64,000 bases of DNA from a virus. Every line of letters starts with the position of its first letter. The first letter of the stretch is position 1. The stretch lies in IMG/VR virus record IMGVR_UViG_3300036820_000005, positions 1-64,000 of that record; one strand, written 5' to 3'. Both the position numbers and the translations under genes were made by a program. Below are positions 1 through 64,000 of the stretch, piece by piece. The notes below the pieces were generated by a model. It saw only the letters and a list, made by a program, of their open reading frames with translations, made no database searches and was not told the origin of the DNA.

Positions 1-180
1 CCCAGCCCGAGACCGCCCTCCCGCCCCGGTCGCGAGTCCTCGGAACGTCTAGCCCATCCCGCCCCTCCCGGGCACCAAGTTCGGCTGAGACAAACTTTTG
101 TGTCTTGCTGGTTACGACTTGTACATGGAGTCACAGGAAACCAGTCCTGACCAGCGCTGATGGGGCGTTCCTGCCGGGCT

Positions 181-201
181 CGGGGCACATCCGGGGCACA
201 T
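181..201. repeat. Direct repeat beside integrase gene
   Basis: Two tandem copies of CGGGGCACAT (181-190 and 192-201) lie about 50 bases beyond the integrase stop codon, in a 246-base stretch without a gene. Short direct repeats next to an integrase gene can be arm-type sites of an attachment site, but I see no core site or tRNA end here. A weak six-pair hairpin (237-255) overlaps the integrase stop codon. Confidence 0.3.
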
Positions 202-246
202 GCAGTCGCCGCCGCCCCGCTCCCGCCGCATCGGGTGACGGGCCGG

Positions 247-1509
247 TTACCCGTCGGCGTCGGCCTGGGCGGCTTCCGCCGGGCTCTCGGGGACGGCGAA
301 AAAGGCGTTCATGATGTCGCGGGCCCGGTCGTCGTCATCCGGCATGAAATGCGAGTAGGTCGACAAGACGACCTGCTGGGTGTCGCCCAGGAGCGCGGCG
401 ACTTTCGCGAGGCTCAGCCCGTTCGACAGGAGCCGCGACGCGAACGTGTGGCGGGTCACGTGGTTGCCGTTCTTGCGGCCGCGGTCGGGGATCCCCGCCG
501 CCTTCCACGCCCGCCGCCAGAAGTAGTTGAAGTCGCCCGTCTTCAACGGCAGCCCGGTCCCCGGTGAGAAGATCAGCATCCGCGTTAGCGGCGGGCCATC
601 CGGCCGGGCGGACGGCAACATCACCGCGACTGGCGGGAACAGCCGGACGTGCTCGGAGAGCTGGAGCACCACCAGATCGGCCAGCGGGACGACATGCGGC
701 TTCTTGTTCTTCGGCGGCGAGTAATAGAGCACGCCGCCCGCGAACTTCACCTGCCACCCGATCGCGGCTGTCTTGCGGAACCAGTCGATGTCCTCGACCG
801 CGACCGCGAACAGCTCAGATTGGCGGGCGCCGCACGTTACGGCAAAGTCCGGGTACGCGGCATACCGGGCAGGCAGCTTCTCCGCTACAGCGTCGATCTG
901 GTCGGCGGTCCACGGCACCGCCTCGACCTTCACCGCGGCGGGACGCTGGATCGACCTGGCCGACAGCGGGTTACGCGGGATGAGCCCGTCGTCGACTGCC
1001 GCGCTGAACACCTGGGAGACGTAGCCGATCACTAGGCGGGCGGTGTTCGGGCCGAGCGCGAGACCCTTGATCCACGCCTGCAGGAGCGTCGGCCTTTTCG
1101 CCAGCGACCGGAGCGGGTAGTCGCCGACGCTCGGCCCGCCGCCTTTCGTCCTTCCTGGTGTCCGGTCGGCCGGGTAGGCGTGGAGCCGGAGGTTCGACTC
1201 GATCAGCTCGGCTGTGGCGATGTCGTGCATCCGGGTCCTGCGCCACTCCTCCGCGTAGGCCCTGAACGTGACGTCCCCAGCGGTCGGGTCCACGTACGTC
1301 CCGGCGACGAGCTGCGCCTGGATGGTCTTGTCGGTCCGCTCGGCGTCGGCCTTCCTGGCGAACGCGAGCTTGCGCTGGCGGCCTGTCTCGTCGCGCCACC
1401 GGACCTGCCACCGCTTCGTGCAGCCATAGTCGGCGGTCCGGGCCTGCTTGCCGGTGCGCCCGCCGTCGTCGCCGCGTTCGTCCTTGTACCAGCGGTCGTG
1501 GATAGCCAT
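247..1509 (-). CDS. int: Tyrosine site-specific integrase
   Basis: This 420-residue protein is a phage/ICE-type tyrosine recombinase that would integrate the element into, and excise it from, the chromosome. An arm-binding-like N-terminus (residues 1-70, with the W-x-V-R-W strand typical of these domains) is followed by a SAM-like core-binding region (about 80-185) and the catalytic domain. Visible catalytic residues are Arg229 (in GARQSEL), His350 and Arg353 (HVTR), and the nucleophile Tyr385 (STYSHF). The usual LGH histidine is replaced by Asp376 (LLGD). I chose the ATG at 1509 because it overlaps the stop codon of the upstream small gene by one base, so the two are translationally coupled; a longer reading to 1677 only runs antisense-like through that gene. 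Length is normal for the family. Confidence 0.95.
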   Translation of the reverse strand: MAIHDRWYKDERGDDGGRTGKQARTADYGCTKRWQVRWRDETGRQRKLAFARKADAERTDKTIQAQLVAGTYVDPTAGDVTFRAYAEEWRRTRMHDIATAELIESNLRLHAYPADRTPGRTKGGGPSVGDYPLRSLAKRPTLLQAWIKGLALGPNTARLVIGYVSQVFSAAVDDGLIPRNPLSARSIQRPAAVKVEAVPWTADQIDAVAEKLPARYAAYPDFAVTCGARQSELFAVAVEDIDWFRKTAAIGWQVKFAGGVLYYSPPKNKKPHVVPLADLVVLQLSEHVRLFPPVAVMLPSARPDGPPLTRMLIFSPGTGLPLKTGDFNYFWRRAWKAAGIPDRGRKNGNHVTRHTFASRLLSNGLSLAKVAALLGDTQQVVLSTYSHFMPDDDDRARDIMNAFFAVPESPAEAAQADADG

Positions 1510-1799
1510 CAGCAGCCGCCCCGTATATCGGCAGCGGCCCTGGCCAGTACCGCCTCCAGGTCGGCCCACATCGCGCGGACGCGCGCTGCCTCGTCCCTCA
1601 TCAGCCGCGAGCATTCGGCCGCATCCCTGCGGCTCCCGGTGGCCAGCGACCGCCGCTTGCCATAGGCGTCGGTCCATGCCGCCTGCCAGCGGTGGCCGAC
1701 GCCATGGCGGGCCGATGGTGGCTTGCCGTGCTCCGCGCAGGGTTCCTCGCCTGCTGCGAGGGCCGTCTTGTGCCAGCGGTCGTGGTCGTGGATAGCCAT
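1509..1799 (-). CDS. Small protein repeating the integrase N-terminus
   Basis: This 96-residue protein starts MAIHDHDRWHK and continues with RWQAAWTDAYGKRRSLA, matching the integrase start MAIHDRWYK and its RWQVRWRDETGRQRKLA strand region. It is therefore a stand-alone copy of the integrase arm-binding-like domain, followed by an Ala/Arg-rich helix. It sits where an excisionase gene is usually found and its stop codon overlaps the integrase ATG. I infer a DNA-binding accessory or directionality role; a decayed duplicate is the alternative. The upstream gap carries two TTCTACA sites, so the int operon is probably under the element's repressor. Confidence 0.7.
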   Translation of the reverse strand: MAIHDHDRWHKTALAAGEEPCAEHGKPPSARHGVGHRWQAAWTDAYGKRRSLATGSRRDAAECSRLMRDEAARVRAMWADLEAVLARAAADIRGGC

Positions 1800-1840
1800 G
1801 GCGCCCGATTCTACACAGAACGAAGATGATTTCTACAGTT
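1800..1840 (-). promoter_or_regulatory. Operator pair upstream of the int operon
   Basis: Two copies of TTCTACA (1809-1815 and 1831-1837) lie in the short AT-richer gap before the int operon. They match the operator-like motif found in nearly all other gaps of the element. Confidence 0.55.
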
Positions 1841-1874
1841 CCCGCCAGCCGCGCTAACGGGTGCGGCTGGCGGG
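1841..1874 (-). terminator. Hairpin ending the transfer operon
   Basis: A perfect 12-pair inverted repeat (CCCGCCAGCCGC at 1841-1852 with its complement at 1863-1874, ten-base loop) follows the last gene of the minus-strand transfer operon. There is no long T-run. It is best read as a terminator separating that operon from the int promoter. Confidence 0.65.
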
Positions 1875-1948
1875 AATGGCGGCGTATCAGGAAGCGGCTA
1901 CGAGGTGCGCGAGCCTGACCTGCTGCTGCAAGCCCCGGTTTCGCTGAT

Positions 1949-2128
1949 CTAGCTGTGCGGATGCGGGCTCTGGCACATGGCCTCAGCCTGCGCCTGGCGG
2001 GTGGCCGCGTAGTCAGGATGCCGGTCGGCGTGTGCCGCGGCCTCCTCCTGGAGCCGGCGGATGCTGTTCTGCCTGCCCTTGGCCTTCGACTCGTCTTTCT
2101 CGGCTTTGCTGCGGAATGCCATGGTCAT
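1949..2128 (-). CDS. Small hydrophilic protein, last gene of transfer operon
   Basis: This 59-residue, Lys/Glu- and Ala/Gln-rich protein has a basic N-terminus and a predicted helical middle. The ATG at 2128 overlaps the upstream stop codon (ATGA), so it is coupled to the membrane protein before it. I recognise no domain; there are no Cys pairs and no membrane segment. Confidence 0.6.
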   Translation of the reverse strand: MTMAFRSKAEKDESKAKGRQNSIRRLQEEAAAHADRHPDYAATRQAQAEAMCQSPHPHS

Positions 2129-2556
2129 TTGTTCCCTTCGGTTGCGATGGCGTCCCTGGCCGTTCCGGGGATCGCTCGGATGACACGGGCGGCCATGTCG
2201 CCGCTGTCTGTGCCGTAGAAGTTGAGGATGTAGGTCGGGGCGATGGCCGGTCGGCTGGCTGCGGGCTCGACCACGACGGCCCGCGCGGCCTCGGGCAGGA
2301 TCACGTCGGCCCGCGACAGGATGCCGTGAGCGGCGGCGAACCTTGCCCCGCGCCGGTCGGCCCACGCCTCGAGCGACATGCTCACCGCGACGGACAGGGC
2401 GAGGCAGACGGCCATCGTGCCGCCGATCCACCACACACGCTCGGCCACCCACTGGACCGTCTCGGCGGCGAGCACCAGGCCGACGACCCCGCCTCCGGTG
2501 ATGGCGAGCGACTGGCCTTCCGTGCACCCGGGGCAGTGCAGGCCGGGGCAGGTCAT
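2125..2556 (-). CDS. Two-helix membrane protein
   Basis: This 143-residue protein has a short Cys motif near its start (CPGLHCPGC) and then two hydrophobic segments (about residues 18-35 and 45-65), followed by an Ala/Arg-rich soluble tail. The ATG at 2556 overlaps the stop codon of the preceding gene. It is likely a cytoplasmic-membrane partner of the FtsK/TraB-like translocase encoded upstream, by position like the Spd spread proteins of Streptomyces plasmids. No named family is recognised. Confidence 0.65.
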   Translation of the reverse strand: MTCPGLHCPGCTEGQSLAITGGGVVGLVLAAETVQWVAERVWWIGGTMAVCLALSVAVSMSLEAWADRRGARFAAAHGILSRADVILPEAARAVVVEPAASRPAIAPTYILNFYGTDSGDMAARVIRAIPGTARDAIATEGNK

Positions 2557-2813
2557 GACGTCCGCCCCGCAGCAGATGGTATCGATGCGAGCACCCGCAG
2601 GTAGCATCTGCGCGAGGAGCCCCCTGCCTTCAGGCAGTCGCCGCAGAGCAGCACGCCCTCGCGCGCCTCGTCGGCGCGCATGGGGCAAAGGGCGTGCTCG
2701 CCGATGTGCTCGTGGATGCATCCGGCCGTGACGATCTCGGCAGCCGCATTCGGGCACCGCCGGTCCACCCGGGCCGAGCCGCTGTAGGCGATGTAGCCGG
2801 TGCATGCGCTCAC
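2553..2813 (-). CDS. Small Cys/His-rich protein
   Basis: This 86-residue protein carries His-x-x-x-His, a Cys, and a later C-x-x-C pair (LLCGDC), suggesting a small zinc-binding fold. The GTG start at 2813 overlaps the stop codon of the gene before it and its own stop overlaps the next ATG. Function unknown; part of the transfer operon. Confidence 0.6.
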   Translation of the reverse strand: MSACTGYIAYSGSARVDRRCPNAAAEIVTAGCIHEHIGEHALCPMRADEAREGVLLCGDCLKAGGSSRRCYLRVLASIPSAAGRTS

Positions 2814-3085
2814 GGACCGTCTCCGATCCGCCTAGCCAGCCTGCGCGCCCACGCCTCCTGGCGTGCCAAGCGCAGCGCGTCGCGGACCCGCGCGACGGGC
2901 GGGGCGCCGAGCCGGAAATGCTCGCCGCGGCGGCGGAAGCCCTGCCGCCAGCTCCCGCACCGCCAGCACCGCTTACGGGTCCGGTCGCACCACCGGCACC
3001 TGCGCATCGCCGACGCGAACAGCAGGAACAGGAAACGGGCCACCGCGAGCAGGGAAAGGAGCGCGGCTAGCCTGAGCCAGATCAC
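2810..3085 (-). CDS. Small membrane-anchored Arg-rich protein
   Basis: This 91-residue protein begins with one hydrophobic helix (residues 3-25) and continues as a strongly basic tail with two C-x-x-C pairs (CRWC, CWRC). The start is a GTG four bases before the upstream stop region. A zinc-binding membrane-anchored protein is likely; no family recognised. Confidence 0.6.
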   Translation of the reverse strand: MIWLRLAALLSLLAVARFLFLLFASAMRRCRWCDRTRKRCWRCGSWRQGFRRRGEHFRLGAPPVARVRDALRLARQEAWARRLARRIGDGP

Positions 3086-3088
3086 CGT

Positions 3089-3724
3089 TCAGCCTCCGTG
3101 GGGTAGCGGGCAGTCGTCGACGCCCTGCCGGTACGCGACGCACGCGCGGCGCGGGCACTCGTCGTCGGTACACATGTCGTAGGGGTGGGCGTTCGGGCTG
3201 GGCGCCCTGCTGGTCCTTGCGGGGGACGGCTTCCGGCCCCGCTGGCTGCGCGGCGTGGCCTTCCTGGTCTCAGCCGCGGCCTTCCACCGTGCCCGCTCAC
3301 GGTCACGTTCGCCCTTGCGGCGGGCACTGCGGGCCGCATTCTCACGGTCCCGGCGGCGTTTGCGCGCGGCGTCTTCCCGGAGTCGGCTGGCCCTGCGGGC
3401 CGCGGCCTCACGCTCCCGGCGGCGTTTGCGCGCGGCCTGAGCGCGGGCCCGCTGCCGGGCTCGTCGCCGTGAGGCCTCCAGCCGGCGCCGCCGCTGGGCG
3501 AAGTCCGTCCGCACCATGCACGTGTGGAACCCGACCGGCGACCGGCGCTGGCCGCACGTCCGGCACCGGACACGCAGCTGCGGCTGGACCCGCGTCCGGC
3601 GACGGGTGACCGTCCGCCGGACGCAGGTGTGGCGGATGCCCCGGGGCTTCCCGCACCCCCCGCAGCGGACGATCTGAACCGTCCAGCGGCGCCCGTTTTG
3701 CCCTGGCTGCACGGTAGCGTCCAA
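3089..3724 (-). CDS. Basic coiled-coil protein with zinc-type Cys pairs
   Basis: This 211-residue protein has an N-terminal Cys cluster (CGGCGKP, later CRTCGQ) followed by about 90 residues of Arg/Ala/Glu heptad-like sequence, which should form a long basic coiled coil able to bind DNA. The C-terminus has another Cys cluster (MCTDDECPRRAC). It is the first gene after the translocase on the minus strand, separated from it by the GGTAGCGCC repeat cluster, so a DNA-binding role at that site is possible. This is inference only. Confidence 0.6.
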   Translation of the reverse strand: MDATVQPGQNGRRWTVQIVRCGGCGKPRGIRHTCVRRTVTRRRTRVQPQLRVRCRTCGQRRSPVGFHTCMVRTDFAQRRRRLEASRRRARQRARAQAARKRRREREAAARRASRLREDAARKRRRDRENAARSARRKGERDRERARWKAAAETRKATPRSQRGRKPSPARTSRAPSPNAHPYDMCTDDECPRRACVAYRQGVDDCPLPHGG

Positions 3725-3733
3725 TCCTCCGAA

Positions 3734-3854
3734 GGTAGCGCCGGTGCTACCTCCCCTGACCTGCGGAAACCCGAAACGGCGCTACCAGGCCGGAATGGCG
3801 CTACCGTGCTGACCTGCGCGGTAGCGGGTAGCGCCGACCGCCCCGGATAGCGCC
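3734..3854. repeat. GGTAGCGCC repeat cluster, candidate transfer site
   Basis: Seven copies of GGTAGCGCC or its complement, exact or with one or two changes, lie in 121 bases: 3734-3742, 3743-3751 (inverted, GGTGCTACC), 3778-3786 and 3797-3805 (inverted), 3820-3826 (partial), 3827-3835 and 3846-3854. The first two abut as a palindrome. The cluster sits directly behind the stop codon of the FtsK/TraB-like gene. In Streptomyces plasmids TraB recognises short repeats in the clt transfer locus, so this is a plausible equivalent. An operator or replication iteron array is the alternative. Confidence 0.6.
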
Positions 3855-3884
3855 CTGGCTGGACCCCATGGGGTCGGATCGCGG

Positions 3885-6053
3885 TCACGCGGCAACACCG
3901 GCCTGGCGCTGCGCGGCGGCGGCCACGTCCAGGCGGCGGCAGCCCCACCGGTTGGTGTTGCCGCGCTTCACCTGCACGCGGGGGATGCGGTAGCGGGGGC
4001 CGCGCAGCTCGGCTGAGATTACGTCGCCGGTCACGCCGTCCCACCGCTCCGGGTACCGGCCGGCCAGACGCTCGGCCAGCTCCTCCCACCGCAGCCGGTC
4101 CTCGTCGCCCCAGACCGACAGGACGTCGGCCAGGACGTCGCGGGGTGCCACGCCGAAATCTTCGAAGGCGGCGTCGCCGGTCAGCAGGCCCAGCCGCTCC
4201 CGGAACGCCCACCCGGCGTCGACGATGACCGTGGCGTCCTCGCCGTCAGCCAGGTAGGTGCGGACGGTGGGCGACTCGTCGAACAGGGCGTAGAGGATTC
4301 CGACGCCCTTGTACCGCTTCCCGAGCGGCAGCTTGGAGGCGTCATAGCCTTCGCTGTACGCCTCATTGCCGAGCACCGCGTTGGACACGTCGCGGCTGCC
4401 GCAGCGCAGTGCGAACCGGCCGTCGTGGTTGTCGCGGAACCGGGTGGCCAGGCGGTTCACGTCGCCGGCGCCGACGCCGCTGGGCTTCTGCGTGGACGAC
4501 ACCATGATGACCCCGGCCGATGGGCCGCGGGCCTTGATGTCGGCCAGCTTGGCGGCGATCAGCTTATTGGTGTCCTGGTCGTCCAGTTCGAAGTAGACCT
4601 GCCATTCCTCCATCACGAGGAGCCACACGCGGCAGACCTCGTACTTGCGGGACAGCTCCTCGGTGATCTTGCCGAGCGGGCACTCGGTGATATCGAGGGT
4701 GGCCAGGAACTCGTTCACGTCGTCGATGTGGCGGATGATCTCGTCCAGCATCGCGAGCAGCCGCTCGATCGGGTCGCCCTCCCTGCTGGGGCGGGTGCCC
4801 TGAATGAAGCGGTGGGCGATCCGCTTGAACATCGTCCAGTCGGTCGATGACTTGCCGTCTGCGATCAGGATCTTCACGTACGGGTCGAGCGCGGCCCACA
4901 GCGCGAACAGGCGGGCGCTGAACGTCTTCCCCTTGCGGGGCTGCGCGCCGACCAGGAACGACGTCCACATGAGGCAGAACGCGACCACGCGGCCGAACTG
5001 GTCGAGGCCGAACGGCATGTCGTCCCAGATAGACCGCTGCTTGCAGTCCAGCAGCGGCGTCCGGCCGGCGGGCTCGGCGAGCGGGTCACGGTCGGCGACG
5101 TACAGCTCATGGCACCGTTCGGAATCCTCGTCCTCGCGGAGGTAGACCTGGGACAGCTTGACGTCCAGGCCCGACGCGATCTTGGCGCGGACCTTCACGA
5201 CCTGCTCAAACGTGGTCCCGTACGGCGGGCTGATCGGGATGACGCTACCCTTGTCGAGTTCGTCGCGGTGCATCGGCCGGGGGAACGACAGTTCCTGGCC
5301 TGGCTTGTCCGGGTCGCAGAGCCCGGCGGCCTTGTAGGCGCGGATGATGACGTCGCCGCTGATCGTGCGGATCCGCGGGGCGAGCATCGCCGGGGTGAAC
5401 ATGGCCCGGTCCCTGGGGCGTCCGAACCTGGCGAGCGCTGCCCACGCAGCTAGGCCCAGGAGCGCTTCCATCCAGCCTGGCGCGAAGTTGCCGGCGAGCA
5501 CGGCAGCGATGATCAGCCCGGCGGCCTCGGCGCCGACTGCTGTCCCGCGCCACGACCTGATCTGGCGGACGTGATTGTGGTGCTTGCGGTACTCGGGGCC
5601 GTTCCGGTCGATCGCGGCGGCGTCCAGGATGGGAATCGCGTCAGACACCCACCACCAGCGGCGCTGCCGGTTCACGAACTGGTAGAGGCCGCACAGAGCC
5701 CACCAGCTCCACTCCCACGGGTACTGGAAGATGAGCCGGACGCCCTGGAACGCGACGTGGTAGGCCACGTCCGAGGCGATCTCGCGCACCCTCTTAGCCA
5801 GCTTCTCGGCCGAGTTCAGGTGGACGGGGATGATCGGCCTGCGCTTCTTGGCGGGGCGGGGGAGGGTGATCGGCTTGCCGTCCGGCTCGGCGGGGCCTTT
5901 CGGCAGGTCCTCCAGGTCGACGTCCGGGTCGAGGACGACCTCGTAGGAGGTGTCACGCGCCGTGCTCTGACCTGGCGGGTGGACGATGCCGTCCAGGACC
6001 GGCGAGTCGTCGGTGTCGCTGCTCATGCCCGGCGCCTCGTTCCGCAGGGTCAT
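3885..6053 (-). CDS. FtsK/SpoIIIE-type DNA translocase, TraB-like
   Basis: This 722-residue protein resembles the hexameric double-stranded DNA pumps that carry out conjugation in actinomycetes. Two membrane helices (about residues 172-190 and 192-209) precede the motor domain, which has Walker A GAQPRKGKT (369-377) and a Walker B strand ending VMEEW (about 476-484). The 100 C-terminal residues could form the DNA-recognition winged helix (gamma-like) that reads transfer repeats; the repeat cluster lies just beyond the gene. The ATG at 6053 overlaps the stop codon of the small membrane protein gene upstream. It would act at the cytoplasmic membrane at mating contacts. A chromosomal FtsK is excluded by its short N-terminus and its neighbours. 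Confidence 0.9.
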   Translation of the reverse strand: MTLRNEAPGMSSDTDDSPVLDGIVHPPGQSTARDTSYEVVLDPDVDLEDLPKGPAEPDGKPITLPRPAKKRRPIIPVHLNSAEKLAKRVREIASDVAYHVAFQGVRLIFQYPWEWSWWALCGLYQFVNRQRRWWWVSDAIPILDAAAIDRNGPEYRKHHNHVRQIRSWRGTAVGAEAAGLIIAAVLAGNFAPGWMEALLGLAAWAALARFGRPRDRAMFTPAMLAPRIRTISGDVIIRAYKAAGLCDPDKPGQELSFPRPMHRDELDKGSVIPISPPYGTTFEQVVKVRAKIASGLDVKLSQVYLREDEDSERCHELYVADRDPLAEPAGRTPLLDCKQRSIWDDMPFGLDQFGRVVAFCLMWTSFLVGAQPRKGKTFSARLFALWAALDPYVKILIADGKSSTDWTMFKRIAHRFIQGTRPSREGDPIERLLAMLDEIIRHIDDVNEFLATLDITECPLGKITEELSRKYEVCRVWLLVMEEWQVYFELDDQDTNKLIAAKLADIKARGPSAGVIMVSSTQKPSGVGAGDVNRLATRFRDNHDGRFALRCGSRDVSNAVLGNEAYSEGYDASKLPLGKRYKGVGILYALFDESPTVRTYLADGEDATVIVDAGWAFRERLGLLTGDAAFEDFGVAPRDVLADVLSVWGDEDRLRWEELAERLAGRYPERWDGVTGDVISAELRGPRYRIPRVQVKRGNTNRWGCRRLDVAAAAQRQAGVAA

Positions 6054-6268
6054 GCCGTGCTCCTGGAGACCCGGGTGAAGTCGCTGAGTTCCCAGGCCAC
6101 CCAGGCGACGCCGGCGACTATGCCGGTCACGAGGACGGCCACGATCGCCCACGGCACCGAGATGGTGACTGTGACCCCGGCGGTCTGGACGGCCAGGTGA
6201 AGGTGGAGCACGACGGAGAGGAGGGCGGCGAGCACGCCGGCGAGCTGGGCCTTGGTTCGCGTTTTCAC
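6050..6268 (-). CDS. Small two-helix membrane protein
   Basis: This protein of about 72 residues is almost entirely two hydrophobic helices (about 6-24 and 33-55). I prefer the GTG at 6268, which has GGAAAGG nine bases upstream; an in-frame ATG at 6310 lacks a ribosome binding site. It overlaps the translocase start by ATGA. Its position between the DUF2637 and translocase genes suggests a transfer or spread membrane component. Confidence 0.65.
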   Translation of the reverse strand: MKTRTKAQLAGVLAALLSVVLHLHLAVQTAGVTVTISVPWAIVAVLVTGIVAGVAWVAWELSDFTRVSRSTA

Positions 6269-6332
6269 GGGAGGCTGCCTTTCCGGCCGCGCCCGACCAG
6301 GCGCAGCCATGATGGTCTGAGGGCGGGCGGGA

Positions 6333-7052
6333 TTACGGCTGCGCGCTGCCGGCCTGGTGGCCGTTCAGCGTGGCGCCCGGGCTGCCGTTCGAGGGCGCGG
6401 CAACGGCGGGGGACATGATGGTCCGCACCTGGTGGCGGCTCACGCCGAACCGGTCGGCGAGGGCCTGTTCGCCCGAGGGCTCGCCGAGGCGCTTGAGCTC
6501 TGCGCGGGCCAGCTGGAGCGCGGCGGCAAGCGTGGTGGGCGGCGGCGAGCACGAGCAGGCGACCACCGGTTGCAACGGCTCGCCGCTGACCAGCTTGCGC
6601 TGCATCGCGGTCATCCAGCTGGCGACCCAGCCGACCAGCACGGCGGCCACGCCGACCGACCCCGCAACCGCAGGTCCCAGCCACCAGGCCCGCTCGTCGG
6701 ACGCGAAATTCGCGCCGACCGTCCCCACCATCCCGACCGCGGCAGTAGCGAGCGGTGGAAGCGGGCGGACGAGCCCGTGCTGGCCCGCCCAGTAGAGCGC
6801 GATGCTGGCCACGACGAGCATGCCGTCAACCGCGAACGGGATCAGGTCAGCCACCCACGGCACCTGGCCGTTGCGGGCGGCCAGCTCCACCTCGTGCGCG
6901 TAGCTGATCGCCATGATGATGCCTTCGACTCCGGCGGTGATCCCGACCACCAGCAAGGTGGCCAGGTGCGCGGCCAGCCAGTCCCGGGCGCGGAGGGCGC
7001 TCACCGGGCGGCCTTCTGCCGCACGCCGTGTAGAAACGATAGGGTCGGCCAT
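6333..7052 (-). CDS. DUF2637 membrane protein with C-terminal HTH
   Basis: This 239-residue protein has four hydrophobic segments (about 29-49, 67-87, 98-114, 124-146) in the pattern of the actinobacterial DUF2637 family, which is regularly encoded next to FtsK/TraB-like genes on integrative elements. The C-terminal third holds a helix-turn-helix-like segment (ALADRFGVSRHQVRTIM), as in members that couple membrane localisation to DNA binding. It is the first gene of the minus-strand transfer operon and follows TTCTAC operators at 7129-7201. Confidence 0.8.
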   Translation of the reverse strand: MADPIVSTRRAAEGRPVSALRARDWLAAHLATLLVVGITAGVEGIIMAISYAHEVELAARNGQVPWVADLIPFAVDGMLVVASIALYWAGQHGLVRPLPPLATAAVGMVGTVGANFASDERAWWLGPAVAGSVGVAAVLVGWVASWMTAMQRKLVSGEPLQPVVACSCSPPPTTLAAALQLARAELKRLGEPSGEQALADRFGVSRHQVRTIMSPAVAAPSNGSPGATLNGHQAGSAQP

Positions 7053-7128
7053 AAGGCCCGCCTCCTGGTAGTGCAGGGGTTGGTCTAGGGGTCCGCCCAG
7101 CGGTTGAGTCGCTTGGGCGGACCCTGCC

Positions 7129-7201
7129 TTCTACGGTTGAGCATACGCCGGAACTGCCACCAGGCAACAGGGATCTTCTACAAATCCGGGGGGATGTAGA
7201 A
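7129..7201 (-). promoter_or_regulatory. Operator region of the transfer operon
   Basis: The dyad TTCTACA (7176-7182), twelve bases, TGTAGAA (7195-7201), plus a single TTCTACG (7129-7135), lies just upstream of the DUF2637 gene. The same dyad with the same 12-base spacing occurs at 8405-8432 between the regulator genes. Repression of transfer by the XRE protein is inferred. Confidence 0.6.
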
Positions 7202-7370
7202 AATGACGCGGGCGGGTTCTCCGGCGTGTCGCGGGCTGCCGGAGAACCCGCCCGGCCGCCGCCGGGGCCGGTCGTGGCCGGTTGGCGCAGCATCCGCGGG
7301 CTGAAGGAAAGGCCGCGGGAATGGGGCAGGGCATGCGCCTCGAATGGCGGCCTGGTATAGGCCGGGAAAG

Positions 7371-7417
7371 CCCTGAGGCGGTACCCCGGTAAAGGAACCC
7401 GGGATACCGCCTCAGGG
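7371..7417 (-). terminator. Long hairpin in the 7.1-7.8 kb gap
   Basis: A 13-pair perfect stem (starting CCCTGAGGCGGTA at 7371) extends past one mismatch by five more pairs with a nine-base loop. It stands between the regulator side and the transfer promoter and could terminate transcription from 7844 leftward. No clear T-run follows. The gap 7053-7843 otherwise holds operators and a doubtful coding remnant. Confidence 0.5.
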
Positions 7418-7437
7418 CTGTAGAGAAACGGCTGACC

Positions 7438-7761
7438 AGCCTGGTCGTGCAGTAAGTGTTCCTCACCCATCACCGGGAAACCCCCGGTGCTTCTGGACTC
7501 GAGAACCAGCTCGGGCATCTGCGACTGTATTTCGATGGCGGGCGGGGCCAACTGCAGGTTGTTAACGGGATCGCCGCACAGGCAGATAACTTCGCCCGGG
7601 CTGCTGATCGGCTGTGCCTGCCCGGCCCTGGTGAGCATCCATCGTGCGGCGAACAGCCGCTCGTCGTAGCTCAGCCCGGGACTGAACACCATGACGAACC
7701 GGCGCGCATCCAGGCCTGCCTGCGCGGCTCCCAGGTCTCCCACGAGTACCGTGAGGCACAC
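7438..7761 (-). pseudogene. Doubtful coding remnant without its own stop
   Basis: From a GTG at 7761 (purine-rich G-run just upstream) about 105 codons read like real high-GC coding sequence, for example DARRFVMVFSPGLSYDERLF, followed by a Cys pair (CLCG). The frame then continues through the hairpin and the operator into the DUF2637 gene without a stop until 6847, which is not credible as a gene. I infer a truncated or frameshifted gene; a +2 shift near 7450 meets a TGA at once. Confidence 0.3.
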
Positions 7762-7843
7762 GACCCCCCCTTTACTCCAGAGTGTAGAAAGGCAACGGTG
7801 ACCAACTGTAGAACAAGAGAGGATAAAACGCACCAGAAACGAC

Positions 7844-8293
7844 CTAGCTTCGCGTAACGTCCTGACGACGTGTGCGTTCGGCCAGGTTACGGAGCATTTG
7901 CTCGGCGAATTCGCGGTCTGCCGGGGCCAGCTCCTGGTAGAGGTGGAGCACCTGCAGTTCGTCATCGCCGAGTTCACCGGCCGTCGTCGCCGAATATGCG
8001 CGTCCCGCGGCGCGGAACACCATTCCTTCGGGCAAGTCAAGGTCGGCCGCGAATTGCCGCAGGATCTGGGCGGCGGGCGGTCGCTGCACGTTGCGGGTCC
8101 GCTGCTTCCACGCCCAGAGCGTCGAGTAGGGGATATCGGTTTGCTTCGCAACCTGTGCGAGGCTGCGGTAGCCGCGCTGGTCGATGAGCCAGTCCATCAG
8201 CTCACCCAGGGTGGCGGGTGCGGCGGCCGACTCGGCCTCGGGATTCGCTCCGTCGGGCTGGCGGCGGGGGCCGCCGGGGTCAGTGCGGTTCAT
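7844..8293 (-). CDS. XRE-type repressor, probable master regulator
   Basis: This 149-residue protein has a helix-turn-helix of the XRE/lambda-repressor class (about residues 35-75: YRSLAQVAKQTDIPYSTLWA) and a C-terminal helical region (EELAPADREFAEQMLRNLAE). I chose the ATG at 8293, which has GGGAGG ten bases upstream, over the ATG at 8311. It is transcribed divergently from a Cro-like gene, with TTCTAC dyads between them, the classic layout of a lysogeny or transfer switch. It is the best candidate to bind the TTCTAC sites across the element, although XRE genes at 23.4, 24.9 and 32.4 kb are alternatives. Confidence 0.8.
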   Translation of the reverse strand: MNRTDPGGPRRQPDGANPEAESAAAPATLGELMDWLIDQRGYRSLAQVAKQTDIPYSTLWAWKQRTRNVQRPPAAQILRQFAADLDLPEGMVFRAAGRAYSATTAGELGDDELQVLHLYQELAPADREFAEQMLRNLAERTRRQDVTRS

Positions 8294-8333
8294 GTGGAGA
8301 GGGCCTCCCATGTCAGCGGCGCTGCGGGCGGGT

Positions 8334-8432
8334 TTCTACAACGCCTGGATTTCTACAGAGTAGCGTAGAAATCTCTCGCCTACACCTGTGTCCAACTTGT
8401 CTCAGTTCTACAAATCGACTAGAATGTAGAAC
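8334..8432. promoter_or_regulatory. Divergent operator region of the regulator pair
   Basis: Five operator half-sites are packed here: TTCTAC at 8334-8339, the dyad 8351-8370 (TTCTAC, eight bases, GTAGAA) and the dyad GTTCTACA (8405-8412), twelve bases, TGTAGAAC (8425-8432). The last lies about 30 bases before the plus-strand Cro-like gene. The density suggests autoregulation of the repressor and control of the 8.5-12 kb operon. Confidence 0.7.
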
Positions 8433-8461
8433 AGATAATCAGTTGGAAAAGGAGGCCAGAC

Positions 8462-8755
8462 GTGCGGGTAACCGCAAGCCGCCTAGACGGCGGCCAGCCG
8501 CTGCGCGACGCCATGAAAGACGGCGGGTGGAACCGGATCACCCTCGCCGCGCGGACCCGGGAGCAGGAGATCGACCCGGACGAGCGGGGGGTCAGCCAGC
8601 AGCTCATCGCGTTCCTGTCAACAGACCGCGAGTGGGCCAGGGACACCTGCCACCCGCACTCCGCGGCCCTGATCGCCAAGGCCCTCGGCGTGCGGGAGGA
8701 CAAGCTGTTCGCCATGCCCGTTTCAGCCATGCCCGCAGTTTCTACACATAGTTGA
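8462..8755 (+). CDS. Small Cro-like HTH protein
   Basis: This 97-residue protein has a helix-turn-helix-like core (NRITLAARTREQEID followed by a region ending AALIAKALGVREDKLF), typical of small XRE/Cro proteins. The GTG at 8462 follows AAAGGAGG by seven bases. It is the first plus-strand gene, divergent from the repressor, and heads the recombination operon. Confidence 0.65.
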   Translation: MRVTASRLDGGQPLRDAMKDGGWNRITLAARTREQEIDPDERGVSQQLIAFLSTDREWARDTCHPHSAALIAKALGVREDKLFAMPVSAMPAVSTHS

Positions 8756-8794
8756 ATTTATCTCTCCGTTACGTAGAAAAGTCAAGAGGTGAAT

Positions 8795-9940
8795 ATGACC
8801 GCCGGAACCACGGCACCCCCGCAGGTGCCGGAAACTGTCCCGTCCGTCCCGTCCGTCCCCGCCGAGCTGGCCGCGCCCGCCAAGGGCGGCAAGAAGCGAA
8901 AGCACCGCAAGAACCGCAGGTGGAAGCGCGGGGAGCCGACACCGCGGCTGAACAAGGCCGTCTCCCGGCTCCAGGCCGATCTGCCATCGGTCGCCAAGGG
9001 CCAGGACGGCAAGATCAACTACGAGGACAAGCAGGGCAACGCCGCCTCGTACGGCTACAAGTACGCGGACCTCGCCTCCGTCACCGACGCGATAAAGGCG
9101 CTGCTCGGCAAGCACGGTCTCGCCTACATCTGCCAGGTACACCGCGACCCGGCCGACAAGCGGCACCTGATCATGACCTGCACGCTCGCGCACGAGTCCG
9201 GTGAGGAGCGGACAGGCGACTGGTACGTCGGCCCGGCCGACTGGGCGGCGCAGAAGCTCGGCGGCCGGATCACCTACGGCCGCCGCTACCAGCTCGGATG
9301 CCTGTCCGGCGTCGTCGCCGAGCACGACGACGACGGCGCCGACGACCGGCGCTCCTACGACCGCGGCGGTCCCGGTGCTGCATTCGACCAGGCCGGCCGC
9401 CAGCGTCCCAGCCGGAACGGCAGCGGCCAGCAGGGCGCCGGCGAGATCGACAAGGTGGCGCAGAGCATCACCCAGGCCGCGCTCAGGATCGCCGCCGACC
9501 CGAACAAGACCGTCGCCGACCTGGAAGTCTTCGAGAAGCAGATAGCCGGTAAAGGCAAGCTCGACGCGCCCGTCCCGAACCCGTTCGGCGACGGCCTGGT
9601 GAAGGCCAGGGACGTCCTCCGCGAGGCCAGGAAGCGGATGGAAGCCGACCCGTCCGGGCACGGCGCCAGCCCCGCGGCCGACCAGGACGCTGACAACGCC
9701 GCCGCCGCCGGAGAACAGGACGCCGAGCACGCGTGGGTCGCCCGGTTCCTCGGCTCCCTCGACGGCCTGACCAGCGAGCAGATCACCGGCAAGCGGCCCG
9801 AGATCGCCCAGGCTGTCCGCGACAAGGTCATCACCCCGCAGGTAGCGACGGAAGTGTCCGCCGACCTGAACCGGATCCGCCGCGAACGCGAGGAGTCCGA
9901 GCAGGCCGTGCAGGACCAGGAAGCGGCGGCAGAGTCATGA
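8795..9940 (+). CDS. ERF-family single-strand annealing protein
   Basis: This 381-residue protein matches the ERF recombinase superfamily (phage P22 Erf), which anneals complementary single strands in phage recombination and circularisation. The core at about residues 65-190 shows the family pattern: YGYKYADLASVTDAIK, later GDWYVGPADWAAQKLGGRITYGRRY and an acidic DDDGADD end. A Lys/Arg-rich N-terminus precedes it and a low-complexity linker and helical C-terminal domain follow. The ATG at 8795 has AAGAGG five bases upstream. TTCTAC at 8740 and GTAGAA at 8773 flank the start region, so it may have its own promoter. Confidence 0.85.
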   Translation: MTAGTTAPPQVPETVPSVPSVPAELAAPAKGGKKRKHRKNRRWKRGEPTPRLNKAVSRLQADLPSVAKGQDGKINYEDKQGNAASYGYKYADLASVTDAIKALLGKHGLAYICQVHRDPADKRHLIMTCTLAHESGEERTGDWYVGPADWAAQKLGGRITYGRRYQLGCLSGVVAEHDDDGADDRRSYDRGGPGAAFDQAGRQRPSRNGSGQQGAGEIDKVAQSITQAALRIAADPNKTVADLEVFEKQIAGKGKLDAPVPNPFGDGLVKARDVLREARKRMEADPSGHGASPAADQDADNAAAAGEQDAEHAWVARFLGSLDGLTSEQITGKRPEIAQAVRDKVITPQVATEVSADLNRIRREREESEQAVQDQEAAAES

Positions 9941-10608
9941 CCGCAGACCAGGACGCCCAGCCGGAACCCACGGCCGGTGACGTAGCGGCCGTGGAGCAGC
10001 CCGCGGACCTGCCGGAAATCGAGAGGAGGGCGCAGGCGTTCGGTGTCCGCCTGCTGGTCCTGGACCAGCAGGTGCTCCGCGCCAAGCAGGCCTACGACGC
10101 CGCGTGCAGGGAGGCGTACGGGGACTTCGCCCGGCTCCGCAACGCGGGCATCCCGCAGGTAGCCCCGGATCTCGGCCAGGGCCGGGCAGGCCTGTTCTCG
10201 CTGCTCTCGGGCGGCAAGACGACCGTCCCCGACGAGGACGAGCTGCTGCTGCTGTACGCGGTCAACAGCCCCGGCGACCTGGAGGACCGCGTCCTGCCTG
10301 CAGCGTTCGGCGACGACCGGGTGATCAAGTTGCTTAGGGAACACTTTCCCGAGTTCGTCGAGGTCCGCATCAAGCCGGCAGTCCGCGCCGACATCGACAA
10401 GGAGATCGACAGGCGGAACGGCTGGGTGCCGACGCCCGGTACCGGCGAGCTGGTGAAGGTAGCCGAGGTCACCCCCCGCGACGCCAACGGGAAATTCCAG
10501 CTCCGGCCCGACGCCCGCGTCCAGCAGATGATCACGGCCGCTATCGAGTCGGGCCGCATCACCGAAGACGGCCAGCTCATCGAGCCGTCAGAAAGCGAGG
10601 AGAAGTGA
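9937..10608 (+). CDS. Unknown protein between annealing protein and helicase
   Basis: This 223-residue protein overlaps the ERF stop codon by ATGA. An acidic N-terminus is followed by a helical segment (residues 25-65, LPEIERRAQAFGVRLLVLDQ) and a mixed domain with LLLYAVNSPGDLEDR. No family is recognised. Its place between two recombination genes suggests a partner in DNA processing, such as a nuclease or nuclease inhibitor; this is inference. Confidence 0.6.
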   Translation: MTADQDAQPEPTAGDVAAVEQPADLPEIERRAQAFGVRLLVLDQQVLRAKQAYDAACREAYGDFARLRNAGIPQVAPDLGQGRAGLFSLLSGGKTTVPDEDELLLLYAVNSPGDLEDRVLPAAFGDDRVIKLLREHFPEFVEVRIKPAVRADIDKEIDRRNGWVPTPGTGELVKVAEVTPRDANGKFQLRPDARVQQMITAAIESGRITEDGQLIEPSESEEK

Positions 10609-12065
10609 CCGCCGCCCTCAGCCCCACCGGGGAGCAGCAGGAGATCCTTGACACGTTCCCCTGCGACGGCAACCTGGTCATCGCAGCCAGGGCCGGGACC
10701 GGTAAGACCGCCACGCTGCAGATGCTCGCCGAGTCGACCCGGCACCGGGGGAAGTACATCGCATACAACAAGGCCCCTGTCGTTGAGGCTAGGGCCAGGT
10801 TCCCCAAGAACGTCGATTGCACGACGGCTCACGCGCTGGCGTACCGGCCGGTCGGCGTGAAGTACAAGGACCGGCTCGACGCGGAGCGGGTGCCGCTCGC
10901 GAAGGCCGCCCGGATCCTGCAGATCAACTACGCGGTGACGTTTGACGACAAGGTGCTCCAGCCCGCGCAGGTTGCCCGGCTGGCGATGGAGACGGTGGAG
11001 CGGTTCTGCCACTCGGCCGACCCGGAGCTAGGGAAGTGGCACGTGCCCGTAGTGGCCGGGCTAGACGGCGACGCCCATAAGGCAGCGGTCCGCCAGGCAG
11101 TGTTCCCGCTGGCCGTGCGGGTGTGGGACGACCTGCAGAAGACCAGGGGCGAGTTCCGGTTCACCCCCGACCACTTCCTGAAGATCTGGGCACTCGGCAA
11201 CCCGGTGATCTCCGGCGACTTCGCCCTGTACGACGAGGCCCAGGATGCCGACCGGGTGATGCTCGGCGTGATGCTCCTGCAGGGCTTGAAGGTGGTCGCG
11301 GTCGGCGACCCGTGCCAGGCGATCTACGGCTGGCGCGGCGCGGTCGACGCGCTCGACCAGTTCGACGCGAAGCACCGGCTGTACCTCGCCAAGTCGTTCC
11401 GGTTCGACCAGCTGATCGCGGACGAGGGAAACGTATGGCTGCAGCTGCTGGGCGCTGAGCCGCTGGTCACGGGAGTGAGCAAGACCCCGTCGACTGTCGG
11501 TCCGCTGGACTTGCCGCGGGCCATCCTGTGCCGCACGAATGGCGGGGCGATGAGCGCGGTGCTCGGGCAGATGGCGCAGCACCGCCGGGTATACCTGGTC
11601 GGCGGCGGCGAGGATATCCGCCGGTTTGCTGAGGCGGCGATCGACCTGAAGGCCGGACGGACTACGACTCACCCGGAGCTGTGCGCGTTCCTGAACTGGG
11701 GTCAGGTCCAGGAGTATGTCGCCGAGGCACATGACGGCAAAGAGCTGAAGGTGTCCGTCGACCTGATCGACCGTTACGGCCCGGACATGATCATCGCGAC
11801 GGTGGGCCGGCTCGCATGGAAGCCCGACCGCGCTGACGTGACGGTCGCTACGGCCCACAGGACGAAGGGGCTGGAGTTCGAGTCGGTCCAGATCGGCAGT
11901 GACTTCCACGAGCCGGAGGAGACCGAGGACGGCGGGCTGGGGGAGTGGTCCCGTGAGGAGCTGATGCTGAACTACGTCGCCATGACCAGGGCGAAGCGGG
12001 CGCTCGACCTGGGCGGCCTGGCGGGGGGCCGCAAGTACCTCAAGACCCCTTCGCTATGCCCGTGA
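10605..12065 (+). CDS. UvrD/Rep-type SF1 helicase
   Basis: This 486-residue protein shows superfamily 1A helicase motifs in order: Walker A ARAGTGKTA (28-36), motif II DEAQD (210-214, in place of the usual DE-x-D), motif III VGDPCQAIYGWRGA, a region with ATAHRTKGLEFESV (motif V-like) and motif VI VAMTRAKRAL near the end. It would unwind DNA during replication or recombination of the element. The GTG start at 10605 overlaps the preceding stop codon. It is shorter than chromosomal UvrD/PcrA (about 700 residues) and close to phage-borne versions. Confidence 0.88.
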   Translation: MTAALSPTGEQQEILDTFPCDGNLVIAARAGTGKTATLQMLAESTRHRGKYIAYNKAPVVEARARFPKNVDCTTAHALAYRPVGVKYKDRLDAERVPLAKAARILQINYAVTFDDKVLQPAQVARLAMETVERFCHSADPELGKWHVPVVAGLDGDAHKAAVRQAVFPLAVRVWDDLQKTRGEFRFTPDHFLKIWALGNPVISGDFALYDEAQDADRVMLGVMLLQGLKVVAVGDPCQAIYGWRGAVDALDQFDAKHRLYLAKSFRFDQLIADEGNVWLQLLGAEPLVTGVSKTPSTVGPLDLPRAILCRTNGGAMSAVLGQMAQHRRVYLVGGGEDIRRFAEAAIDLKAGRTTTHPELCAFLNWGQVQEYVAEAHDGKELKVSVDLIDRYGPDMIIATVGRLAWKPDRADVTVATAHRTKGLEFESVQIGSDFHEPEETEDGGLGEWSREELMLNYVAMTRAKRALDLGGLAGGRKYLKTPSLCP

Positions 12066-12094
12066 CTTCTACATAGTGTAGAAGTATGTTCTAC
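12066..12094 (+). promoter_or_regulatory. Perfect operator dyad upstream of HTH gene
   Basis: CTTCTACATAGTGTAGAAG (12066-12084) is a perfect eight-base dyad with a three-base centre, followed by another TTCTACG at 12089-12095. The same three-base-centre form recurs at 32026-32042. It overlaps the promoter region of the next gene. Confidence 0.65.
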
Positions 12095-12107
12095 GAAAGG
12101 AGGGAGC

Positions 12108-12518
12108 ATGGGGCGCGGCCCGAAAGGGAAGGGCACCCGGGCCAGGCTGGACGACCTGGCCTGGGCCGACTGCACGCTCGAGGAAATGTCGGCGGCCTCC
12201 GGGCTGGCCGTCGACAGGATCGACCGGCTGTACGACGACCCTGTCTCAGCCAGTGCGGCCGAAGTCCAGGCGCTGCTCCGGGCACACCGGCTGCTGTGCC
12301 CGGACGTCGACGAGATGCTGGTCGAACGGTTCATCGCCGGGGACCCGCCGCCGGATTGCCGGCCGAACATCCCGGAGCGCCGCGAGATCGTCCGGCAGCT
12401 GTTCCTGAACCGGTGGTCGCACCGGGAGATCGCCCAGCGGGTCTGCACTAACCACCGGACGGTCGACCGGATCCTCAACGAGCTCGGCCTCACCGAGGAC
12501 CGGCGGGTGACCGGATGA
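12108..12518 (+). CDS. HTH protein
   Basis: This 136-residue protein ends in a helix-turn-helix (about 95-130: RWSHREIAQRVCTNHRTVDRI) like that of sigma-factor region 4 or Trp-repressor-type proteins, and has a second HTH-like stretch near residues 20-45. The start follows AAAGGAGG. It lies directly behind the perfect operator dyad, so it is likely a repressor-controlled regulator of the following cluster. Confidence 0.7.
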   Translation: MGRGPKGKGTRARLDDLAWADCTLEEMSAASGLAVDRIDRLYDDPVSASAAEVQALLRAHRLLCPDVDEMLVERFIAGDPPPDCRPNIPERREIVRQLFLNRWSHREIAQRVCTNHRTVDRILNELGLTEDRRVTG

Positions 12519-12601
12519 GCCAGCGGCCGGGCGGGACCGGCGATCCGCGCAACCTCCAGACGCTCTGCCAGCCCTGCAACTCGCGGAAGCGGGACCGGTA
12601 G
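12515..12601 (+). pseudogene. Orphan C-terminal fragment of an HNH nuclease
   Basis: A 28-residue reading frame overlaps the previous stop by ATGA and encodes NLQTLCQPCNSRKRDR, the tail of an HNH endonuclease (N-L-Q-x-L-C-x-x-C-N-x-x-K). The first half of the domain, including the catalytic His, is missing. It is either a relic of a deleted HNH gene or a retained micro-protein. Confidence 0.6.
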
Positions 12602-12603
12602 CG

Positions 12604-13227
12604 ATGGAAGACGGGCTGAGGAGACGGACATCCCGGTCGTTTAGCCAGGTCCCCGAAGACCTGATCTGCGACCAGCGGGTTACCGACCGGGGTGTCCGTC
12701 TGTGGGCTCTCCTCGACCGGTGCTGCAAGGGCATCACGGTGTCCATGCCCACGCGGCAGATGCTAGCGATCCTTCTAGGCTGCTCGCTTCGCAGCCTGGA
12801 CTACGCGATGGCGTCTCTGCTGGACAACGGGTGGATCACGCGGCAAAGCGGACGCCGGGAAGGCCGCCCGAGCATCTATGAGCTGATCGAGGACACGCCT
12901 GAGGGGTGCGCAAAATCTTGCGCACCCCTGGCTCGCAACGGGTTGCAGTCCCCCTTGCAAAATGTTGCAGCCCTCAAGCCGGTTAACCAGCGGAAACACG
13001 GGGCTGAGAGTAAGAGAGAAAACCCCCCTACCCCCCCGACTGGCGTCGGGGGGAACCGCGATCACCACGGCCAGCACAAACGGTGCCGCCTCTGCGGGAC
13101 AGCCGGACGGCCGAAGTGTGACCCGGAGAGTCCTCTGCGGCTGAGCGAGCGGTGCCGGGCTGGCGACGGGCCGAACTGCGCCTGGCGCGACTGCGAGTGT
13201 CCGCACCACCCAGGGAGGCCGTCATGA
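12604..13227 (+). CDS. Winged-helix protein, possible replication initiator
   Basis: This 207-residue protein has an N-terminal winged helix-turn-helix (residues 20-95; MPTRQMLAILLGCSLRSLDYA, wing GRREGRPSIYEL) of the kind found in plasmid and phage replication initiators and primosomal DnaD-like proteins. A Pro/Asn-rich linker leads to a C-terminal Cys cluster (CRLCG, CAWRDCECPHH) that probably binds zinc. Its place behind the ERF and helicase genes supports a replication role. Confidence 0.6.
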   Translation: MEDGLRRRTSRSFSQVPEDLICDQRVTDRGVRLWALLDRCCKGITVSMPTRQMLAILLGCSLRSLDYAMASLLDNGWITRQSGRREGRPSIYELIEDTPEGCAKSCAPLARNGLQSPLQNVAALKPVNQRKHGAESKRENPPTPPTGVGGNRDHHGQHKRCRLCGTAGRPKCDPESPLRLSERCRAGDGPNCAWRDCECPHHPGRPS

Positions 13228-13706
13228 CCCATCCTCCGGTCTGTTCTGCCGGGTCTGAGCTGGTCGACCTGGTGGTGACGATGCGCGGCTGGGACTACGA
13301 CGAGATCTGGCGCGTGATCGGGATCTGCCAGGGGAACGGGTGGCGATTCTCCCAGATCGCCCTGGAAATGACCCGTCTCGCCATCATCAGCGGCACCCAG
13401 CCCAAGCAGCTGACCGGCACGCTGTTGCCGCGGCAGCGGAAACGCGCCCCCGTGGCCGACGTCCACCCGGCAACCGGGAAACTCGTCGTCCTGGCTCTCC
13501 AGATGCGGCACGACTGGGAGGAAGCGCAGCTCCGCCGCGCGCTTGCAGTGTGCCACCGGTCAGGCTGGCCGTTCGCTCAGGCCGCGCTTGAGCTGGTGCA
13601 GCTCGCGACGATCCCGGACAGCGAGCCGCGCGACCTGGAAGCAGCCGCCGCCAGCCCGTTCTCGCGGTGGACCACCGCCAGCCGGCGGTCGGCGCGACGT
13701 GGGTAG
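13224..13706 (+). CDS. Protein with two tandem helical repeats
   Basis: This 160-residue protein contains an internal duplication. Residues about 20-58 (MRGWDYDEIWRVIGICQGNG...) and about 95-135 (MRHDWEEAQLRRALAVCHRSG...) align closely, each ending W-x-F-x-Q-A/I-A-L-E-L/M. No family is recognised; the repeat could form a symmetric helical DNA- or protein-binding module. Start ATG at 13224 follows GGGAGG and overlaps the previous stop. Confidence 0.65.
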   Translation: MTHPPVCSAGSELVDLVVTMRGWDYDEIWRVIGICQGNGWRFSQIALEMTRLAIISGTQPKQLTGTLLPRQRKRAPVADVHPATGKLVVLALQMRHDWEEAQLRRALAVCHRSGWPFAQAALELVQLATIPDSEPRDLEAAAASPFSRWTTASRRSARRG

Positions 13707-14241
13707 GGTGCCGACCCGGCAGGAGTACCGGGAGATGGTCGACGAGGCCGCCGCCGAGGTGGAGGAGCTGGTGAACCTCCCGCCGGACACGCCGCGGGCC
13801 GTGAACCGGCTGGCGGGCGGGCAGCTCGGCCGGAAAGAGCCGAAGCTCGCACGCAAGTCTCGCCTCGCCCGGGCGCATTCGCCGAAGCGGCGCACCCGGC
13901 CGGGCGCCCTGGTCAAGGAATCCGAGTTCCAGGAAATGCGTCAGATGGTGTTCGAGCGGGCCGGGCAGCGGTGCGAGAAATGCGGGAAACACCGCGGCGA
14001 GGTGGGGGTTCTACACGCCCACCACCGGCAGCTCCTGTCCCGGTCCGGGGAGGACCGGCCCGCGAACCTGGCCTCGCTCTGCCCGGAGTGCCACGAATGG
14101 TGCCACCGCAACGTCCTGGCTGCCACCGGGCTTGGCTTTATCGTCCCATCGAGAGCCGACCCGGCGCGGCGCGGGATGCACCTGCACGACGGCCGGCTGG
14201 TCCTCCTCGACGACCAGGGCGGCTACGCCCTAGCCGCCTGA
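13699..14241 (+). CDS. HNH endonuclease
   Basis: This protein of about 180 residues ends in an HNH nuclease domain: C-x-x-C (CEKCGK), then LHAHHRQLLSRSGEDRPANL, then C-x-x-C-H (CPECHEWCHRN). The N-terminal half is basic and helical. GTG at 13699 overlaps the upstream stop; GTG 13708 and ATG 13735 are possible alternatives. Small HNH enzymes in such clusters cut DNA during packaging, homing or recombination; the exact role is open. Confidence 0.75.
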   Translation: MGRVPTRQEYREMVDEAAAEVEELVNLPPDTPRAVNRLAGGQLGRKEPKLARKSRLARAHSPKRRTRPGALVKESEFQEMRQMVFERAGQRCEKCGKHRGEVGVLHAHHRQLLSRSGEDRPANLASLCPECHEWCHRNVLAATGLGFIVPSRADPARRGMHLHDGRLVLLDDQGGYALAA

Positions 14242-14263
14242 CCAGAGCGAAAAGCGGGGAACT

Positions 14264-14977
14264 GTGACTGAGATCGCCGAGCGTGTCGCTGCATCCATCG
14301 ACCTGACATCCGCGCCGCTGCGCGACGTCGAGAACTACATCGCGCCCCGGCTCCGCGGGTTCGTCGAGGCCGGGTTCGCGCTGCTGGCGGTCAGGGAGAG
14401 ACGCCTGTACCTCCAGGGCGGGTTCGACACGTTCGACGCCTACTGCCGGGTGCGGTGGGGGATCGAGGAACGCCACGCCCGCCACATGTGCGACGCCGCC
14501 CAGGTCGCCCACATCACCGCCGGTTCTACTGGCGGAACAGCTGTTCAGACGGTAGAGAACGAGGCGCAGGCGCGGGAACTGGCACCGCTGCTCGGCAAGC
14601 CCGACCAGCTGATCGACGTCTGGCAGAGGACCGTCGAGCGGGCCGAGCAGACCGGCGTGCTGGTCACCGGGCCGCTGATCCGCCAGGTCCGCCGCGAGCA
14701 TGAGCGCCTGCAGGCCTCCCCGCAGCCCCGGCCCGCCCCGGCGCCGCGGGTGACCCCGCCGCCGGCGCGGCCGGTCCCCGTGGTGATCCCGCCCGACGCG
14801 AACCGCATGTTCGGCCTGCTCACCCAGGCGGCTGAGGAGGCCAGGTCGCTCGGCGGCGCCGACCTGGTCCGCGTGAACGGCATCCCGGCCAGCGTGCTGT
14901 CGGCCTGGGCTGCCGGGTACGACGACGTCGCAGCCCTGTGCACCGCGCTCGCGGGAGCGTGCCGGGACCAGGCGTGA
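14264..14977 (+). CDS. Plasmid/phage-type DNA-binding protein
   Basis: This 237-residue protein resembles a family common on actinobacterial plasmids and phages that has the pattern L-Y-x-x-G-G-F-D-T-F-D-x-Y-C-R-x-R-W-G followed by an HTH-like ERHARHMCDAAQV. A helical middle is followed by a Pro-rich linker (about 150-172) and a second helical domain. It is likely a sequence-specific DNA-binding factor in replication or partition. The GTG start has AAGCGGGG upstream. Confidence 0.6.
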   Translation: MTEIAERVAASIDLTSAPLRDVENYIAPRLRGFVEAGFALLAVRERRLYLQGGFDTFDAYCRVRWGIEERHARHMCDAAQVAHITAGSTGGTAVQTVENEAQARELAPLLGKPDQLIDVWQRTVERAEQTGVLVTGPLIRQVRREHERLQASPQPRPAPAPRVTPPPARPVPVVIPPDANRMFGLLTQAAEEARSLGGADLVRVNGIPASVLSAWAAGYDDVAALCTALAGACRDQA

Positions 14978-15384
14978 CCCTGCCCGCCTGGATGAAAGCG
15001 GCGGCCTGCATCCCCTACATTGCGGCAGGCCGGGACCTGTGGCACCCCGACGAGGACCTGCCGTCCCGTGCCCGGGCCGCCATGTACGAGGAGGCCCGCA
15101 CCGTCTGCGCGGGCTGCCCCGTCCAGGTTCAGTGCGGCCGCCGCGGCCTGGTGCTGCTGGCCACTGAGGGGCTGGACAGCAGCATGTACGGCGGGATGAC
15201 CCCGGACGAGCTGCGGGGCCTGGCACGCGCGCTCGGCCTGCCGTCCCGCAAGGTCGCCCAGCACGGCACCCGCGCCTGCTACGTGAACAACAACTGCGGC
15301 AGGCCGGAATGCACCGAGGCGAACACCCGGTACGAGTCCGACCGGCGCGCGCAGAAGGCATTCCGCAACCGCGCAAATCCGTAG
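14974..15384 (+). CDS. WhiB-like iron-sulfur regulator with extra Cys domain
   Basis: This 136-residue protein has the four cluster-binding cysteines of the actinobacterial WhiB family (Cys12, Cys45, Cys48, Cys54) and the following turn MYGGMTPDELR (usual GVWGG). These proteins bind a 4Fe-4S cluster and act with the primary sigma factor. Unlike a normal WhiB it continues with a second motif, HGTRACYVNNNCGRPEC, a Cys/His signature seen in small actinophage proteins. It overlaps the preceding stop (GTGA). Confidence 0.85.
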   Translation: MTLPAWMKAAACIPYIAAGRDLWHPDEDLPSRARAAMYEEARTVCAGCPVQVQCGRRGLVLLATEGLDSSMYGGMTPDELRGLARALGLPSRKVAQHGTRACYVNNNCGRPECTEANTRYESDRRAQKAFRNRANP

Positions 15385-15586
15385 AAATTCAGCGGCCATT
15401 CTCTTGTCTACCTGGCGTTTTCTACATAGGATTAATGAAAGTTCTACATAAGCCAGGTGGCCGCCGCGTCCAACCGCTAGCTGAGATGCCCGGTGGCTGT
15501 TCCCGCAGGCCACCGGGCATTTTCTACGGATTCCACTTGTCGTAGAGTTCTACGTTTCATAGGATTTAATTACACACTATGTAGAA
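15381..15586 (+). promoter_or_regulatory. Operator-rich promoter gap
   Basis: Six operator half-sites occur here: GTAGAA at 15381 and 15581, and TTCTAC at 15420, 15442, 15522 and 15548. The sequence is markedly AT-richer than its surroundings. The gap separates the recombination cluster from the DNA-modification cluster. Confidence 0.6.
15487..15523 (+). terminator. Rho-independent terminator
   Basis: An 11-pair perfect stem (TGCCCGGTGGC at 15487-15497, complement at 15509-15519, 11-base loop) is followed by TTTT (15520-15523). It ends the operon that closes with the WhiB-like gene. A TTCTAC site overlaps the T-run. Confidence 0.8.
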
Positions 15587-15597
15587 AGGAGTTGCCC

Positions 15598-16053
15598 GTG
15601 AACGACCCTGCCGGAACCCCGCCGGAACAGCCTGTGAACGTCCTGGCAGAGAGCCTGCCAAGGCTCGTGACCTGCTCCTACACCGGCTACCGGCGAGACA
15701 TGGGAACCGCCGTGCGGACCTCCCTCGGCGCCCCCCGGTTCATCACCCTCCCGAACCCGCAATGGTCCACGTACAGCAGGTGGCCGTACATCGCAGAGCT
15801 GGCCCCCCGCCAGGACTACATGAAGGCCCCCTACGACACGTTCCGCGCCCGCTACCTCGACCAGCTGGACACGTGGTCAGCGGACATCCTCCGCAAGCTC
15901 ACCTGGATCCCCGCCGAGCACGGCGCGCTGTGCCTCCTCTGCTTCGAGAAGGCGCCGCTCACCACCGCCAACTGGTGCCACCGCAGGCTCACCGCCGAAT
16001 GGTTCCAGACCCGGTACGGCATCACCGTCCCCGAGATGGACGTCCGCAGGTGA
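15598..16053 (+). CDS. DUF488-like protein
   Basis: This 151-residue protein shows the DUF488-type pattern: an early S-Y-x-x-Y, an R-x-S-L-G-x-P-R-F strand, and near the end LCLLCFEKAP followed by WCHRRLTAEWF. These conserved Cys and His residues suggest a nucleic-acid or nucleotide-related enzyme of unknown reaction. The GTG start is preceded by AAAGGAG and directly by an operator half-site. Confidence 0.65.
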   Translation: MNDPAGTPPEQPVNVLAESLPRLVTCSYTGYRRDMGTAVRTSLGAPRFITLPNPQWSTYSRWPYIAELAPRQDYMKAPYDTFRARYLDQLDTWSADILRKLTWIPAEHGALCLLCFEKAPLTTANWCHRRLTAEWFQTRYGITVPEMDVRR

Positions 16054-16099
16054 ACCCGCCCGCCTGCCTCATCAGCCACCAACCGGAAGGAGACACCGC

Positions 16100-17686
16100 A
16101 TGACCGGGACAGTGACAACAATCAGCCCCCCCAGGGCGGCCATCACGATCCGGCACACCCACCAGGACGGGACGCTTGTCTACGGCACCGAGAAGGGGGA
16201 CGGCGTCTACGAACTGATCGGCCCCCGGACCACCGCCCGGTTCCGGTTCTTCCCGTCGATCAAGAGGATCGGGCTCGCCCAGTCCCGCGACCACCTGGCC
16301 AACCGCTACCAGATCGACGCGGCGCGCAAGGCGCTGGAGACGGCCGGGTTCGAGGTCAACGTCGAGATCGACGACACGCCCCGCGACGCCGGCGACGTCA
16401 AAGCCGACCGGGCGGAACGCCTGGACACCCGCTATGAGCGGCTGACCGCGAAGGCGGAACGGAACCTGGCCGAGGCTGAGGCCCGCAGGGCGCGTGCCGA
16501 TGAACTCGAATCAGGACGCTCGCCGATCCGGGCAGGCCACCACTCCGAACGCCACGCCAGGGCGGTCCGGAAACGCGTCGACCAGAACGACAGGGCAGCG
16601 GACGCCGCGCTCAGCGAGGCTGAGCGCGCCTCCAGGGCCGCGGCCGTGGTCGGCGACGCGGACGCCTACCGGGAACGCCCCTCGGTGATCCGCCGCCGCA
16701 TCGACAAGACCCAGGCTGAGATCCGCATCCTGCCGAAACGCTGGACGGATCACGTGCTATGGCAGGTAGTACGCAAGCAGGAGCCTGACCCGGCGTACAA
16801 GGAGGAACTGGAGGCGCGGCGGGTATTCCTCGAGCACCAGCTGGAGGCTGACCGTGCGGCCCTGGCCGCGCATGTGGCTAACGGGTACGTCCTGCTGACC
16901 TGCGACAGCCTGCATAAGGGCGACACGGTGACCTGGTCGACACGGTTCGGTGAGAACGCGGTAGTGACCCGGGTAAACCCCAAGACCGTCACGCTGAACC
17001 GGGACCGCTGGCCCCGCATCCTGCCGTACGAGCAGATCAAGACGGTCGACTGCCCGCATCAGGGCGCCACGGTCACCGTCCGGGCACCGAGGCGGGAGCG
17101 GCGGCCGAGGCCCGCGCCGGTCACGATTGACCGGCTGCCCGTGCGCGAGGCGCCGCTGGTCGTGGACGGGTCAGCCGAGTACTACCCGACCCCGGCCGAC
17201 GTGGCCGAGCTGATGATCGACATGGCCGGGCTTGAGGCTGGCATGACGGTGCTGGAACCGTCAGCCGGCCTGGGCGCGATCGCTGCGAAGGCAGCGCCGC
17301 TGGTCGCCTCGGTTCACTGCATCGAACGGGACTGGCAACTCGCCGAGCGGCTGCGCGCCACGGGGATCGGCGACGTGCGGTGCGCCGACTTCCTCGAAGT
17401 CCCGCCCGAACCGTATGACCGGGTGCTGATGAACCCGCCGTTCGGTGACGGCGCGGATCTGCGGCACGTCCTCCATGCCGAGCTGTTCCTGAAGCCCGGC
17501 GGCCGGCTGCTGTCGGTAATGGCGGCCGGGGTCGAGTTCCGGCAGGACCGCAAGTGGGCAGCCTTCCGTTCCCTGGTCGAGGGGCGCGGCGGCTGGATCA
17601 CCCGGCTACCCGACGACTCGTTCAAGCAGGCCGGGACCGGTGTCGGCACCGTCATCGTCGTGATCCCCGCGAGGGACACGCAATGA
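16100..17686 (+). CDS. DUF3560 - N6-adenine methyltransferase fusion
   Basis: This 528-residue protein joins an N-terminal DUF3560 region (about 100-190, with the GHHSERHARAVRKR signature and a long basic coiled coil) to a C-terminal Rossmann methyltransferase. The SAM-binding loop reads VLEPSAGLGA (about 384-393) and the catalytic motif is NPPFG (445-449), as in N6-adenine/N4-cytosine enzymes. It would methylate element or host DNA. The architecture is known from Streptomyces plasmids and phages. No restriction nuclease is adjacent, so an orphan, anti-restriction or regulatory methylase is likely. Confidence 0.85.
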   Translation: MTGTVTTISPPRAAITIRHTHQDGTLVYGTEKGDGVYELIGPRTTARFRFFPSIKRIGLAQSRDHLANRYQIDAARKALETAGFEVNVEIDDTPRDAGDVKADRAERLDTRYERLTAKAERNLAEAEARRARADELESGRSPIRAGHHSERHARAVRKRVDQNDRAADAALSEAERASRAAAVVGDADAYRERPSVIRRRIDKTQAEIRILPKRWTDHVLWQVVRKQEPDPAYKEELEARRVFLEHQLEADRAALAAHVANGYVLLTCDSLHKGDTVTWSTRFGENAVVTRVNPKTVTLNRDRWPRILPYEQIKTVDCPHQGATVTVRAPRRERRPRPAPVTIDRLPVREAPLVVDGSAEYYPTPADVAELMIDMAGLEAGMTVLEPSAGLGAIAAKAAPLVASVHCIERDWQLAERLRATGIGDVRCADFLEVPPEPYDRVLMNPPFGDGADLRHVLHAELFLKPGGRLLSVMAAGVEFRQDRKWAAFRSLVEGRGGWITRLPDDSFKQAGTGVGTVIVVIPARDTQ

Positions 17687-18141
17687 GCGACGACGACGTT
17701 AAGACGACCGAACGTTGGGTCTACGCGGGCGTCAGGATCGGTTCCGGCGGTAAGCGGGTCTGCACGTGGATCGACCCGTCCGGCCACACGCTGCGGTACG
17801 TCGAGCGGAATGCCGACGCCGTGATCGGCGCCCGCTATGAGGCCACCGTCACGCGCGACGGCGGCAAGTGCAACCTCTGGGGTCAGCCCAGGTTTGTCGA
17901 GAAGCCGGATCACGACGACCCGAAGGTGGCCGAATACGCGACCGCCGACCGGATCGCCAAGATCCGGCTGGCCAGGGCCCAGATAGAACGCAGCGCCGCC
18001 AAGATAGACGCCTTGGAGGCCGCCCTCGCGCCGATTGAGGAACTGGCCGCAAGCTACCGCAACCAAGCCAACCTGGACGCCCTGGTGGCGTACGTGTCGC
18101 GGCGGATCCACAACGCCTACTTCAACCGGGGCAGACGGTGA
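17683..18141 (+). CDS. Small protein with coiled coil, plasmid-type
   Basis: This 152-residue protein has an N-terminal beta-rich part (WVYAGVRIGSGGKRVCTWID, later ARYEATVTRDGG), a pattern I associate with hypothetical proteins beside DUF3560 genes, and a C-terminal coiled coil (ARAQIERSAAKIDALEAAL). It overlaps the methyltransferase stop codon (ATGA). Function unknown. Confidence 0.65.
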   Translation: MSDDDVKTTERWVYAGVRIGSGGKRVCTWIDPSGHTLRYVERNADAVIGARYEATVTRDGGKCNLWGQPRFVEKPDHDDPKVAEYATADRIAKIRLARAQIERSAAKIDALEAALAPIEELAASYRNQANLDALVAYVSRRIHNAYFNRGRR

Positions 18142-18401
18142 GGGCCTGGTTGAGGCGCCGCCTGGACGTGCTGTGCGGGCCGGTGCCGATCGTGCCGGGC
18201 ATGTGGTGGTTCGGCCGGGCGGGCAGGGAGACGATGCTGGCCGCGCTCGAAGACGCCTCGTATTACCGCAGCGACGGGCACATGGCCTGCGACACCTGCA
18301 CCGACACCGAGCCGTGCGGAGAACACGTCCCGGACCTGGCCATAGCCGACACGTACGACGACCTGAACGCCCGCCTGTCGCGGGCTGGACAAAGGAGGTA
18401 A
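18138..18401 (+). CDS. Small Cys-containing protein
   Basis: This 87-residue protein has a basic, partly hydrophobic N-terminus and a CDTCTDTEPC cluster at about 51-60. GTG overlaps the previous stop. No family recognised. Confidence 0.5.
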   Translation: MRAWLRRRLDVLCGPVPIVPGMWWFGRAGRETMLAALEDASYYRSDGHMACDTCTDTEPCGEHVPDLAIADTYDDLNARLSRAGQRR

Positions 18402-18404
18402 CCG

Positions 18405-18515
18405 ATGAGGGCTCTCGCCGGGGCGCTCGCCCTGCATATCGCCGCCGCCGCCGACCGCGCAGTCGGCCGGCGGAATCTGCGGCGTCTCCGGCGGGAAGCC
18501 CGGTACTGCCCGTGA
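18405..18515 (+). CDS. 36-residue hydrophobic-basic peptide
   Basis: An ATG nine bases after AAAGGAGG opens a 36-residue peptide with a hydrophobic first half (ALAGALALHIAAAA) and an Arg-rich end. The strong ribosome binding site and the overlap with the next GTG support a real gene; function unknown. Confidence 0.5.
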   Translation: MRALAGALALHIAAAADRAVGRRNLRRLRREARYCP

Positions 18516-18649
18516 ACGGCCTCATAGCCCACTGGTGGTGGGTGCCGTGCGTCCTCATGGCGGCCGCCTGGGCCGGTGTGTCCCTGCACCGGGCCGGGCG
18601 ACTCGCCGACCGCCTATCCCACGTTGACCGACTTGGAGAAGAACGCTGA
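18512..18649 (+). CDS. 45-residue single-pass membrane protein
   Basis: A GTG overlapping the previous stop opens a 45-residue protein with one hydrophobic segment (LIAHWWWVPCVLMAAAWAGV) and a basic tail. Its stop overlaps the next ATG by one base, so three small genes are coupled in a row. Confidence 0.5.
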   Translation: MNGLIAHWWWVPCVLMAAAWAGVSLHRAGRLADRLSHVDRLGEER

Positions 18650-19536
18650 TGGCTCTCACCCCCGCAGCCCTGGCCAGGCTCGAACCCGCAGAGCGCCTGG
18701 CCTTCCTCGCTGCCGCCTCCGCAATCGGCCGCGACGAGAACCCTGGCATCAACACCACCGTGGTGCTGCTGCTGACGGTGGAACGGCTGGTCAGCGAGAC
18801 CCCGCCCGGCCTGGTCGCCCAGCTCCGGCACCTGCACCGGCCCTACCGCATCTACAGCCCCTGCACCCACCCCGAACGCGACGACGACGGCCACCTCGAC
18901 CTGGAACTGGACGACGGCGACCTGACCTGCGAAGCGTCCTACCTGTATTCAATCTGCAAGGCCTGCTGCATGGTCGAAGACGAGCGGGGCGAATGGTGCT
19001 CGGACAGCCACGACCACCAGCGCGGCGAGCCGGTCTGCGACACCAGGGCACTCCTCGACGCGCTCCCGCCCCTTGCCTCACCCGCCGTCGATGTCGCGGA
19101 AGGCGGCTGCGAGGCCCTGCCGCTACCCGGCCAGCCGCACGACGGCCCGGTCCGCCGGTACGTCCGGATCTGCCCGGTCGGCCATTTCCGCCGCGGCCGG
19201 TCCTGCCAGGCCTGCGCTGGTATCGGCGCGATCGTCTGCGCCGAATGCCCCGGCCGCCAGCCCGCTCTTCTCATCCCTGCTGAGGTCTGGGAGCGGATCT
19301 CAGATGACCAGGACGGTCAGCTCACCGCCGAGGGCGCGGGCCTGCTGCTCGACCCTGACTGCCGGGACGGAAAGTGCGACTCCTGCGTCGGCCCGCCCTG
19401 CGAGCACAGGTGCCACCGGGCTGCCACCAGCCCGGCCAGCGTGGACCGGGCAGGCGGGTTAAGTGTCCGTGGAGACATGCCCAACCTCCGGTTGGGCGGG
19501 CCAGGTTCGAGTCCTGGAACCCGCTCCAAGAGGTGA
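18649..19536 (+). CDS. Cys-rich protein whose 3' end contains a tRNA
   Basis: This protein of 295 residues has a helical N-terminus (1-65) and then many Cys/His pairs (CKACC, CQACAG, CAEC, CDSC, CEHRCH), probably several zinc sites. Its last 28 codons read straight through the tRNA-Gly-like sequence on the same strand, giving the tail GSSPGTRSKR typical of a translated tRNA. Either the ancestral stop was lost when a tRNA inserted, or the two overlap by design. No family recognised. Confidence 0.6.
   Translation: MALTPAALARLEPAERLAFLAAASAIGRDENPGINTTVVLLLTVERLVSETPPGLVAQLRHLHRPYRIYSPCTHPERDDDGHLDLELDDGDLTCEASYLYSICKACCMVEDERGEWCSDSHDHQRGEPVCDTRALLDALPPLASPAVDVAEGGCEALPLPGQPHDGPVRRYVRICPVGHFRRGRSCQACAGIGAIVCAECPGRQPALLIPAEVWERISDDQDGQLTAEGAGLLLDPDCRDGKCDSCVGPPCEHRCHRAATSPASVDRAGGLSVRGDMPNLRLGGPGSSPGTRSKR
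19454..19528 (+). tRNA. tRNA-Gly(UCC)-like gene with encoded CCA
   Basis: The 75 bases fold as a cloverleaf. The acceptor stem pairs GCGGGTT with AACCCGC (7 pairs), then T and CCA. The D-stem pairs GTGTC with GACAT around a short six-base loop. The anticodon stem pairs CCCAA with TTGGG around CCTCCGG, giving anticodon TCC. A four-base variable loop and a T-arm CCAGG-TTCGAGT-CCTGG follow. The acceptor end equals that of bacterial tRNA-Gly(UCC). Odd points: position 33 is C instead of the near-universal U, and the D-loop is too short for the usual GG pair. It may be a working element tRNA, a degraded one or a tRNA mimic. Confidence 0.65.
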
Positions 19537-19542
19537 CCGCTT

Positions 19543-20889
19543 ATGTTCCTGGGAAGCGTGCCGCCGCAGATGCGGTCGATCGTCCGCGAGACCGTGGCCA
19601 GCTGGCCGGGCGACGACTTGTACGTCGCGTGCTGCGGGAACTTCACCCTGGAACGGGCAGTGTTCGGCCTCGGCCGCCGCGTCCACAGCGAGGACGTGTC
19701 GATTTACACGACCGCTGTCGGCCGCTGGCTGACCGGGCAGGACACGGGAATCGCCCTCGCCGGGGAGTCCGCCGGCGAGCTGGGATGGCTCGCCGGATCG
19801 CTCGGCTGCCCGATCGACGTCGTGGCCACCCTGATGCTCGGGTCGAACTTTCTCGCCTCAGTCGCGAAGGACGGCCCGTACTTCCGGCGTCTGGTCCGCG
19901 GCTACCGCGAGCAGTGGCCGGAACTGCACGCCGCCACGGTCGCGAAGCTCGAACGGGTCGCCGAGGCGCTGAAGATCGAGTCCTACACGTGCATGGACGT
20001 CCGGCAGTGGCTCGACCAGATCCCTCCCGGCGTTCCCCTGGTCACCTTCCCCCCGTTCGACGAAGCCGGGTACTCGGTGATGTGGGCGGCGCTGGACAGG
20101 CATTTCACCTGGGATCCCCCCGCCTTCGACGAGCTGAGCGACGCCGACGTCGACGCGCTGTTCGACACGATCCGCGACCGGCCGCTGTGGCTGTTCGGCG
20201 CGAAGCATGAGATACCGGAGCTGGCCGGCTACAAGCGCGGCGCGGTCCAGCCGACGAACCGGTCCAGGACGATCCACGTCTACGCTTCGCAGGGCCCGAC
20301 CCGGATCGCCCTGCCGAGGCAGGACATCGAGCCGGTAAAGGTGGCCAGGCTGGCACCCGGCGAGGAGATCGGCCGCCGCCTCGCCCTCGCGCCGCTCACC
20401 TCAGGCCAGTTCAATGCGCTCAGGTCGCAGTACCTGAACCCGAAGATCGCCCCTGCCGGGGCGACGTGGGCGTACGCGGTCCTGGTCGACGGGAAGATCA
20501 TCGGCGCGTTCGCGTTCCAGCGGTCGACGTACTTCCCCGACGAGGCGTACCTGCTGTCCGACTTCGCGGTCGCCCCGTCGGACTACCCGCGCCTGTCCAA
20601 GCTGGTGCTGCTCGCGGCGACCAGTTCCGAGGCGCGGCTGATCATGCAGCGGGCGATGTCCCGCCGCCTCGACGGCGTGTCGACGACGGCGTTCTCAAGA
20701 AACCAGATGTCGATGAAATACCGGGGTCTGTTCCAGCTGGTCAAAAAGGCCGCGACGCCCGACGACCCGGACTGGGCGTGGATGCTCACCTACCGGTCCC
20801 CGCTCGGCGGCCACACCCTCAAGCAGGGGCTGGCCACATGGCGGCAGAAGTGGGGCCAGCGGACGCCGAGAGAGGGAGATGCCGGGTGA
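19543..20889 (+). CDS. Putative DNA-modification protein, Mom-like GNAT C-terminus
   Basis: This 448-residue protein has two parts. The N-terminal about 250 residues (DDLYVACCGNFTLERAV near residue 28, later VPLVTFPPFDEAGYSVMW) resemble a D12/N6-methyltransferase-like fold with a degenerate site. The C-terminal part (about 270-420) has the order of a GNAT acyltransferase of the phage Mom type: AYAVLVDGKIIGAFAFQRS, an acidic strand LLSDFAVAP, and a later STTAFSRNQMSMKYRGLF. Mom proteins attach carbamoylmethyl groups to adenine in phage DNA. It lies directly before a ParB-like gene and after a methyltransferase, so a DNA hypermodification set is plausible. Assignment is by pattern only. Confidence 0.5.
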   Translation: MFLGSVPPQMRSIVRETVASWPGDDLYVACCGNFTLERAVFGLGRRVHSEDVSIYTTAVGRWLTGQDTGIALAGESAGELGWLAGSLGCPIDVVATLMLGSNFLASVAKDGPYFRRLVRGYREQWPELHAATVAKLERVAEALKIESYTCMDVRQWLDQIPPGVPLVTFPPFDEAGYSVMWAALDRHFTWDPPAFDELSDADVDALFDTIRDRPLWLFGAKHEIPELAGYKRGAVQPTNRSRTIHVYASQGPTRIALPRQDIEPVKVARLAPGEEIGRRLALAPLTSGQFNALRSQYLNPKIAPAGATWAYAVLVDGKIIGAFAFQRSTYFPDEAYLLSDFAVAPSDYPRLSKLVLLAATSSEARLIMQRAMSRRLDGVSTTAFSRNQMSMKYRGLFQLVKKAATPDDPDWAWMLTYRSPLGGHTLKQGLATWRQKWGQRTPREGDAG

Positions 20890-21788
20890 AGCTCGAACTG
20901 GCCTACGTCACCGGAGACCCGCGGAAGCTCGCCTTCCTCGAAGTCAACGCCCGGTACTTCAAACATGAGGACTTCAAGCGGCTCGTCGCGAACATCCGCC
21001 GGGACGGCGTGCTGTCCTCAGTGCCGCTGGTCTGGAGAGACCCCGGCCAGGACGACTACCGCGAGGTGCTGTCCGGTAACCACCGCGTCAAGGCCGCGAT
21101 CGAGGCGGGGCTTGAGGAGATCGGCTGGCTGGAAACCTGCCAGCCCCTCAACCGCCAGCAGCGGGTCGCGCTCCAACTGGCCCACAACGCGATCGAAGGC
21201 GACGACGACCCGGCCACCCTCAAGCGGCTGTACGAGGAGCTGTACGACGTGGACTGGCGGGAGTACTCCGGCCTGGATGACCAGGTGCTCGGCCTGCTCG
21301 GCGACCAGGGCGCCGGAGGCCTGTCGGAGGCGAACCTGTCCTATGCGACGGTGCTGCTCACGTTCCTGCCGACTGAGCTGGAGGAGGCCAAGGCCGCGTT
21401 CGCAGAGGCCCGGAAGCAGGGCAGCGCGGACGAGTACCTGCTCGCCGCGATGGACCAGTACCAGGCCACCCTCGACGCGCTCGCATCCGTCCACGGGGCA
21501 CACAAGGTCGGGAACGTGGCTACTGCCCTCGCCCTCATCCTGGCCATCTTCGAGGCCCACATCGGCGACCTCCGCGACGGCTGGTACAACCCCGAAACCC
21601 GGGAGCCGAAACATGACGGCCGGATACCGGTCGAGACGCTGCTCGGCGCCCGGAACATCCCAGCAGGCCAGGCTGCGGTGATCGCCGCCGCGATCGACCG
21701 GGTGATCGGCAACGGAGACGCCGACAACCCCGGCCGCGCGCTAGAGCTCCTCTGCGCTGACGCCCTCGGAGGTCCTGATGCGTCTTGA
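20886..21788 (+). CDS. ParB/Srx-fold protein
   Basis: This 300-residue protein starts with a ParB N-terminal (ParB/sulfiredoxin) domain: a strand with LEVNARYFKHEDF, a helix with DFKRLVANIRRDG, and the signature EVLSGNHRVKAAIEAG (about 59-74). The C-terminal two thirds are helical and lack an obvious HTH, so this is more like phage ParB-type NTPase/nuclease proteins that accompany DNA-modification genes than a partition ParB. The GTG overlaps the Mom-like stop. Confidence 0.75.
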   Translation: MKLELAYVTGDPRKLAFLEVNARYFKHEDFKRLVANIRRDGVLSSVPLVWRDPGQDDYREVLSGNHRVKAAIEAGLEEIGWLETCQPLNRQQRVALQLAHNAIEGDDDPATLKRLYEELYDVDWREYSGLDDQVLGLLGDQGAGGLSEANLSYATVLLTFLPTELEEAKAAFAEARKQGSADEYLLAAMDQYQATLDALASVHGAHKVGNVATALALILAIFEAHIGDLRDGWYNPETREPKHDGRIPVETLLGARNIPAGQAAVIAAAIDRVIGNGDADNPGRALELLCADALGGPDAS

Positions 21789-22035
21789 GGTGCTGGTACC
21801 CCGCGGGGAGCTGACCGCCGTCCTGGTACGCGATGTCCTGTTGCTCGTGCAGGTCACCGTGCCTCTGGGGACGGTCGAGTCGTGGACGCGGTTTGAGCGG
21901 CTGCTCGCCTACGACTGGGCGATGCGCGAGCACCTGGCGGCGTCGGATCACCCGGCTTCCCTGCGCCGGGACCGGCCGTCGTTCATCCCCGCGCCGGGAA
22001 CCACCGGCGCGCCTCTCACAGAAAGGACGCCTTAG
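21778..22035 (+). CDS. Small protein of unknown function
   Basis: This 85-residue protein has a beta-like hydrophobic N-terminal half (LTAVLVRDVLLLVQVTVP) and a Pro-rich end. It overlaps the ParB-like gene by 11 bases and its stop shares a base with the next GTG. Confidence 0.5.
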   Translation: MRLEVLVPRGELTAVLVRDVLLLVQVTVPLGTVESWTRFERLLAYDWAMREHLAASDHPASLRRDRPSFIPAPGTTGAPLTERTP

Positions 22036-22802
22036 TGGCCCGGATCGACATGACCACGCGGGAACTGCACGACCTGTTCAGGCCGGTGCTCCCGCACGTC
22101 GGCACTGACAAGGAAACCCCCGAGCTGGCGGTGGTCAGGCTGGAGTTCGGCGACAACGCCGTCTACGCGGCCGCGACGGACAGGTACACCCTGGCCGCCG
22201 AGCGGTGGCCGCTCCCGCCGGCCGACAGGGGCAGGCTCGGCGGCCTGGTCGTCCACCTGAACGCCGCGGATGCGAAAGCGGCGCTGGCGCTGTTCACCTA
22301 CTCGAAGGAGTCCGACCCGCCGCTGCGGATCACCGTCGACACCGCGCCCGTCCACATCTCGGTCGCCGGGCAGCCCGGCGTCGTGACCCGGCTGGCCGTC
22401 ACAGTCCAGCACGCCGACGACGGCACGCGCCTGGTCCTGCACGACGAGCGCAACCCGGCGAAGGACCCGCTGGCCGCGTGGCGCAGGAAAATCCACGCCG
22501 CCATGACACGGCCCCGCGCCAGCACGATCGAGGCGGCCGACCTGTTCCCCGGGACGCTCGGCCGTTGGGCTGCCGCGGCCCGGAAAGGCGAGCGGTTCAG
22601 CGTCTACCCTGCCCCCGACCAGGCCGACCCGATCCTCGTGGTGGTGGAGGAGCATTTCGCTGGCCTGTGGTCGGTCCCGGGCTACCTGGGAGAGCCCAGG
22701 GAGGTCCTCGACGCCCTGCCGTGGCGGTGGGAACTCGACCCCCTCGACGCTGATGTCGCAGCCGGGCTGGTCGACGTGCAGACAGGGGAGCGTGCCGTCT
22801 GA
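22035..22802 (+). CDS. Short sliding-clamp (DnaN-like) protein
   Basis: This 255-residue protein matches the N-terminal two domains of the DNA polymerase III beta clamp: LHDLFRPVLPHVGTDK, later LEFGDNAVYAAATDRYTLA, a repeating beta pattern typical of the clamp. Bacterial DnaN is about 370-400 residues, so one third is missing or very divergent; it might form a trimer or act as a decoy. Phage-borne clamps of this type occur in actinobacteria. It ends the 15.6-22.8 kb operon. Confidence 0.7.
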   Translation: MARIDMTTRELHDLFRPVLPHVGTDKETPELAVVRLEFGDNAVYAAATDRYTLAAERWPLPPADRGRLGGLVVHLNAADAKAALALFTYSKESDPPLRITVDTAPVHISVAGQPGVVTRLAVTVQHADDGTRLVLHDERNPAKDPLAAWRRKIHAAMTRPRASTIEAADLFPGTLGRWAAAARKGERFSVYPAPDQADPILVVVEEHFAGLWSVPGYLGEPREVLDALPWRWELDPLDADVAAGLVDVQTGERAV

Positions 22803-22905
22803 GGGTGCCCGACGGCGCCGGGCGGGGGATGTCCAGCGGGCAGGCGGACCGCTGTCCCGAATAGCCGAGCCGGCCCGGCTGCGGGGGGAATTATCGGTGG
22901 TCAGA

Positions 22906-23206
22906 GAGTTGCGCCGGGAGCGGGCCCTCCACCCCCGGCGCAACTCCAGCCTCACAATAGGTCTCACAGCGACCCATGTCCAAATACCGGTATTTGTGTG
23001 GCTGGCGTTACCCGACCTGCAGATTGGGATGGTAGACCTTTCCTTCAGAGCCGCGCCGGGGGGATGGGCCCTCCACCCCCCGGCGCGGTATTCCGCCGCA
23101 CCAGGCAGTCCGGGGGCCCGCGTTCCCGTGGATAGGTCGCTGGCCGCCACCGGCTGCCTGGTGCGGGCGCCGCAGCCCGTCCTGCGCTCACCAGCGCGGG
23201 ACGGGC
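22906..23206. repeat. Array of four long hairpins in a gene-free gap
   Basis: The gap 22803-23350 holds no credible gene but four strong inverted repeats: 22906-22946 (13 pairs, GAGTTGCGCCGGG), 23051-23088 (13 pairs, CCGCGCCGGGGGG), 23096-23166 (13 pairs, CCGCACCAGGCAG, 45-base loop) and 23175-23206 (14 pairs including one G-T, four-base loop). The first two share the loop text GGGCCCTCCACC and are related copies. A replication origin, a structured RNA or stacked bidirectional terminators between the plus operon and the minus regulators are possible. Confidence 0.65.
22981..22996. promoter_or_regulatory. 16-base perfect palindrome
   Basis: CAAATACCGGTATTTG lies between the first two hairpins of the array. 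It is the most AT-rich spot of this gap and looks like a dimer binding site; the protein is unknown. Confidence 0.45.
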
Positions 23207-23350
23207 GCATGACGATACGGGACCAGTGCGGGCGGGGGCGCCTCGACCACATCGCCAGCCAGCCCGGCCCCGGCCGCCTGATCAGCCGGCACGGCATCTG
23301 GGCGCAAGCAGCCTCCATCCGCCCCCACCCGCAGCCGGCGCAGCGGGGCG

Positions 23351-23701
23351 TCACGACGGGCCTCCGGGAACGCCCTGCAGGGATCCGGCCGCGTCTGCCA
23401 GCGGCGAGGACGCCCGGCACCGCAGGCACTCGTAGCCCGCCGGAGGACGGCCTACGCAGTGCGGGCACGGGGCCAGCACCTCGGCCACGGTCACGCTGAA
23501 CGCCGCGGCGACGTACTCCGCGGCGGGTGGATGGCGCACCCCGGACTCGCACTTGTGCACGTTGCCCCGGTTCATGAACAGCAGTTTCCCGGCCTCGCTG
23601 AGCGACATGCCGCGCTCGATCCGGAGTCTGCGCATCCCGGCCGCCACCGTGGGCACGCCGACGGCCGGCGCCGCGTGCTGGCCCGCCCACTGCGCAGTCA
23701 C
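23351..23701 (-). CDS. XRE-type HTH protein with zinc-like tail
   Basis: This 116-residue protein has an XRE helix-turn-helix (MRRLRIERGMSLSEAGKLLF, then NRGNVHKCESG, about 17-50) and a C-terminal C-x-x-C...C-x-x-C pair (CPHC, CLRC) that probably binds zinc. The GTG start overlaps the stop codon of the upstream gene. It is the last of four coupled minus-strand genes. Confidence 0.75.
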   Translation of the reverse strand: MTAQWAGQHAAPAVGVPTVAAGMRRLRIERGMSLSEAGKLLFMNRGNVHKCESGVRHPPAAEYVAAAFSVTVAEVLAPCPHCVGRPPAGYECLRCRASSPLADAAGSLQGVPGGPS

Positions 23702-23943
23702 GACGTCTCCGCTGGGTAGATCGCATCGAGCCGGTCCATCAGCCCGCACAGGTCCTCGGCGCCGATGGTCGTGGCGGTCGGGTCGGCGGATATCCGGCCG
23801 GGAGGGACGATGACCCGCCACCGGCCGTTCAGCACGGCGGGCGGGACGAACTGGGCCTCGCCGGGGTGGGCGCGCTCGAAGTCGATCCGCCGTTCCACGC
23901 AGTCATCCGCGCCGGCCCTGGTCATCTGCCCCCGGCTCAGCAT
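23698..23943 (-). CDS. Small protein of the regulator operon
   Basis: This 81-residue protein has a beta-like middle (AQFVPPAVLNGRWRVIVPPG) and a helical end. It overlaps both neighbours, consistent with one operon. Such a small protein encoded upstream of an XRE gene is common on Streptomyces elements; its function is unknown. Confidence 0.55.
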   Translation of the reverse strand: MLSRGQMTRAGADDCVERRIDFERAHPGEAQFVPPAVLNGRWRVIVPPGRISADPTATTIGAEDLCGLMDRLDAIYPAETS

Positions 23944-24161
23944 GGCTGCCGCCGCGCGAGGTCCGCCCGCAGTGCGGCGTCAAGCTCGTCCGGGCTCCGG
24001 GCGGTCACGACGTCATCCTCATCGGCGGCGTGCTTGTGGCGCGCACCCCACTCGCCGTCAAAGATCCAGAACTCGTCGTACTCGTCGCCGAATGTCTCGC
24101 CGAGCGCGGTGAGCGCCTGGTCGTCGCCGGCGATGACCGGTGCGGGTTCCGGGCCGGTCAC
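23937..24161 (-). CDS. Small acidic protein
   Basis: This 74-residue acidic protein (GETFGDEYDEFWIFDGEWG, later helical DELDAALRADLARR) starts at a GTG overlapping the upstream stop. No family recognised. Confidence 0.55.
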   Translation of the reverse strand: MTGPEPAPVIAGDDQALTALGETFGDEYDEFWIFDGEWGARHKHAADEDDVVTARSPDELDAALRADLARRQPC

Positions 24162-24529
24162 GGCGTGCTCCCGCCGCGAGGGGACGGCGGCGCAGAGACT
24201 ACTGCACCGCCGTCCCCGGCGCGGCGGGCCGGAAGGCCGTTAACTCCGCCAGCCGCATTTACCGGTGGATTACCTCCCGGCCCGGTGCGCGCCGCCGGGT
24301 CCTCCGCGCGCGTACCTGCGGAGGAACCGGCGTCCTGGCGGTCCCGTGCCTCGCGGTCGGCCAGCAGGTGCCAGGTACCGCGCAGCAGGGGACCGTAGTC
24401 CTGGTGGAAGTCCCCGCCGGTCGCCTCGATCATCTGATCGAGCGTGCCGCCCGGGTTGGCCGCGCGCCATTCGGCGACCGCCGTGCGGGCACGGTCTTGC
24501 TCCTTCGGGGTGTCCTTGGTGGTGCTCAC
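24158..24529 (-). CDS. Helical protein, first gene of regulator operon
   Basis: This 123-residue protein has a helical N-terminal half (EQDRARTAVAEWRAANPGG, later LLRGTWHLLADREA) and a low-complexity Gly/Pro/Ala tail. The GTG at 24529 has a purine-rich site upstream. It is divergent from the GntR gene and shares its palindromic control region. Confidence 0.6.
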   Translation of the reverse strand: MSTTKDTPKEQDRARTAVAEWRAANPGGTLDQMIEATGGDFHQDYGPLLRGTWHLLADREARDRQDAGSSAGTRAEDPAARTGPGGNPPVNAAGGVNGLPARRAGDGGAVVSAPPSPRGGSTP

Positions 24530-24547
24530 CCGTCTTTCCCTCCGCTC

Positions 24548-24590
24548 ACGTTCGCGAACGTATGCGCTCGTAGGCCCATGATCGCCTACG
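24548..24590. promoter_or_regulatory. Divergent operator region for GntR gene
   Basis: The 85-base gap holds the perfect palindrome ACGTTCGCGAACGT (24548-24561) and the inverted repeat CGTAGGC, eight bases, GCCTACG (24569-24590). Placement suggests control of both divergent genes by the GntR-type protein. Confidence 0.55.
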
Positions 24591-24614
24591 GAGAGCGTCC
24601 TGTACGTTACCCCG

Positions 24615-24860
24615 GTGGACGGGCCGCCGGAGATCGATTACAGGGGCACGCTGCCCCCTTACCTGCAGCTGGCGGCGTGGCTCCGTGACCGGATCCAGTC
24701 CGGCGAACTGCGGCCCGGCCAGGTCCTGCCGAGCGAGCAGGAACTGATGGGAGCCACCGGGCTCGCCAGGATCACCGTCCGCAAGGCGATGCGGGTTCTC
24801 CGCGAAGAGGGCCACGTGGTCACCGTCCCGCAGCGCGGCACGTACGTTGCCAGGCGTTAA
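24615..24860 (+). CDS. GntR-family regulator, DNA-binding domain only
   Basis: This 81-residue protein is a complete GntR winged helix (YLQLAAWLRDRIQSGELRPG, then LPSEQELMGATGLARITVRK and the wing TVPQRGTYVARR) without an effector domain. Single-domain GntR proteins of this kind (KorSA-like) control transfer and copy number on Streptomyces plasmids. The start is GTG. Confidence 0.85.
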   Translation: MDGPPEIDYRGTLPPYLQLAAWLRDRIQSGELRPGQVLPSEQELMGATGLARITVRKAMRVLREEGHVVTVPQRGTYVARR

Positions 24861-24944
24861 GGCTGCACTCACGCCGCCGACCATACGCCGTAGCCGGGCG
24901 GAAAAGTTCAGCGGATTGAACAAGCGCGAGATTCAGCCCGCAAT

Positions 24945-26150
24945 TCACGAGGCGCGCATCCCCATGCGCCACGCCAGCCCTTGCAGCTCGGCGCCGCCGG
25001 CTTCGCGCGTGGCCTTGGCCAGCATGTGCGCCACCTGATTCCGGATCATCGGGTGGTTGCGGACCTGTACCGGGGACAGCTTCTCCGCGCGCCGCAGTTC
25101 CGCCACCGCCGTGGCGTCGTTGCCGAGCATCCACTGCGCCCGGGATCGCTCCATCCGCAGCGCGCCGCGCCTGTTCGCTGACGCCAGCGCCCGCGGTTCC
25201 ACCGCGTCAGCATGCGCCAGGGCCTCCTCCGCGTTGCCGGCCTCAACGGCGAGCGACGCCCGCCAGATCCCGGCATTCGCTGGCCCGAACACCTCGAACG
25301 CCTCGGGCCGGTCTCCGAGCTCGCCGGCTACCCGGGCTGCCTCGCCGCCCTGGTCCCGCGCCCCGGCATGGTCGCCGCTTACGGCGCACGCCAGCGCCGC
25401 GGACAGGCGGATCATGCCGTACACCTCACGCGCGTACCGGTTGTCCCCGCACAGCGGCTCCAGCTTGTCGGCGCGGGCCGGCATCGACATCAGCACCCGC
25501 GGCCGGTTCGCGCTGTTGGTGCAGTGCGCGCACCCGAACGCCGCCGCCGCCTCCTGGACCGGGTCGCCGGTCAGCGCAGCGGCCTGCCGCCCCCGGTCCG
25601 CCGCGATCCAGGCCAGGTCGGTGTGACCGTGATGCTTCAGCGTGATCGCCGCCGTTGCCGTCGCCGCGACCAGCAGCCGCGCGGCCCGGTCCCGCCCCGC
25701 GCCGCCCCCGGCCGCCGCGTGGACCTGCAGCTCGCCGAGCAGCCCGGGGAGCCCCAGCTGCAGCGCGGCATAGTCGGCGCGGCGCAGCGCCGCGTCCATG
25801 TCCGCCGCGACCGCGGCGAGCACGGTCAGCGGGCGGGCCGGGCCGTCCGGCGGCCCGTCGAGGGTCGCGTCGAGCAGGACCGCCCGGAACGCCACTGTGC
25901 TCCACGGCGCCTGGCGGGGCCGGATTTCCGGCACGGGCTGGCCGAGCAGCGCGTCGGCGGATACCCCGATCACTTCGGCGAGCGCGGCGATGTCCTGCCT
26001 CTTGTCCAGCGGGAGCAGGCCCCGCTCCACCATGGACAGCCAGCTCTTGGAATGGCCGATCCGCCCGGCGACCAGCTCGATGGTGAGCCGGGCAGCGCGC
26101 CTGGCCTGCCGGACGTTCGTACCGACAGCAGGGTCCGTGTTAGCATCCAT
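24945..26150 (-). CDS. XRE regulator with TPR-like C-terminus
   Basis: This 401-residue protein has an N-terminal XRE HTH (residues 9-65: NVRQARRAARLTIELVAGRI, WLSMVERG) followed by about 320 residues of Ala-rich helical repeats resembling TPRs, an architecture common in Streptomyces regulators linked to signalling peptides or development. The ATG at 26150 is chosen because the large inverted-repeat operator lies immediately upstream; a longer reading lacks support. Confidence 0.8.
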   Translation of the reverse strand: MDANTDPAVGTNVRQARRAARLTIELVAGRIGHSKSWLSMVERGLLPLDKRQDIAALAEVIGVSADALLGQPVPEIRPRQAPWSTVAFRAVLLDATLDGPPDGPARPLTVLAAVAADMDAALRRADYAALQLGLPGLLGELQVHAAAGGGAGRDRAARLLVAATATAAITLKHHGHTDLAWIAADRGRQAAALTGDPVQEAAAAFGCAHCTNSANRPRVLMSMPARADKLEPLCGDNRYAREVYGMIRLSAALACAVSGDHAGARDQGGEAARVAGELGDRPEAFEVFGPANAGIWRASLAVEAGNAEEALAHADAVEPRALASANRRGALRMERSRAQWMLGNDATAVAELRRAEKLSPVQVRNHPMIRNQVAHMLAKATREAGGAELQGLAWRMGMRAS

Positions 26151-26154
26151 GGCA

Positions 26155-26211
26155 AGACCTCGTGCTCGTATCCCTGAAGATCTAGGCAATCTCAGGATAC
26201 GCGCGAGGTCT
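26155..26211. promoter_or_regulatory. Nested inverted-repeat operator
   Basis: Two nested arms form one large dyad. AGACCTCG (26155-26162) pairs with CGAGGTCT (26204-26211), and inside CGTATCC-C-TGA (26167-26177) matches TCAGGATACG (26192-26201). The centre is AT-rich. It lies between the XRE-TPR gene and the plus-strand small gene and probably serves both. Confidence 0.6.
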
Positions 26212-26252
26212 AAGTCTTGTAGAAGATCGACGGCCCGAGGGTGGGATGCCGC

Positions 26253-26456
26253 ATGGTCCGCCAGGCCGACGCCGTGATGCTCGTAGCCGACCTGGCTGAA
26301 GCGCTGGCCAGGCGCGGACACGACGTGCAGCTCGACCAGCTGAACGGCGTCCGCCTGGTCCGCCTGGTCCGGCTGGGCTCGCTGATGCTCGCCGACTTCG
26401 GAATCGGAGACGCGCCTGCCGAGCCGCAGGAACCGCACGACGCGGCCCGCGTCTGA
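26253..26456 (+). CDS. Small protein divergent from XRE-TPR gene
   Basis: This 67-residue protein is compact and alpha/beta-like (AVMLVADLAEALARRGHDVQL, then VRLVRLGSLMLADFGI). The ATG at 26253 follows GAGGGTGG. Position suggests a partner of the XRE-TPR regulator. No family recognised. Confidence 0.55.
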   Translation: MVRQADAVMLVADLAEALARRGHDVQLDQLNGVRLVRLVRLGSLMLADFGIGDAPAEPQEPHDAARV

Positions 26457-26645
26457 GTCCTGCTGCCACGCCGGGCCGTCCCCTGGCTGTATGACGCAGC
26501 CCGCCGCGTACCTATGCGCGGATAGGGCTGCCCGGCTGCCGGGCGCGTTGCGGGCGCCCGGCCCGGCACAGCGGCGCCCGGGCCCGAAGGCCTGCGTCGG
26601 CAGCGCAGCGGCCACCCCCCGACATGGCCGGCTCACTGACCGGCT

Positions 26646-27338
26646 GTGACACACCGGCCGTCCGGCCGCGATCGCGCCGGACGGCCCAGCCGGACGCCGC
26701 CCTTGGGGGCGGCTCTCACCGCTGCCCTTCTCGCGGCCCTGTCCGTCCTGCTGCCCCTGCTGCTCGCCGCAAGTACCCATCCGGCCCGGCCGGCCCGCCC
26801 GGTAGCCGTCACCGTCAGCCTGACCGCGCCGCGGATCCCTCACTGGACAGCACCGTACGCGGTCGCCTCCGCGTCGCCGATCCCCGCCCCCAGCCCTGCC
26901 GCCACGGACACTCCGGCCCCGAGGCTGGTATCGGCTAGCCCGGCCGCAATCCCCGCCCCCACCCCGACCCCGACAGCCTCCCCGGACGAGGAGTCGTCAC
27001 CCGCCCCCTCGGCGAGCCCGCCGGCACCTGAGCCCGCCGGATCGCCGCAGCAGATCGCCGAGGCCATGCTCCCCGCCTACGGCTGGGACACCGCCCAGAT
27101 GGGCTGCCTGCTCCTCCTGTGGGAGCGGGAGTCCGGCTGGAACGCGGCCGCGTATAACCCCGGCACCGGCGCGTACGGCATCCCCCAGGCGCTCCCCGGC
27201 GACAAGATGGCCGCCGCCGGGCCGGACTGGCGCACCGACCCCGCCACCCAGATCAGGTGGGGCCTCGGGTACATCCAGGCGACGTACGGGTCGCCATGCG
27301 GAGCATGGGCTCACGAGGAAGCAGACGGCTGGTACTAG
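26646..27338 (+). CDS. Secreted lysozyme-fold (SLT-like) peptidoglycan hydrolase
   Basis: This 230-residue protein has a signal-anchor segment (about 22-42), a Pro/Ala/Ser/Thr-rich linker (about 55-130), and a C-terminal lysozyme-like domain with the catalytic-type motif WERESGWNAAAYNPGTGAYG and later GLGYIQATYGSPCGAW. The Glu in WERESGW is the probable catalytic acid. It would cut cell-wall glycan, either to open the wall at mating contacts or as a host-derived enzyme. The start is GTG. Confidence 0.75.
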   Translation: MTHRPSGRDRAGRPSRTPPLGAALTAALLAALSVLLPLLLAASTHPARPARPVAVTVSLTAPRIPHWTAPYAVASASPIPAPSPAATDTPAPRLVSASPAAIPAPTPTPTASPDEESSPAPSASPPAPEPAGSPQQIAEAMLPAYGWDTAQMGCLLLLWERESGWNAAAYNPGTGAYGIPQALPGDKMAAAGPDWRTDPATQIRWGLGYIQATYGSPCGAWAHEEADGWY

Positions 27339-27342
27339 GCCA

Positions 27343-27453
27343 CTGACCTGCGAAAATACGGCGTCTTTGCGCCGCCTCTTCTTGTCGCGTTCTACACTCC
27401 TCGTATAGTATTTCTACATAAGCAAAAAACATCCAGACCGGCAGGAGAGAGCC
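27343..27453 (+). promoter_or_regulatory. Promoter module 1
   Basis: This gap holds the first copy of a conserved module: CTGACCTGCG, then GTCTTTG, a -35 TTGTCG (27382-27387), a 16-base spacer containing TTCTACA (27390), a -10 TATAGT (27404-27409) and a second TTCTACA (27412). The start and leader of the following RNA are shared with module 3. Confidence 0.75.
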
Positions 27454-27780
27454 ATGAACGAGCGAATCAGTTTCAGCCAGATAGGCGCCCTCGTGGACGC
27501 CCGCGAGGACCGCAACGTCCAGCACGCGCTTGAGAACGCGCTCCGCGGCATCAACCACACCGAGCAGTCCATCCGGCAGCGTGCCCGCTCCATCCGCTCG
27601 ACCCTCGACCTGATCGAGCAGAAGCTCGACGCCCACCTGATGCTCAACCCCTCGGGCGAGCTTCAGAGCCAGGGCCCGGAGCTGGACCTGCTGATCGCCA
27701 AGAACCACCTCCACTGGGAGACCGCCGGCGCGCTCCTCACCCCCGACGAGCTGCGGTCCATCGGCATCGACGTCAAGTAG
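27454..27780 (+). CDS. Helical leader protein of unit 1
   Basis: This 108-residue protein is mostly alpha-helical and charged (NVQHALENALRGINHTEQSI, later LDLIEQKLDAHLML). It is the first gene behind promoter module 1 and is followed within ten bases by a T-arm-like hairpin. No family recognised. Confidence 0.65.
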   Translation: MNERISFSQIGALVDAREDRNVQHALENALRGINHTEQSIRQRARSIRSTLDLIEQKLDAHLMLNPSGELQSQGPELDLLIAKNHLHWETAGALLTPDELRSIGIDVK

Positions 27781-27787
27781 CCCCCCA

Positions 27788-27830
27788 GCCCGGCAGGCAG
27801 CCAGACCCGTTCGAGGCGGGTCCGGGCACG
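27788..27830 (+). ncRNA. T-arm/acceptor-like RNA hairpin, copy 1
   Basis: A 43-base element: GCCC (27788-27791), a purine-rich bulge with GGCA, stem GACCCG/CGGGTC around the T-loop-like TTCGAGG, then GGGC pairing with the first four bases, then ACG. Copies at 33217, 38986 and 46685 have equal length and compensating stem changes. Confidence 0.6.
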
Positions 27831-27870
27831 AAGCGGCCACCAGGACCGCCCATCCCAGAGAGGAAACGCC

Positions 27871-28035
27871 ATGCGCATCGACACGAGGTCCGCCCAGGCC
27901 AAGCCGAACGGATTCGGCACCTGGACCCTCAGCGGCCCCCGAGGCCAGCAGGTCGTCTACAGCGGCTGGTGGGCCGACGCCCCCGACTACCTTGCCCAGA
28001 CCTACGGCACCGGCCACTGGTTTGTGAGCGCCTGA
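27871..28035 (+). CDS. Small protein
   Basis: This 54-residue protein (WTLSGPRGQQVVYSGWW, ending GTGHWFVSA) begins at an ATG with GAGAGGAAAC upstream and lies directly behind the T-arm-like hairpin. Compact beta-like sequence; function unknown. Confidence 0.5.
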   Translation: MRIDTRSAQAKPNGFGTWTLSGPRGQQVVYSGWWADAPDYLAQTYGTGHWFVSA

Positions 28036-28040
28036 CCGCC

Positions 28041-28397
28041 ATGGACCCCTACATCGACATGACCCAGCGCTGGTGGCCCACCGACACCGCCGTCAAGCAG
28101 GCCAAGGCCGCTCTGGACGCTCAGCCGGACGCCGACCTCGCTGCCATCCCGATGGTCCAGCCCGGCAAGACCCGCGGCTACTGGAAGGTCGGCCAGGCCG
28201 TGGAGACCGTCGAAGGCCAGGTGTTCCTCGGCGTCAACGCCGACAACGGCCGCGGGGCCGTGCCTAGCTGGTCCGAAGCGCGGAACTCGGCAGCTGAAGC
28301 GGCCAGCGAGGCGCGCGGTGACCGGCCCGGCACCGTCGCCTATGCCGTCGTCGCCCGGGACGACGACCAGGTGGCCGTGTTCGAGGACGTCCTGTGA
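28041..28397 (+). CDS. Small unknown protein
   Basis: This 118-residue protein has a helical N-terminus (TDTAVKQAKAALDAQPDADL) and an alpha/beta-like end (TVAYAVVARDDDQVAVFED). Five bases separate it from the gene before. No family recognised. Confidence 0.55.
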   Translation: MDPYIDMTQRWWPTDTAVKQAKAALDAQPDADLAAIPMVQPGKTRGYWKVGQAVETVEGQVFLGVNADNGRGAVPSWSEARNSAAEAASEARGDRPGTVAYAVVARDDDQVAVFEDVL

Positions 28398-28684
28398 ACG
28401 TCCCTAGCCCCGCCGACGCCGCCCTGTTCGACCAGGCCCGCCGATTGAAGGTTCCTGGCCCGCACGGCGGCTACCGAGCCCCGGTGATCGGCCACTGGGA
28501 CCATCTCGGCTACACCCACTGCCTCGCCTGCCCGCCCGAGCCCGTCGAACCGCCCGCCCGGATCGACCCGATTGACGCCGACAACTGCGCAGCCGAAGGC
28601 GAGCGGTGCGACTTCTGCCAAATGGTCTTGCTGACCGCTGCGCTGGCGAAGTTTACGTCGTCGAGGGACGGGGAGCCCCAGTGA
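28394..28684 (+). CDS. Small Cys/His protein
   Basis: This 96-residue protein has Cys and His residues spaced like a small zinc site (YTHCLACPPE, later CDFCQM). It starts at a GTG overlapping the previous stop. Confidence 0.55.
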   Translation: MNVPSPADAALFDQARRLKVPGPHGGYRAPVIGHWDHLGYTHCLACPPEPVEPPARIDPIDADNCAAEGERCDFCQMVLLTAALAKFTSSRDGEPQ

Positions 28685-28875
28685 CCGGCCCGGCCCGCCA
28701 GGTGGCCGTCGTGGAGACGATCGACGGCGGCCGACTGCCGGTCGGCATCCACGGCGGCCTGGTGACGGTCGGCGGCGCGCTGCGGTTCACGAAGACGCAG
28801 CGGACCCAGCTGCTCGCGGCGCTGCTGGAAGCAGACCGGGCAGCCGACGACCCCGACTGGTGGGTGTGGGACTGA
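28681..28875 (+). CDS. Small unknown protein
   Basis: This 64-residue protein (VVETIDGGRLPVGIHGGLV, then KTQRTQLLAALLEA) overlaps the previous gene by GTGA and is the last gene of unit 1, ending just before promoter module 2. Confidence 0.5.
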   Translation: MTGPARQVAVVETIDGGRLPVGIHGGLVTVGGALRFTKTQRTQLLAALLEADRAADDPDWWVWD

Positions 28876-28880
28876 CCGGC

Positions 28881-28988
28881 TGACCTGCATTTTTGCCCAA
28901 AACTTCTACACTCATCATTGATTCGTTCTACGTTCTACATTAAGATGAGAAATGTAGAAAAAATAGCCCACCACCACGGAGGCAGCAG
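28881..28988 (+). promoter_or_regulatory. Promoter module 2 (divergent form)
   Basis: TGACCTGC is retained, followed by -35 TTGATT (28918-28923) and -10 TAAGAT (28941-28946) 17 bases apart. Operator half-sites lie at 28904, 28926, 28933 and, inverted, 28954; the last two form TTCTACAT, eleven bases, ATGTAGAA. This copy has more operator sites than the other modules. Confidence 0.65.
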
Positions 28989-29165
28989 ATGGCGGCCAGC
29001 ACGGCACACGACATCCACACGGACGCAGACCCGGGCAGGCCGCTCCCGGACCCCCTGCACCAGATCCCAGCCGAAGCGTACGACCAGGCCCGCAGGGTCA
29101 ACGCCCGGCTAGACGAGCTGCTGCCCTGGCGGCAGACCCCGCCCTCCAGCTGGGCGCGCGCCTGA
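28989..29165 (+). CDS. Small leader protein of unit 2
   Basis: This 58-residue protein is polar (LHQIPAEAYDQARRVNARLD, ending QTPPSSWARA) with GGAGGCAGC upstream of the ATG. It is followed by a long GC-rich hairpin instead of a T-arm-like element. Confidence 0.55.
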   Translation: MAASTAHDIHTDADPGRPLPDPLHQIPAEAYDQARRVNARLDELLPWRQTPPSSWARA

Positions 29166-29176
29166 CCGCCCGAGGA

Positions 29177-29212
29177 GGCTGCCCGGCCCGACTCCCCCCG
29201 GGCCGGGCAGCC
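29177..29212 (+). terminator. 14-pair hairpin behind leader gene
   Basis: A perfect stem (GGCTGCCCGGCCCG at 29177-29190 with its complement at 29199-29212, eight-base loop) follows the leader gene of unit 2. There is no T-run. It may attenuate transcription or stabilise the leader RNA. Confidence 0.5.
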
Positions 29213-29248
29213 GATCGGACCAGGTCAGTCCCAACCGAGAGGAGACCG

Positions 29249-29431
29249 ATGACAACCGCAACCCGCGTCGGCAAGCCAGCGGCGTACAGGTGGAACGACC
29301 ACTACCGGGACGACGGCATCTGGTGCCGCTGGTCCCTTTGCAGCGCCCCGACCCGCCTGGCCGGAACCGACGACGAACGGTGCCCGGCCGACTGCCCCGC
29401 CTCGAAGATCGAGCCGGCCCCGGCCGGCTGA
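29249..29431 (+). CDS. Small Cys-rich protein
   Basis: This 60-residue protein has four cysteines (WCRWSLC, later RCPADC) and aromatic residues near the start, suggesting a small metal-binding or disulfide fold. The ATG follows GAGAGGAG. Confidence 0.55.
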   Translation: MTTATRVGKPAAYRWNDHYRDDGIWCRWSLCSAPTRLAGTDDERCPADCPASKIEPAPAG

Positions 29432-29441
29432 AGGAGACCCA

Positions 29442-29813
29442 GTGGAAACCGTGATAGCGCAGACCGGCGCCGACAAGGCCGCCGCAGCCCTTGCCCAGAA
29501 GCTACACGCCGCCGGGTGGGACGTCCGCACCGCACAGACCGACACCGAGCCGACAACCTTCCATGACGGGACGCCGATGCACCCCGCGTTCCGGCAGGCA
29601 TCCGTCCACGTCGACGGACCCGCCTGCCTCCGGACACCGTCCCTCGCCGTGTTCTGGTACTCCGACCTGCCCACCGACGGCTTTAAGCCGCGACCCGACC
29701 GGTTCGACGGCGAGATCCGCGTTGGCGGCGTCGACCTGGAGTTCAGCTCGCAAGCCGAGATGGCCGCCTGGGTTGACTGCCTGCTCGCCATCGCAGCGGC
29801 GGTGCAGGCGTGA
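29442..29813 (+). CDS. Unknown small protein
   Basis: This 123-residue protein has an N-terminal helix (KAAAALAQKLHAAGWDVRTA) and a beta-rich middle, ending in a helix (EMAAWVDCLLAIAAAVQ). The GTG start has AAGGAGA upstream. No family recognised. Confidence 0.55.
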   Translation: METVIAQTGADKAAAALAQKLHAAGWDVRTAQTDTEPTTFHDGTPMHPAFRQASVHVDGPACLRTPSLAVFWYSDLPTDGFKPRPDRFDGEIRVGGVDLEFSSQAEMAAWVDCLLAIAAAVQA

Positions 29814-30244
29814 TGGCCAGCTCAGACGAGCTGCTAGCCGACGCCCGCCGGGCCGCCGACAGGTACGTGGCCGCGGGGCCGGACAGTTCCGAAGCGTCAG
29901 TGGCGGCCGTCGGCTGCCTGGCCGCGTTCTGCAAGCTCGACGAGCATATGAAGGCGACCGGCCAGCCGCCCGCCGAATGGGCTCCGCTGGTCAACGGCTG
30001 GGAGGCCGTGATCCCCTGCCCTGACCAGACGACCGCTGACCAGGTATGCGTCCAGATAGCCGACCGGTACGGGTGGTCCTGCGCGGTCCGCCAGCGGGAC
30101 GACGAATGGCTCGTCGCCACCCGGTGGGCGATCCGGCAGAACGCCGAGATCGCGCTCCGCAGGGTGCGGGAAGACCTCGGCTACCGCGGCCGGATGATGA
30201 CGACCTGCTGGCGGCCGGCCAGCCCGGAGGAAACCCGGAGATGA
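29813..30244 (+). CDS. Unknown protein
   Basis: This 143-residue protein is helical at the start (DELLADARRAADRYVAAG) and alpha/beta later (ADQVCVQIADRYGWSCAV). The ATG at 29813 shares a base with the previous stop; a GTG one codon earlier is possible. Confidence 0.55.
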   Translation: MASSDELLADARRAADRYVAAGPDSSEASVAAVGCLAAFCKLDEHMKATGQPPAEWAPLVNGWEAVIPCPDQTTADQVCVQIADRYGWSCAVRQRDDEWLVATRWAIRQNAEIALRRVREDLGYRGRMMTTCWRPASPEETRR

Positions 30245-30603
30245 CCGCCGCCGAGCTGAACGACGACCGCCGCACCCTGATCCAGGACGCCGCCGAAGAC
30301 GCCGGAATGACCGTCGAGATCGGCGAAGACGGCCGCGACTGGCACCTCGCAGGCCCACCGGCCAGCATCCACCGGTTCCTAATCCGCGTAGCCGCCCGTA
30401 ACTCGCTATTCGCCGGGCTGCTGGTCGACTGCCTCGAGAGCGGCGCGCGGTCAGGCAGGGACTGGACCTGGCGGTTCCCCGCCTGGGAGTGGAGCGAACG
30501 CCCCGAAGAGGACGAAGACGACTGGCCCGACATCGACGACGAAGACGACGATCCCGCACCCGCGGGCGCCACCCAGAGCACAGAGGAGACAACGCAGTCA
30601 TGA
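30241..30603 (+). CDS. Unknown protein with acidic tail
   Basis: This 120-residue protein has an alpha/beta N-terminal two thirds (AGMTVEIGEDGRDWHLAG) and a strongly acidic tail (EEDEDDWPDIDDEDDD). Such a tail could mimic DNA or bind a basic partner. It overlaps both neighbours. Confidence 0.55.
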   Translation: MTAAELNDDRRTLIQDAAEDAGMTVEIGEDGRDWHLAGPPASIHRFLIRVAARNSLFAGLLVDCLESGARSGRDWTWRFPAWEWSERPEEDEDDWPDIDDEDDDPAPAGATQSTEETTQS

Positions 30604-31058
30604 CCGAATACGCTGACCAGCTTCAATGGCAGATAGCCCCCGGCTTCACCGTCGTCCTTGACGCCGACAACGGCGTAGTCGCCGAGGTCGCCGGGCAGCG
30701 CGCCCCGGTGATCCGCCCAGACATGGCGATAGAAGCGTTCAGGCAGGCGCGAGTGGCACAGGGCGGCGCAGGCCGGTTCGCCGAGTTCCGCCTGTTCGAG
30801 GAACTGACCGTGCTCCGCGCGTTCGTCCAGGACATCGCCGCGATGCGGAAAGACGGCGAGCCCGACGACGGCGGCGAGCCGTACGACGGCAGCGACGGCC
30901 GGGCGATGGACCTGCTCGACGGCATCGTCGGCCAGGCCCGCGTGCTACTCGGCATCGACCCGAAGCCGGAACCCGAGCCCCTGCTGCCCCTCCCGCCCAT
31001 GACCAGCGACGCCGAGACCACCCGCCCCGACATCCAGCTGCCCGAGGCCGGCCAGTGA
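30600..31058 (+). CDS. Unknown protein
   Basis: This 152-residue protein has a beta-rich start (WQIAPGFTVVLDADNGVVAE), a helical centre (ELTVLRAFVQDIAAMRKDGE) and a Pro-rich end. ATGA overlap with the gene before. No family recognised. Confidence 0.55.
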   Translation: MTEYADQLQWQIAPGFTVVLDADNGVVAEVAGQRAPVIRPDMAIEAFRQARVAQGGAGRFAEFRLFEELTVLRAFVQDIAAMRKDGEPDDGGEPYDGSDGRAMDLLDGIVGQARVLLGIDPKPEPEPLLPLPPMTSDAETTRPDIQLPEAGQ

Positions 31059-31426
31059 ACCACCAGGACCAGCTCGAAGCCGCCCTCGCCGAACTGGCCA
31101 GCGGCTGCGAAACCGCCGACGACGTTGCACGGAAACTCGCCGGCGCGGGCTGCCAGGGCTACCGGAGCAACTGCTACGAATGCCCGATCGTCAAGTGGCT
31201 GCTGGCTAGGCTCCCAGGCCCCCGGCTGAACGTGATCGTCTCCCAGTTCACCGCCGAGGCCACCTGGGAGTCAGCCGAAACCTGTGCCGACCCCGGCGTG
31301 CTCCCCGAGTACGACGAGGAGGCGACAGCCGACCTGCCCGACGTGCTCCGCGCGTTCCTCATGGCGTTCGACGCCGAGACCGCCGACACCGTCTATCCCG
31401 AGCTGGATCCGGCAGGCTCCCGGTGA
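31055..31426 (+). CDS. Paralogue A of a Cys-motif family
   Basis: This 123-residue protein shares its first 50 residues with the next gene product: L-A-x-L-A-S-G-C-x-T...VARKLAGAGCQGYR, then C-x-E-C-P-I-V-x-W. The C-terminal half is unique and acidic. The start is GTG overlapping the previous stop. Confidence 0.6.
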   Translation: MNHQDQLEAALAELASGCETADDVARKLAGAGCQGYRSNCYECPIVKWLLARLPGPRLNVIVSQFTAEATWESAETCADPGVLPEYDEEATADLPDVLRAFLMAFDAETADTVYPELDPAGSR

Positions 31427-32025
31427 ACGGCCTGGACGACGCGCTGTGCGACCTGCTCGCCGCCGCGCTTGGCGAGCTCGCCGCAGGCTGCCTGACCCCC
31501 GGCGAAGTCGCGGGGAAGCTGCACCAGGCCGGCTGCCGCGGGGAGCGGGACAACACGTGCGGCTGCCCGGTAGCGGTGTGGGTCACGCGGCGGGTCAGGA
31601 TCCCGCTCGGCCAGGCCCTCATCGTCGGCTCCGACAACGTCGAGATCGTGGCGGCCGCCGAAGGCGTGATGACGCAGGCGGGGATGGGCGACGTCCTGGC
31701 CACCGCGACCGTCCCCCGGGTGGTCGCCCAGTTCATCGGCGAGTTTGACCACACAGGCCGCTGGCCGTACCTCGAGGGAGAGCCGGTACCGGCCGACGGG
31801 GAGCACTTCGAGGTGTACCCGTGCGGCGCCGGGATCGGGGCGTATGACACGCGGCCGTTCGGCCGCCTGCAGCTCGACCAGGCCATGGCCGCCGCCTGTG
31901 AGGCCAGCGTGCCCGGCCGCCTCCACGCCGTCGAGCGGGTCACCGTCCGCGACGGCCTCACCAGGAGGAACTGCATCGCGGAGTACCGCGACGGCAAGCC
32001 CGTGCCCCTTACCCAACCCCAGTAG
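31423..32025 (+). CDS. Paralogue B of the same Cys-motif family
   Basis: This 200-residue protein repeats the N-terminal domain of its neighbour (LGELAAGCLTPGEVAGKLHQ, then CGCPVAVWV) and adds an alpha/beta C-terminal domain. The pair arose by duplication and divergence. It ends just before an operator dyad. Confidence 0.6.
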   Translation: MNGLDDALCDLLAAALGELAAGCLTPGEVAGKLHQAGCRGERDNTCGCPVAVWVTRRVRIPLGQALIVGSDNVEIVAAAEGVMTQAGMGDVLATATVPRVVAQFIGEFDHTGRWPYLEGEPVPADGEHFEVYPCGAGIGAYDTRPFGRLQLDQAMAAACEASVPGRLHAVERVTVRDGLTRRNCIAEYRDGKPVPLTQPQ

Positions 32026-32042
32026 TTCTACGTAGCGTAGAA
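32026..32042 (+). promoter_or_regulatory. Perfect operator dyad
   Basis: TTCTACGTAGCGTAGAA is a perfect dyad with a three-base centre, the same form as at 12066. It lies 22 bases before the next start codon and probably marks an internal promoter. Confidence 0.6.
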
Positions 32043-32064
32043 AGACGATCGGAGGAACGCGGAA

Positions 32065-32370
32065 ATGACCGACTTCATGATGGGCGCCCCCCGGCCCGCA
32101 TTCACCCCGCCCGAGGACGCGGAACAGCCGGACACCATCACGCTGGAATGGGACACGTCCGGGGTGTGCACGGCGACCATCCCGCTCGACCAGGCCCGCG
32201 AGGTGTTCGGCCTCGGCGGGACGCCCGACGTCGAGCTGGCGTGGAAGGTCGCCACCCTGGCCAAGGCCTCCCCGTCGATGCTGTCGAAGCTCAGCCCGTA
32301 CATCGACGCGGCTCAGAACTACCCGGTCAGCCTCCGCAAGGTGGACGGCACCCCGCCGGGTGAGCTGTGA
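32065..32370 (+). CDS. Paralogue of the 46.3 kb leader protein
   Basis: This 101-residue protein contains PLDQAREVFGLGGTPDVEL, which recurs almost unchanged in the protein at 46264-46677 (LDQAREVFGLGGTPD), with similar flanking strands (TITLEWDTSGVCTATI). A shared small alpha/beta domain is evident; function unknown. Confidence 0.6.
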   Translation: MTDFMMGAPRPAFTPPEDAEQPDTITLEWDTSGVCTATIPLDQAREVFGLGGTPDVELAWKVATLAKASPSMLSKLSPYIDAAQNYPVSLRKVDGTPPGEL

Positions 32371-32627
32371 TGGACGGCACGCCGCCACTGCCGCAGGTCA
32401 CCGTCGCGGCCGGCGTCCGGCGGACGTTCGCCGCGGTCGTCCAGGAGACGAAGGACCGGCGCGGCTGGTCGGCCCGCGACCTGGCGCGGGCCGCGCACCT
32501 GTCGTCCCACTGGACGGTCCACAACTGCCTGACCGGCAAGGACATCAGCCTCTCCAGCGCCCTGAAGATCGCCGTCGCGCTCGGCCTCGACACCGGTGAC
32601 CTCGGCCAGGCCGGAGACCTCCGGTGA
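32370..32627 (+). CDS. XRE-type HTH protein
   Basis: This 85-residue protein is an HTH of the XRE class (WSARDLARAAHLSSHWTVHN, then SLSSALKIAVALGLD). The ATG shares a base with the previous stop; a GTG one codon upstream is possible. It lies behind the operator dyad at 32026 and may read it. Confidence 0.75.
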   Translation: MDGTPPLPQVTVAAGVRRTFAAVVQETKDRRGWSARDLARAAHLSSHWTVHNCLTGKDISLSSALKIAVALGLDTGDLGQAGDLR

Positions 32628-32776
32628 ACCCGGGCAGCCCGCCGCGGTCGTCGGCGTTCGAGGCTGGCCGCCGGTTCGGCGTTGCGCTCGGCGTCCTGAT
32701 CTGCGCGGTACTCAACGGCCTGCTCGTCGCCGCCGCGGTGTTCGCCGACATCACCGCGTGGCGGTCGCTGGGGTGA
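32624..32776 (+). CDS. 50-residue membrane protein
   Basis: GTG overlaps the HTH stop. One long hydrophobic helix (FGVALGVLICAVLNGLLVAA) is flanked by an Arg-containing N-terminus. Function unknown. Confidence 0.5.
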   Translation: MNPGSPPRSSAFEAGRRFGVALGVLICAVLNGLLVAAAVFADITAWRSLG

Positions 32777-32971
32777 GTGGTGAAACCGAAGCGGAGGAGG
32801 ACGCGGGCGCAGGCCTGCGGCTCCAAGAAGAAGCACCCGGACAAGGCAGCAGCCCAGGAGCACCTGGCCCGCCTTGTCCGGGGCGGCGCGTCCCCGGCCG
32901 CGCTCAACACCTACAAGTGCCCGCACTGCCCGGCCTGGCACGTCGGCCACGTAGCCCCGGCGAGCCGCTGA
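32777..32971 (+). CDS. Small basic zinc-ribbon-like protein
   Basis: This 64-residue protein starts with a Lys/Arg run and has CGSKKKHPDKAAAQEHLARL and the end KCPHCPAWHVGH, a pattern repeated among small actinobacterial phage proteins. Start GTG (two in tandem). Its stop codon is part of promoter module 3. Confidence 0.6.
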   Translation: MVKPKRRRTRAQACGSKKKHPDKAAAQEHLARLVRGGASPAALNTYKCPHCPAWHVGHVAPASR

Positions 32972-33080
32972 CCTGCGAAAATTCCCGGTCTTTGTGCCCA
33001 TTCCTATTGTTCGTTCTACGCTCCTCGGATATTATTTTTACATAAGCAAAAAACATCCAGACCAGCCAGAGGAGCCCGAA
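32968..33080 (+). promoter_or_regulatory. Promoter module 3
   Basis: CTGACCTGCG and GTCTTTG are followed by -35 TTGTTC (33007-33012), a 17-base spacer with TTCTACG (33014), and -10 TATTAT (33030-33035). The second operator is reduced to TTTTAC. The downstream leader, including AAAAAACATCCAGACC, matches module 1 nearly base for base. Confidence 0.75.
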
Positions 33081-33209
33081 ATGACCCCCAACTACATCCC
33101 CGGCCTCTCCGACGACGATGCCTGCCTGTATGTAGCCGGGATCGTCGACGTCCAGACCGGCTGCCCCTGCGAGATCTGCGTCAACGAGCTGGCCGAGAAG
33201 GACATCTAG
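33081..33209 (+). CDS. 42-residue leader protein of unit 3
   Basis: This acidic 42-residue protein ends with a C-x-C-x-x-C motif (CPCEIC). The leader peptide of unit 4 carries the same spacing (CGCWEC). It is followed seven bases later by the second T-arm-like hairpin. Confidence 0.55.
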   Translation: MTPNYIPGLSDDDACLYVAGIVDVQTGCPCEICVNELAEKDI

Positions 33210-33216
33210 ACCAGCA

Positions 33217-33259
33217 GCCCGGCCGGCAGGCGTCACGGTTCGAGCCCGTGACGGGCACG
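33217..33259 (+). ncRNA. T-arm/acceptor-like RNA hairpin, copy 2
   Basis: GCCC (33217-33220) pairs with GGGC (33253-33256). The inner stem GTCACGG/CCGTGAC surrounds TTCGAGC, a canonical T-loop text. Total length is 43 bases and it ends in ACG. Confidence 0.65.
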
Positions 33260-33294
33260 CAGAACCCAACCCCCAACCCAGAGGGAGGCCCACA

Positions 33295-34299
33295 GTGGCC
33301 GGCAAGACGAACTACAAGACGATGCCCCTGGCCGAACTGGAAGGGCTGGCAGCGAACATGGCCGCCCAGTCCCGGCGCCCGTCGACCGCGCTGAAGGCGG
33401 CCCTGAACGCAGCCCGCGCCGACGCGATGCACGAGGCCGCGGCCGAGCAGACCGAGGCCGACCGGCTGGCGGCGAAGTACGACGCGCTGGACGCCGGAGC
33501 GAAGGCCGAGGCGCAGCGGCTGAGCGACAAGTACAGCGAGTCGGGCGCCCGGCTGGACGCCGCGATCGCCGAGCAGCCCGAGGACCTCGCCCCTGCCCCG
33601 GAGCCAGAGATGACCGACCAGCAGATCGACGACGCGCTGGAGATCGTCACCCTGGCCGAGGAGATCGCCGCCCAGGACGCGGCAGGCGAGCCCGAACCGG
33701 CCGGCGACGACGCTGGCGTGATTGAGGTCGCCCCGAACGTGGTTGTCGTCAGCCCGGACGCCGTGGACGAGTTCATCGACCGGGTGGTCGAGGAGGCGCT
33801 GCAGGCTGGCCAGGCCACGCCGGACGACGCGGCCCGCTCGAAGGCCCGCCGGACCGAGTTCACGACGGCGTTCGCCCGGCTGCTCGACGGCGGGTTCACC
33901 GAGGCCCAGGCGGGCGAGGCGCTGGCCGGCGAGTTCCCCGCCGAGGTCGCCGAGTACGAGGCGATGCACGCGATGGACGCCCGGATGGTCTCCACCACGC
34001 CGCCGGAGCGCGACCCGCTGGACATCGACATGAGCACCGGCGAGGTGAGGGTGGACCGGCCAGCGACCCAGCCGGTACCGCCCGCAGGGTCCTTCGCGCG
34101 GGTCGAGGCGACGCCCTACCCGGTCACGTTCTACCGGCCGGTCCTGAAGATCATCGTCCCCGACCTGGACGACCCGGCCAAGGAGACGGTCGAGGAGCTG
34201 ACCTGCGAGCACGTAGAGAAGTACGGGCACGGGTCCGAGGACGCCGCGATCAAGTGCGCCCGGTCCATGGCCTACAAGCGGGGCCTGCGGATCGCCTGA
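33295..34299 (+). CDS. Helical protein with shared C-terminal Cys/His domain
   Basis: This 334-residue protein is Ala/Glu/Asp-rich and helical over residues 1-270, with coiled-coil-like stretches. The last 65 residues (PYPVTFYRPVLKIIVP, CEHVEKYGHG, CARSMAYKRGLRIA) recur in the protein at 35047-35520. The shared domain probably binds a metal (Cys-His, Cys) and may target both proteins. Start GTG with GAGGGAGG upstream. Confidence 0.65.
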   Translation: MAGKTNYKTMPLAELEGLAANMAAQSRRPSTALKAALNAARADAMHEAAAEQTEADRLAAKYDALDAGAKAEAQRLSDKYSESGARLDAAIAEQPEDLAPAPEPEMTDQQIDDALEIVTLAEEIAAQDAAGEPEPAGDDAGVIEVAPNVVVVSPDAVDEFIDRVVEEALQAGQATPDDAARSKARRTEFTTAFARLLDGGFTEAQAGEALAGEFPAEVAEYEAMHAMDARMVSTTPPERDPLDIDMSTGEVRVDRPATQPVPPAGSFARVEATPYPVTFYRPVLKIIVPDLDDPAKETVEELTCEHVEKYGHGSEDAAIKCARSMAYKRGLRIA

Positions 34300-34385
34300 G
34301 CCGCCAGGCCGTCCGGCCGGGCTGTCCTTCCCCGCTAGCCCGGCCGGACCCCCGGCGCCTCAGCCGAACCCAGAAAGGAGAGGAA

Positions 34386-34763
34386 ATGGACCACGCTAAC
34401 GCGGCCGTATTCCTGATAGGGAAAGGGCACCCTGCGGCCACCGCAATTCAGGCCCTCGCCAAGGCCCGCTTCACCGGCCGCGCGATGGTCGGCACGTGGG
34501 AGGTGGCCAGCGCAGATGGCCAGTTCACCATCACGCCGGTCGACGACCGGCCGGTTCCGTCCGCGGACCGGGATGGGACGGGCACTGGCCAGCTGGTCAC
34601 CGACCTGACCACGACCCGGACCGCGATCGCCACGTTCGCGTTCCAGGTCGGCAACGGCGAGACGCTGATCTCGCCTGGTGAGGCCAGGGACCTGACCGCG
34701 GCGGCAGTTCGGCTCGAAACCGGGCTGGCCGGGCTCCGCGCCATGCTGCGGGGCCTGTCATGA
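34386..34763 (+). CDS. Unknown protein
   Basis: This 125-residue protein has an alpha/beta composition (AAVFLIGKGHPAATAIQALA, later TRTAIATFAFQVGNGETLI). The ATG has AAAGGAGAGG just upstream, a strong site, so translation restarts here. No family recognised. Confidence 0.6.
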   Translation: MDHANAAVFLIGKGHPAATAIQALAKARFTGRAMVGTWEVASADGQFTITPVDDRPVPSADRDGTGTGQLVTDLTTTRTAIATFAFQVGNGETLISPGEARDLTAAAVRLETGLAGLRAMLRGLS

Positions 34764-35050
34764 GCACGTGGACTGTGGTCGGCCTGCGAGACGGAGATTC
34801 CGGTGAGCTGCTAGTCGCCGGGGTCCTCGAAGGCGAGCACCCGGCCAGGGACAGCGGCCCGCTCAGCGGCCGGTTCGGGCGGTACTGCACGTTCGTCCAG
34901 GCCGACACCGCGGACCAGGCTGAACGGCTGGCCTGCGCTGCGGTTGACGGTGACGCCCTCGGTGACGTGGACGAGGCGGCCGTCAGCCCTGAACCGCTCT
35001 GGCCTGCCCTTGTCTGCGCGGGCCCCGACATGTTCCAGGCCGACCGGTGA
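34760..35050 (+). CDS. Small unknown protein
   Basis: This 96-residue protein is compact alpha/beta (WTVVGLRDGDSGELLVAGVL, then TFVQADTADQAERLACAAV) and overlaps both neighbours by four bases. A small oligomeric domain is likely; function unknown. Confidence 0.55.
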   Translation: MSTWTVVGLRDGDSGELLVAGVLEGEHPARDSGPLSGRFGRYCTFVQADTADQAERLACAAVDGDALGDVDEAAVSPEPLWPALVCAGPDMFQADR

Positions 35051-35520
35051 CCTCCCAGCTCCGAGCCGAATACGACCTGTACCGGCACGCCGCCTGGGTA
35101 CAGGCCGAACGGGACTGCAACGGCTACCTGCTGTCTGAGGAGGGGAGAGCCGCCGGGATCGAGCCGGAAAGGCTGTGGGAGATCCCCTGGGAGAAAGCCG
35201 TACGGTTCGCGTCCGAGGAACTACTGGACTGGTGGGGTGTCAACGGCGCCGGCCGGGCGGGCGGCCCGCGGAACGGCCGCTGGACCTGGACCGAATACCG
35301 GGAGCAGGCCGAACGCGGGGCCCCGGCCGCGCTGGTCGGCGCCGAACCATACCCGAAGACGTTTTACGCCCCGCGGATCGTGGTCCGGCACCCCGACGGC
35401 ACTGAGCACGCCGAAACGCTCCAATGCCCCCACATGGAGAAATGGGGCCACACGGTCGGGGACGCTGCGTGCCAGTGCGCCCGGCAGATCGCCGCCCAAC
35501 GCGGCCTAAAGGTCGCGTGA
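35047..35520 (+). CDS. Protein with the shared C-terminal Cys/His domain
   Basis: This 157-residue protein has a helical N-terminal part with WVQAERDCNGYLL and ends with the same domain as the protein at 33295 (YPKTFYAPRIVV, CPHMEKWGHT, CARQIAAQRGLKVA). Start GTG overlapping the previous stop. Confidence 0.6.
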   Translation: MTSQLRAEYDLYRHAAWVQAERDCNGYLLSEEGRAAGIEPERLWEIPWEKAVRFASEELLDWWGVNGAGRAGGPRNGRWTWTEYREQAERGAPAALVGAEPYPKTFYAPRIVVRHPDGTEHAETLQCPHMEKWGHTVGDAACQCARQIAAQRGLKVA

Positions 35521-36146
35521 TGGCCGAGGACGCGACGGGCGGGCTGTCCGAGGACAGCGACCCGAAGAAGGCGTGCTCCAAGTGCGGTGTCCCGAAGCCG
35601 TTGACGGACTACTACCGCATGGCCAGTTCGAGCGATGGTCGCCGTCCGGACTGCAAGAGCTGTATTTCGGCGGCCAGGTCAACTCCCGAGGGCCGGGGAA
35701 AGCGTGCTCGCTCTGTGCGAGAGGCGCGGCACCGCAAATGGGCAGAGACCGGCTACCAGCCCAGGAAACCATCGGGGCTGACGTCAGCTGAGCAGCAGCG
35801 GCTACGCCGCGCCAGGCCGGGAGCGGAGGTTGCCAACCGTCAGAATGAGGCGCGGAAGCGCGACAAGATGCGAAAGCGCGTATTCGATCATTACGGCTGG
35901 TCATGTGCATGCTGCGGGTCTACTAAGCGGCTGACAATCGACCACATCGACGGCACCGGCGGTGAGCACCGCAAGGAGCTGTTCGGTCGGCAGCTCGCTG
36001 GTTGGCACTTCTACCGCTGGCTGATCCGCCACGGCTTCCCTGACGGCTACCAGACCCTCTGCTTCCCCTGCAACCTGAGCAAGCGCGACGGCGACCGATG
36101 CCGGCTGAACCACCGGCCCAACCGAAAGGAGCCGGCATGTCCGTGA
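35520..36146 (+). CDS. HNH endonuclease with zinc-ribbon N-terminus
   Basis: This 208-residue protein has an N-terminal C-x-x-C...C-x-x-C ribbon (CSKCGVPK, CKSCIS), a basic middle, and a C-terminal HNH domain (CACCGSTKRLTIDHIDG, then LCFPCNLSKRDGDRC). It resembles endonuclease VII-like and homing nucleases of phages. Its codons are less GC-biased at the third position than its neighbours (for example cat, gat, tat), suggesting recent arrival. ATG overlaps the previous stop. Confidence 0.8.
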   Translation: MAEDATGGLSEDSDPKKACSKCGVPKPLTDYYRMASSSDGRRPDCKSCISAARSTPEGRGKRARSVREARHRKWAETGYQPRKPSGLTSAEQQRLRRARPGAEVANRQNEARKRDKMRKRVFDHYGWSCACCGSTKRLTIDHIDGTGGEHRKELFGRQLAGWHFYRWLIRHGFPDGYQTLCFPCNLSKRDGDRCRLNHRPNRKEPACP

Positions 36147-36655
36147 TCACCGGCCAGATGGTCAGCGTCTACGCGAACTACCTGCTCGGCCGCATCGAGC
36201 AGGACGACGAAGCCATGATCAGCCCCGCCCTGCCCGGCGTGGTAACGGCCGATACCCTGCCCGGCCTGGTGACGATGGACGGGCTGACCGGCTCATTTCA
36301 CGTCACCGACAGCGACGGCTCCGCCCTCGAAGTCACGATCCGGCCCGTGCACCGCGACCGCGACAACGACCGGGTCCTGTCGTTCACCCGCGCCCAAGTC
36401 CAGTCCTGGGCCGGACGCGAGCTGTCCGACGACGAGCTGTCCGACCTGGAGGACGCCGTGCCGAACAGCACGTTCCCCGAGACAGTAGGCCTGATCGCCG
36501 ACGCCCTGGACCGGGGCGAGCGGCCGCGCACAGAGACCGACTGCGCGTGCCCCGTCGGCGATTCGTGCCCATGCCAGGCGGACGGCGAAGACGGCCTGTG
36601 CGCCTGCTGCCGGGCCGGGGATCACAACGGCCGTGATGCGGAGCCCGGCAGATGA
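36137..36655 (+). CDS. Unknown protein with Cys-rich tail
   Basis: This 172-residue protein has a helical start (MVSVYANYLLGRIEQDDEA), a beta-rich centre and a C-terminal Cys cluster (CACPVGDSCPCQ, then CACC). The ATG follows AAAGGAG inside the end of the nuclease gene. Confidence 0.55.
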   Translation: MSVITGQMVSVYANYLLGRIEQDDEAMISPALPGVVTADTLPGLVTMDGLTGSFHVTDSDGSALEVTIRPVHRDRDNDRVLSFTRAQVQSWAGRELSDDELSDLEDAVPNSTFPETVGLIADALDRGERPRTETDCACPVGDSCPCQADGEDGLCACCRAGDHNGRDAEPGR

Positions 36656-36807
36656 ACAACCCCGACTGGCTCGACATGAACCGCGCCGACTTCGACGCGG
36701 CCGAGCCGCTGACCCTGTTCCCGCTCCCTGACCAGTCCCACCTGCCGCGCCCGCCAGGCGACTGCGGCACCCCCGACCTTTTCGCCGACCAGGAAGGAGA
36801 CCAGTGA
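36652..36807 (+). CDS. 51-residue acidic protein
   Basis: A short acidic protein (DWLDMNRADFDAAEPLTLFP, ending DLFADQEGDQ). It resembles the short acidic D-L-F-ending peptides seen in actinophage clusters. Overlaps on both sides. Confidence 0.5.
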   Translation: MNNPDWLDMNRADFDAAEPLTLFPLPDQSHLPRPPGDCGTPDLFADQEGDQ

Positions 36808-36956
36808 TGGCCCGCAGTTTCGAGTCCCAGGTGTACCGCGCTCTGCGCATCACGAACGACGTCAACGCAGTCCGCAGAGGCCGTGTCGGCCGCCGGATCG
36901 CCCGCCGCGCGGCTGGCCGGATCACCGGCAGAGTGCTCGCCCGGATCTTCCGATGA
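36807..36956 (+). CDS. 49-residue basic protein
   Basis: A strongly basic protein (FESQVYRALRITNDVNAVRR, then Arg/Gly/Ala-rich). A DNA- or RNA-binding role fits the composition. Such basic peptides recur in actinophage clusters. The ATG shares a base with the previous stop. Confidence 0.55.
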   Translation: MARSFESQVYRALRITNDVNAVRRGRVGRRIARRAAGRITGRVLARIFR

Positions 36957-37399
36957 CCGAAGACACGGTCAAGCGGCGCCCCGGACGCCCGGCCCGCGAC
37001 CTCACCGACGAAGAGTTCGGCCAGCTCAAAGTCCTGTACCGCGTCCCCGGCCTGAGGCCGCCCACGTGGGTGTGCCAGTGCAAATGTGACCCGGACCGGA
37101 CAGTCCAGGTGACGTCGACCCAGCTGCTCCGCGGGCACGTCAAGTCGTGCGGCTGCCTGCAAGGCACCTGGCTGCGGGTCCGCACCGACACGCTCCAGCG
37201 GGTCGCCGCGAACCTGGCCTCGCTTAACGAAATCATCGCCGAGCTGGTAACGGCAGGCTGCGATGATCCTGGGTTTGCCCAGATGACACGGGACCTCCTA
37301 CGCGACCACTCCTGGTCGCTGGGATTCCAGTTCCAGGGCCAGCAGGCGCCCGCCGACTGGACCCCGTGGTGGGAGAAGACCGGGGAGGACCAGGCGTAG
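36953..37399 (+). CDS. SCGC-motif protein, copy 1
   Basis: This 148-residue protein has the pattern W-V-C-Q-C-x-C-D, a strand with V-x-V-x-x-x-x-L, and K-S-C-G-C-L, common in phage-borne nucleases and AP2-type DNA-binding proteins. A helical C-terminal half follows. A zinc-dependent DNA-binding fold is likely. The next gene encodes a relative. Confidence 0.6.
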   Translation: MTEDTVKRRPGRPARDLTDEEFGQLKVLYRVPGLRPPTWVCQCKCDPDRTVQVTSTQLLRGHVKSCGCLQGTWLRVRTDTLQRVAANLASLNEIIAELVTAGCDDPGFAQMTRDLLRDHSWSLGFQFQGQQAPADWTPWWEKTGEDQA

Positions 37400-37833
37400 T
37401 GGCCGCGTACATCGACCTGTCCGGCCGGACGTTCGACCGGCTGCGGGTGGTCCGCCGCGCGGAGGCGGCCCCCTCGAAGACGACTGGTGTCCGATGGGTG
37501 GCCCAGTGCGCGGTCGACCTCGGCGGCTGCGGGTCGCCGGCGTTCACGGTGAACGGCAAGGACCTGCGCCGCGCCCGGACCCGGTCCTGCGGCTGCATCC
37601 GCATCGAGGTCGCCAAGGCAACGCTCGAGCGGATCAAAGCCCGCCCCTGCACCGAGAAGCCTGCCGAACCGGACTCGTACGCCTGCCAGTGGTGCAAGAC
37701 CGACCAGCCCGCCGACCAGATGGGGCCGGTCCTGTTCGCAGTCGAGGAAGGCGGGTCGGGGATGCAGTGCCGCGACGACCGGGCCTGCACCCGCCGCCAG
37801 AAGACCAGCCAGCGACAGAGGAGGGCGCGATGA
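37399..37833 (+). CDS. SCGC-motif protein, copy 2
   Basis: This 144-residue protein repeats the fold of its neighbour (WVAQCAVDLGGCG, then RTRSCGCI) and adds a second cluster C-x-W-C...C-x-x-x-x-x-C (CQWCKTD). The start is a GTG sharing a base with the previous stop. It is a diverged tandem duplicate. Confidence 0.6.
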   Translation: MAAYIDLSGRTFDRLRVVRRAEAAPSKTTGVRWVAQCAVDLGGCGSPAFTVNGKDLRRARTRSCGCIRIEVAKATLERIKARPCTEKPAEPDSYACQWCKTDQPADQMGPVLFAVEEGGSGMQCRDDRACTRRQKTSQRQRRAR

Positions 37834-38216
37834 CCGACCCGACCCCAGCTCAGTCCTGCACCCGGGTAGCTGTCGTCGGCGGGCACGTGTACCCGTGCCG
37901 CAGCCACGCCGGCGACGTGCACCATTTCGCGATGCTCTGGCCGGCCTGCGAGGCGCCGTTCTGCCTGCTGCCGCCAGGCCACAGGGAGCTGCACGACATC
38001 CCGTCCGGCCGGGCCGAGTACATGGACGCTAGCGCGGCTCCCGCCCAGTGCCAGGCGGCCCGGCTCGGACAGCCGCCATGCAAGCACCCGCCGAGGCACC
38101 GGGCGGCCGGCCACGGCCAGGCCGAGTTCGACTTGTGCGGCCGCCACGCCCACTGGCTCCGCGGCCGGCCCGCCTGGCAGATCCGCCCGCTGCAGGAGGC
38201 GGACGCCGATGCCTGA
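37830..38216 (+). CDS. Cys/His-rich protein
   Basis: This 128-residue protein has many Cys/His pairs (YPCRSHAGDVHHF, CEAPFCLLPPGH, CKHPPRH, LCGRHAHW), likely multiple zinc sites. No family recognised. ATGA overlap with the previous gene. Confidence 0.6.
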   Translation: MTDPTPAQSCTRVAVVGGHVYPCRSHAGDVHHFAMLWPACEAPFCLLPPGHRELHDIPSGRAEYMDASAAPAQCQAARLGQPPCKHPPRHRAAGHGQAEFDLCGRHAHWLRGRPAWQIRPLQEADADA

Positions 38217-38697
38217 CCGGTACCCGTGGCGGGCCGTGACCCGCGCCTACGGCCCCCGCTCCGGCCGGGGGAGCACGCTCGGCCGAGACACGTCCAGGCG
38301 TACCCGCTGGTGGGTCCTCCAGCTCGCCTGCGGCCACGTCGTAGAGCGGACGGTCCGGTACTGGCCGGTGGAAGGCCGGACGTCACAGCGCCGATCCTCG
38401 GACGATGTCATGCCTGCCCCGCGGCGGGTGCGGTGCGAGAAGTGCCAGAAGCTGGCGGCTCCAGAGCTCATCGGCGGGAACGGCGGGACGCTCACCGAGG
38501 AAGAGGCCCGCACGATCGGGGCCCTGCACCGGCTGGCGAAGCGGTGGCCGCCGACGCTGACCCTCGCGAGCATGAGCGGCGGCCTGTGCGTGTTCCACAC
38601 CGGCGACCCCAGGTGGGGGCTGGAGTCCGGCCCTGACCGCCAGGAGGCCGTTCTCGACGAGATCGACGGCATCCCGAACGACGGCGGCGCCTGGTGA
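38209..38697 (+). CDS. Unknown protein with zinc-type site
   Basis: This 162-residue protein has a beta-rich N-terminal half with a C-G-H-V-V-E-R strand and RRVRCEKCQKL, a pattern common in small actinophage proteins, and a C-terminal helical part. It ends unit 3 just before promoter module 4. Confidence 0.6.
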   Translation: MPDRYPWRAVTRAYGPRSGRGSTLGRDTSRRTRWWVLQLACGHVVERTVRYWPVEGRTSQRRSSDDVMPAPRRVRCEKCQKLAAPELIGGNGGTLTEEEARTIGALHRLAKRWPPTLTLASMSGGLCVFHTGDPRWGLESGPDRQEAVLDEIDGIPNDGGAW

Positions 38698-38701
38698 CGG
38701 T

Positions 38702-38814
38702 CGCTGACCTGCGAAAATACCGCGTCTTTGTGCCGCTTCTACTTGTCGCGTTCTACGCTCCTCATATAGTATTTCTACGTACATTAAAATATTCACTCAG
38801 ACAGGAAGCCACTC
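38702..38814 (+). promoter_or_regulatory. Promoter module 4
   Basis: CTGACCTGCG and GTCTTTG are followed by -35 TTGTCG (38743-38748), a 16-base spacer with TTCTACG (38751), -10 TATAGT (38765-38770) and TTCTACG (38773). An extra TTCTAC overlaps the -35 (38737). Confidence 0.75.
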
Positions 38815-38976
38815 ATGGACGTCCGCAAGACCGAACTCGACACCGGCCAGATCCACAATGCGGACGGAACGGTGAGCGTGTACCTGTACAGCGACCGCGG
38901 CCCGCAGCGCTGGACCTTCGACCAGGCCATCGAGCATGACCCCGGCTGCGGCTGCTGGGAGTGCATCACCTTCTAG
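38815..38976 (+). CDS. 53-residue leader protein of unit 4
   Basis: This small protein (VSVYLYSDRGPQRWTFDQAI) ends with CGCWECITF. Like the leader of unit 3 it carries C-x-C-x-x-C near its end, and it is followed ten bases later by a T-arm-like hairpin. Confidence 0.55.
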   Translation: MDVRKTELDTGQIHNADGTVSVYLYSDRGPQRWTFDQAIEHDPGCGCWECITF

Positions 38977-38985
38977 ACCACCCGA

Positions 38986-39028
38986 GCCCGATCGGCAAGC
39001 GTCACGGTTCGAGCCCGTGACGGGCACG
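38986..39028 (+). ncRNA. T-arm/acceptor-like RNA hairpin, copy 3
   Basis: Same structure as copy 2: GCCC (38986-38989) with GGGC (39022-39025), inner stem GTCACGG/CCGTGAC around TTCGAGC, then ACG. The bulge differs from copy 2 in three of ten bases while both stems are identical. Confidence 0.65.
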
Positions 39029-39060
39029 AGAAACCAACCCCGACCACCGAGGAGAACCCG

Positions 39061-39450
39061 ATGACCGCCCACACCGCAGACACCTGCTGGGCCGACCCGC
39101 TCAGCCGCAGGGAACGCGCCGAGCTGGCCCGGAAGCTGGCCAGCTGGTGCCAGCGCTTCTACAACACCCCGGCTGGCACCCCGGACGCCGTGTACTCGCA
39201 GATCCTCGCCTCCGCTGAGATGTCCGACCTGCACCTGGACGTGACCGAGCGCGCGGCGGTTCCGCCCAAGATCTGCCAGATGACCGACGAGCAGCTGGAC
39301 TACGAGCTGGCGTCAGCGGAGGAAGCCGAGGACGGTGCCCGCGCCGGCCGGATCGAACGCGAGCAGGCCGCACGCGAGATAGACGAGCCCCACGACGACA
39401 CCCCGTCGCTGGAAGACCGCGGCCTGCACCTCGGCAGCTACAGCAGCTGA
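39061..39450 (+). CDS. Unknown helical protein
   Basis: This 129-residue protein is helical and charged (SRRERAELARKLASWCQRFY, later ELASAEEAEDGARAGRIERE). The ATG has GAGGAGAA upstream. No family recognised. Confidence 0.55.
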   Translation: MTAHTADTCWADPLSRRERAELARKLASWCQRFYNTPAGTPDAVYSQILASAEMSDLHLDVTERAAVPPKICQMTDEQLDYELASAEEAEDGARAGRIEREQAAREIDEPHDDTPSLEDRGLHLGSYSS

Positions 39451-39453
39451 CCG

Positions 39454-39909
39454 ATGACCACTCCACGGCGGGTTGACCCGCCCCGATGCGGCTGCAACGA
39501 CTGCGTCACCGGCGGGACGGTGCCGCTCGACCAGGCCGACTGGCAGACCGTCAAGGCGATGCTCGCCGGTGAGATCCAGGACGCTACCGGCACCGAGCTG
39601 CACGCCCACGTGGTTGTCACGCTGCTTGCCGAGCGCGACTGGAACGACGGCCAGCGGTGGAAGTGGGAGTATGACCGCCGCGCCCCGGCTGCCCTGGCTG
39701 AGCTGCGCGAACTGGGCGCATGGCTCGCCGCGTCCGCCTACGACAGCTGCAACCCCGGCCAGTGCGCGTGCGGCGGTGGGATGCCCATCGCTCCCCACCT
39801 CGGCGGATGTGACGGCCGGACCCGCGCCCAGAAACTCGCCCGCATCGCCGAACTGATCGCCGGCCTGACCCCCATGGAGGAACGCGATGACCCTGACCCG
39901 ATTCGTTAA
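39454..39909 (+). CDS. Unknown Cys-containing protein
   Basis: This 151-residue protein has an early C-G-C-N-D-C motif, a helical centre (ALAELRELGAWLAASAYD) and a later C-x-C-G-G cluster. It overlaps the next gene by 23 bases, unusually long for this array. Confidence 0.55.
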   Translation: MTTPRRVDPPRCGCNDCVTGGTVPLDQADWQTVKAMLAGEIQDATGTELHAHVVVTLLAERDWNDGQRWKWEYDRRAPAALAELRELGAWLAASAYDSCNPGQCACGGGMPIAPHLGGCDGRTRAQKLARIAELIAGLTPMEERDDPDPIR

Positions 39910-40102
39910 GTACCCCGGCCCGCCCTCCGAGGTGCTGGCCATCCAGTACCGGTTCGGATGGCCACTCGACGAACTGCGGCAGGCCGCCCAGCACGAGCAC
40001 GGCACCGCAGACGTCTGCGAGGTGCACAAGTGCCTGCTCGTCTACCGGGGGCAGGACCCGCTGGCGCGTAGGGAGTACCTGGTCGTGCCCGACCGCGGCT
40101 AG
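39887..40102 (+). CDS. Member of the P-L-D-E/D family, possibly truncated
   Basis: This 71-residue protein (QYRFGWPLDELRQAAQHEHG) resembles the protein at 50784 (RYRYGQPLDEIRAIALRGSH) and, more weakly, one at 58706. It ends at an amber codon, after which the same frame stays open and coding-like for 70 more codons. Confidence 0.55.
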   Translation: MTLTRFVKYPGPPSEVLAIQYRFGWPLDELRQAAQHEHGTADVCEVHKCLLVYRGQDPLARREYLVVPDRG

Positions 40103-40315
40103 CTCCTATTCGCGCTGGCCACCCGAGAGCTGTTCGTCCGCGACGAAGACGAGTTCACCGGCGAATACACCCTGAAGCTGGGCCTGATCCAGGCGGTCGC
40201 GTCGACTATCGGCCACGGCATGGTCTGTCGGGAATCCGCGACGCAGATCGCTGAGGCCGTGCTCCGTACCGTCGCCGCACATCAGCAGTTCGAGCCCGCC
40301 GCACCGCCGTTCTGA
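40103..40315 (+). pseudogene. Open frame after in-frame TAG, no standard start
   Basis: Directly after the TAG at 40100-40102 the same frame continues for 70 codons with normal coding bias (LFALATRELFVRDEDEFTG, later ATQIAEAVLRTVAAHQQ) to a TGA. No ATG or GTG occurs before codon 40 (ATG at 40220). It is either the far half of a gene broken by a nonsense change, a readthrough extension, or a separate gene using a rare start. Confidence 0.45.
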
Positions 40316-40325
40316 AAGGACCGCC

Positions 40326-40868
40326 ATGATCCTGAACCGCCCGCTCCGCGCGAACGACGTCGAGGTTGAGACGGTCCGCCGGGCACGCTGCAAGATCCCT
40401 GACTGCGGCTGGAAAGGCGGCGAGCACCAGCTGTACCCGGGTGCGAACGCCGACCGGCAAGGGCACCTCGACTGGCACCGCAACGGCGAACCGGCCCAGC
40501 CTGAGCCTGCCTGGCCGGTCCCGCACCCGTGCGTCAACTTCACCAACGCGATCAGCGGCCACGGCTTCAACCAGTGCTACCGCGACCCTGACCAGGCGTT
40601 CCGCGACGCATTCGTCGCCCCGCTGAGGCCGTTCAACAACACGCGGATCAGCGTCTGCTACTGCGACGTCGCCCACGAGCCGGACCCGGAGCCCGACCCA
40701 GCGGGCCTGATCATCGGCTACGACTACCGCACCCGCAACGACCTGATGGCCGTGCTGCGCGCCCGGACGGTTGTGGAACCGGTGTGGCGTTGCGACCACT
40801 CCCACCCGGACGAAGACACAGCGGTCGAATGCGCGACCGCCGAGCGTGACCGCCGGGCCGTCCTGTGA
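40326..40868 (+). CDS. Unknown protein with Cys/His sites
   Basis: This 180-residue protein has an early zinc-finger-like stretch (CKIPDCGWKGGEHQLYPG, ending in HLDWH) and a later CDHSHPDEDTAVEC. The ATG has AAAGGA upstream. No family recognised. Confidence 0.6.
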   Translation: MILNRPLRANDVEVETVRRARCKIPDCGWKGGEHQLYPGANADRQGHLDWHRNGEPAQPEPAWPVPHPCVNFTNAISGHGFNQCYRDPDQAFRDAFVAPLRPFNNTRISVCYCDVAHEPDPEPDPAGLIIGYDYRTRNDLMAVLRARTVVEPVWRCDHSHPDEDTAVECATAERDRRAVL

Positions 40869-41344
40869 CCGCCGGCCAGCTGGACCTGTTCGCCGACCTG
40901 CTCGACGAGGAGACGGGCGACGTGGTGAGGACACCAGCCGCCGCGCACCAGCTGTTCATCGGCTGGTCGGACAACCCGGCCCCGGCCCCCGCGTTCCACC
41001 TGCTCTACCACGCCTCATGCAAGACGTGCCGGGGCTGGTCGAGCGGCGGCCACGACCGGGAGAACGGCGCCGTCGAAGCCGCCATGGACCACGCCTGGCC
41101 CGGCTGGCGGACCTTGCCCGTCGTCGCCCGCAAACCCCACGAGAACGGGCAGCAGTGGCTCGCCAAGGTGGCCGCCGTCTACCCGCCCGGCTGGGTGGCT
41201 GCTGGCGGGCCGGTCCGGACGACCCGCCCGGAGTGGGGCACCCGCCACTACTGGGACGGCTCCATCTGGGACATCGGCGTCCCGGTAACCGGCCCTCACC
41301 CTGCACCTAACCGCACCGACACACAAGGAGAAACTGATGCCTGA
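40865..41344 (+). CDS. DUF6349-like protein
   Basis: This 159-residue protein starts QLDLFADLLDEETG, has a Cys-x-x-Cys (SCKTCRGW), a long helix ending in DHAWPGW, and YPPGWVAAGGPVRTTR near the end. The order resembles actinophage DUF6349 proteins; function unknown. GTG overlaps the previous stop. Confidence 0.5.
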   Translation: MTAGQLDLFADLLDEETGDVVRTPAAAHQLFIGWSDNPAPAPAFHLLYHASCKTCRGWSSGGHDRENGAVEAAMDHAWPGWRTLPVVARKPHENGQQWLAKVAAVYPPGWVAAGGPVRTTRPEWGTRHYWDGSIWDIGVPVTGPHPAPNRTDTQGETDA

Positions 41345-42839
41345 CACCCTGACCGTCGAATACGTAGACCCGGCCACCGTCCTGCTCGGCGGGAACATCC
41401 GCCGAGACCCGCGGCTCGACGCCGACTTCGTCGCGTCGGTCCGCCGTAGCGGGGTCCGGACGCCATGCCCGGCGGTGCGGACCGCCGATGGGCAGGTCAT
41501 GCTCGAGTTCGGCTCCCGCCGCCTCGCCGCCGCTGCCCTGATCGTCGACGGCATCCCCGCCGGTGACGACCGCCGCCTTGTGCTGCCGGTGTTCGTCACC
41601 GGCGACGAGAACACCACCCGCGACGGGCAGGTCACGCGGCTGTGCGACCAGTTCGACGAGAACGAGCACCGCGCCGGCCTGACCGCCCAGGACAAGGCCG
41701 CGTTCGTGCAGGCCCTCCTGGACTTCAAGGTCCCGCAGGCCGAGATCCGGAAGCGGACCGGGCTGGACAAGGCGGCTCTTGCCAGCGCCGTGATGGTGGC
41801 CGCGTCGCCCCGGCTGATGGCCGGCCCGCCGCTGCCCGACATGGTGATGGCCGCGCGGATCGCCGAGTTCGAGACCACAGGCGATGAGGAGGCCGTGACC
41901 GCGCTGCATGCCGAGGTGGCTTCCGGGCCGGGCGCGTTCCAGCACGCCGCCCAGCTGTTCACCGACACCCAGGCCGAACGGTTCGGGAAACGAGACCTGA
42001 TAGCGAAGCTGGCCGCCGCCGGGGTCTTCCTGCTCGCCGAGAACGACGACGGTGTGGTGGTGACACCGGCTGGGACGCAAATCACCTGGCGGCAGCACAT
42101 CAACCAGCTCACCGACGCCGCCGGGAAGAACCTGACCGAGAAGAACCACGCCAAGTGCCCCGGCCACGCCGCCTACCTGCGCCGCGGCTGGCAGGGCGGC
42201 GGCCGCGTCTGGGATGCGGTCTACGTCTGCGCCGACCCGGAAGTCCACGGCCACCTCGAACGCAACGCCAGCAGCAGCAGCAAGAAGGACCCGAGCCCGG
42301 ACGCGCAGGAGCAGGCCGCTAAGCAGCGCCGGATCGTGATCGACTGCAACAAGAAGTGGCGGTCCGCCCGTACCGTCCGCCAGAACTGGCTGAGGAACGA
42401 GCTGCTGCCCCGCAAGGCCGCCCCCGACGACGCGCTGCCAGTGATCTTCGGCGCGATCAGCGGCTCCTGGTTTGACTCCTGGGACCGGTCCCTGTCCGAG
42501 GCGATCAGCGGCGGCCACGGCCTGGCCTGCGAACTGCTCGGCGTCAAGGTGGAGGCTAGCGCGGGGGAGGCTGTCGCGGCCGCGCTTCGGGCCGCGTCCC
42601 CGGCCCGCCAGCAGGTCATCGCGCTCGGCCTCGTCCTGGCCGCCTGGGAGGCCCGCCTCACCGACGACACCTGGCGGTCGTACGTCGACGAGCTCGACGG
42701 GCACGGGTACTACCGGGACAAGACCTCGATTGCGGGGCACTACCTGCTGCTCTTGGAGGCGTGGGGATACGCCCTGTCTGACATTGAGAAGCTGCCCGCC
42801 GACGCGACCCGCGCCGCCCTGGCCGCCGCGAAGGGCTGA
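41337..42839 (+). CDS. ParB-family protein
   Basis: This 500-residue protein has a ParB N-terminal domain (YVDPATVLLGGNIRRDPRLD, then VMLEFGSRRLAAAAL) and an HTH-like helical domain (LTAQDKAAFVQALLDFKVP, KRTGLDKAALASAVM), the layout of ParB/KorB partition proteins. The C-terminal 300 residues are element-specific. It could hold the element at segregation sites or regulate genes. No ParA gene is visible in the window. Confidence 0.8.
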   Translation: MPDTLTVEYVDPATVLLGGNIRRDPRLDADFVASVRRSGVRTPCPAVRTADGQVMLEFGSRRLAAAALIVDGIPAGDDRRLVLPVFVTGDENTTRDGQVTRLCDQFDENEHRAGLTAQDKAAFVQALLDFKVPQAEIRKRTGLDKAALASAVMVAASPRLMAGPPLPDMVMAARIAEFETTGDEEAVTALHAEVASGPGAFQHAAQLFTDTQAERFGKRDLIAKLAAAGVFLLAENDDGVVVTPAGTQITWRQHINQLTDAAGKNLTEKNHAKCPGHAAYLRRGWQGGGRVWDAVYVCADPEVHGHLERNASSSSKKDPSPDAQEQAAKQRRIVIDCNKKWRSARTVRQNWLRNELLPRKAAPDDALPVIFGAISGSWFDSWDRSLSEAISGGHGLACELLGVKVEASAGEAVAAALRAASPARQQVIALGLVLAAWEARLTDDTWRSYVDELDGHGYYRDKTSIAGHYLLLLEAWGYALSDIEKLPADATRAALAAAKG

Positions 42840-42842
42840 CCG

Positions 42843-43355
42843 GTGACCGAACAGCAGACCGACCCCGCGGCCGCCACTGTCGCCAAGGTCAAGCAGGACC
42901 ACCAGCAGCACGTCTGCACGAACCACCCTCAGCCCGGTATCTGCGTCTCACGCTGCCCCGCCGACCGATGGCCCTGCGCGCCGTACCGGGCCGCGCTGGC
43001 CGTCGAGGCCGCCCTCGCCCAGCACCGCCGGTCGCTGACCCCGGCCTACGGTATGGGTTCGGGCGACGGCCACGGCAAGCACTACTGCGCTGGCCTGTGC
43101 CACGTCAGCATCAACCACGACACCGTCTGGGAGCCGTGGCCGTGCTTCCCGTACCTGGAGATCCTCGCCGCCCTGACCGGAACGACCGTAGTCGACCTGA
43201 CGGTCCGCCAGCTGGCCAACCATGACGTCGGCTGCGGGATCTGCCAGGACCTCAAGTCTCGGCCTGCCGGCCTGACCCGGTGCGGGTACAAGGCCGACCT
43301 GGCCGCCCGGTGGCGCCGCGCCCTGCGCGAGGCAGGAAGGACCCCCGATGCCTGA
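42843..43355 (+). CDS. Cys-rich unknown protein
   Basis: This 170-residue protein has spaced cysteines (VCTNHPQPGICVSRC, later DVGCGICQDLK). Starts at a GTG a few bases behind the ParB gene. No family recognised. Confidence 0.55.
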   Translation: MTEQQTDPAAATVAKVKQDHQQHVCTNHPQPGICVSRCPADRWPCAPYRAALAVEAALAQHRRSLTPAYGMGSGDGHGKHYCAGLCHVSINHDTVWEPWPCFPYLEILAALTGTTVVDLTVRQLANHDVGCGICQDLKSRPAGLTRCGYKADLAARWRRALREAGRTPDA

Positions 43356-43743
43356 CCCCCGGGCCAACCCCAACGGCCACCCGTGCCCGCCCTGGTGCGT
43401 CGTCGACCATGAGACCGACGCCGGCGGCGGTCACCGGTACATCTTCCACGGCAACCAGACCGCCCGGATCGAGGTGCCCGGGAAGCCGGGGCGCATGGAT
43501 GACAGTATCCACGTCCGCGCCATCCACGGCGGCTACGCGGACGACCAGCCGCAGGTCGACATGGGCGCCGACCGGTCCGGCGTGGACGGCCGGAGCCCGC
43601 ACGCCTGGATCGCCCCGCGCGACGCAGGGGACCTGGCCGTCATCATCGACATGCTGGCGAAGGCCTCGCCCGCGCAGCACCGCGAGCTCGCCGCCGCGAT
43701 CCGCAAGGCCGCCGCCGACATCACGGAGGCCCAGAATGCCTGA
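43348..43743 (+). CDS. DUF6907-like protein
   Basis: This 131-residue protein has the early signature CPPWCVVDHETDAGGGHRYI, typical of actinobacterial DUF6907 proteins, followed by a beta-rich part and a C-terminal helix. Such genes cluster on mobile elements; function unknown. Confidence 0.6.
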   Translation: MPDPRANPNGHPCPPWCVVDHETDAGGGHRYIFHGNQTARIEVPGKPGRMDDSIHVRAIHGGYADDQPQVDMGADRSGVDGRSPHAWIAPRDAGDLAVIIDMLAKASPAQHRELAAAIRKAAADITEAQNA

Positions 43744-44035
43744 CCCCCGGCGCACCACGAAGCAGGAACTGGAGCAGGCCCAGGCCGACGCGATCCGGGC
43801 CGCCCTCACCGCACGACCCGGCCTGACCGCCTACCAGCTCGGCTGGTACGTGCCCACCGACCTGCCAGCACCAGACGAGCAGGTCCCCGCCGGCCCGGCC
43901 GACCGGCCCGCGCCGATGGTGCTCACCCTGCGCCTCCTCGGCCAGCTCGAGCAGGCCGGCAAGGCCCGCTCCGAACCCGACCCGGCAGGCGCCCGCTGGT
44001 ACTGGTCCTCACCAGCCCGCCGAGGGGACTCCTAA
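43736..44035 (+). CDS. Small winged-helix-like protein
   Basis: This 99-residue protein is compatible with a winged helix (IRAALTARPGLTAYQLGWYV, later LRLLGQLEQAGKARSE, RWYWSS). It may be a regulator of the cluster. Confidence 0.5.
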   Translation: MPDPRRTTKQELEQAQADAIRAALTARPGLTAYQLGWYVPTDLPAPDEQVPAGPADRPAPMVLTLRLLGQLEQAGKARSEPDPAGARWYWSSPARRGDS

Positions 44036-44037
44036 CG

Positions 44038-44304
44038 GTGGCGACCGTAGCTGACCTGACCCCCGGCGGGCTGGTAACCGGCTCCGACATCAACGGACCT
44101 ATCCGTGCCGTGTTCGTTGCCCGCATCACCCACCCTGAGTACCCGGGGCTGATGCTGGTCATCTGGCGCCTCGACGACGTGCCCGGCGGAACCTGGTCGT
44201 TCGACGCCCTGCGCCCTGGCCAAGACATCGGCGAGCTAGCGCGATCCACCAGCCGGGACCGCGCAGACCGGCTCAGCGCCGTACTCCTGGACACGCCATG
44301 GTGA
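44038..44304 (+). CDS. Small beta-rich protein
   Basis: This 88-residue protein looks like a small beta barrel (VTGSDINGPIRAVFVARITH, LMLVIWRLDDVPGG). Start GTG two bases behind the previous stop. Function unknown. Confidence 0.55.
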   Translation: MATVADLTPGGLVTGSDINGPIRAVFVARITHPEYPGLMLVIWRLDDVPGGTWSFDALRPGQDIGELARSTSRDRADRLSAVLLDTPW

Positions 44305-44528
44305 CCACACCGGCCGATGACACCCACGAATGCCCGAAGAACGGCTGCGTCCGCCGCGTCCCTGCCCACCAGCTGATGTGCCCTGCCGACTGGCGGTCCG
44401 TCCCTGCAGACCTCCAGTCGGCCGTGTGGAGGACCTGGCGCGGCGGCCGCGGCAAGGGCACCCGCGCGCACCTGGCCGCGATGGAAGCCGCGATCGACGC
44501 GGTCAACGGCCAGGAAACCCTGTTCTGA
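44298..44528 (+). CDS. Small Cys protein of an actinophage family
   Basis: This 76-residue protein shows a pattern repeated in actinophages and their hosts: HECPKNGCVRRVPAHQLMC, then DWRSVP, a Trp-rich helix and GKGTRAHLAAMEAAIDAV. A small zinc-binding protein of unknown role. Confidence 0.6.
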   Translation: MVTTPADDTHECPKNGCVRRVPAHQLMCPADWRSVPADLQSAVWRTWRGGRGKGTRAHLAAMEAAIDAVNGQETLF

Positions 44529-44563
44529 TCCCCCGCCTCAGACCCGAGAAGAGAGCTGACCCC

Positions 44564-44590
44564 ATGACCAGATTGGACCCCGCCCGATGA
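44564..44590 (+). CDS. Eight-residue leader peptide
   Basis: A mini-frame MTRLDPAR ends at a TGA that overlaps the ATG of the HNH gene. It could couple translation; it may also be chance. Confidence 0.3.
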   Translation: MTRLDPAR

Positions 44591-45408
44591 GCCCGATCCG
44601 CCCGGAGAACCGGGACCGCTACCCGCAGGACTGGCCGCAGATCAGCCTCGCGGTGAAGGAACGCGCCGGGTGGCGGTGCGAGTGCCGGGGCGAATGCGGC
44701 CGCGGCACGCACGCCGGCCGCTGCCCGAACCGTCACGGTGGCCTGGCCTACGGCACCGCTACGACCGTCGTCGTCCTGACGACGGCACACCTCGACCACA
44801 CACCGGAGAACTGCGACCAAGACAACCTGCGGGCGATGTGCCAGGGCTGTCACCTCCACTACGACCGCGACCACCACGCCCGCACGGCTGCCCGGACCCG
44901 CGCCCAGGCGGCCACAGCCGGCATGGACCCGCTACCCGACCTGACCCCCTGCAAGGAGCCCCTGACCGTGGCGACCTCGACTGACCTGCCCGACCCCGAA
45001 CCGCCGCTGTACGACGAGGAGCACGGCCTGGCCGAGATGGCCGCCGTCCGCTCCAACCCCGAAGACGAGACGACCCGGCACCTCCTCGCCCTAGCGGGCC
45101 AGCTGGCCCGCCATATGGCCCGCCACTTCGAGCCCGGACAGCTGGAGGCCGCAGGCCGCGCCCTCCTGATCGGCGCAGCGTCCTGCGCTGACCTGGCGAA
45201 CGACGGCGTATCACCCGTCCTGCTGGTCAACCTGCTCGGCTACACCGCCGAACGGATGGTGACCAGCGCCCGCACCTGGCAAGACGACCAACCCGACGTG
45301 CCCGACACACCCGAGTTTGACCCCGGCCCAGAGTGCGACGACCAAGGCGGCGCGACAGAACGCCCCTACCTCAACGCCGCCGACGAACCCGACTGGACCA
45401 CCCCCTAA
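44587..45408 (+). CDS. HNH endonuclease with helical extension
   Basis: This 273-residue protein begins with an HNH domain (CECRGECGRG, CPNRHG, then HLDHTPENCDQDNLRAMCQG and CHLHYDRDHH, residues 25-100). A second part (about 150-230) is helical. The HNH type is common in phage and plasmid clusters, often near a terminase. Function in packaging or recombination is inferred. Confidence 0.8.
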   Translation: MSPIRPENRDRYPQDWPQISLAVKERAGWRCECRGECGRGTHAGRCPNRHGGLAYGTATTVVVLTTAHLDHTPENCDQDNLRAMCQGCHLHYDRDHHARTAARTRAQAATAGMDPLPDLTPCKEPLTVATSTDLPDPEPPLYDEEHGLAEMAAVRSNPEDETTRHLLALAGQLARHMARHFEPGQLEAAGRALLIGAASCADLANDGVSPVLLVNLLGYTAERMVTSARTWQDDQPDVPDTPEFDPGPECDDQGGATERPYLNAADEPDWTTP

Positions 45409-45430
45409 CCCGCCCCCGCTTGCCCCCAAG

Positions 45431-45513
45431 TTCTACGTAGCCCAGAATGGGTCTCTACACACCACGAACGGAGACCCACCATGACACCCGCCACCAGGAC
45501 CACCCGGCCATGA
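45431..45513 (+). promoter_or_regulatory. Half operator and mini-frame before the terminase-like gene
   Basis: TTCTACGTAGCCCAGAA (45431-45447) is a partly decayed copy of the dyad found at 32026. A ten-codon frame (45481-45513) then overlaps the ATG of the next gene. The spacing suggests a separate promoter here. Confidence 0.45.
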
Positions 45514-46154
45514 CAGGCGAGACGAGCGGGGCGGCGCCGGACCCGAAGCACTGCGGCGGCAAGAAGAAGCAGAGCGAGGGCACCTGTACCCGGCCAGCGG
45601 GGTGGGGGACGCAGCATCAGGGTGTCGGGCGGTGCAAGCTGCATGGCGGGAACACCCCGTCGCACGTGGCGGCGGCCGAGCAGGTGATGGCCGAGCAGGC
45701 GGCGGCCCGGTTCGGGCTGGACATGACGGAGATCTCGGGCGGGCAGGCGCTGCTGAGGGAGGTGCGGCGGTCGGCGTCGATGGTGGACTGGCTGGCGTTG
45801 CAGGTGGCTGGGCTGGCCCCGGACGACATGATCTGGGGGCTGGCGGGGCGGCGGGTTACCCCGCCTGCGGCGGCTGGCGGGACTCCTCAGGTGGTGGTGG
45901 AGCAGCGGTCCCGGATCCACCCGTGGGTGCAGATGCTCGAGCGGGAACGGCTGGTGCTGGCCAAGGTGGCTGCTGAGGCGCACCGGTGCGGGATCGAGGA
46001 GCGGCTAATGCGGCAGGTGGAGCTCGACGGGGCGCTGATCGCGAAGGTGATCGCCGCGGTGCTGAACGACCCGGAGCTGGAGATGAGGCCGGAGCAGCGG
46101 GCCAGGTTCGGGACGGTCGTGCCGCGGCACCTGCGGGCGGTCGACGCGGCCTGA
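45510..46154 (+). CDS. Terminase-small-subunit-like protein
   Basis: This 214-residue protein starts with CGGKKKQSEGTC and GVGRCKLHGGNTPSH, a Cys/His motif seen in actinophage proteins encoded just before the large terminase, followed by helices. An HNH gene directly upstream strengthens the parallel, but the expected large terminase does not follow; promoter module 5 does. Its codons favour G at the third position (ctg, cgg, ggg) more than its neighbours, so it may have arrived separately. Confidence 0.55.
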   Translation: MTGETSGAAPDPKHCGGKKKQSEGTCTRPAGWGTQHQGVGRCKLHGGNTPSHVAAAEQVMAEQAAARFGLDMTEISGGQALLREVRRSASMVDWLALQVAGLAPDDMIWGLAGRRVTPPAAAGGTPQVVVEQRSRIHPWVQMLERERLVLAKVAAEAHRCGIEERLMRQVELDGALIAKVIAAVLNDPELEMRPEQRARFGTVVPRHLRAVDAA

Positions 46155-46263
46155 CCTGCGGAAATCAAGGCGTCTTTGTGTGCCATTCTCCTTGTTCGTT
46201 CTACACACGTCGGATAGTATTTCTACATAGTCAAAAAAGTGAGTGAGCGAAAAGGAGAGGCAC
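46151..46263 (+). promoter_or_regulatory. Promoter module 5
   Basis: CTGACCTGCGG and GTCTTTG precede -35 TTGTTC (46192-46197), a 17-base spacer with TTCTACA (46199), -10 TAGTAT (46215-46220) and TTCTACA (46221). It is the last operator-bearing promoter in the window; I see no further one until at least 62.3 kb. Confidence 0.75.
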
Positions 46264-46677
46264 ATGGACGCGTCCTTCGGCCAGGTGGAGGGGCCGCAGA
46301 TCAACTGGGCCGCGCGCGGCTACGCAGAAAGCGACCCCGACCAGCAGAAGTGCCCGGCGATGGATGACGAACTGCACCCGGACGACAGGCACCCCGCGGA
46401 CTGCGCGGCTAGCAGCCCCGGCGACGACTACGCCACGAAAATCACGGTCGAGTGGACCGAGACGTTCAAGGTGACCGCCATGGTCAACCTCGACCAGGCC
46501 CGCGAGGTGTTCGGCCTCGGCGGCACCCCCGACCGCGAGGTCGAGGAGAAGGTCAGGGCGCTGCTGGCCTGGAACGCCTACGCGGCGATCCGCTGCCTTG
46601 CCCGGTTCGGCAACAGCGCCGCGGCGAACGGCCACCAGCTCCTCGCGATGAACGGTGTCCCGCGCGGCGACTGGTAA
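46264..46677 (+). CDS. Leader protein of unit 5, paralogue of 32.1 kb protein
   Basis: This 137-residue protein shares LDQAREVFGLGGTPD and the preceding strand with the protein at 32065. It has AAGGAGAGG before the ATG at 46264; an in-frame GTG at 46243 is less likely. A T-arm-like hairpin follows after seven bases. Confidence 0.6.
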   Translation: MDASFGQVEGPQINWAARGYAESDPDQQKCPAMDDELHPDDRHPADCAASSPGDDYATKITVEWTETFKVTAMVNLDQAREVFGLGGTPDREVEEKVRALLAWNAYAAIRCLARFGNSAAANGHQLLAMNGVPRGDW

Positions 46678-46684
46678 CCCCACT

Positions 46685-46727
46685 GCCCGGCTGGCAGCCA
46701 CCCCTGTTCGAGGCGGGGGCGGGCACG
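46685..46727 (+). ncRNA. T-arm/acceptor-like RNA hairpin, copy 4
   Basis: GCCC (46685-46688) pairs with GGGC (46721-46724). The inner stem CCCCTG/CGGGGG (one G-T pair) surrounds TTCGAGG, and ACG follows. The inner stem sequence differs completely from copies 1-3 but keeps pairing and the 43-base length. Confidence 0.6.
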
Positions 46728-46740
46728 AAGGAGGTAGCTC

Positions 46741-46938
46741 ATGGAGAGCACGAATACCGGTACCCGGCCAGGCCCGACGCCGACTGGGGACCTGTCCCCG
46801 GCGGCGACGGATGTACGGGACGCCCTCGAGAAGTTCGCCCGAATGTACCCACAGCTGAGCGGCCCGCGCCTGGTGCTGATGCTGGCCCAGTGCTACTGCC
46901 CGGCCCGGCTGAAGCGGCGCCACAGGAACGCCCGGTGA
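46741..46938 (+). CDS. Small protein
   Basis: This 65-residue protein is polar at the start and ends with a helix and basic tail (PRLVLMLAQCYCPARLKRRH). GGAGGTAGC precedes the ATG. No family recognised. Confidence 0.5.
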   Translation: MESTNTGTRPGPTPTGDLSPAATDVRDALEKFARMYPQLSGPRLVLMLAQCYCPARLKRRHRNAR

Positions 46939-47156
46939 CCCGGCTGCCGGGCCTGTCGGCCTACGACCAGTCAGACGACGCGACCCCGCAGGCGCGGCGG
47001 GCCCGGGCGGCGGTGGCGGCCGACAACCGCGAACCGTCGACCAGGCGTGGGGCGATCGGCGGCGGCGGCTGCTGGTGCGGTGAGCCCAACGACCACGACT
47101 GGCCCGGAAAGGCCGACGGTGCCGCGCACCCGCAGCCGGACAGGAGAGCAGGTTGA
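46935..47156 (+). CDS. Small Cys-containing protein
   Basis: This 73-residue protein has a Gly/Cys motif (GGGGCWCGEPNDHDWP). GTG overlaps the previous stop. Function unknown. Confidence 0.45.
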   Translation: MTRLPGLSAYDQSDDATPQARRARAAVAADNREPSTRRGAIGGGGCWCGEPNDHDWPGKADGAAHPQPDRRAG

Positions 47157-47350
47157 CACCCGTCGATGTGCTGCCCGCCCCGTCCGTGACCGAATGCTGC
47201 GGGGCCCCGCTGTGCGGGATCCGCTGCACCGGATGCGGGCACCGGATGCCCGTGGGCGGCGCCCCGGTCCCGCCGACGCGGGCACTGCCGCCGTGGCGGT
47301 GGCCGGGGGAACTGCTCGGCCGGTGGGTCGCCCGGAGGCTGGGCCGGTGA
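47153..47350 (+). CDS. Small zinc-ribbon-like protein
   Basis: This 65-residue protein has C-C-G-x-P-L-C-G-I-R-C-T-G-C-G-H, a compact zinc site, and a basic C-terminus. It starts at TTG, rare in this array, chosen because it overlaps the preceding stop. Confidence 0.5.
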   Translation: MTPVDVLPAPSVTECCGAPLCGIRCTGCGHRMPVGGAPVPPTRALPPWRWPGELLGRWVARRLGR

Positions 47351-47625
47351 ACTGGGCTGGAGGGTTCCTGGCCGGGTGGCTCGCGTCTTACCTGCCGACC
47401 TTGGCCGCCGTCGTGGCCCTGGCCCTGGCAGGGGTGCTGAAGGTTGAGCTGAAACGGCCTACCCAGTCCGGATCGCGTAACCGGGCCACGCGGCCGCCGG
47501 CGTCCGGCCCGCCGATGACGTCGCTGCCCCCAGCTGGCGGCCTGCCTGCCGGCTCTGGCAAGCCCGCCGTGACGGTAACTGCCGCGTCGAAGCCGTCACA
47601 GGCCGGGGATGCGGGTGCGCCGTGA
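47347..47625 (+). CDS. Membrane-anchored protein
   Basis: This 92-residue protein has one N-terminal helix (FLAGWLASYLPTLAAVVALA) and a Pro/Ser/Ala-rich tail that would lie in the cytoplasm or outside. Function unknown. Confidence 0.5.
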   Translation: MNWAGGFLAGWLASYLPTLAAVVALALAGVLKVELKRPTQSGSRNRATRPPASGPPMTSLPPAGGLPAGSGKPAVTVTAASKPSQAGDAGAP

Positions 47626-47794
47626 ACGCTGCCCCCACTGCGGCGCGGCCCTGCCGCCGCCCAAGACCTGCCCAGAGTGCGGGCGGACCTTCTACCGCTC
47701 CGAAGGCGGCCGGAAAGACGCCCTGTACTGCACGCGGCGCTGCGGGACCAGAGCCCGGATGCGCCGCTGGCGGAAACGCCGCACCCGCAAGTAA
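47609..47794 (+). CDS. Small basic zinc-finger protein
   Basis: This 61-residue protein has two Cys pairs (CPHCG, CPECGRTF) and a later pair (YCTRRCG), ending in an Arg/Lys-rich tail. It is a likely zinc-finger nucleic-acid-binding protein. Confidence 0.6.
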   Translation: MRVRRERCPHCGAALPPPKTCPECGRTFYRSEGGRKDALYCTRRCGTRARMRRWRKRRTRK

Positions 47795-47839
47795 CGGCAA
47801 CCGGCGGCCCGAAGCCGTCACGGAAGGAAGGACCAGCGA

Positions 47840-48193
47840 GTGAGCGAAAGCGAGATGGAGCCCGACGACACCGGGCGAGCACCCGCCGTGGTGGTGTACC
47901 GGGCCACGATCCTGGACGGCCCGGTCCTGTCGTGGTTCGTGAACCTCGGCGCCGCCCAGAACGGCCGCGAGGTGATCTCCGCGTCCCGGAACGGCGTCAT
48001 GATCCACGGCGACGTGTACCTGCACACGATCCGCCGCGACTGGCTCACCACAGCGGAGGAAGCCCACGCGGCCCTCTGCCTCGGCCAGGACGTCGGCCAC
48101 CTGGCCACCCACGTGCACCGCAAGGTCATCATCGGCGGCCGCCCGTACCTGACCGTCGAACCGGTCGACGACGGCCGGACGGTGGCCCTGTGA
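47840..48193 (+). CDS. Unknown beta-rich protein
   Basis: This 117-residue protein is rich in beta-type segments (AVVVYRATILDGPVLSWFVN, later RKVIIGGRPYLTVEP). The start is GTG with GGAAGGA upstream. No family recognised. Confidence 0.55.
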   Translation: MSESEMEPDDTGRAPAVVVYRATILDGPVLSWFVNLGAAQNGREVISASRNGVMIHGDVYLHTIRRDWLTTAEEAHAALCLGQDVGHLATHVHRKVIIGGRPYLTVEPVDDGRTVAL

Positions 48194-48411
48194 GCCGCTG
48201 GCTGGACTGGAAGCACTGGCTGCTCTGCGCCTCCTCCAGGACCTACCGGGAGTTCGCCACCTGGGACAAAGCCGAGGTGACGCTCCAGCAGACCGCCCAG
48301 CTGCACGACATCACCCGGGCGCAGGCGTTCGCGCTGATCTGGGCGAACGCCTGGCCGCCGATGCGGATCTGGCTCGCGAAGTACCGGGACCCGAGGAAGG
48401 CAGCCGTATGA
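48190..48411 (+). CDS. Small Trp-rich protein
   Basis: This 73-residue protein (WLDWKHWLLCASSRTYREF, then ARAQAFALIWANAWPPMRIW) is helical with many Trp residues. GTG overlaps the previous stop. Confidence 0.5.
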   Translation: MSRWLDWKHWLLCASSRTYREFATWDKAEVTLQQTAQLHDITRAQAFALIWANAWPPMRIWLAKYRDPRKAAV

Positions 48412-48614
48412 GCGAGCAGCCCGCGGCCATGGTGGTGCACCGTAAAGGCCGCTGCCCCTGCGGCGACTGCGCGGAGGCCCGCACGGTCACGATCAGCCCG
48501 CTCGGCACCGTCAGCCTCGGCCAGGCCGTCACCGGCCACGACCGGCTGATCAAGAAGCTGCAGCGCCGCAACTCCCGCGGCAAGGCCAGGCGCAGGGGAG
48601 GCCGGCGTGGCTGA
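48408..48614 (+). CDS. Small protein with C-x-C-x-x-C site
   Basis: This 68-residue protein has RKGRCPCGDCAEARTVTI and a strongly basic tail. Function unknown; probably zinc- and nucleic-acid-binding. Confidence 0.5.
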   Translation: MSEQPAAMVVHRKGRCPCGDCAEARTVTISPLGTVSLGQAVTGHDRLIKKLQRRNSRGKARRRGGRRG

Positions 48615-49056
48615 CGTGACCTACAGGACCGACTGCTGCGGCGCCCCAGTCGGAGCCTTGCACCGTCTCAGGTGCAAGTGGAGGTCGGGGGAGTGGCGGG
48701 ACACCAAGCCGGGCGCGGCCGCCTGCGAGCACTGCGGCGCACGGTTCCGGTTCACGTCCCTGGGCCTGCTCCGGCACCCGCTGCCGTGGTGCCCCGCAGC
48801 ACAGGCAGACGCCCAGAAGCCCGCCGCCAAGGCCAGGCCCCGGCCTGGCTGGACCCGTCCCGGGAACCTGATCGCCGCAGCCGCCCTGCTGGTCAGCGCC
48901 GCCGGAATGCTCGCAACTGGATGGCAGCTGGCCACCGGGTCGACCACCGAACCGGCCTGGCTGGCCCGGACCGTCAGCGGCGCAGCGGTCCTCGCGGGCC
49001 TGATCCTCGCCGCAGCGATCGTCACGTTGCACCAGGAGCGCCGCAATGACTGCTGA
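48607..49056 (+). CDS. Zinc-ribbon and two-helix membrane protein
   Basis: This 149-residue protein combines N-terminal Cys pairs (DCCGAP, CEHCGARF) with two C-terminal membrane helices (about 82-102 and 122-142). GTG overlaps the previous stop. Function unknown. Confidence 0.55.
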   Translation: MADVTYRTDCCGAPVGALHRLRCKWRSGEWRDTKPGAAACEHCGARFRFTSLGLLRHPLPWCPAAQADAQKPAAKARPRPGWTRPGNLIAAAALLVSAAGMLATGWQLATGSTTEPAWLARTVSGAAVLAGLILAAAIVTLHQERRNDC

Positions 49057-49390
49057 GCATGTCCCCGACCCCGTGATCGCCGACGCGGCCCGACTAGTCC
49101 AGCAGACCGCGGTCGGCCTTTCCCTGATCACGGCCGAACGGCTGCGACAGATCGCCGTCGAGGGCTACACGCCCGAGCACGACGCGGAGCACGGCGGCGG
49201 CGAACTGGCGCTTGCCGCCGCCGCGTACGCACTGGCAGCCTCGTGCAGGCAGAATCAGGGCGCGGTGTGGTGGCCGTGGGACAGCGGCTACAAGCCGGGC
49301 CCGCAACCGCTCGACAGCCTCGTCAAGGCTGGCGCCCTCATCGCTGCCGAGATAGACCGGATCGTCGCGGAGGAGGCCCGCCGTGGCTGA
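49046..49390 (+). CDS. Actinophage-type helical protein
   Basis: This 114-residue protein fits a widespread phage family: AERLRQIAVEGYTPEHDAEH, then GELALAAAAYAL, a WPWD turn and LVKAGALIAAEIDRI. It is helical with conserved His and Asp residues; role unknown. Confidence 0.65.
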   Translation: MTAEHVPDPVIADAARLVQQTAVGLSLITAERLRQIAVEGYTPEHDAEHGGGELALAAAAYALAASCRQNQGAVWWPWDSGYKPGPQPLDSLVKAGALIAAEIDRIVAEEARRG

Positions 49391-49685
49391 CCCAGCCCCC
49401 GAGGCCTGCCTGACCCGCGACAAGCTGCTGGCCCGGTACGGCGAACTCGAACGGGCCGACGCGGCCACCGTCCTGCGCCTGGTCGGCCAGCCCGCCGAAG
49501 CGGCACCGCACGCCATGGCCTGGCGGTACCCGTCCGTCGAAGCGTTCGAGGCCTACGCGACCGCCAACCGGATCCACTACCGCATCCAGGACCACGGCAT
49601 CACGCAGCACGGCCCCGCCGTCACCGAAGACGGCGTGTTCGGCGTGCTCCTCATCCTGCCGCCCGCGGGGGCCAGCCGTGCCTGA
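49383..49685 (+). CDS. Small unknown protein
   Basis: This 100-residue protein is helical at the start (ELERADAATVLRLVGQPAEA) and beta-like later (YRIQDHGITQHGPAV). Overlaps neighbours. Confidence 0.5.
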   Translation: MADPAPEACLTRDKLLARYGELERADAATVLRLVGQPAEAAPHAMAWRYPSVEAFEAYATANRIHYRIQDHGITQHGPAVTEDGVFGVLLILPPAGASRA

Positions 49686-50043
49686 GAATGCAAGCACCCG
49701 GGACGCGCCCGACTGGAACGTCCAGGGCTACTGCCCGATGGGCTGCGGCAAGACGCTGGTCCTGGCTGGCGGCGGCTGCGTCACCTGCATGTCGCTGCGC
49801 TGCCCCCGCCCGGACGCGGTAACCAGCCTGCTAGACGACCCGGAGACCGCCCATATCGTCGTCCTCGGCGACCGGGACTTCACGATCCGCCACCCGCTCC
49901 GCGAACGCCTCGACGACGCCCTCATGGACTGCGCGCTGCACGAGTACATCGCGGGGCTCGACGGTCCGCCGGCCGCGCCTGGCCGGTACCGGGTCACCGG
50001 CCAGCCTGGAAACCTGACATGGACGGAGGCCAGCGATGGCTGA
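49678..50043 (+). CDS. Unknown protein with Cys sites
   Basis: This 121-residue protein has an N-terminal Cys pattern (YCPMGCGKTLVLAGGGCVTC) compatible with zinc binding, then an alpha/beta part. No family recognised. Confidence 0.55.
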   Translation: MPENASTRDAPDWNVQGYCPMGCGKTLVLAGGGCVTCMSLRCPRPDAVTSLLDDPETAHIVVLGDRDFTIRHPLRERLDDALMDCALHEYIAGLDGPPAAPGRYRVTGQPGNLTWTEASDG

Positions 50044-50536
50044 CATGACGATAGACCCGCGCGAAGGCGTCACCCGGGAACAAGCCGGCCATCTCGCCGA
50101 GCAGACGCTCGCGACTTTCGCGCCTGGCGAACTCAGCCTCGGACAGGTGGCCTGGGAGGCGTGGCAGGACTGGCGCGACGCCTACTACAGCGACAACCCC
50201 CGAGGCCGCGAGGCTTGGCAGGACGTCCCGGAGAAGTTCCGCGCGGCATACGACCAGATCGGCGCCGCCGTAGAGGCAGCCGCCCGCGAGCGGGCACTTG
50301 CTGCGCTAGACGCATGCCTGCCCGAAGGCGCCGACCGGCCCCTGACGCCCGAGCTGGTCACCGCCCTGCTGGCCCTTCACGACGTAGCCCGCGAGCTGGG
50401 GACCGCCGAAAGCGGCGTCCTGGGCTACCAGCTGATAGCCCACGAGGACGTGGGCGGGCTCGACGAGGCATCCGGCACCGTCGAGGACCTGCTGCACCCG
50501 CCGACCACCGACGAGGAAGAGGCCCGCCGTGGCTGA
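50036..50536 (+). CDS. Unknown protein related to that at 53.0 kb
   Basis: This 166-residue protein contains LGQVAWEAWQDWRDAYYS and a long helix, similar to LAQIAFEAWRDYSDG in the protein at 53035. The shared helical domain indicates a gene family in this array. Confidence 0.55.
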   Translation: MADMTIDPREGVTREQAGHLAEQTLATFAPGELSLGQVAWEAWQDWRDAYYSDNPRGREAWQDVPEKFRAAYDQIGAAVEAAARERALAALDACLPEGADRPLTPELVTALLALHDVARELGTAESGVLGYQLIAHEDVGGLDEASGTVEDLLHPPTTDEEEARRG

Positions 50537-50756
50537 GCGGACGATCACCGAGACCGAGCTCGCCGAGGCGCTTGACAGGCTCGGCGGTGAGCCTCCCGTC
50601 GTGCTCTTCGCCGCACCCGAGAAAGTAGCCGCGCTGATCGTCGCCGACGTGGAAGCCCACCGCACCGAGCCCGGCAGTCAGCCGACCGTCTACGACCAGG
50701 CCCGCGCGGAGGTCCGCCAGATGTGGAACACCGCGTTCGGCCACGACCCATACTGA
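50529..50756 (+). CDS. Small unknown protein
   Basis: This 75-residue protein (ETELAEALDRLGGEPPVVLF, then VAALIVADVEAHRTEPG) overlaps the previous gene. An alpha/beta fold is likely. Confidence 0.5.
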   Translation: MAERTITETELAEALDRLGGEPPVVLFAAPEKVAALIVADVEAHRTEPGSQPTVYDQARAEVRQMWNTAFGHDPY

Positions 50757-50783
50757 ACCCCGACCCCGTTGAAGGAGACCCTG

Positions 50784-51101
50784 ATGACCGCCCAGTTCGT
50801 GAAGATCGAGACCGTGCCCGCCGTCGTGGAGGCGGCCCGCTACCGGTACGGCCAGCCGCTCGACGAGATACGCGCGATCGCCCTGCGCGGCAGCCACGCC
50901 GCCCAGATCGTCGAAGTGCCCGAATGGCGGCTGCTGCTCGTCCGCACCGGCCCCCCCGAGGACCACCCGTTCTACGAGGTGGTCGCTGACGGGACGTGGC
51001 TGGTGTACGACCCGGCCGACGGGAAGCTGGCCGCGTGGGACGACGACGAGTTCGCCGAGGAGTACCGGGCGCTCCGGCAGGCAGGCGCTGATGTGGGCTA
51101 G
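50784..51101 (+). CDS. P-L-D-E family protein
   Basis: This 105-residue protein (VEAARYRYGQPLDEIRAIAL, later WLVYDPADGKLAAWDDDEF) is the best-preserved member of a small family that includes the proteins at 39887 and 58706. The ATG has GAAGGAGA upstream. Confidence 0.6.
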   Translation: MTAQFVKIETVPAVVEAARYRYGQPLDEIRAIALRGSHAAQIVEVPEWRLLLVRTGPPEDHPFYEVVADGTWLVYDPADGKLAAWDDDEFAEEYRALRQAGADVG

Positions 51102-51204
51102 GCCGAAGCGCCGCGCATGGTTCAGCGACCTGCGAGCTGACCTGTCCAGGCTGCACGCATGCCGCGGCACCGGACCGGACCCTCTGCTGGCGGCGGCGCG
51201 GTGA
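51091..51204 (+). CDS. 37-residue basic peptide
   Basis: A short peptide (MWARPKRRAWFSDLRADLSR) starts inside the end of the previous gene and stops at a TGA overlapping the next GTG. Coding is likely from the overlaps. Confidence 0.45.
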   Translation: MWARPKRRAWFSDLRADLSRLHACRGTGPDPLLAAAR

Positions 51205-51548
51205 AGGAGACCATCTACCTGGCCGTATCGCGGACCAAGATCGAGCGGATGACGAAGCGGCTGCCGGACCTCCAGCGCGGCGAGATCCCCGTCAAGCTCC
51301 TGATCGAGGTCGACCCGGCCGCGTTCGGCGAACCCGTCCTCGAGCAGCATGTGCGGGTGACGGACTGGCGGGAAGGGATCGACATCCGGCCGGTCGATGT
51401 CCAGGACGGGATCATCACCGAGAGGGAAGCGGCGATGATCCGGGAAACCCGCCTAGCGGAGCTGACCGCGATCCTGGAGGCACGCGGCTACATGATCACC
51501 CCGCCGGTTGCCGCGGCAGCCGGGCAAGAGGAAGGCTTGACGGCATGA
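51201..51548 (+). CDS. Actinophage-type protein
   Basis: This 115-residue protein has a pattern repeated in actinophages: IYLAVSRTKIERMTKRLPDL, GEIPVKLLIEV, a VTDW strand, and ITEREAAMIRETRLAELTAI. A small alpha/beta protein of unknown role. GTG overlaps the previous stop. Confidence 0.6.
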   Translation: MKETIYLAVSRTKIERMTKRLPDLQRGEIPVKLLIEVDPAAFGEPVLEQHVRVTDWREGIDIRPVDVQDGIITEREAAMIRETRLAELTAILEARGYMITPPVAAAAGQEEGLTA

Positions 51549-51994
51549 CACCCGAACACGTCGAGGGCATGTGGCGCCGGATCAACGAACTCGCCGGGAC
51601 CAACCCGGCTGAGGCCGCCCGCACCAAGCAAGACCACTACCTGTCGGTCCTGGTCGCGATCGCTAACGGGAACGCGCAACCCGACCCGGCGAGTCTCGCG
51701 CGGGCGGTGCTGCGGCAGGTAGCCGAGAGCGGGCCGACGGCTGACCAGGCCGAACCTGCCGCCAAGGCGTCGAGTGGCCCCGGCTGGCCACGGGACACGC
51801 AGCCGGCAGGGCAGTCTTCCACCGACGGTGCTGGCCGCCAGTGGGTGACGGACTTGACCGGCCGGGCGTGGATCGAAGCTGACGGCCTGTGGTATCCGTC
51901 GCATCCCGAGACGATGAGCGCTGAAGAGGCCGAGCTGGCCGAGACCCGCCGGCAAGCCTCGCAGCGGCTCCAAAGGTACCGACAGGAAGGCTAG
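51545..51994 (+). CDS. Unknown helical protein
   Basis: This 149-residue protein has helices around a Ser/Pro-rich linker (about 70-95) and ends with EAELAETRRQASQRLQRYRQ. It is the first gene of the series joined by GGAAGGCTAGACGGC-type junctions. Confidence 0.55.
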   Translation: MTPEHVEGMWRRINELAGTNPAEAARTKQDHYLSVLVAIANGNAQPDPASLARAVLRQVAESGPTADQAEPAAKASSGPGWPRDTQPAGQSSTDGAGRQWVTDLTGRAWIEADGLWYPSHPETMSAEEAELAETRRQASQRLQRYRQEG

Positions 51995-51999
51995 ACGCC

Positions 52000-52158
52000 A
52001 TGGCTGACGAGCTGGAGCCGGTGGTGCTGCCGGACACGCTGAAGCACATTCAGGTGGCGGCCAGCCTGGCTGCCGAGGCGACACGCCCGCTGGTGCATGC
52101 CCTCCGCGACCTGGGCCGCGCCATCGTGACCCAGAAGGAGGCTAGACGGCATGGCTGA
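52000..52158 (+). CDS. 52-residue helical protein
   Basis: A short helical protein (LPDTLKHIQVAASLAAEATR) between two conserved junctions; its stop lies inside the next gene's first codons. Function unknown. Confidence 0.5.
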   Translation: MADELEPVVLPDTLKHIQVAASLAAEATRPLVHALRDLGRAIVTQKEARRHG

Positions 52159-52423
52159 GGACCGGCCGACCTTCAACGAGGCGGCGGCCGAGTTCCAGTC
52201 CGCTCTCGTCGAGCTCATCATCCTTAGGACGTTCCCGTGGATGACCAGGCTGCTGCGGTGGGCGACCAGGCTGCTCGTGAAGTGCCGAGACGGCATGGAG
52301 CTTCGCCTAGAACGCGACCCGGCCCTGACGACCGGGCACTGCCTGATGCTGCGTATGGGCCGCCGCGAATGGTTCGCCTGGTGGGATCGGCGGCCCCGCT
52401 TCGCAACGTGGAAGGAAGGCTAG
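52151..52423 (+). CDS. Small basic protein
   Basis: This 90-residue protein has a hydrophobic middle (ALVELIILRTFPWMTRLLRW) and an aromatic-rich end (REWFAWWDRRPRF). It could be membrane-associated. Confidence 0.5.
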   Translation: MAEDRPTFNEAAAEFQSALVELIILRTFPWMTRLLRWATRLLVKCRDGMELRLERDPALTTGHCLMLRMGRREWFAWWDRRPRFATWKEG

Positions 52424-52428
52424 ACGCC

Positions 52429-52779
52429 ATGGCTGAAGACGTGGACGACCAGTTGCGGGCGACGCTCGCGAAGGCCGCAGCGGCGAAGGTGCTGCTGATC
52501 GACGGGCCGATGCGCGGCCAGATGTTCGACGGCCCAGGCAGCGCCGCGATCTACTACCAGCAGCCGCCGCAGAGCCTCGGCGAGGAACCCAGCGAGGGCG
52601 CGTACCGGATCGGGTCCTACCGGCTGTGTGGCCGGAAGGTGCTGCTCGGCACGATCGACCCGGACTCGCTGACCGAGCAGACGCTCAACGACGTGTTCTG
52701 GACGTGGCTGGCCAGCGAGGATGCCCTGCTCGTGTCCGAACTGCCCGTCCCGCAGCCCGCCGGGCAGAAGGAAGGCTAG
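52429..52779 (+). CDS. Unknown protein
   Basis: This 116-residue protein has a helix at the start (LRATLAKAAAAKVLLIDGPM), Tyr-rich centre (AAIYYQQPPQSL) and alpha/beta end. It starts in the standard junction (CTAGACGCC before ATG). Confidence 0.55.
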   Translation: MAEDVDDQLRATLAKAAAAKVLLIDGPMRGQMFDGPGSAAIYYQQPPQSLGEEPSEGAYRIGSYRLCGRKVLLGTIDPDSLTEQTLNDVFWTWLASEDALLVSELPVPQPAGQKEG

Positions 52780-52784
52780 ACGGC

Positions 52785-53042
52785 ATGGGTAAGTGGCTGT
52801 CCCGCTACCAGTACAGGCGGACGCAGGGGTTCGGCCCGGTGGCCGCGTTCCGTTTCGCCAGCCGTGGCCTGCGCGCGCTGGACGCGGCCACCCGGCTTAG
52901 GCATGGGCCGCCTGAGACGGGGGCGTGGAAGACAGGAGACACCTTCAAGGATGGCGTCCGCTCAGGGACCTACACGGAACTCCCGCCACCGGGGAGCTGG
53001 CTGCCCGCCGAGGGACCGGGGGAGGGCAGACGGCATGGCTGA
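52785..53042 (+). CDS. Small basic protein
   Basis: This 85-residue protein (WLSRYQYRRTQGFGPVAAFR) is basic in its first half and Pro/Gly-rich later. It starts in the standard junction CTAGACGGC. Confidence 0.5.
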   Translation: MGKWLSRYQYRRTQGFGPVAAFRFASRGLRALDAATRLRHGPPETGAWKTGDTFKDGVRSGTYTELPPPGSWLPAEGPGEGRRHG

Positions 53043-53328
53043 CGAGCAGGGCGTCACGCCCGACGAGGCACTAGCTCAGATCGCTTTCGAGGCGTGGCGC
53101 GACTACAGCGACGGCAACAGGTTGTGGAGCGACGTCACCGGGAGCGAACGCGAGGCGTGGGAAGCAGCAGCAGGAGAAGTCGCAGACGCAGTGCGGCAGC
53201 GGCACGGCCTGCCTGAGGACGTCCGCGAGCTGCTGACCCTGATCAGCGAAGGCCACGTCCGGAAACGGGAGCACGCCATGCACCGGGCCACTGGCCTGCT
53301 GGAGAAGTACCGAGGGGAGACGCCATGA
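53035..53328 (+). CDS. Helical protein, family of 50.0 and 54.5 kb proteins
   Basis: This 97-residue protein shares its first half with the protein at 50036 (AFEAWRDY) and its second half with the one at 54465 (LPEDVRELL... and LLEKYRGE). It looks like a recombinant of two family domains. Confidence 0.6.
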   Translation: MADEQGVTPDEALAQIAFEAWRDYSDGNRLWSDVTGSEREAWEAAAGEVADAVRQRHGLPEDVRELLTLISEGHVRKREHAMHRATGLLEKYRGETP

Positions 53329-53825
53329 CTGAGGTCCGATACGAGCGAGGTCGCGCCGACCCCGTCGGCATATTCAACGTCCACACGCGCGGCCGGATCT
53401 ACCACGGCGACGACGACACCCAGTGCGAGCATGGCGTCGACCTGACCCGCGAACTGCCCCGGTACAACCCGCCCGGCCGGCTCGGCGACGTGATCCTGCC
53501 GCTCCCGCTGCTCTGCACCGCGGGCCGGGCCTTGACCCGCCTGGAGTTCGACGACCAGGCCGGATTCATCGCGGCACCGGCGGCCACGCTGTCGGCTGCC
53601 CTGGTGCTCTCCGACAAAGCGGCCCTGGCCGGAGCCGGCACGATCACCGCCATGCCGCCCGATCCCAGGTACGGGGCCGGTTACAGGGACGGCGGGAACA
53701 GCGTCATCGCCGACATCCGCATCCAGTTCGACGACGCCGCCGACACGATGGACGACCTGCTCGGGTTCTTCCGCCGCCTGACCGGCGACCCTGACCTTGC
53801 ATGGCCCGGACACGAGGAAGGCTAG
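53325..53825 (+). CDS. Unknown beta-rich protein
   Basis: This 166-residue protein has a beta-rich N-terminus (GIFNVHTRGRIYHGDDDTQC) and hydrophobic strands (LGDVILPLPLLCTAGRAL). No family recognised. Confidence 0.55.
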   Translation: MTEVRYERGRADPVGIFNVHTRGRIYHGDDDTQCEHGVDLTRELPRYNPPGRLGDVILPLPLLCTAGRALTRLEFDDQAGFIAAPAATLSAALVLSDKAALAGAGTITAMPPDPRYGAGYRDGGNSVIADIRIQFDDAADTMDDLLGFFRRLTGDPDLAWPGHEEG

Positions 53826-53828
53826 ACG

Positions 53829-54464
53829 ATGGCTGACGAGACCGAGGTCACCTGGCCTGAGCCGAGGCCGGTCCTCCCGGTCACAGGCGAGGTTGACGAG
53901 TTCACGCTGACCGGCGACGGCCGCCTGGTGCCTAAGCCAGGACCAGGCGAGACAGCCGAGCTGGTCGCTGGCCAACTGAAGCGCGCGATCGACCAGGACC
54001 CCCGGGCCAAGCTGATCGGCGAGCTTGAGCACCAGCTCGCCGAGCACAGGTCGATCGTCTACCTGCTCGTGGAACGGCTCGGCGGGCACGTCCTGATGCC
54101 CGACATCGACCTGATCCAGCTCCCGCAGGAGGCCGGGCTGACGTGGTGGGAGTCCCGGGCCGACGGCGGCTGGCACCTGTCCACCAGAAGGGGGCCAGGC
54201 GCTGCTAAGCCCGCGCAGGACGACCGGACTCCATGGCAGGCCGATCGTGCCCGTGTAGAGGCTTCCGGCAAGTGGCCTCCGTCATGGGGTCCGTTCCACC
54301 GGCACTTTGCTAACGACGCGGTCCACCGAGACGGCGGCCAGGAATGCGATCAGCCCGGTACTCCCCGGCGGGTCTACGTGTTCGACGACGACTATCTGCA
54401 CGCGCACGAGCTGGCGGTAGCCCGGTGGGCCATCCAGCACCCGGACTTGTTTGAGGAGGCTTAG
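53829..54464 (+). CDS. Protein with repeated L-G-G domain, copy 1
   Basis: This 211-residue protein contains IVYLLVERLGGHVLMPDIDL and LPQEAGLTWWES, a domain that recurs in the C-terminus of the next long protein (54884). A basic linker and a His/Tyr-rich end follow. Confidence 0.6.
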   Translation: MADETEVTWPEPRPVLPVTGEVDEFTLTGDGRLVPKPGPGETAELVAGQLKRAIDQDPRAKLIGELEHQLAEHRSIVYLLVERLGGHVLMPDIDLIQLPQEAGLTWWESRADGGWHLSTRRGPGAAKPAQDDRTPWQADRARVEASGKWPPSWGPFHRHFANDAVHRDGGQECDQPGTPRRVYVFDDDYLHAHELAVARWAIQHPDLFEEA

Positions 54465-54878
54465 ATGGCTGAACGTGAACCGATCCAGCCGATCGTTCCC
54501 GAACCGATCCGGATCGACGACGACAACTACGCCGAGGGTCACTGGGATTACCCCCGCCGCTGCGTCGACATAGAGATGGCCCTCGACGTCGCGCGTGAGC
54601 GTGTCGAGGAGTGGGATCAGAGGACCGACCCGAGCGGCTGGTGGCACGAACGCCCGTACTGGATAGCGCTGCACAACGAAGTGGTGCGGCTGCGCCGGGA
54701 ACTACCCGCCGACGTGCGCGAGTTCCTGGTCGGCATGGCGACCACGTGGACGCTCCAGGCCGCTCAAGACCTGCTGGTAGCTGTCAGCCGTGGGGGAGAG
54801 GGCGCTGCCGCGATCGACGCAGCTGAGGCCCGGGTCGGCGCGATCCTGCTGCTTGAGAAGTACGGATGGGAAGGGTAG
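54465..54878 (+). CDS. Helical protein related to the 53.0 kb protein
   Basis: This 137-residue protein has an acidic start and helices; its end (LPADVREFLVGMATTW, ILLLEKYGWEG) matches the protein at 53035. Start directly behind the previous stop with GAGGAGG upstream. Confidence 0.6.
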   Translation: MAEREPIQPIVPEPIRIDDDNYAEGHWDYPRRCVDIEMALDVARERVEEWDQRTDPSGWWHERPYWIALHNEVVRLRRELPADVREFLVGMATTWTLQAAQDLLVAVSRGGEGAAAIDAAEARVGAILLLEKYGWEG

Positions 54879-54883
54879 ACGGC

Positions 54884-55711
54884 ATGCATATCCGCACCCC
54901 TGCCTGCAAGGGCGCCTGGTACGACACCGACGAGTCGGCGGCCGCGCATGGCCCGCACGAGTTCTTCCCCGACCCGCTGCTCGGCGCGAGCCGTTGCCCC
55001 GGCTGGAGCGATGGCGATGCCCGCGCCACCGACCTGGAGGCCCGACTCCGCAGCCACGTGGAGGGCCGGGCGATGGTAGCCGGCGTCCGACTCGAAGTGT
55101 CTCCGGCGGTCCTGGCCGAGTTGACCTGGCTGACAGAGCCGTCTCTCTCCGAGTGTCCTGTCATGCCAGCTGCCCCTGTGGACAGGCTGTATGGCGTGCC
55201 GATCGTCGCGACCCGCATGGAAGCCGGGACGTGGCGGCTGCTGGCCGCTGACGGCACGCTGATCGACACGTCGGCCGTACCGAGAGGCATCACACCGGAC
55301 CCCAGCGGCTTGCGTCACCCGCTGTCCGTCGAGTACCGCAAGACCGGCCTGCCCGCCTACGGGGACGCCACCGGTCGGCTCCTCACCGACGACGAGATCG
55401 CCGCACGCCTCGCCGCTGCGGCTGATGGCGCCCCGCCGAGCCTGGCGTCCACCCGGGACTGGCTCGACACGACCACCGCTAAGCTGGCCCGCCTCGCCGT
55501 CCTCCAGCAGGAACACGACCTGCAACAGCAGGTGATCTGGCTGCTGGTCCACCGGCTCGGCGGGACGGTACGGATCACCGACGACGAACTGGCCGGGCTC
55601 CCCGCCCACCTGCCGCTGGCCTTCCAACGCGACGACGACGGCATCGGCATCACCGCAGAGCCGTGGATCGCGCCGCCCGGTATCGGACCGCTACCGACAG
55701 ATGAGGGCTAG
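54884..55711 (+). CDS. Protein with repeated L-G-G domain, copy 2
   Basis: This 275-residue protein has a Cys/His-containing N-terminus (MHIRTPACKGAWYDTD), a beta-rich centre and a C-terminal copy of the domain seen at 53829 (VIWLLVHRLGGTVRITDDEL, LPAHLPLAF). ATG at 54884 follows the conserved junction. Confidence 0.6.
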   Translation: MHIRTPACKGAWYDTDESAAAHGPHEFFPDPLLGASRCPGWSDGDARATDLEARLRSHVEGRAMVAGVRLEVSPAVLAELTWLTEPSLSECPVMPAAPVDRLYGVPIVATRMEAGTWRLLAADGTLIDTSAVPRGITPDPSGLRHPLSVEYRKTGLPAYGDATGRLLTDDEIAARLAAAADGAPPSLASTRDWLDTTTAKLARLAVLQQEHDLQQQVIWLLVHRLGGTVRITDDELAGLPAHLPLAFQRDDDGIGITAEPWIAPPGIGPLPTDEG

Positions 55712-55716
55712 ACGGC

Positions 55717-56268
55717 ATGGCCACTGACCCGCCAGCTAGCGGACCGCCGATGAACGCGATGCCGCCAGCTGACTTCACCGCCGAACTCCGGGCCGCAGCC
55801 CAGGACGAACAGCTCAACAAGGCCCTGGCCGCCCTGCACTGTGCCGCTGGGGCAGCCGGGATACCAGACGCGCAGCCGGGCAGCATCGCCGAGGTCGGCG
55901 CCCTTATCGCCGCCAGCTACGCCAATCTCCGCAGGGAGCTGGATGAGCGCACCCGCCAGGGCAACCGTGCCGATCGGGCGATTGTGGCGCTCCGCGAGAA
56001 GGCGATCGCCGCCTTGTCGACCAGCCAGCACAGCATGACGATAAGCGGCGGGCTGCCGTTCTGCACCTGCGGCCTGTCCCTGGCTGGCGGCCGCGCGTCA
56101 GAGACGTTCGTCGACCACGTCCTGCCGTTGCACGCCTGGGTGGCGGGCGCGGCCGACCGGATCCGCGCGCTGTGCCGCGACGAAACCATCGTCTGGGGCG
56201 GCCCGAATGGCAACGAATCCGCGTACGTGGCGGACGTCCTAGCAGCCCTGGACGGCCAGCATGGCTGA
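55717..56268 (+). CDS. Unknown helical protein
   Basis: This 183-residue protein is helical (AELRAAAQDEQLNKALAALH, NLRRELDERTRQGNRADRAI) with a C-terminal part holding FCTCGLSL. No family recognised; starts in the standard junction. Confidence 0.55.
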   Translation: MATDPPASGPPMNAMPPADFTAELRAAAQDEQLNKALAALHCAAGAAGIPDAQPGSIAEVGALIAASYANLRRELDERTRQGNRADRAIVALREKAIAALSTSQHSMTISGGLPFCTCGLSLAGGRASETFVDHVLPLHAWVAGAADRIRALCRDETIVWGGPNGNESAYVADVLAALDGQHG

Positions 56269-56596
56269 GCAGCAACGGGCTGGCTACCTGGCCGGGGATG
56301 CTGAACCGCTCCCGGACCTGCCGCACGACCCCGGCGGCGTCTACTGCGGGGTCGGCACTGGCCCTCCGAAGCCCGGCCACCCCGAGTACCGCCGCTGCCA
56401 TTGCGGGCAGTGGTACGGCTGGTCCGGCAGCTGGCAGTCCATACAGCATCCGCCGCGACGCTGGCTCAAGCGGCACGGCCTGGACGCCGGGGAACTGCTG
56501 GATTACGGCGGCAAGGTAGACGGCGGCTTCCTCCGCTCGCGGCCGCCGCTGCGCCTTCGCATCCGCTGGCTGCTGGAGAGGATCAGGAATGGCTAG
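56261..56596 (+). CDS. Small Cys protein
   Basis: This 111-residue protein has YCGVGTG and YRRCHCGQWYGWS, a possible zinc site, and a basic helical end. Function unknown. Confidence 0.5.
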   Translation: MAEQQRAGYLAGDAEPLPDLPHDPGGVYCGVGTGPPKPGHPEYRRCHCGQWYGWSGSWQSIQHPPRRWLKRHGLDAGELLDYGGKVDGGFLRSRPPLRLRIRWLLERIRNG

Positions 56597-56810
56597 GCTT
56601 CCGCTGCCCGGCTGGCTGGCCCGGCAGCTGCTCGGCTCGATCCCGACCGGGCCCTGCCAGGTCAAGCTGATCACCAGCTCGCCGGTCACGCCCCTGGAAC
56701 AGGAACTCCCGTCGCCCTGGCCTGGCGACGGGCTCGATTCGGTGAGATACGCGGCGCACGCCGCCACCGAATGGAACTGGCTGGGCAGACCGGAGGTCAC
56801 CGATGGGTAA
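56589..56810 (+). CDS. Small protein
   Basis: This 73-residue protein (RLPLPGWLARQLLGSIPTGP, later SVRYAAHAATEWNWLG) overlaps both neighbours by eight bases. Function unknown. Confidence 0.5.
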   Translation: MARLPLPGWLARQLLGSIPTGPCQVKLITSSPVTPLEQELPSPWPGDGLDSVRYAAHAATEWNWLGRPEVTDG

Positions 56811-57000
56811 GCGGCAGGCCACCGTCTGGGCAGACGGCGACTCCTGGTACTTCGCCCTGGCCCGCCCTGGCCGTGTCGCTCGAGCATGGGACTGGCTGAT
56901 GCGCCGCCCGCTGATAGCCCGCTGGCAGCTGCGGAACTGGCAGCAGATCGGCTTCACAGAGGACTCGGACGAATCGGAGCCGGAGGGCACCAATGGGTAA
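56803..57000 (+). CDS. Small Trp-rich protein
   Basis: This 65-residue protein has DSWYFALARPGRVARAWDWL and an acidic end. Overlaps on both sides; function unknown. Confidence 0.5.
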   Translation: MGKRQATVWADGDSWYFALARPGRVARAWDWLMRRPLIARWQLRNWQQIGFTEDSDESEPEGTNG

Positions 57001-57847
57001 GCCGCTGCCGCCACCACTAGCCCCGTGGCCTGTCCGTGCCTGGTCGCGGGTCTGGTGCTACCTGTCGTGGCCGTGGCAGGTCCGCCAGATGAAGGCCCTC
57101 GGGTTCCGCCGGGTCGGGTGGATGACCTGGGAAACCGGGCCGGAGCTGCGCGCGGAGATAACCGAGCAGATCCTCACGCTGCCTGGCGTCACCGGCGTCC
57201 CGGCCGACCTTGACCAGCCGTCCTCGTTCCAGTACCCGCACGGGGTCACCGCCGCGCAGGCTGCTGAGCAGTTCGACTGGCTCACTGCCCACGCGAGGGA
57301 AGGCGGCTGGACGGCTATCGGCAGCGGCTATGCTGTCGCGCCGCCAGGCACGCCGGAGCCGACGCTGTCGGAGTTCCTGAAGGCGACCCACCGCCCCTCC
57401 CGATGGGACGACCCGGACGAGGTAGAGCGCTTCTGCGATGCGATCCTGACGCCATCCGGCCAGGCCGGGCCGGTCGTTAACACGCCGTGGGCTGACCTGG
57501 GGTATGACGTCCTAGCCGACATCCACGAGGTTGGGCAGGAGCGACCGTTCGCCAACCTGGCCGGCTCGTCGGCAACCATTCAGTTCTCGTGGGGGCTGGA
57601 ACGCATGGCCGCTCTAGGCCGCGATCTGGTGATAGCCGCAGCCGAACGCCACGCACAGATCCACTGCGCGCCGGATGTGGTCGGCACGCTCCGCTGCTCG
57701 GCTGGCCAGGACGGTCGGGAAGCGCCGATGACGCTGGCGATCCTGCTCGGCGTCGACATCATCGCTGAGGGCGACATGGAGGCCGGCCGGTGGGAGCTGC
57801 GGAAAGGCGACACTGTGATCGACTCAGGCCGACTGGAGGAGCTGTAG
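56993..57847 (+). CDS. Unknown 284-residue protein
   Basis: One of the longest proteins of the array. An aromatic-rich basic N-terminus (VRAWSRVWCYLSWPWQVRQM) is followed by an alpha/beta part and a C-terminal domain with MTLAILLGVDIIAEGDMEAG. No family recognised. Confidence 0.55.
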   Translation: MGKPLPPPLAPWPVRAWSRVWCYLSWPWQVRQMKALGFRRVGWMTWETGPELRAEITEQILTLPGVTGVPADLDQPSSFQYPHGVTAAQAAEQFDWLTAHAREGGWTAIGSGYAVAPPGTPEPTLSEFLKATHRPSRWDDPDEVERFCDAILTPSGQAGPVVNTPWADLGYDVLADIHEVGQERPFANLAGSSATIQFSWGLERMAALGRDLVIAAAERHAQIHCAPDVVGTLRCSAGQDGREAPMTLAILLGVDIIAEGDMEAGRWELRKGDTVIDSGRLEEL

Positions 57848-57849
57848 CC

Positions 57850-58218
57850 GTGCAGTGGATGGAGGTGCCCACCCCGGCTGGCTTGCTGAGGGTCACGTTC
57901 CCGCAGATGGAAGTCGTGGACGGTCTGGACCTGGTGTCCAGTGTCACCGTTGCTGAGCCCTGGGCGACGCTGAACGGCAAGCCGGTCAGCATGGACGGGG
58001 CACGTGAAATCCTGGCCGCTATGCGATCCGCCGCCGGTCACCCGATGAACGCCCCGTCGAACTACCAGGGCAAGGCGACGATCACGGTCACGCTGGACAC
58101 CGGCTACGAGTACACGCTCGCACCGGTCCCGTACCACGGCGACACGCCAGAGGAAGCCGCCAAGCGGGCCATCGCGTTCGCTGGGCGGATCATGCTGAAA
58201 GACGAGGTGACGCATTGA
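57850..58218 (+). CDS. Unknown beta-rich protein
   Basis: This 122-residue protein is beta-rich (GLLRVTFPQMEVVDGLDLVS, ATITVTLDTGYEYTLAP) with a helical end. It is the first gene joined by the second junction type (GTAGCCGTG). Confidence 0.55.
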   Translation: MQWMEVPTPAGLLRVTFPQMEVVDGLDLVSSVTVAEPWATLNGKPVSMDGAREILAAMRSAAGHPMNAPSNYQGKATITVTLDTGYEYTLAPVPYHGDTPEEAAKRAIAFAGRIMLKDEVTH

Positions 58219-58703
58219 GCCGGTGGAAGCGGATCTCGGTGGAGCTGTCCCATTCGTGGCCTGGCGAGCCGTACCTGCGGTTCGAACCGGCAGACGGGGG
58301 GCCGCCGGTGATGGTGGCCGTCGATGATGACGACCTCGCCCGGATCGGCCAGCTGCAGGGCGCGCTCGGCGTTCCTCCCGTCGGCTGGCTGGGCAGGTTG
58401 CGACCCCAGCCAGCCACGCTGACCGCAGAGCTGACCCTCGCGGACGGGAACGTCGTTCACGTGCCGCAGGACGTCCGCGCGCTGGCCGCCGCGCACAAGA
58501 GCAGGATCACGGTCAGGGTGCCGTGCGCCGCGGTGCCGTTCGGGGCGCGGATCGGCCGGGTGACGGTCCGCAACGAGCAGGATGTCGAAGCGGCGTACGT
58601 GTTCAATCCGCCTGTGCAGATCCCGACGACCGGTCATCTGGACGTGACGTTCAGCCCGCAGGATCTGCGGATCCCGGCGGGCTGGCTGCCCGAGGAGGTG
58701 TAG
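58215..58703 (+). CDS. Unknown protein
   Basis: This 162-residue protein is beta-rich (WPGEPYLRFEPADGGPPVMV, SRITVRVPCAAVPFGARIGR). Its TTG start overlaps the previous stop; no ATG or GTG fits better. Confidence 0.5.
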   Translation: MSRWKRISVELSHSWPGEPYLRFEPADGGPPVMVAVDDDDLARIGQLQGALGVPPVGWLGRLRPQPATLTAELTLADGNVVHVPQDVRALAAAHKSRITVRVPCAAVPFGARIGRVTVRNEQDVEAAYVFNPPVQIPTTGHLDVTFSPQDLRIPAGWLPEEV

Positions 58704-58705
58704 CT

Positions 58706-59044
58706 GTGGCAATCCAGCGTTACCGACGCAGGCCCCAGACGGTCAAGCCCCGTGACACCGGACTGACCACAGCCCGGTACGACCCCGGCGAGCCGCTCGA
58801 CGACTTGCAGGCCGTCGCCCGGATGGCCAACCAGCTCGCTGAGCTGGCCGAAGCTGAGCTGCCGTCCGGCCGGGTCCTGGTCGTCAAGTACATCCACCTG
58901 TTCGGTAACGGTGACGGCGAGCCCGAGTTCGTCGTGGTGCTCCCGCGCGGGCTGCTGGGGTTCAGCCACGCGGCCGGTGACCTGACCGCTTACGACGGAC
59001 CCGGCGACCTGCGGCGCTGGTATGAGCCGGTGGAGGTGCTGTAG
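58706..59044 (+). CDS. P-L-D-D family protein
   Basis: This 112-residue protein has RYDPGEPLDDLQAVARMANQ, related to the proteins at 39887 and 50784, and a hydrophobic strand region (LVVKYIHLFGNGDGEPEFVV). Start GTG in the second junction type. Confidence 0.55.
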   Translation: MAIQRYRRRPQTVKPRDTGLTTARYDPGEPLDDLQAVARMANQLAELAEAELPSGRVLVVKYIHLFGNGDGEPEFVVVLPRGLLGFSHAAGDLTAYDGPGDLRRWYEPVEVL

Positions 59045-59046
59045 CC

Positions 59047-59424
59047 GTGGACCCTGTAGCGTTCGCGGTGGCCCGGCTCGCCGAGGAAGAGGCGGGAGCC
59101 CAAGCTGCATCGCCTTGTGACTGGTATCCCACCGGGGAGGACGTCCTTGCCAGGTCGGCCGATCCGCATTGGGACGGTGTGGTGGTCGCCAACGCGGAAG
59201 GCGCTTACGCCGAGCACATCGCCCGCCACGACCCGGCCCGCACGCTCCGCGAGGCTGACGCCGACCGGAGGCTCTTGGCCCGGTACGAGCAGCTTCGGAA
59301 GCCGCGGACCCTCCGGGAGCGGGTGATCTTCCCGATGCTCGCCGAAGTGGTCCTTGCCTGCATCCGCGACCGTGTTGCTGTCTGGAGCGACCACCCGGAT
59401 TACGCGACGCTGGAGGACGTGTGA
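59047..59424 (+). CDS. DUF6221-family protein, copy 1
   Basis: This 125-residue protein fits actinophage DUF6221: start DPVAFAVARLAEEE, middle HIARHDPARTLREADADRRL, and end DHPDYATL. The family forms helical proteins of unknown role; three more copies follow within 2 kb. Confidence 0.7.
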   Translation: MDPVAFAVARLAEEEAGAQAASPCDWYPTGEDVLARSADPHWDGVVVANAEGAYAEHIARHDPARTLREADADRRLLARYEQLRKPRTLRERVIFPMLAEVVLACIRDRVAVWSDHPDYATLEDV

Positions 59425-59786
59425 TGGGGGACCCGGTAGTGTTCGGCCAGGCCCGCCTCGACGAAGACGAGCAGCAGACGCGCCATCTGCTGTGCCGCGC
59501 TCAGAACGTCTCCCTGGAGTTGAAGGAGCCGAAGCTGCTTGGCCGGCATATTCCCGGCTGGGACTCGTGGGGTGACGTCGAGAAGCTGTGCGAACGCGCG
59601 CTCCGTGAGGTCGAGTCGGGGCGGCGCATCCTGGCCCGCCACACCGAGTGCGCCCGGCGTGGCACCGGTCCTTGCTGGGAATTCCCGTACGGCGACCATG
59701 ACGTCTGCCGCGAGTTGGCCGACCTGCTGTACCGGTGGGCCGACCACGCCGAGTACGAGCCTGCTTGGCTGCCGGAGGAGGAGTAG
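59424..59786 (+). CDS. DUF6221-family protein, copy 2
   Basis: This 120-residue protein repeats the family order (DPVVFGQARLDEDEQQT, CERALREVESGRRILARH, WADHAEYEPAW) with a diverged centre. ATG at 59424 shares a base with the previous stop. Confidence 0.65.
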   Translation: MGDPVVFGQARLDEDEQQTRHLLCRAQNVSLELKEPKLLGRHIPGWDSWGDVEKLCERALREVESGRRILARHTECARRGTGPCWEFPYGDHDVCRELADLLYRWADHAEYEPAWLPEEE

Positions 59787-59788
59787 CT

Positions 59789-60154
59789 GTGGACCCGATA
59801 ACGTTTGCCCACGCCCGGCTCAACGAGGAAGCCGCCCGCATCGAAGCCTCGATCGAAGGCGAGATCGAACGCTTGGCCGCTGACGGCGTCGAGGTTAACC
59901 GTAACGAGCTGCTGACGGATGATCCTCCGCACTACGAGTCGCCGTTCCTCCGCCCGCTCCGCGAGGTCGACGTACACCGGAAGCTCGCCCACCTGCACAG
60001 GCCCGTAGGGGACGGCGACGTATGCGCATCCCTGTGTCATGCGCGGGCTCCCGGAGTCATAGCGCAGTACCCGTGTCCATCGGCGCGCGTTCTTGCCACC
60101 CTGTGGCCTGATCATGCCGACTACGACCAGACCTGGAAGCCGGAGGAAGCGTAG
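59789..60154 (+). CDS. DUF6221-family protein, copy 3
   Basis: This 121-residue protein has DPITFAHARLNEEAARIEAS, PLREVDVHRKLAHLH and WPDHADYDQTWKPEE. The last motif is shared almost exactly with copy 4. Confidence 0.65.
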   Translation: MDPITFAHARLNEEAARIEASIEGEIERLAADGVEVNRNELLTDDPPHYESPFLRPLREVDVHRKLAHLHRPVGDGDVCASLCHARAPGVIAQYPCPSARVLATLWPDHADYDQTWKPEEA

Positions 60155-60156
60155 CC

Positions 60157-60555
60157 GTGGGTGATCCTCGCGTGACCGAAGACATGGTGACCCGCGCCTC
60201 GGAAGTGCTCTGGAGCGAGGTAAGTCCAGCCCACCTGGCGAATGTCCACGACTTCACCGACGCCGATATCGCGGCCGGGAAGCTCCACGAGGCCGACAGC
60301 GAAGCAACCGCCGAGAACCGGGCTATCGTCCGCCGTGTACTCGAGGCAGCCGTGCTGGGTCTCGGCAGCAGCGTGGTCGTGACCGAGTACGCCAACGACC
60401 TGAGCGGCGGCTGGCACCTCTGGGACACCGCGCCGTACATGGAGCGGGTCGCGCCGCTCGTACAGCGGATCGAGGCCGCCCGGACCAGCGGTTTCCGGAT
60501 CCGCCGTCGCACTGTGATCGTGGTCGACGACTGGACGGAGGTCACCGAGCCATGA
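60157..60555 (+). CDS. Unknown protein within the DUF6221 run
   Basis: This 132-residue protein (MVTRASEVLWSEVSPAHLAN, later ENRAIVRRVLEAAVLGL) is not a DUF6221 member. It is helical with a basic C-terminus and uses the same GTAGCCGTG junction. Confidence 0.55.
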   Translation: MGDPRVTEDMVTRASEVLWSEVSPAHLANVHDFTDADIAAGKLHEADSEATAENRAIVRRVLEAAVLGLGSSVVVTEYANDLSGGWHLWDTAPYMERVAPLVQRIEAARTSGFRIRRRTVIVVDDWTEVTEP

Positions 60556-60836
60556 CGTCCGCGGACCAGCTGGCATTCGCAGAGGCCCGGCTCGCCGAGG
60601 AAGAGGTCTTCTGGCGAACCCGCCTCGTGGTGATCGGCGCGGATCGCGCTCTCCGGGACATTGAGTTCAAGCAGGCGATCCTGCGCGGCTGCCGGGAGGC
60701 GTTCGCCTACAAGGATGGCAGCCAGGAGGAAGCAGAGATCTGGCGCGAGTACGCGACGGTGATCATGCCGCCGCTGCTTGCCGTCTGGGACGACCATCCG
60801 GACTACGACCAGACCTGGAAGCCGGAGGAGCCGTAA
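60552..60836 (+). CDS. DUF6221-family protein, short copy 4
   Basis: This 94-residue protein keeps the family ends (LAFAEARLAEEEVFWRTR and DDHPDYDQTWKPEEP) but lacks about 25 residues in the centre. The DNA at its 3' end matches copy 3 closely, suggesting recent duplication. Confidence 0.65.
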   Translation: MTSADQLAFAEARLAEEEVFWRTRLVVIGADRALRDIEFKQAILRGCREAFAYKDGSQEEAEIWREYATVIMPPLLAVWDDHPDYDQTWKPEEP

Positions 60837-60838
60837 TC

Positions 60839-60961
60839 GTGCATAACTACAGGTCCGAGTACCGCCTGTGCGGTGTGAAGGTGCCGAGCCGCTGGTACCG
60901 GCGCCTCGGCCGGTTCATCCCTGAACGGCTCCGCGACGTCCGGTCGGTGGCCACGCCGTGA
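60839..60961 (+). CDS. 40-residue basic peptide
   Basis: GTG opens a 40-residue basic peptide (RLCGVKVPSRWYRRLGRFIP) that overlaps the next GTG. Coding is likely from spacing and overlaps. Confidence 0.45.
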   Translation: MHNYRSEYRLCGVKVPSRWYRRLGRFIPERLRDVRSVATP

Positions 60962-61224
60962 CCGCCGTCATCCACATCGCCGGAGTGCAGGTCCAGGTCG
61001 GCACCCATCTCCGGCAGCGGTGTTCCTGGTGCGGCGCGGTCCTGTGCGACTACGAGCTGACCCTGATCGCCGTCCCTATCGGCCAGGACCCGACGCCGGG
61101 TATGTGGGAGACCGGCCGGCTGGTAGCGGTCGACGGGAACGTCTCCTACGTCGTAGACCACGAGGACGGCGTCGAGTTGCCCGAGGAGGCGTGCGCGCAG
61201 CTCGACCACGAGATCACCGCATGA
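60958..61224 (+). CDS. Actinophage-type Cys protein
   Basis: This 88-residue protein follows a pattern common in actinophages: CSWCGAVLCDYELTLIAVPI, GQDPTPGMW and LVAVDGNVSYVVD. A small zinc-binding beta protein; role unknown. Confidence 0.6.
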   Translation: MTAVIHIAGVQVQVGTHLRQRCSWCGAVLCDYELTLIAVPIGQDPTPGMWETGRLVAVDGNVSYVVDHEDGVELPEEACAQLDHEITA

Positions 61225-61550
61225 CCCGGCTGAGGATCACGCCCGGCGTGCCGGGCCGTCTCCGATGGGCAATCCGCGCTCCCCGCCGCCCGGTCAACCT
61301 GGCTGCGCGCCTGCGGATGTGGTGGTACGACTTCGCTGTGCACGTCCCGTTCGGCGACCGGGAACGCTGCCAGGACTGCGGCCGCGGCTACGTCCACTGG
61401 CACGCCCCCGACGACCTGTACGCCGAAGTCCACGGGTCACCGTATGGGCTGTTGTGCCCGGCATGCTTTACCCGGCAGGCCCGGGCGAAGGGCATCGTCG
61501 TCTGTTTCGAGGCGGCTGTCTTCCGCCGTGACGACGAGGTCCCCGCGTGA
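61221..61550 (+). CDS. Unknown Cys/His protein
   Basis: This 109-residue protein has a basic N-terminus and CQDCGRGYVHWHAPDD with a later CPACF, a four-Cys zinc site. Function unknown. Confidence 0.55.
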   Translation: MTRLRITPGVPGRLRWAIRAPRRPVNLAARLRMWWYDFAVHVPFGDRERCQDCGRGYVHWHAPDDLYAEVHGSPYGLLCPACFTRQARAKGIVVCFEAAVFRRDDEVPA

Positions 61551-61954
61551 CCGGCGGCCAGCCTGAAGAACTCGCCGTCGTCATCTACGACCGGCTAGGA
61601 AAGCGCGGCGGACTGGCCCCGGTCCTCGTCCACGCCGACGGCACCAACTGCTCCCACGCGGGCAGGCCGCAGCCGATCGCCAGCATGAGCGACGTCCCGG
61701 CCTGCCCGGCCGGGCAGCCAGTGACCGGCGTCCGCTTCGACGGGCGGACGCTCACCCTGGAGCAGGTGTACCGGTCGCTGAAGTCGATCGCCGAAGCGTG
61801 GACCAAGCTGCTCACGCCGAGCATGTCAGCGCTCCTCGCCGCAGCTGGGCCGCTGCTGGACGCTGACCCGCAGATCCGCGCGCTGGCCGCCGCAACCGCG
61901 GTGATCGACGAGGCACGCCAGCGGAACAGTAGCGCCGGAGCTGCCGAGGCATGA
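61547..61954 (+). CDS. Unknown protein
   Basis: This 135-residue protein has an alpha/beta N-terminus (ELAVVIYDRLGKRGGLAPVL) and a helical end (KSIAEAWTKLLTPSMSALLA). No family recognised. Confidence 0.55.
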   Translation: MTGGQPEELAVVIYDRLGKRGGLAPVLVHADGTNCSHAGRPQPIASMSDVPACPAGQPVTGVRFDGRTLTLEQVYRSLKSIAEAWTKLLTPSMSALLAAAGPLLDADPQIRALAAATAVIDEARQRNSSAGAAEA

Positions 61955-62097
61955 CCGCTGAACCCCGCTGGGCCTGTGCCGAGCACGATAGGGAACTGGT
62001 GTACAACGAGGCCCTGTGCTGGCTGGAATGCCCCACTACGGGTTGCCAGGCCCGGATCACCGACGAGATGCGCGCCGAACTCGGCTGGGCCTCCTGA
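61951..62097 (+). CDS. 48-residue Cys protein
   Basis: A short protein with WACAEHDRELV and LECPTTGCQARITDEM, a compact zinc-like arrangement. It overlaps both neighbours. Confidence 0.5.
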   Translation: MTAEPRWACAEHDRELVYNEALCWLECPTTGCQARITDEMRAELGWAS

Positions 62098-62294
62098 TGG
62101 CCGCTGAGCGCCGCCCGTGGTGCTGTGCCCGGTGCGAGTCCCGGACGGTCGTCGCGCACTGCACCGGGGCTGGCTGCCCGTGGACCCGCTGCCTGAAATG
62201 CACGGCGATCTCGTACCTCTGGCGGGGTCGGCGCTGGTACCGCGGCGGGTACGACCGTCCTGGCCGACGCTCGACTGACTGGCAAGCCGGGTAG
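62097..62294 (+). CDS. Small Cys-rich basic protein
   Basis: This 65-residue protein has CCARCESRTVVAHCTGAGCP and CLKC, two likely zinc sites, and an aromatic, basic end. Its ATG shares a base with the previous stop. Confidence 0.5.
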   Translation: MAAERRPWCCARCESRTVVAHCTGAGCPWTRCLKCTAISYLWRGRRWYRGGYDRPGRRSTDWQAG

Positions 62295-62507
62295 CCTGAC
62301 TGCTGGCGGTGACAAGCGGCGGGCGGTAGCCCGTCCTTCCGCTGCGGGATAGCCTTTGCGCACCCGTGGCGGATAGCCGCCCCTGCTTTTATGGTGGTCT
62401 CGCATCGTTGCAGCGCACGCCATTCCAGCGGTGTATGAGGGCGGCAGCCATCCGGACGGTTGGTGGGCCGCCCTTCGGCTGCCACTGGCCGCTTGACGCT
62501 GCGTGGC
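62295..62507 (+). other. 213-base gap, possible promoter region
   Basis: This is the largest gap since 46.2 kb. It lacks TTCTAC sites. TTGCAG (62408-62413) and GTGTAT (62431-62436), 17 bases apart, could be a weak promoter. The following genes are of a different, virion-adjacent type, so a new unit may begin here. Confidence 0.35.
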
Positions 62508-62831
62508 ATGTCATTCTCCTTCAGCGCAGGCGGGACCAAGGAGCAGACGCTCCACTCGCTCGGCGAGCTGCACCACGACCACGACTCCCACTCCAAGACC
62601 ACCGCTGACCTGGTGACCAGCATGGTCACGGCAGGCCCGTCCGAGAGCGACGGCGCCGACGGCCAGGTCTACGACGCCATCTACCAGGTGTCCGCCTACG
62701 GCCACTCGAGCGCGGGCCACGACACCCCCAGCCTCAGCGTCTCCGTCTCGTCCAGCCTCAGGCTCCGCGAGACCCCCGCAGAGGTCGAGGTCGACGTCGT
62801 GGTTGAGGAAGACGACCCGGCCGGTGAGTGA
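62508..62831 (+). CDS. Actinophage-type protein (FSFSAGGTKEQ)
   Basis: This 107-residue protein begins MSFSFSAGGTKEQTLHSL and has a His-rich stretch and beta-rich centre, as in small actinophage proteins often coded near structural genes. ATG at 62508 chosen for this conserved start. Confidence 0.6.
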   Translation: MSFSFSAGGTKEQTLHSLGELHHDHDSHSKTTADLVTSMVTAGPSESDGADGQVYDAIYQVSAYGHSSAGHDTPSLSVSVSSSLRLRETPAEVEVDVVVEEDDPAGE

Positions 62832-63123
62832 CCCCCGCGGCGGGATCGAGAGCCCCGCGGACCCGGCCGACGTCGGCCTCCAGGCAGGCAGCCGGAGCAT
62901 GCCCGCCCCCGCCGACATCGGCCCGCCCGCCCCCGCAGTGCTGAAGCACTTCGAGTTCGCCCACCTCCCCGGCGACCTCGCCGAGGTCAGCCGCATGTTC
63001 CACGCCCTCGCCCACGAGCTCGCAGGCCGGTTCCGCGGCGACGAGCTCGACGTCGCGCTGAACAAGCTCGTCGAGGCGAAGGACTGGGCGGTCCGCGCTG
63101 CCCTGGCGGCCCGGCACCGCTGA
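62824..63123 (+). CDS. Acb2/Tad1-like hairpin protein (possible anti-CBASS sponge)
   Basis: This 99-residue protein has a Pro-rich N-terminus and a C-terminal helical hairpin: HFEFAHLPGDLAEVSRMFHA, then ALNKLVEAKDWAVRAALA. The second helix pattern (L-x-K-L-x-E-A-x-x-W-A-x-x-A) is that of the Acb2/Tad1 hairpin family, whose characterised members bind cyclic nucleotides and block CBASS or Thoeris defence. Pattern match only; the N-terminal part is unrelated. GTG overlaps the previous stop. Confidence 0.55.
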   Translation: MSDPRGGIESPADPADVGLQAGSRSMPAPADIGPPAPAVLKHFEFAHLPGDLAEVSRMFHALAHELAGRFRGDELDVALNKLVEAKDWAVRAALAARHR

Positions 63124-63127
63124 CACC

Positions 63128-63322
63128 GTGAGTCTCCCCAAGGTCCAGCTCCGGGTCGACGTCGACGGGCGGGAGTACAAGATCGCCGAGGCGACGTTCG
63201 TCCCGGTAGTCCGGCTGGCCCCAGACATGGCCAGAGGCGTAGCAGCGGCCCGCGTGGACGTGGTTACGCCTCTGGCCCAGCTGCTCCGCGACATGGCCGA
63301 CCAGCTGACCCGTGGCTGCTGA
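63128..63322 (+). CDS. Small protein
   Basis: This 64-residue protein (VQLRVDVDGREYKIAEATFV, then VTPLAQLLRDMADQLTR) is beta-rich then helical, close behind the Acb2-like gene. Function unknown. Confidence 0.55.
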   Translation: MSLPKVQLRVDVDGREYKIAEATFVPVVRLAPDMARGVAAARVDVVTPLAQLLRDMADQLTRGC

Positions 63323-63596
63323 CGAGCCCGGCCAGCCGCTGGTCCAGCTGGAATGGCATGTCATGTGGTGCGCGCGGCACCTGGAGCCGTACCGGCATCA
63401 ATGGCCCGCCGGTGCTGGCGTGGCAATGGTGGCACTGTTCAAGGCCGCCGCCGCGATGCCCGCTGTAGCCGACGCAGCCCACGGCGACGCCGGCCAGCTG
63501 CCCGCCGCCCTCGCCCGGTTCGCCCCTGTCTGCTGCTTCGTCGGCAAGCAGGTCCTCGACCAGATCTACGCCGCCACGCGGCCGCCCTCGCCCTGA
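63312..63596 (+). CDS. Actinophage-type helical protein
   Basis: This 94-residue protein has WHVMWCARHLEPYRHQWPAG and a helical remainder with FAPVCCFVG, a pattern seen beside Acb2-like genes in actinophages. The GTG start overlaps the previous gene by 11 bases. Confidence 0.55.
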   Translation: MAADEPGQPLVQLEWHVMWCARHLEPYRHQWPAGAGVAMVALFKAAAAMPAVADAAHGDAGQLPAALARFAPVCCFVGKQVLDQIYAATRPPSP

Positions 63597-63654
63597 CCGC
63601 GAGCCTTCTGCCGGAGCCCGCCGGCGCTGCCACCGCCCGCCCGACGATCAGCTC

Positions 63655-64000
63655 ATGTTCACCCTGACCTGCGACGGCGTCTGCGGTACGACCGCGTACG
63701 CGGACTGCCAGTGCCCCGACGGGTACGACCCGCGGACGGCCGGGCACCTGCCCGGCTGCCAGATGGTAAACCTGGGCGCCCTGGTGGTCTGCCCGGCAGA
63801 CTCCGACTGCTGCCAGGAGGACCACGACCACGACGCGGCCGGCAACGCCTGCACCGCCGACCACCCGGCCGGGTCCTGCCCGGCCCCGGCGGCGTGCAAG
63901 CTCTGGGCGAACGTCCGGTCCCACCACGAGGACCCCGACGCCGCAGGGCTCCCGGTGTCCTGCCCCGGCGGGCACTGCGGCAAGGGCGTACCGGACTGCA
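63655..64000 (+). CDS. Cys-rich protein, cut by the window end
   Basis: From the ATG at 63655 an open frame runs off the window without a stop (115 codons). It is very Cys-rich (CDGVCGTTAYADCQC, CCQEDHDHD, SCPAPAACKLW), probably with several zinc sites. Function unknown; the missing 3' end is beyond 64000. Confidence 0.55.
   Translation, partial: MFTLTCDGVCGTTAYADCQCPDGYDPRTAGHLPGCQMVNLGALVVCPADSDCCQEDHDHDAAGNACTADHPAGSCPAPAACKLWANVRSHHEDPDAAGLPVSCPGGHCGKGVPDC

Follow-up and report, generated by a model that had tools for sequence, protein, structure and literature searches.

Anticodon-less tRNA-elbow-like RNAs between early genes of actinobacterial phages as possible RNase P processing sites

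The 64,000-nt window (the whole stretch of DNA analysed) covers the early half of an actinophage record of 111 kb, and four small elements in it were shown to belong to a family of structured RNAs and not to be chance pairings or DNA repeats, since compensatory changes among relatives exceed those in both shuffled and slid controls. What the data show is a structure supported by comparison of relatives, a sense orientation, a position behind stop codons, a restriction to phages and a multiplicity of copies. The function is inferred. The best reading is that an anticodon-less mimic of the tRNA elbow serves as a cleavage site for host RNase P, and perhaps for RNase Z as well, thereby unlinking neighbouring mRNAs; no cleavage or transcript-end data lie behind it, and we regard this reading as being as likely wrong as right.

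An initial annotation, made from the sequence alone, had placed four 43-base elements at 27788, 33217, 38986 and 46685, and these held with exact coordinates. All four are found on the + strand, as are the nine copies in the complete source virus record of 111,056 bases. With a covariance model built from 44 relatives, the window's four elements among them, E1, E2, E3 and E4 scored 61.1, 65.1, 59.9 and 62.2 bits, respectively, and the next best site in the window scored 16.9 bits. E1 (27788–27830) consists of a 40-nt core (27788–27827) followed by A-C-G. It is separated by a 7-nt spacer from the TAG stop codon (27778–27780) of a small 108-aa gene (27454–27780, + strand; no Pfam or PHROG match) and followed by a 54-aa gene starting with ATG at 27871 (27871–28035, + strand; no Pfam match). 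E2 (33217–33259; core 33217–33256) lies 7 nt behind a TAG stop (33207–33209) and ahead of a 334-aa gene with a GTG start at 33295 (33295–34299, + strand), which showed only a sub-threshold Pfam match. E3 (38986–39028; core 38986–39025) has a 9-nt spacer to the TAG stop at 38974–38976 and precedes a 129-aa gene starting with ATG at 39061 (39061–39450, + strand; no Pfam match). E4 (46685–46727; core 46685–46724) follows, after 7 nt, the TAA stop (46675–46677) of a 144-aa gene (46243–46677, + strand; no Pfam match), and a ribosome-binding site and an ATG start at 46741 come directly after it.

The stems, the GGCA bulge, the TTCGAG loop and the ACG were present in 4/4 elements as first described, but the outer GCCC/GGGC stem with 6–7 inner pairs was corrected to an outer stem of 5 bp (GCCCG/CGGGC in 4/4) and an inner stem of 6 bp. 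The T-loop of the window elements is 7 nt long and closed by a G-C pair. In E2 the outer stem is formed by 33217–33221 and 33252–33256, the inner stem by 33233–33238 and 33246–33251, and the T-loop by 33239–33245. A mini D-loop lies at 33223–33231, where C33223-G33229 closes CGGCA with a G18G19-like GG, and G33230-C33231 is paired with G33244-C33245 of the T-loop; pairs 7-13 and 14-29 covary among relatives and pair 15-28 is an invariant C-G. The claim that the elements stand behind leader genes held only in part, being apt locally; in other phages the element occupies most gaps between early genes.

Covariation had been inferred from the four copies, which is weak evidence alone; with 54 non-redundant relatives it became overwhelming, and the outcome that would have refuted it, no covariation and no conservation elsewhere, was checked and the opposite was found. 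Two-sided compensatory changes were seen in 12/14 pairs, and pairing was kept in 99.9% of cells, compared to 68% in shuffled and 30–44% in slid controls. The comparison also added two tertiary pairs that the initial annotation did not see, one closing the mini D-loop (NGGCA) and the other docking it on the T-loop (TTCGAGN). These pairs, 7-13 and 14-29, were 100% paired with all four Watson-Crick types, showed 49 double changes versus 14.1 after shuffling and ranked 3rd and 5th by corrected mutual information, and they had played no part in selecting the copies. The proposed resemblance to the T-arm and acceptor of tRNA thus held (T-loop, coaxial helix of 11–12 bp, D-loop-like GG(N)A), and further backing comes from the contact of the D-like loop with the T-loop, which covaries, and from the conserved purine-C 3′ of the helix (98% each). 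In tRNA numbering, R73 was found in 251/256 copies, C74 in 250/256 and G1 in 252/256, whereas C75 was present in just 13/256, position 75 being T or G in 235/256; N-1 is mostly A, and T, which would pair with A73, occurs in only 4/256. Single-sequence folding did not reliably separate the elements from shuffles, and the minimum-energy fold of E3 differs from the element structure; because such folding misses the structure at times, the structural case rests on comparison.

Related elements were found in more than 150 named phage records, from phages of Streptomyces, Mycobacterium, Gordonia, Microbacterium, Arthrobacter and Actinomyces, and also in a few Bacteroidota prophages. Carriers are mostly phages of actinobacteria, with up to about 15 copies per phage. 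Bacterial genomes contained almost none (10 stretches in a genome-collection scan), a scan of 296 Actinomycetota and 296 Bacteroidota genomes gave no matches beyond the seed genomes, and none were found in plasmids. The element was not found in scans of phiC31 and Bxb1, and the D29 scan gave a doubtful T-arm only. A DNA similarity search with one flank gave no matches, and those of an AT-rich pattern scan were mainly chance or tRNA. The element lies on the sense strand and usually starts 6–9 nt past a stop codon, the spacing peaking at 6–8 nt with a sharp lower edge; copies were confined to one strand in 61/62 multi-copy loci. Often a second hairpin lies 3′ of the element, beginning right behind R73, where RNase Z would be expected to cut. 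The frame of the next gene was random (58/73/76), no sequence motif was found outside the element in a search for a promoter or operator, and T was a minority base at all 45 positions downstream except position 3.

Gaps without the main type often hold other T-loop minihelices, with helices of 11–12 bp and other GG bulges, and a superfamily therefore exists. The helix was 11 bp in 300/319 main-type copies and exactly 12 bp in 85/99 copies of class F2, and G-U made up 1.3% of inner-stem pairs in the main type compared to 5.9% in tRNA T-stems and 5.9% in another class. The variants keep the RNase P determinants of the main type. The real T-loop pattern gave 52 sites and eleven permuted loops gave 0–3, with the caveat that the variant classes were found with patterns already containing the T-loop.

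Processing by RNase P or RNase Z, which had been suggested at the outset, remains the best-supported function, although cleavage data are lacking, and the suggested separation of a leader from its operon should be widened to intercistronic punctuation in general. Substrate recognition by bacterial RNase P relies on the T-stem-loop, the 3′ RCC and N-1, and the enzyme cleaves the model substrate pATSer, in which acceptor and T stems are intact (PMC10465520). The cut is placed at a set distance from the elbow, and any RNA that presents a T-arm/acceptor stack is accepted, the D-loop being dispensable (PMC4919913). The corresponding determinants are present in the element (T-loop, R73, C74, G1 and an N-1 that is mostly A), and the element satisfies the requirement that a coaxial helix of roughly 12 bp be capped by a T-loop (TTCRANN with a closing G-C pair). 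The presence of the element in phages of two phyla suggests that the host factor is universal, and RNase P RNA of type A was found in four host genomes. As C75 is rare (13/256), the RCC contact would be partial. Against the RNase P reading stand the helix of the main type, mostly 11 bp and not the 12 of tRNA, the scarcity of G-U pairs in it (1.3% vs 5.9% in tRNA T-stems) and the many related phages, phiC31 and Bxb1 among them, without the element. It is also possible that other host factors binding the elbow (RNase Z, T-loop-modifying enzymes, CCA enzyme) account for much of the same conservation.

In the mechanism proposed, a cis-acting RNA in the polycistronic phage mRNA would fold as a miniature tRNA without anticodon arm, in which acceptor and T-stem form one coaxial helix of 11–12 bp with a canonical T-loop, and a short bulge acts as a minimal D-loop docked on it. 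Host RNase P, measuring from elbow to cleavage site, is inferred to bind this mimic and to cut at its 5′ edge. The upstream mRNA would then end a few bases past its own stop codon, and the element and second hairpin would give the downstream mRNA a folded 5′ terminus, which should protect it from 5′-dependent decay; a cut at the 3′ edge may come from RNase Z. In sum, a single early transcript would be converted into mRNAs that each have their own stability and expression.

Among the alternatives, the element may be a site for RNase Z (3′ tRNase), or a joint substrate of RNase P and RNase Z, which is unlikely but remains possible. The main cut would then fall after R73, and the downstream mRNA would start at C74 or within the second hairpin. 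RNase Z clamps the elbow and has the 3′ CCA as its main antideterminant (PMC4919913); the element has no CCA, T or G being at N75 in 235/256, and the second hairpin starts directly after the predicted cut. However, RNase Z alone would not predict the invariant C74 or the strong preference for G1, and the conservation of N-1 points to the 5′ side. Slightly less probable is a decay barrier, in which the uncut elbow fold would stop exonucleases from entering the upstream mRNA at its 3′ end or the downstream mRNA at its 5′ end. The compact tertiary fold right behind the stop codon, with a second hairpin right after it, fits this, but a plain GC-rich hairpin would suffice, and a barrier does not account for the strictness of the T-loop, GG and purine-C. 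About as improbable is that an RNA-binding protein of phage or host recognises the element in translational or antitermination control (put/nut-like), the tRNA likeness being coincidental. Such a site would suit repeats in early operons near ribosome-binding sites, and the two-hairpin layout recalls HK022 put RNA; yet the carriers are phages from two phyla that are not related and differ in gene content, and the variant bulges all keep tRNA-specific features and not a common non-tRNA motif.

A translational device, with structure behind the stop stimulating readthrough or insulating or coupling neighbouring genes, is much harder to sustain. The stop-to-element spacing (peak at 6–8 nt, sharp lower edge) would favour it, and pseudoknot-stimulated recoding sites have a similar stop spacing, but it is also explained by the closest approach not unfolded by a terminating ribosome. 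Readthrough, or fusion to the next gene, was rejected, as the next frame is random and readthrough would stop within 16 codons in 49/178 cases. A DNA-level feature (a promoter or operator, a hairpin site in single-stranded DNA, or a linker for recombination between gene modules) would fit repeats at gene borders and the scarce G-T pairs of the main type, but is virtually ruled out by the lack of a motif outside the element, the one-strand copies in 61/62 loci, stems that vary freely with pairing kept, and a T-loop and D/T contacts that are RNA features. An intrinsic terminator without U-tract, suggested by GC-rich hairpins between genes (U-less terminators have been reported from phiC31), is virtually excluded too, since the base composition of the 45 positions past the element shows no U-tract, the conserved loop and bulge would have no purpose and phiC31 itself lacks the element. 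The terminator, readthrough, promoter and DNA-site readings fit less well than the RNase P reading.

A bolder reading, which we are slightly more inclined to doubt than to accept, is that a superfamily of tRNA-elbow mimics without anticodon punctuates mRNAs generally in phages of two bacterial phyla, host RNase P cutting a few bases behind the stop after most early genes to give separately controlled mRNAs. If true, bacteria would have a counterpart to the tRNA punctuation of mitochondria, made of very small natural RNase P substrates, and RNase P studies would gain natural minimal substrates. It points to a way in which phages with long early operons might set mRNA ends without a promoter or terminator for each gene. 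The elements appear to be an undescribed, widespread class of phage RNA whose tRNA-like tertiary contact is backed by covariation, and annotation should be corrected, as the sites carry no feature in well-studied phages.

A search of the whole window against Rfam 15 at gathering threshold gave 0 matches, no Rfam family was found for the element, and no description was found in the full-text literature searched (subscription literature and most preprints were outside its scope). A functional tRNA was ruled out, as there is no anticodon arm or cloverleaf and ARAGORN finds only tRNA-Gly at 19454–19528 in the window. The nearest resemblance in Rfam was to mascRNA (RF01684), and membership of this mascRNA-menRNA family was excluded by a score of 14.1 bits, far below the gathering threshold of 42.5. 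Like the element, mascRNA and the MEN-beta tRNA-like RNA are small, combine T-arm, acceptor and reduced D-arm and stand at the end of a longer transcript, and lists of RNase P substrates include MEN-beta as well as MALAT1, the parent transcript of mascRNA; the phage element differs in having no remnant of the anticodon arm, a length of ~40 nt and many copies between cistrons. The minimal substrate pATSer shares the intact acceptor and T-stem, the T-loop, the 3′ RC(C) and the unpaired N-1, but is man-made and ends in RCCA, whereas the element occurs naturally in phages, docks a mini D-loop, is mostly 11 bp and carries RC then T or G. Two other phage RNAs, phage M3 RNA and the C4 antisense RNA of P1/P7 (RF01695), undergo processing by bacterial RNase P (PMC11143913); they are not tRNA-elbow mimics in intercistronic arrays, and C4 gave no match in the window at gathering threshold. 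Animal mitochondria use tRNA punctuation, with real tRNAs between genes, and processing of the kind proposed would be its phage analogue: in both, tRNA-shaped RNAs between genes could mark mRNA cut sites, but the phage marks are anticodon-less mimics in operons and their cutting is unproven. The tRNA-like domain of tmRNA and the modules of bacterial Y-RNA (YrlA) combine a T-arm with a D-loop without a normal D-stem, as the phage element does, but are parts of long stable RNAs and not of phage mRNAs.

The four elements proposed in the initial annotation, at 27788, 33217, 38986 and 46685 of the window (plus strand), were found exactly at those positions. A covariance model built from 44 relatives was used to search the complete source virus record (111,056 bases), of which the window is a part, and showed nine copies, all on the plus strand and scoring 51.8–65.1 bits; the next site scored 21. 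Terminase, portal, major head and tape-measure proteins are encoded in the half of the record outside the window, and the window encodes an integrase, an ERF recombination protein, a helicase and ParB-like and HNH proteins. An AT-rich stretch ahead of a small gene in this GC-rich phage (33000–33060, plus strand) is a possible promoter region. Besides, a tRNA-Gly (TCC) was predicted at 19454–19528 (plus strand), within the 3′-terminal part of a long open frame (18649–19536) that adjoins a DNA methylase/GNAT fusion gene.

The element was shown to have a 40-base core, GCCCG-AxN-GGCAy-N1-C-A-[6]-TTCGAG-N2-[6]-CGGGC, followed by a purine-C. Across 54 non-redundant sequences, covariation was strongest for the pairs of the outer stem, the T-stem, x–y (columns 7–13) and N1–N2 (columns 14–29). 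Pairing of the outer stem and T-stem was used in sequence selection, so the height of their signal, though not their pair types, is partly by construction. Columns 7–13 and 14–29 played no part in selection; they were paired in 54 of 54 sequences with four Watson-Crick types each, showed 49 double changes compared to 14.1 when shuffled, and their pairing dropped to 8–33% when slid. From this comparison we read a mini D-loop, NGGCA, closed by a single pair, and the next bases, N1-C, paired to the final two T-loop bases. The GG left free would be positioned to contact bases 55 and 56 of the T-loop, as in tRNA, which is only inferred because the bases are invariant. We have little doubt that this is a real, tRNA-elbow-like RNA family.

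Scanning viral contigs with a pattern yielded 69 stretches, and about 50 distinct true copies remained after stem pairing was required. A relaxed pattern was found in 78 viral stretches, but in only 10 of the genome collection (actinobacterial genomes or MAGs, a MAG labelled Gemmatimonadota, Hymenobacter, Pedobacter and Dysgonomonas). Named phages contained 694 places in 153 records, from phages of Streptomyces (113), Mycobacterium (26), Gordonia (6), Microbacterium (4), Arthrobacter (2) and Actinomyces (1); one extra match coincided with a tRNA-Leu of a Stenotrophomonas virus. Annotated features were almost always absent at the element sites listed for named phages. One phage contig carried 15 copies, the highest number found. 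No copies were found in the plasmids searched, and when 296 genomes each of Actinomycetota and Bacteroidota were drawn evenly, only the seed genomes matched. One phage lineage was over-represented among the contigs, which means that percentages cannot be read as independent counts, and Infernal E-values were rough. No description of the element was found in the literature searched (open-access full text only).

For 256 copies, the distance from the preceding stop codon peaked sharply at 6–8 nt, few being below 6, and the median distance to the next start was 41 nt; the Bacteroidota copies L087, L088 and L089 also showed a 7-nt stop spacing. A second hairpin was often present between the purine-C and the ribosome-binding site (mean z -1.68, SE 0.13, n = 157; control stretches -0.23 and +0.11). 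All copies lay on a single strand in 61 of 62 loci with at least three copies, the exception being Gordonia phage Cafasso, in which operons run in both directions. In the annotated phages Joe, phiHau3, Damien and Papyrus, elements overlapped coding sequences by 10 nt at most, and one was present in 28 of the 39 same-strand gaps that measured 60 nt or more. In LittleE, the element upstream of gp34 (L146:15943–15993, minus strand) overlaps the annotated opposite-strand gene gp35, the start of which is possibly misannotated.

In Damien and Papyrus, several of the gaps without this element were occupied by other T-loop minihelices that have the purine-C and either a bulge of another kind (GATGGTCGNA or AACGGTTTTCG) or no bulge. 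The real T-loop descriptor found 52 sites in eight phage stretches and the window, compared to 0–3 for eleven permuted loops. The 527 sites across the collected loci were sorted into classes: F1, the main type (319 sites, mostly 11 bp), F2, GGTCR (99 sites, 12 bp in 85), and F3, GGTT (55 sites), most others having another GG bulge; these counts depend on the search patterns that fetched the loci. F2 resembled the main type in stop spacing (6–9 nt in 40 of 63), and its inner-stem G-U frequency equalled that of tRNA T-stems (both 5.9%). Variants with another bulge or none occupy many gaps lacking the main type, including plus-strand sites in two stretches (L144:10016, 11332 and 12548; L227:4360, 4746, 5182 and 7486). 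Cafasso (L147) carries a mixed array of 12-bp variants on the minus strand (35396, 34526, 33892, 33307, 31871 and 21150), opposite to its two plus-strand copies, and several lie a few nt behind a stop codon. Several different variant classes were found on the minus strand of L229, a 116-kb contig of GC 0.41 (9235, 7275, 6690 and 285); this lower-GC phage, of unknown host, suggests that the superfamily reaches past actinophages. A T-arm-like hairpin (ccaggTTCGATTcctgg, then cTACCC-AC) on the minus strand of a D29 stretch (L384, D29 positions 28000–49127) may be a degenerate variant.

Across the differing bulges, the T-loop, the distance from elbow to helix end, an unpaired N-1, G1, R73 and C74 were constant, and these are the features read by bacterial RNase P (PMC10465520; PMC4919913). 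Among the hosts of copies, Actinocatenispora, Kribbella and Hymenobacter have a type-A RNase P RNA with a GGTAAAC motif, which we take to be the RCC-pairing P15 loop. The match to RNase P determinants together with this host motif favours cleavage by host RNase P, which would cut at the 5′ edge of the element; the stop spacing may then represent the closest position not unfolded by a terminating ribosome. Such cleavage is inferred without transcript data, and could as readily prove wrong as right. The main alternative is RNase Z, acting instead of RNase P or as its partner. Against the RNase P reading, the main type departs from ideal substrates in its 11-bp length and in the rarity of C75. 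Phage RNAs and polycistronic mRNAs are listed among the cleavage targets of RNase P (PMC11143913).
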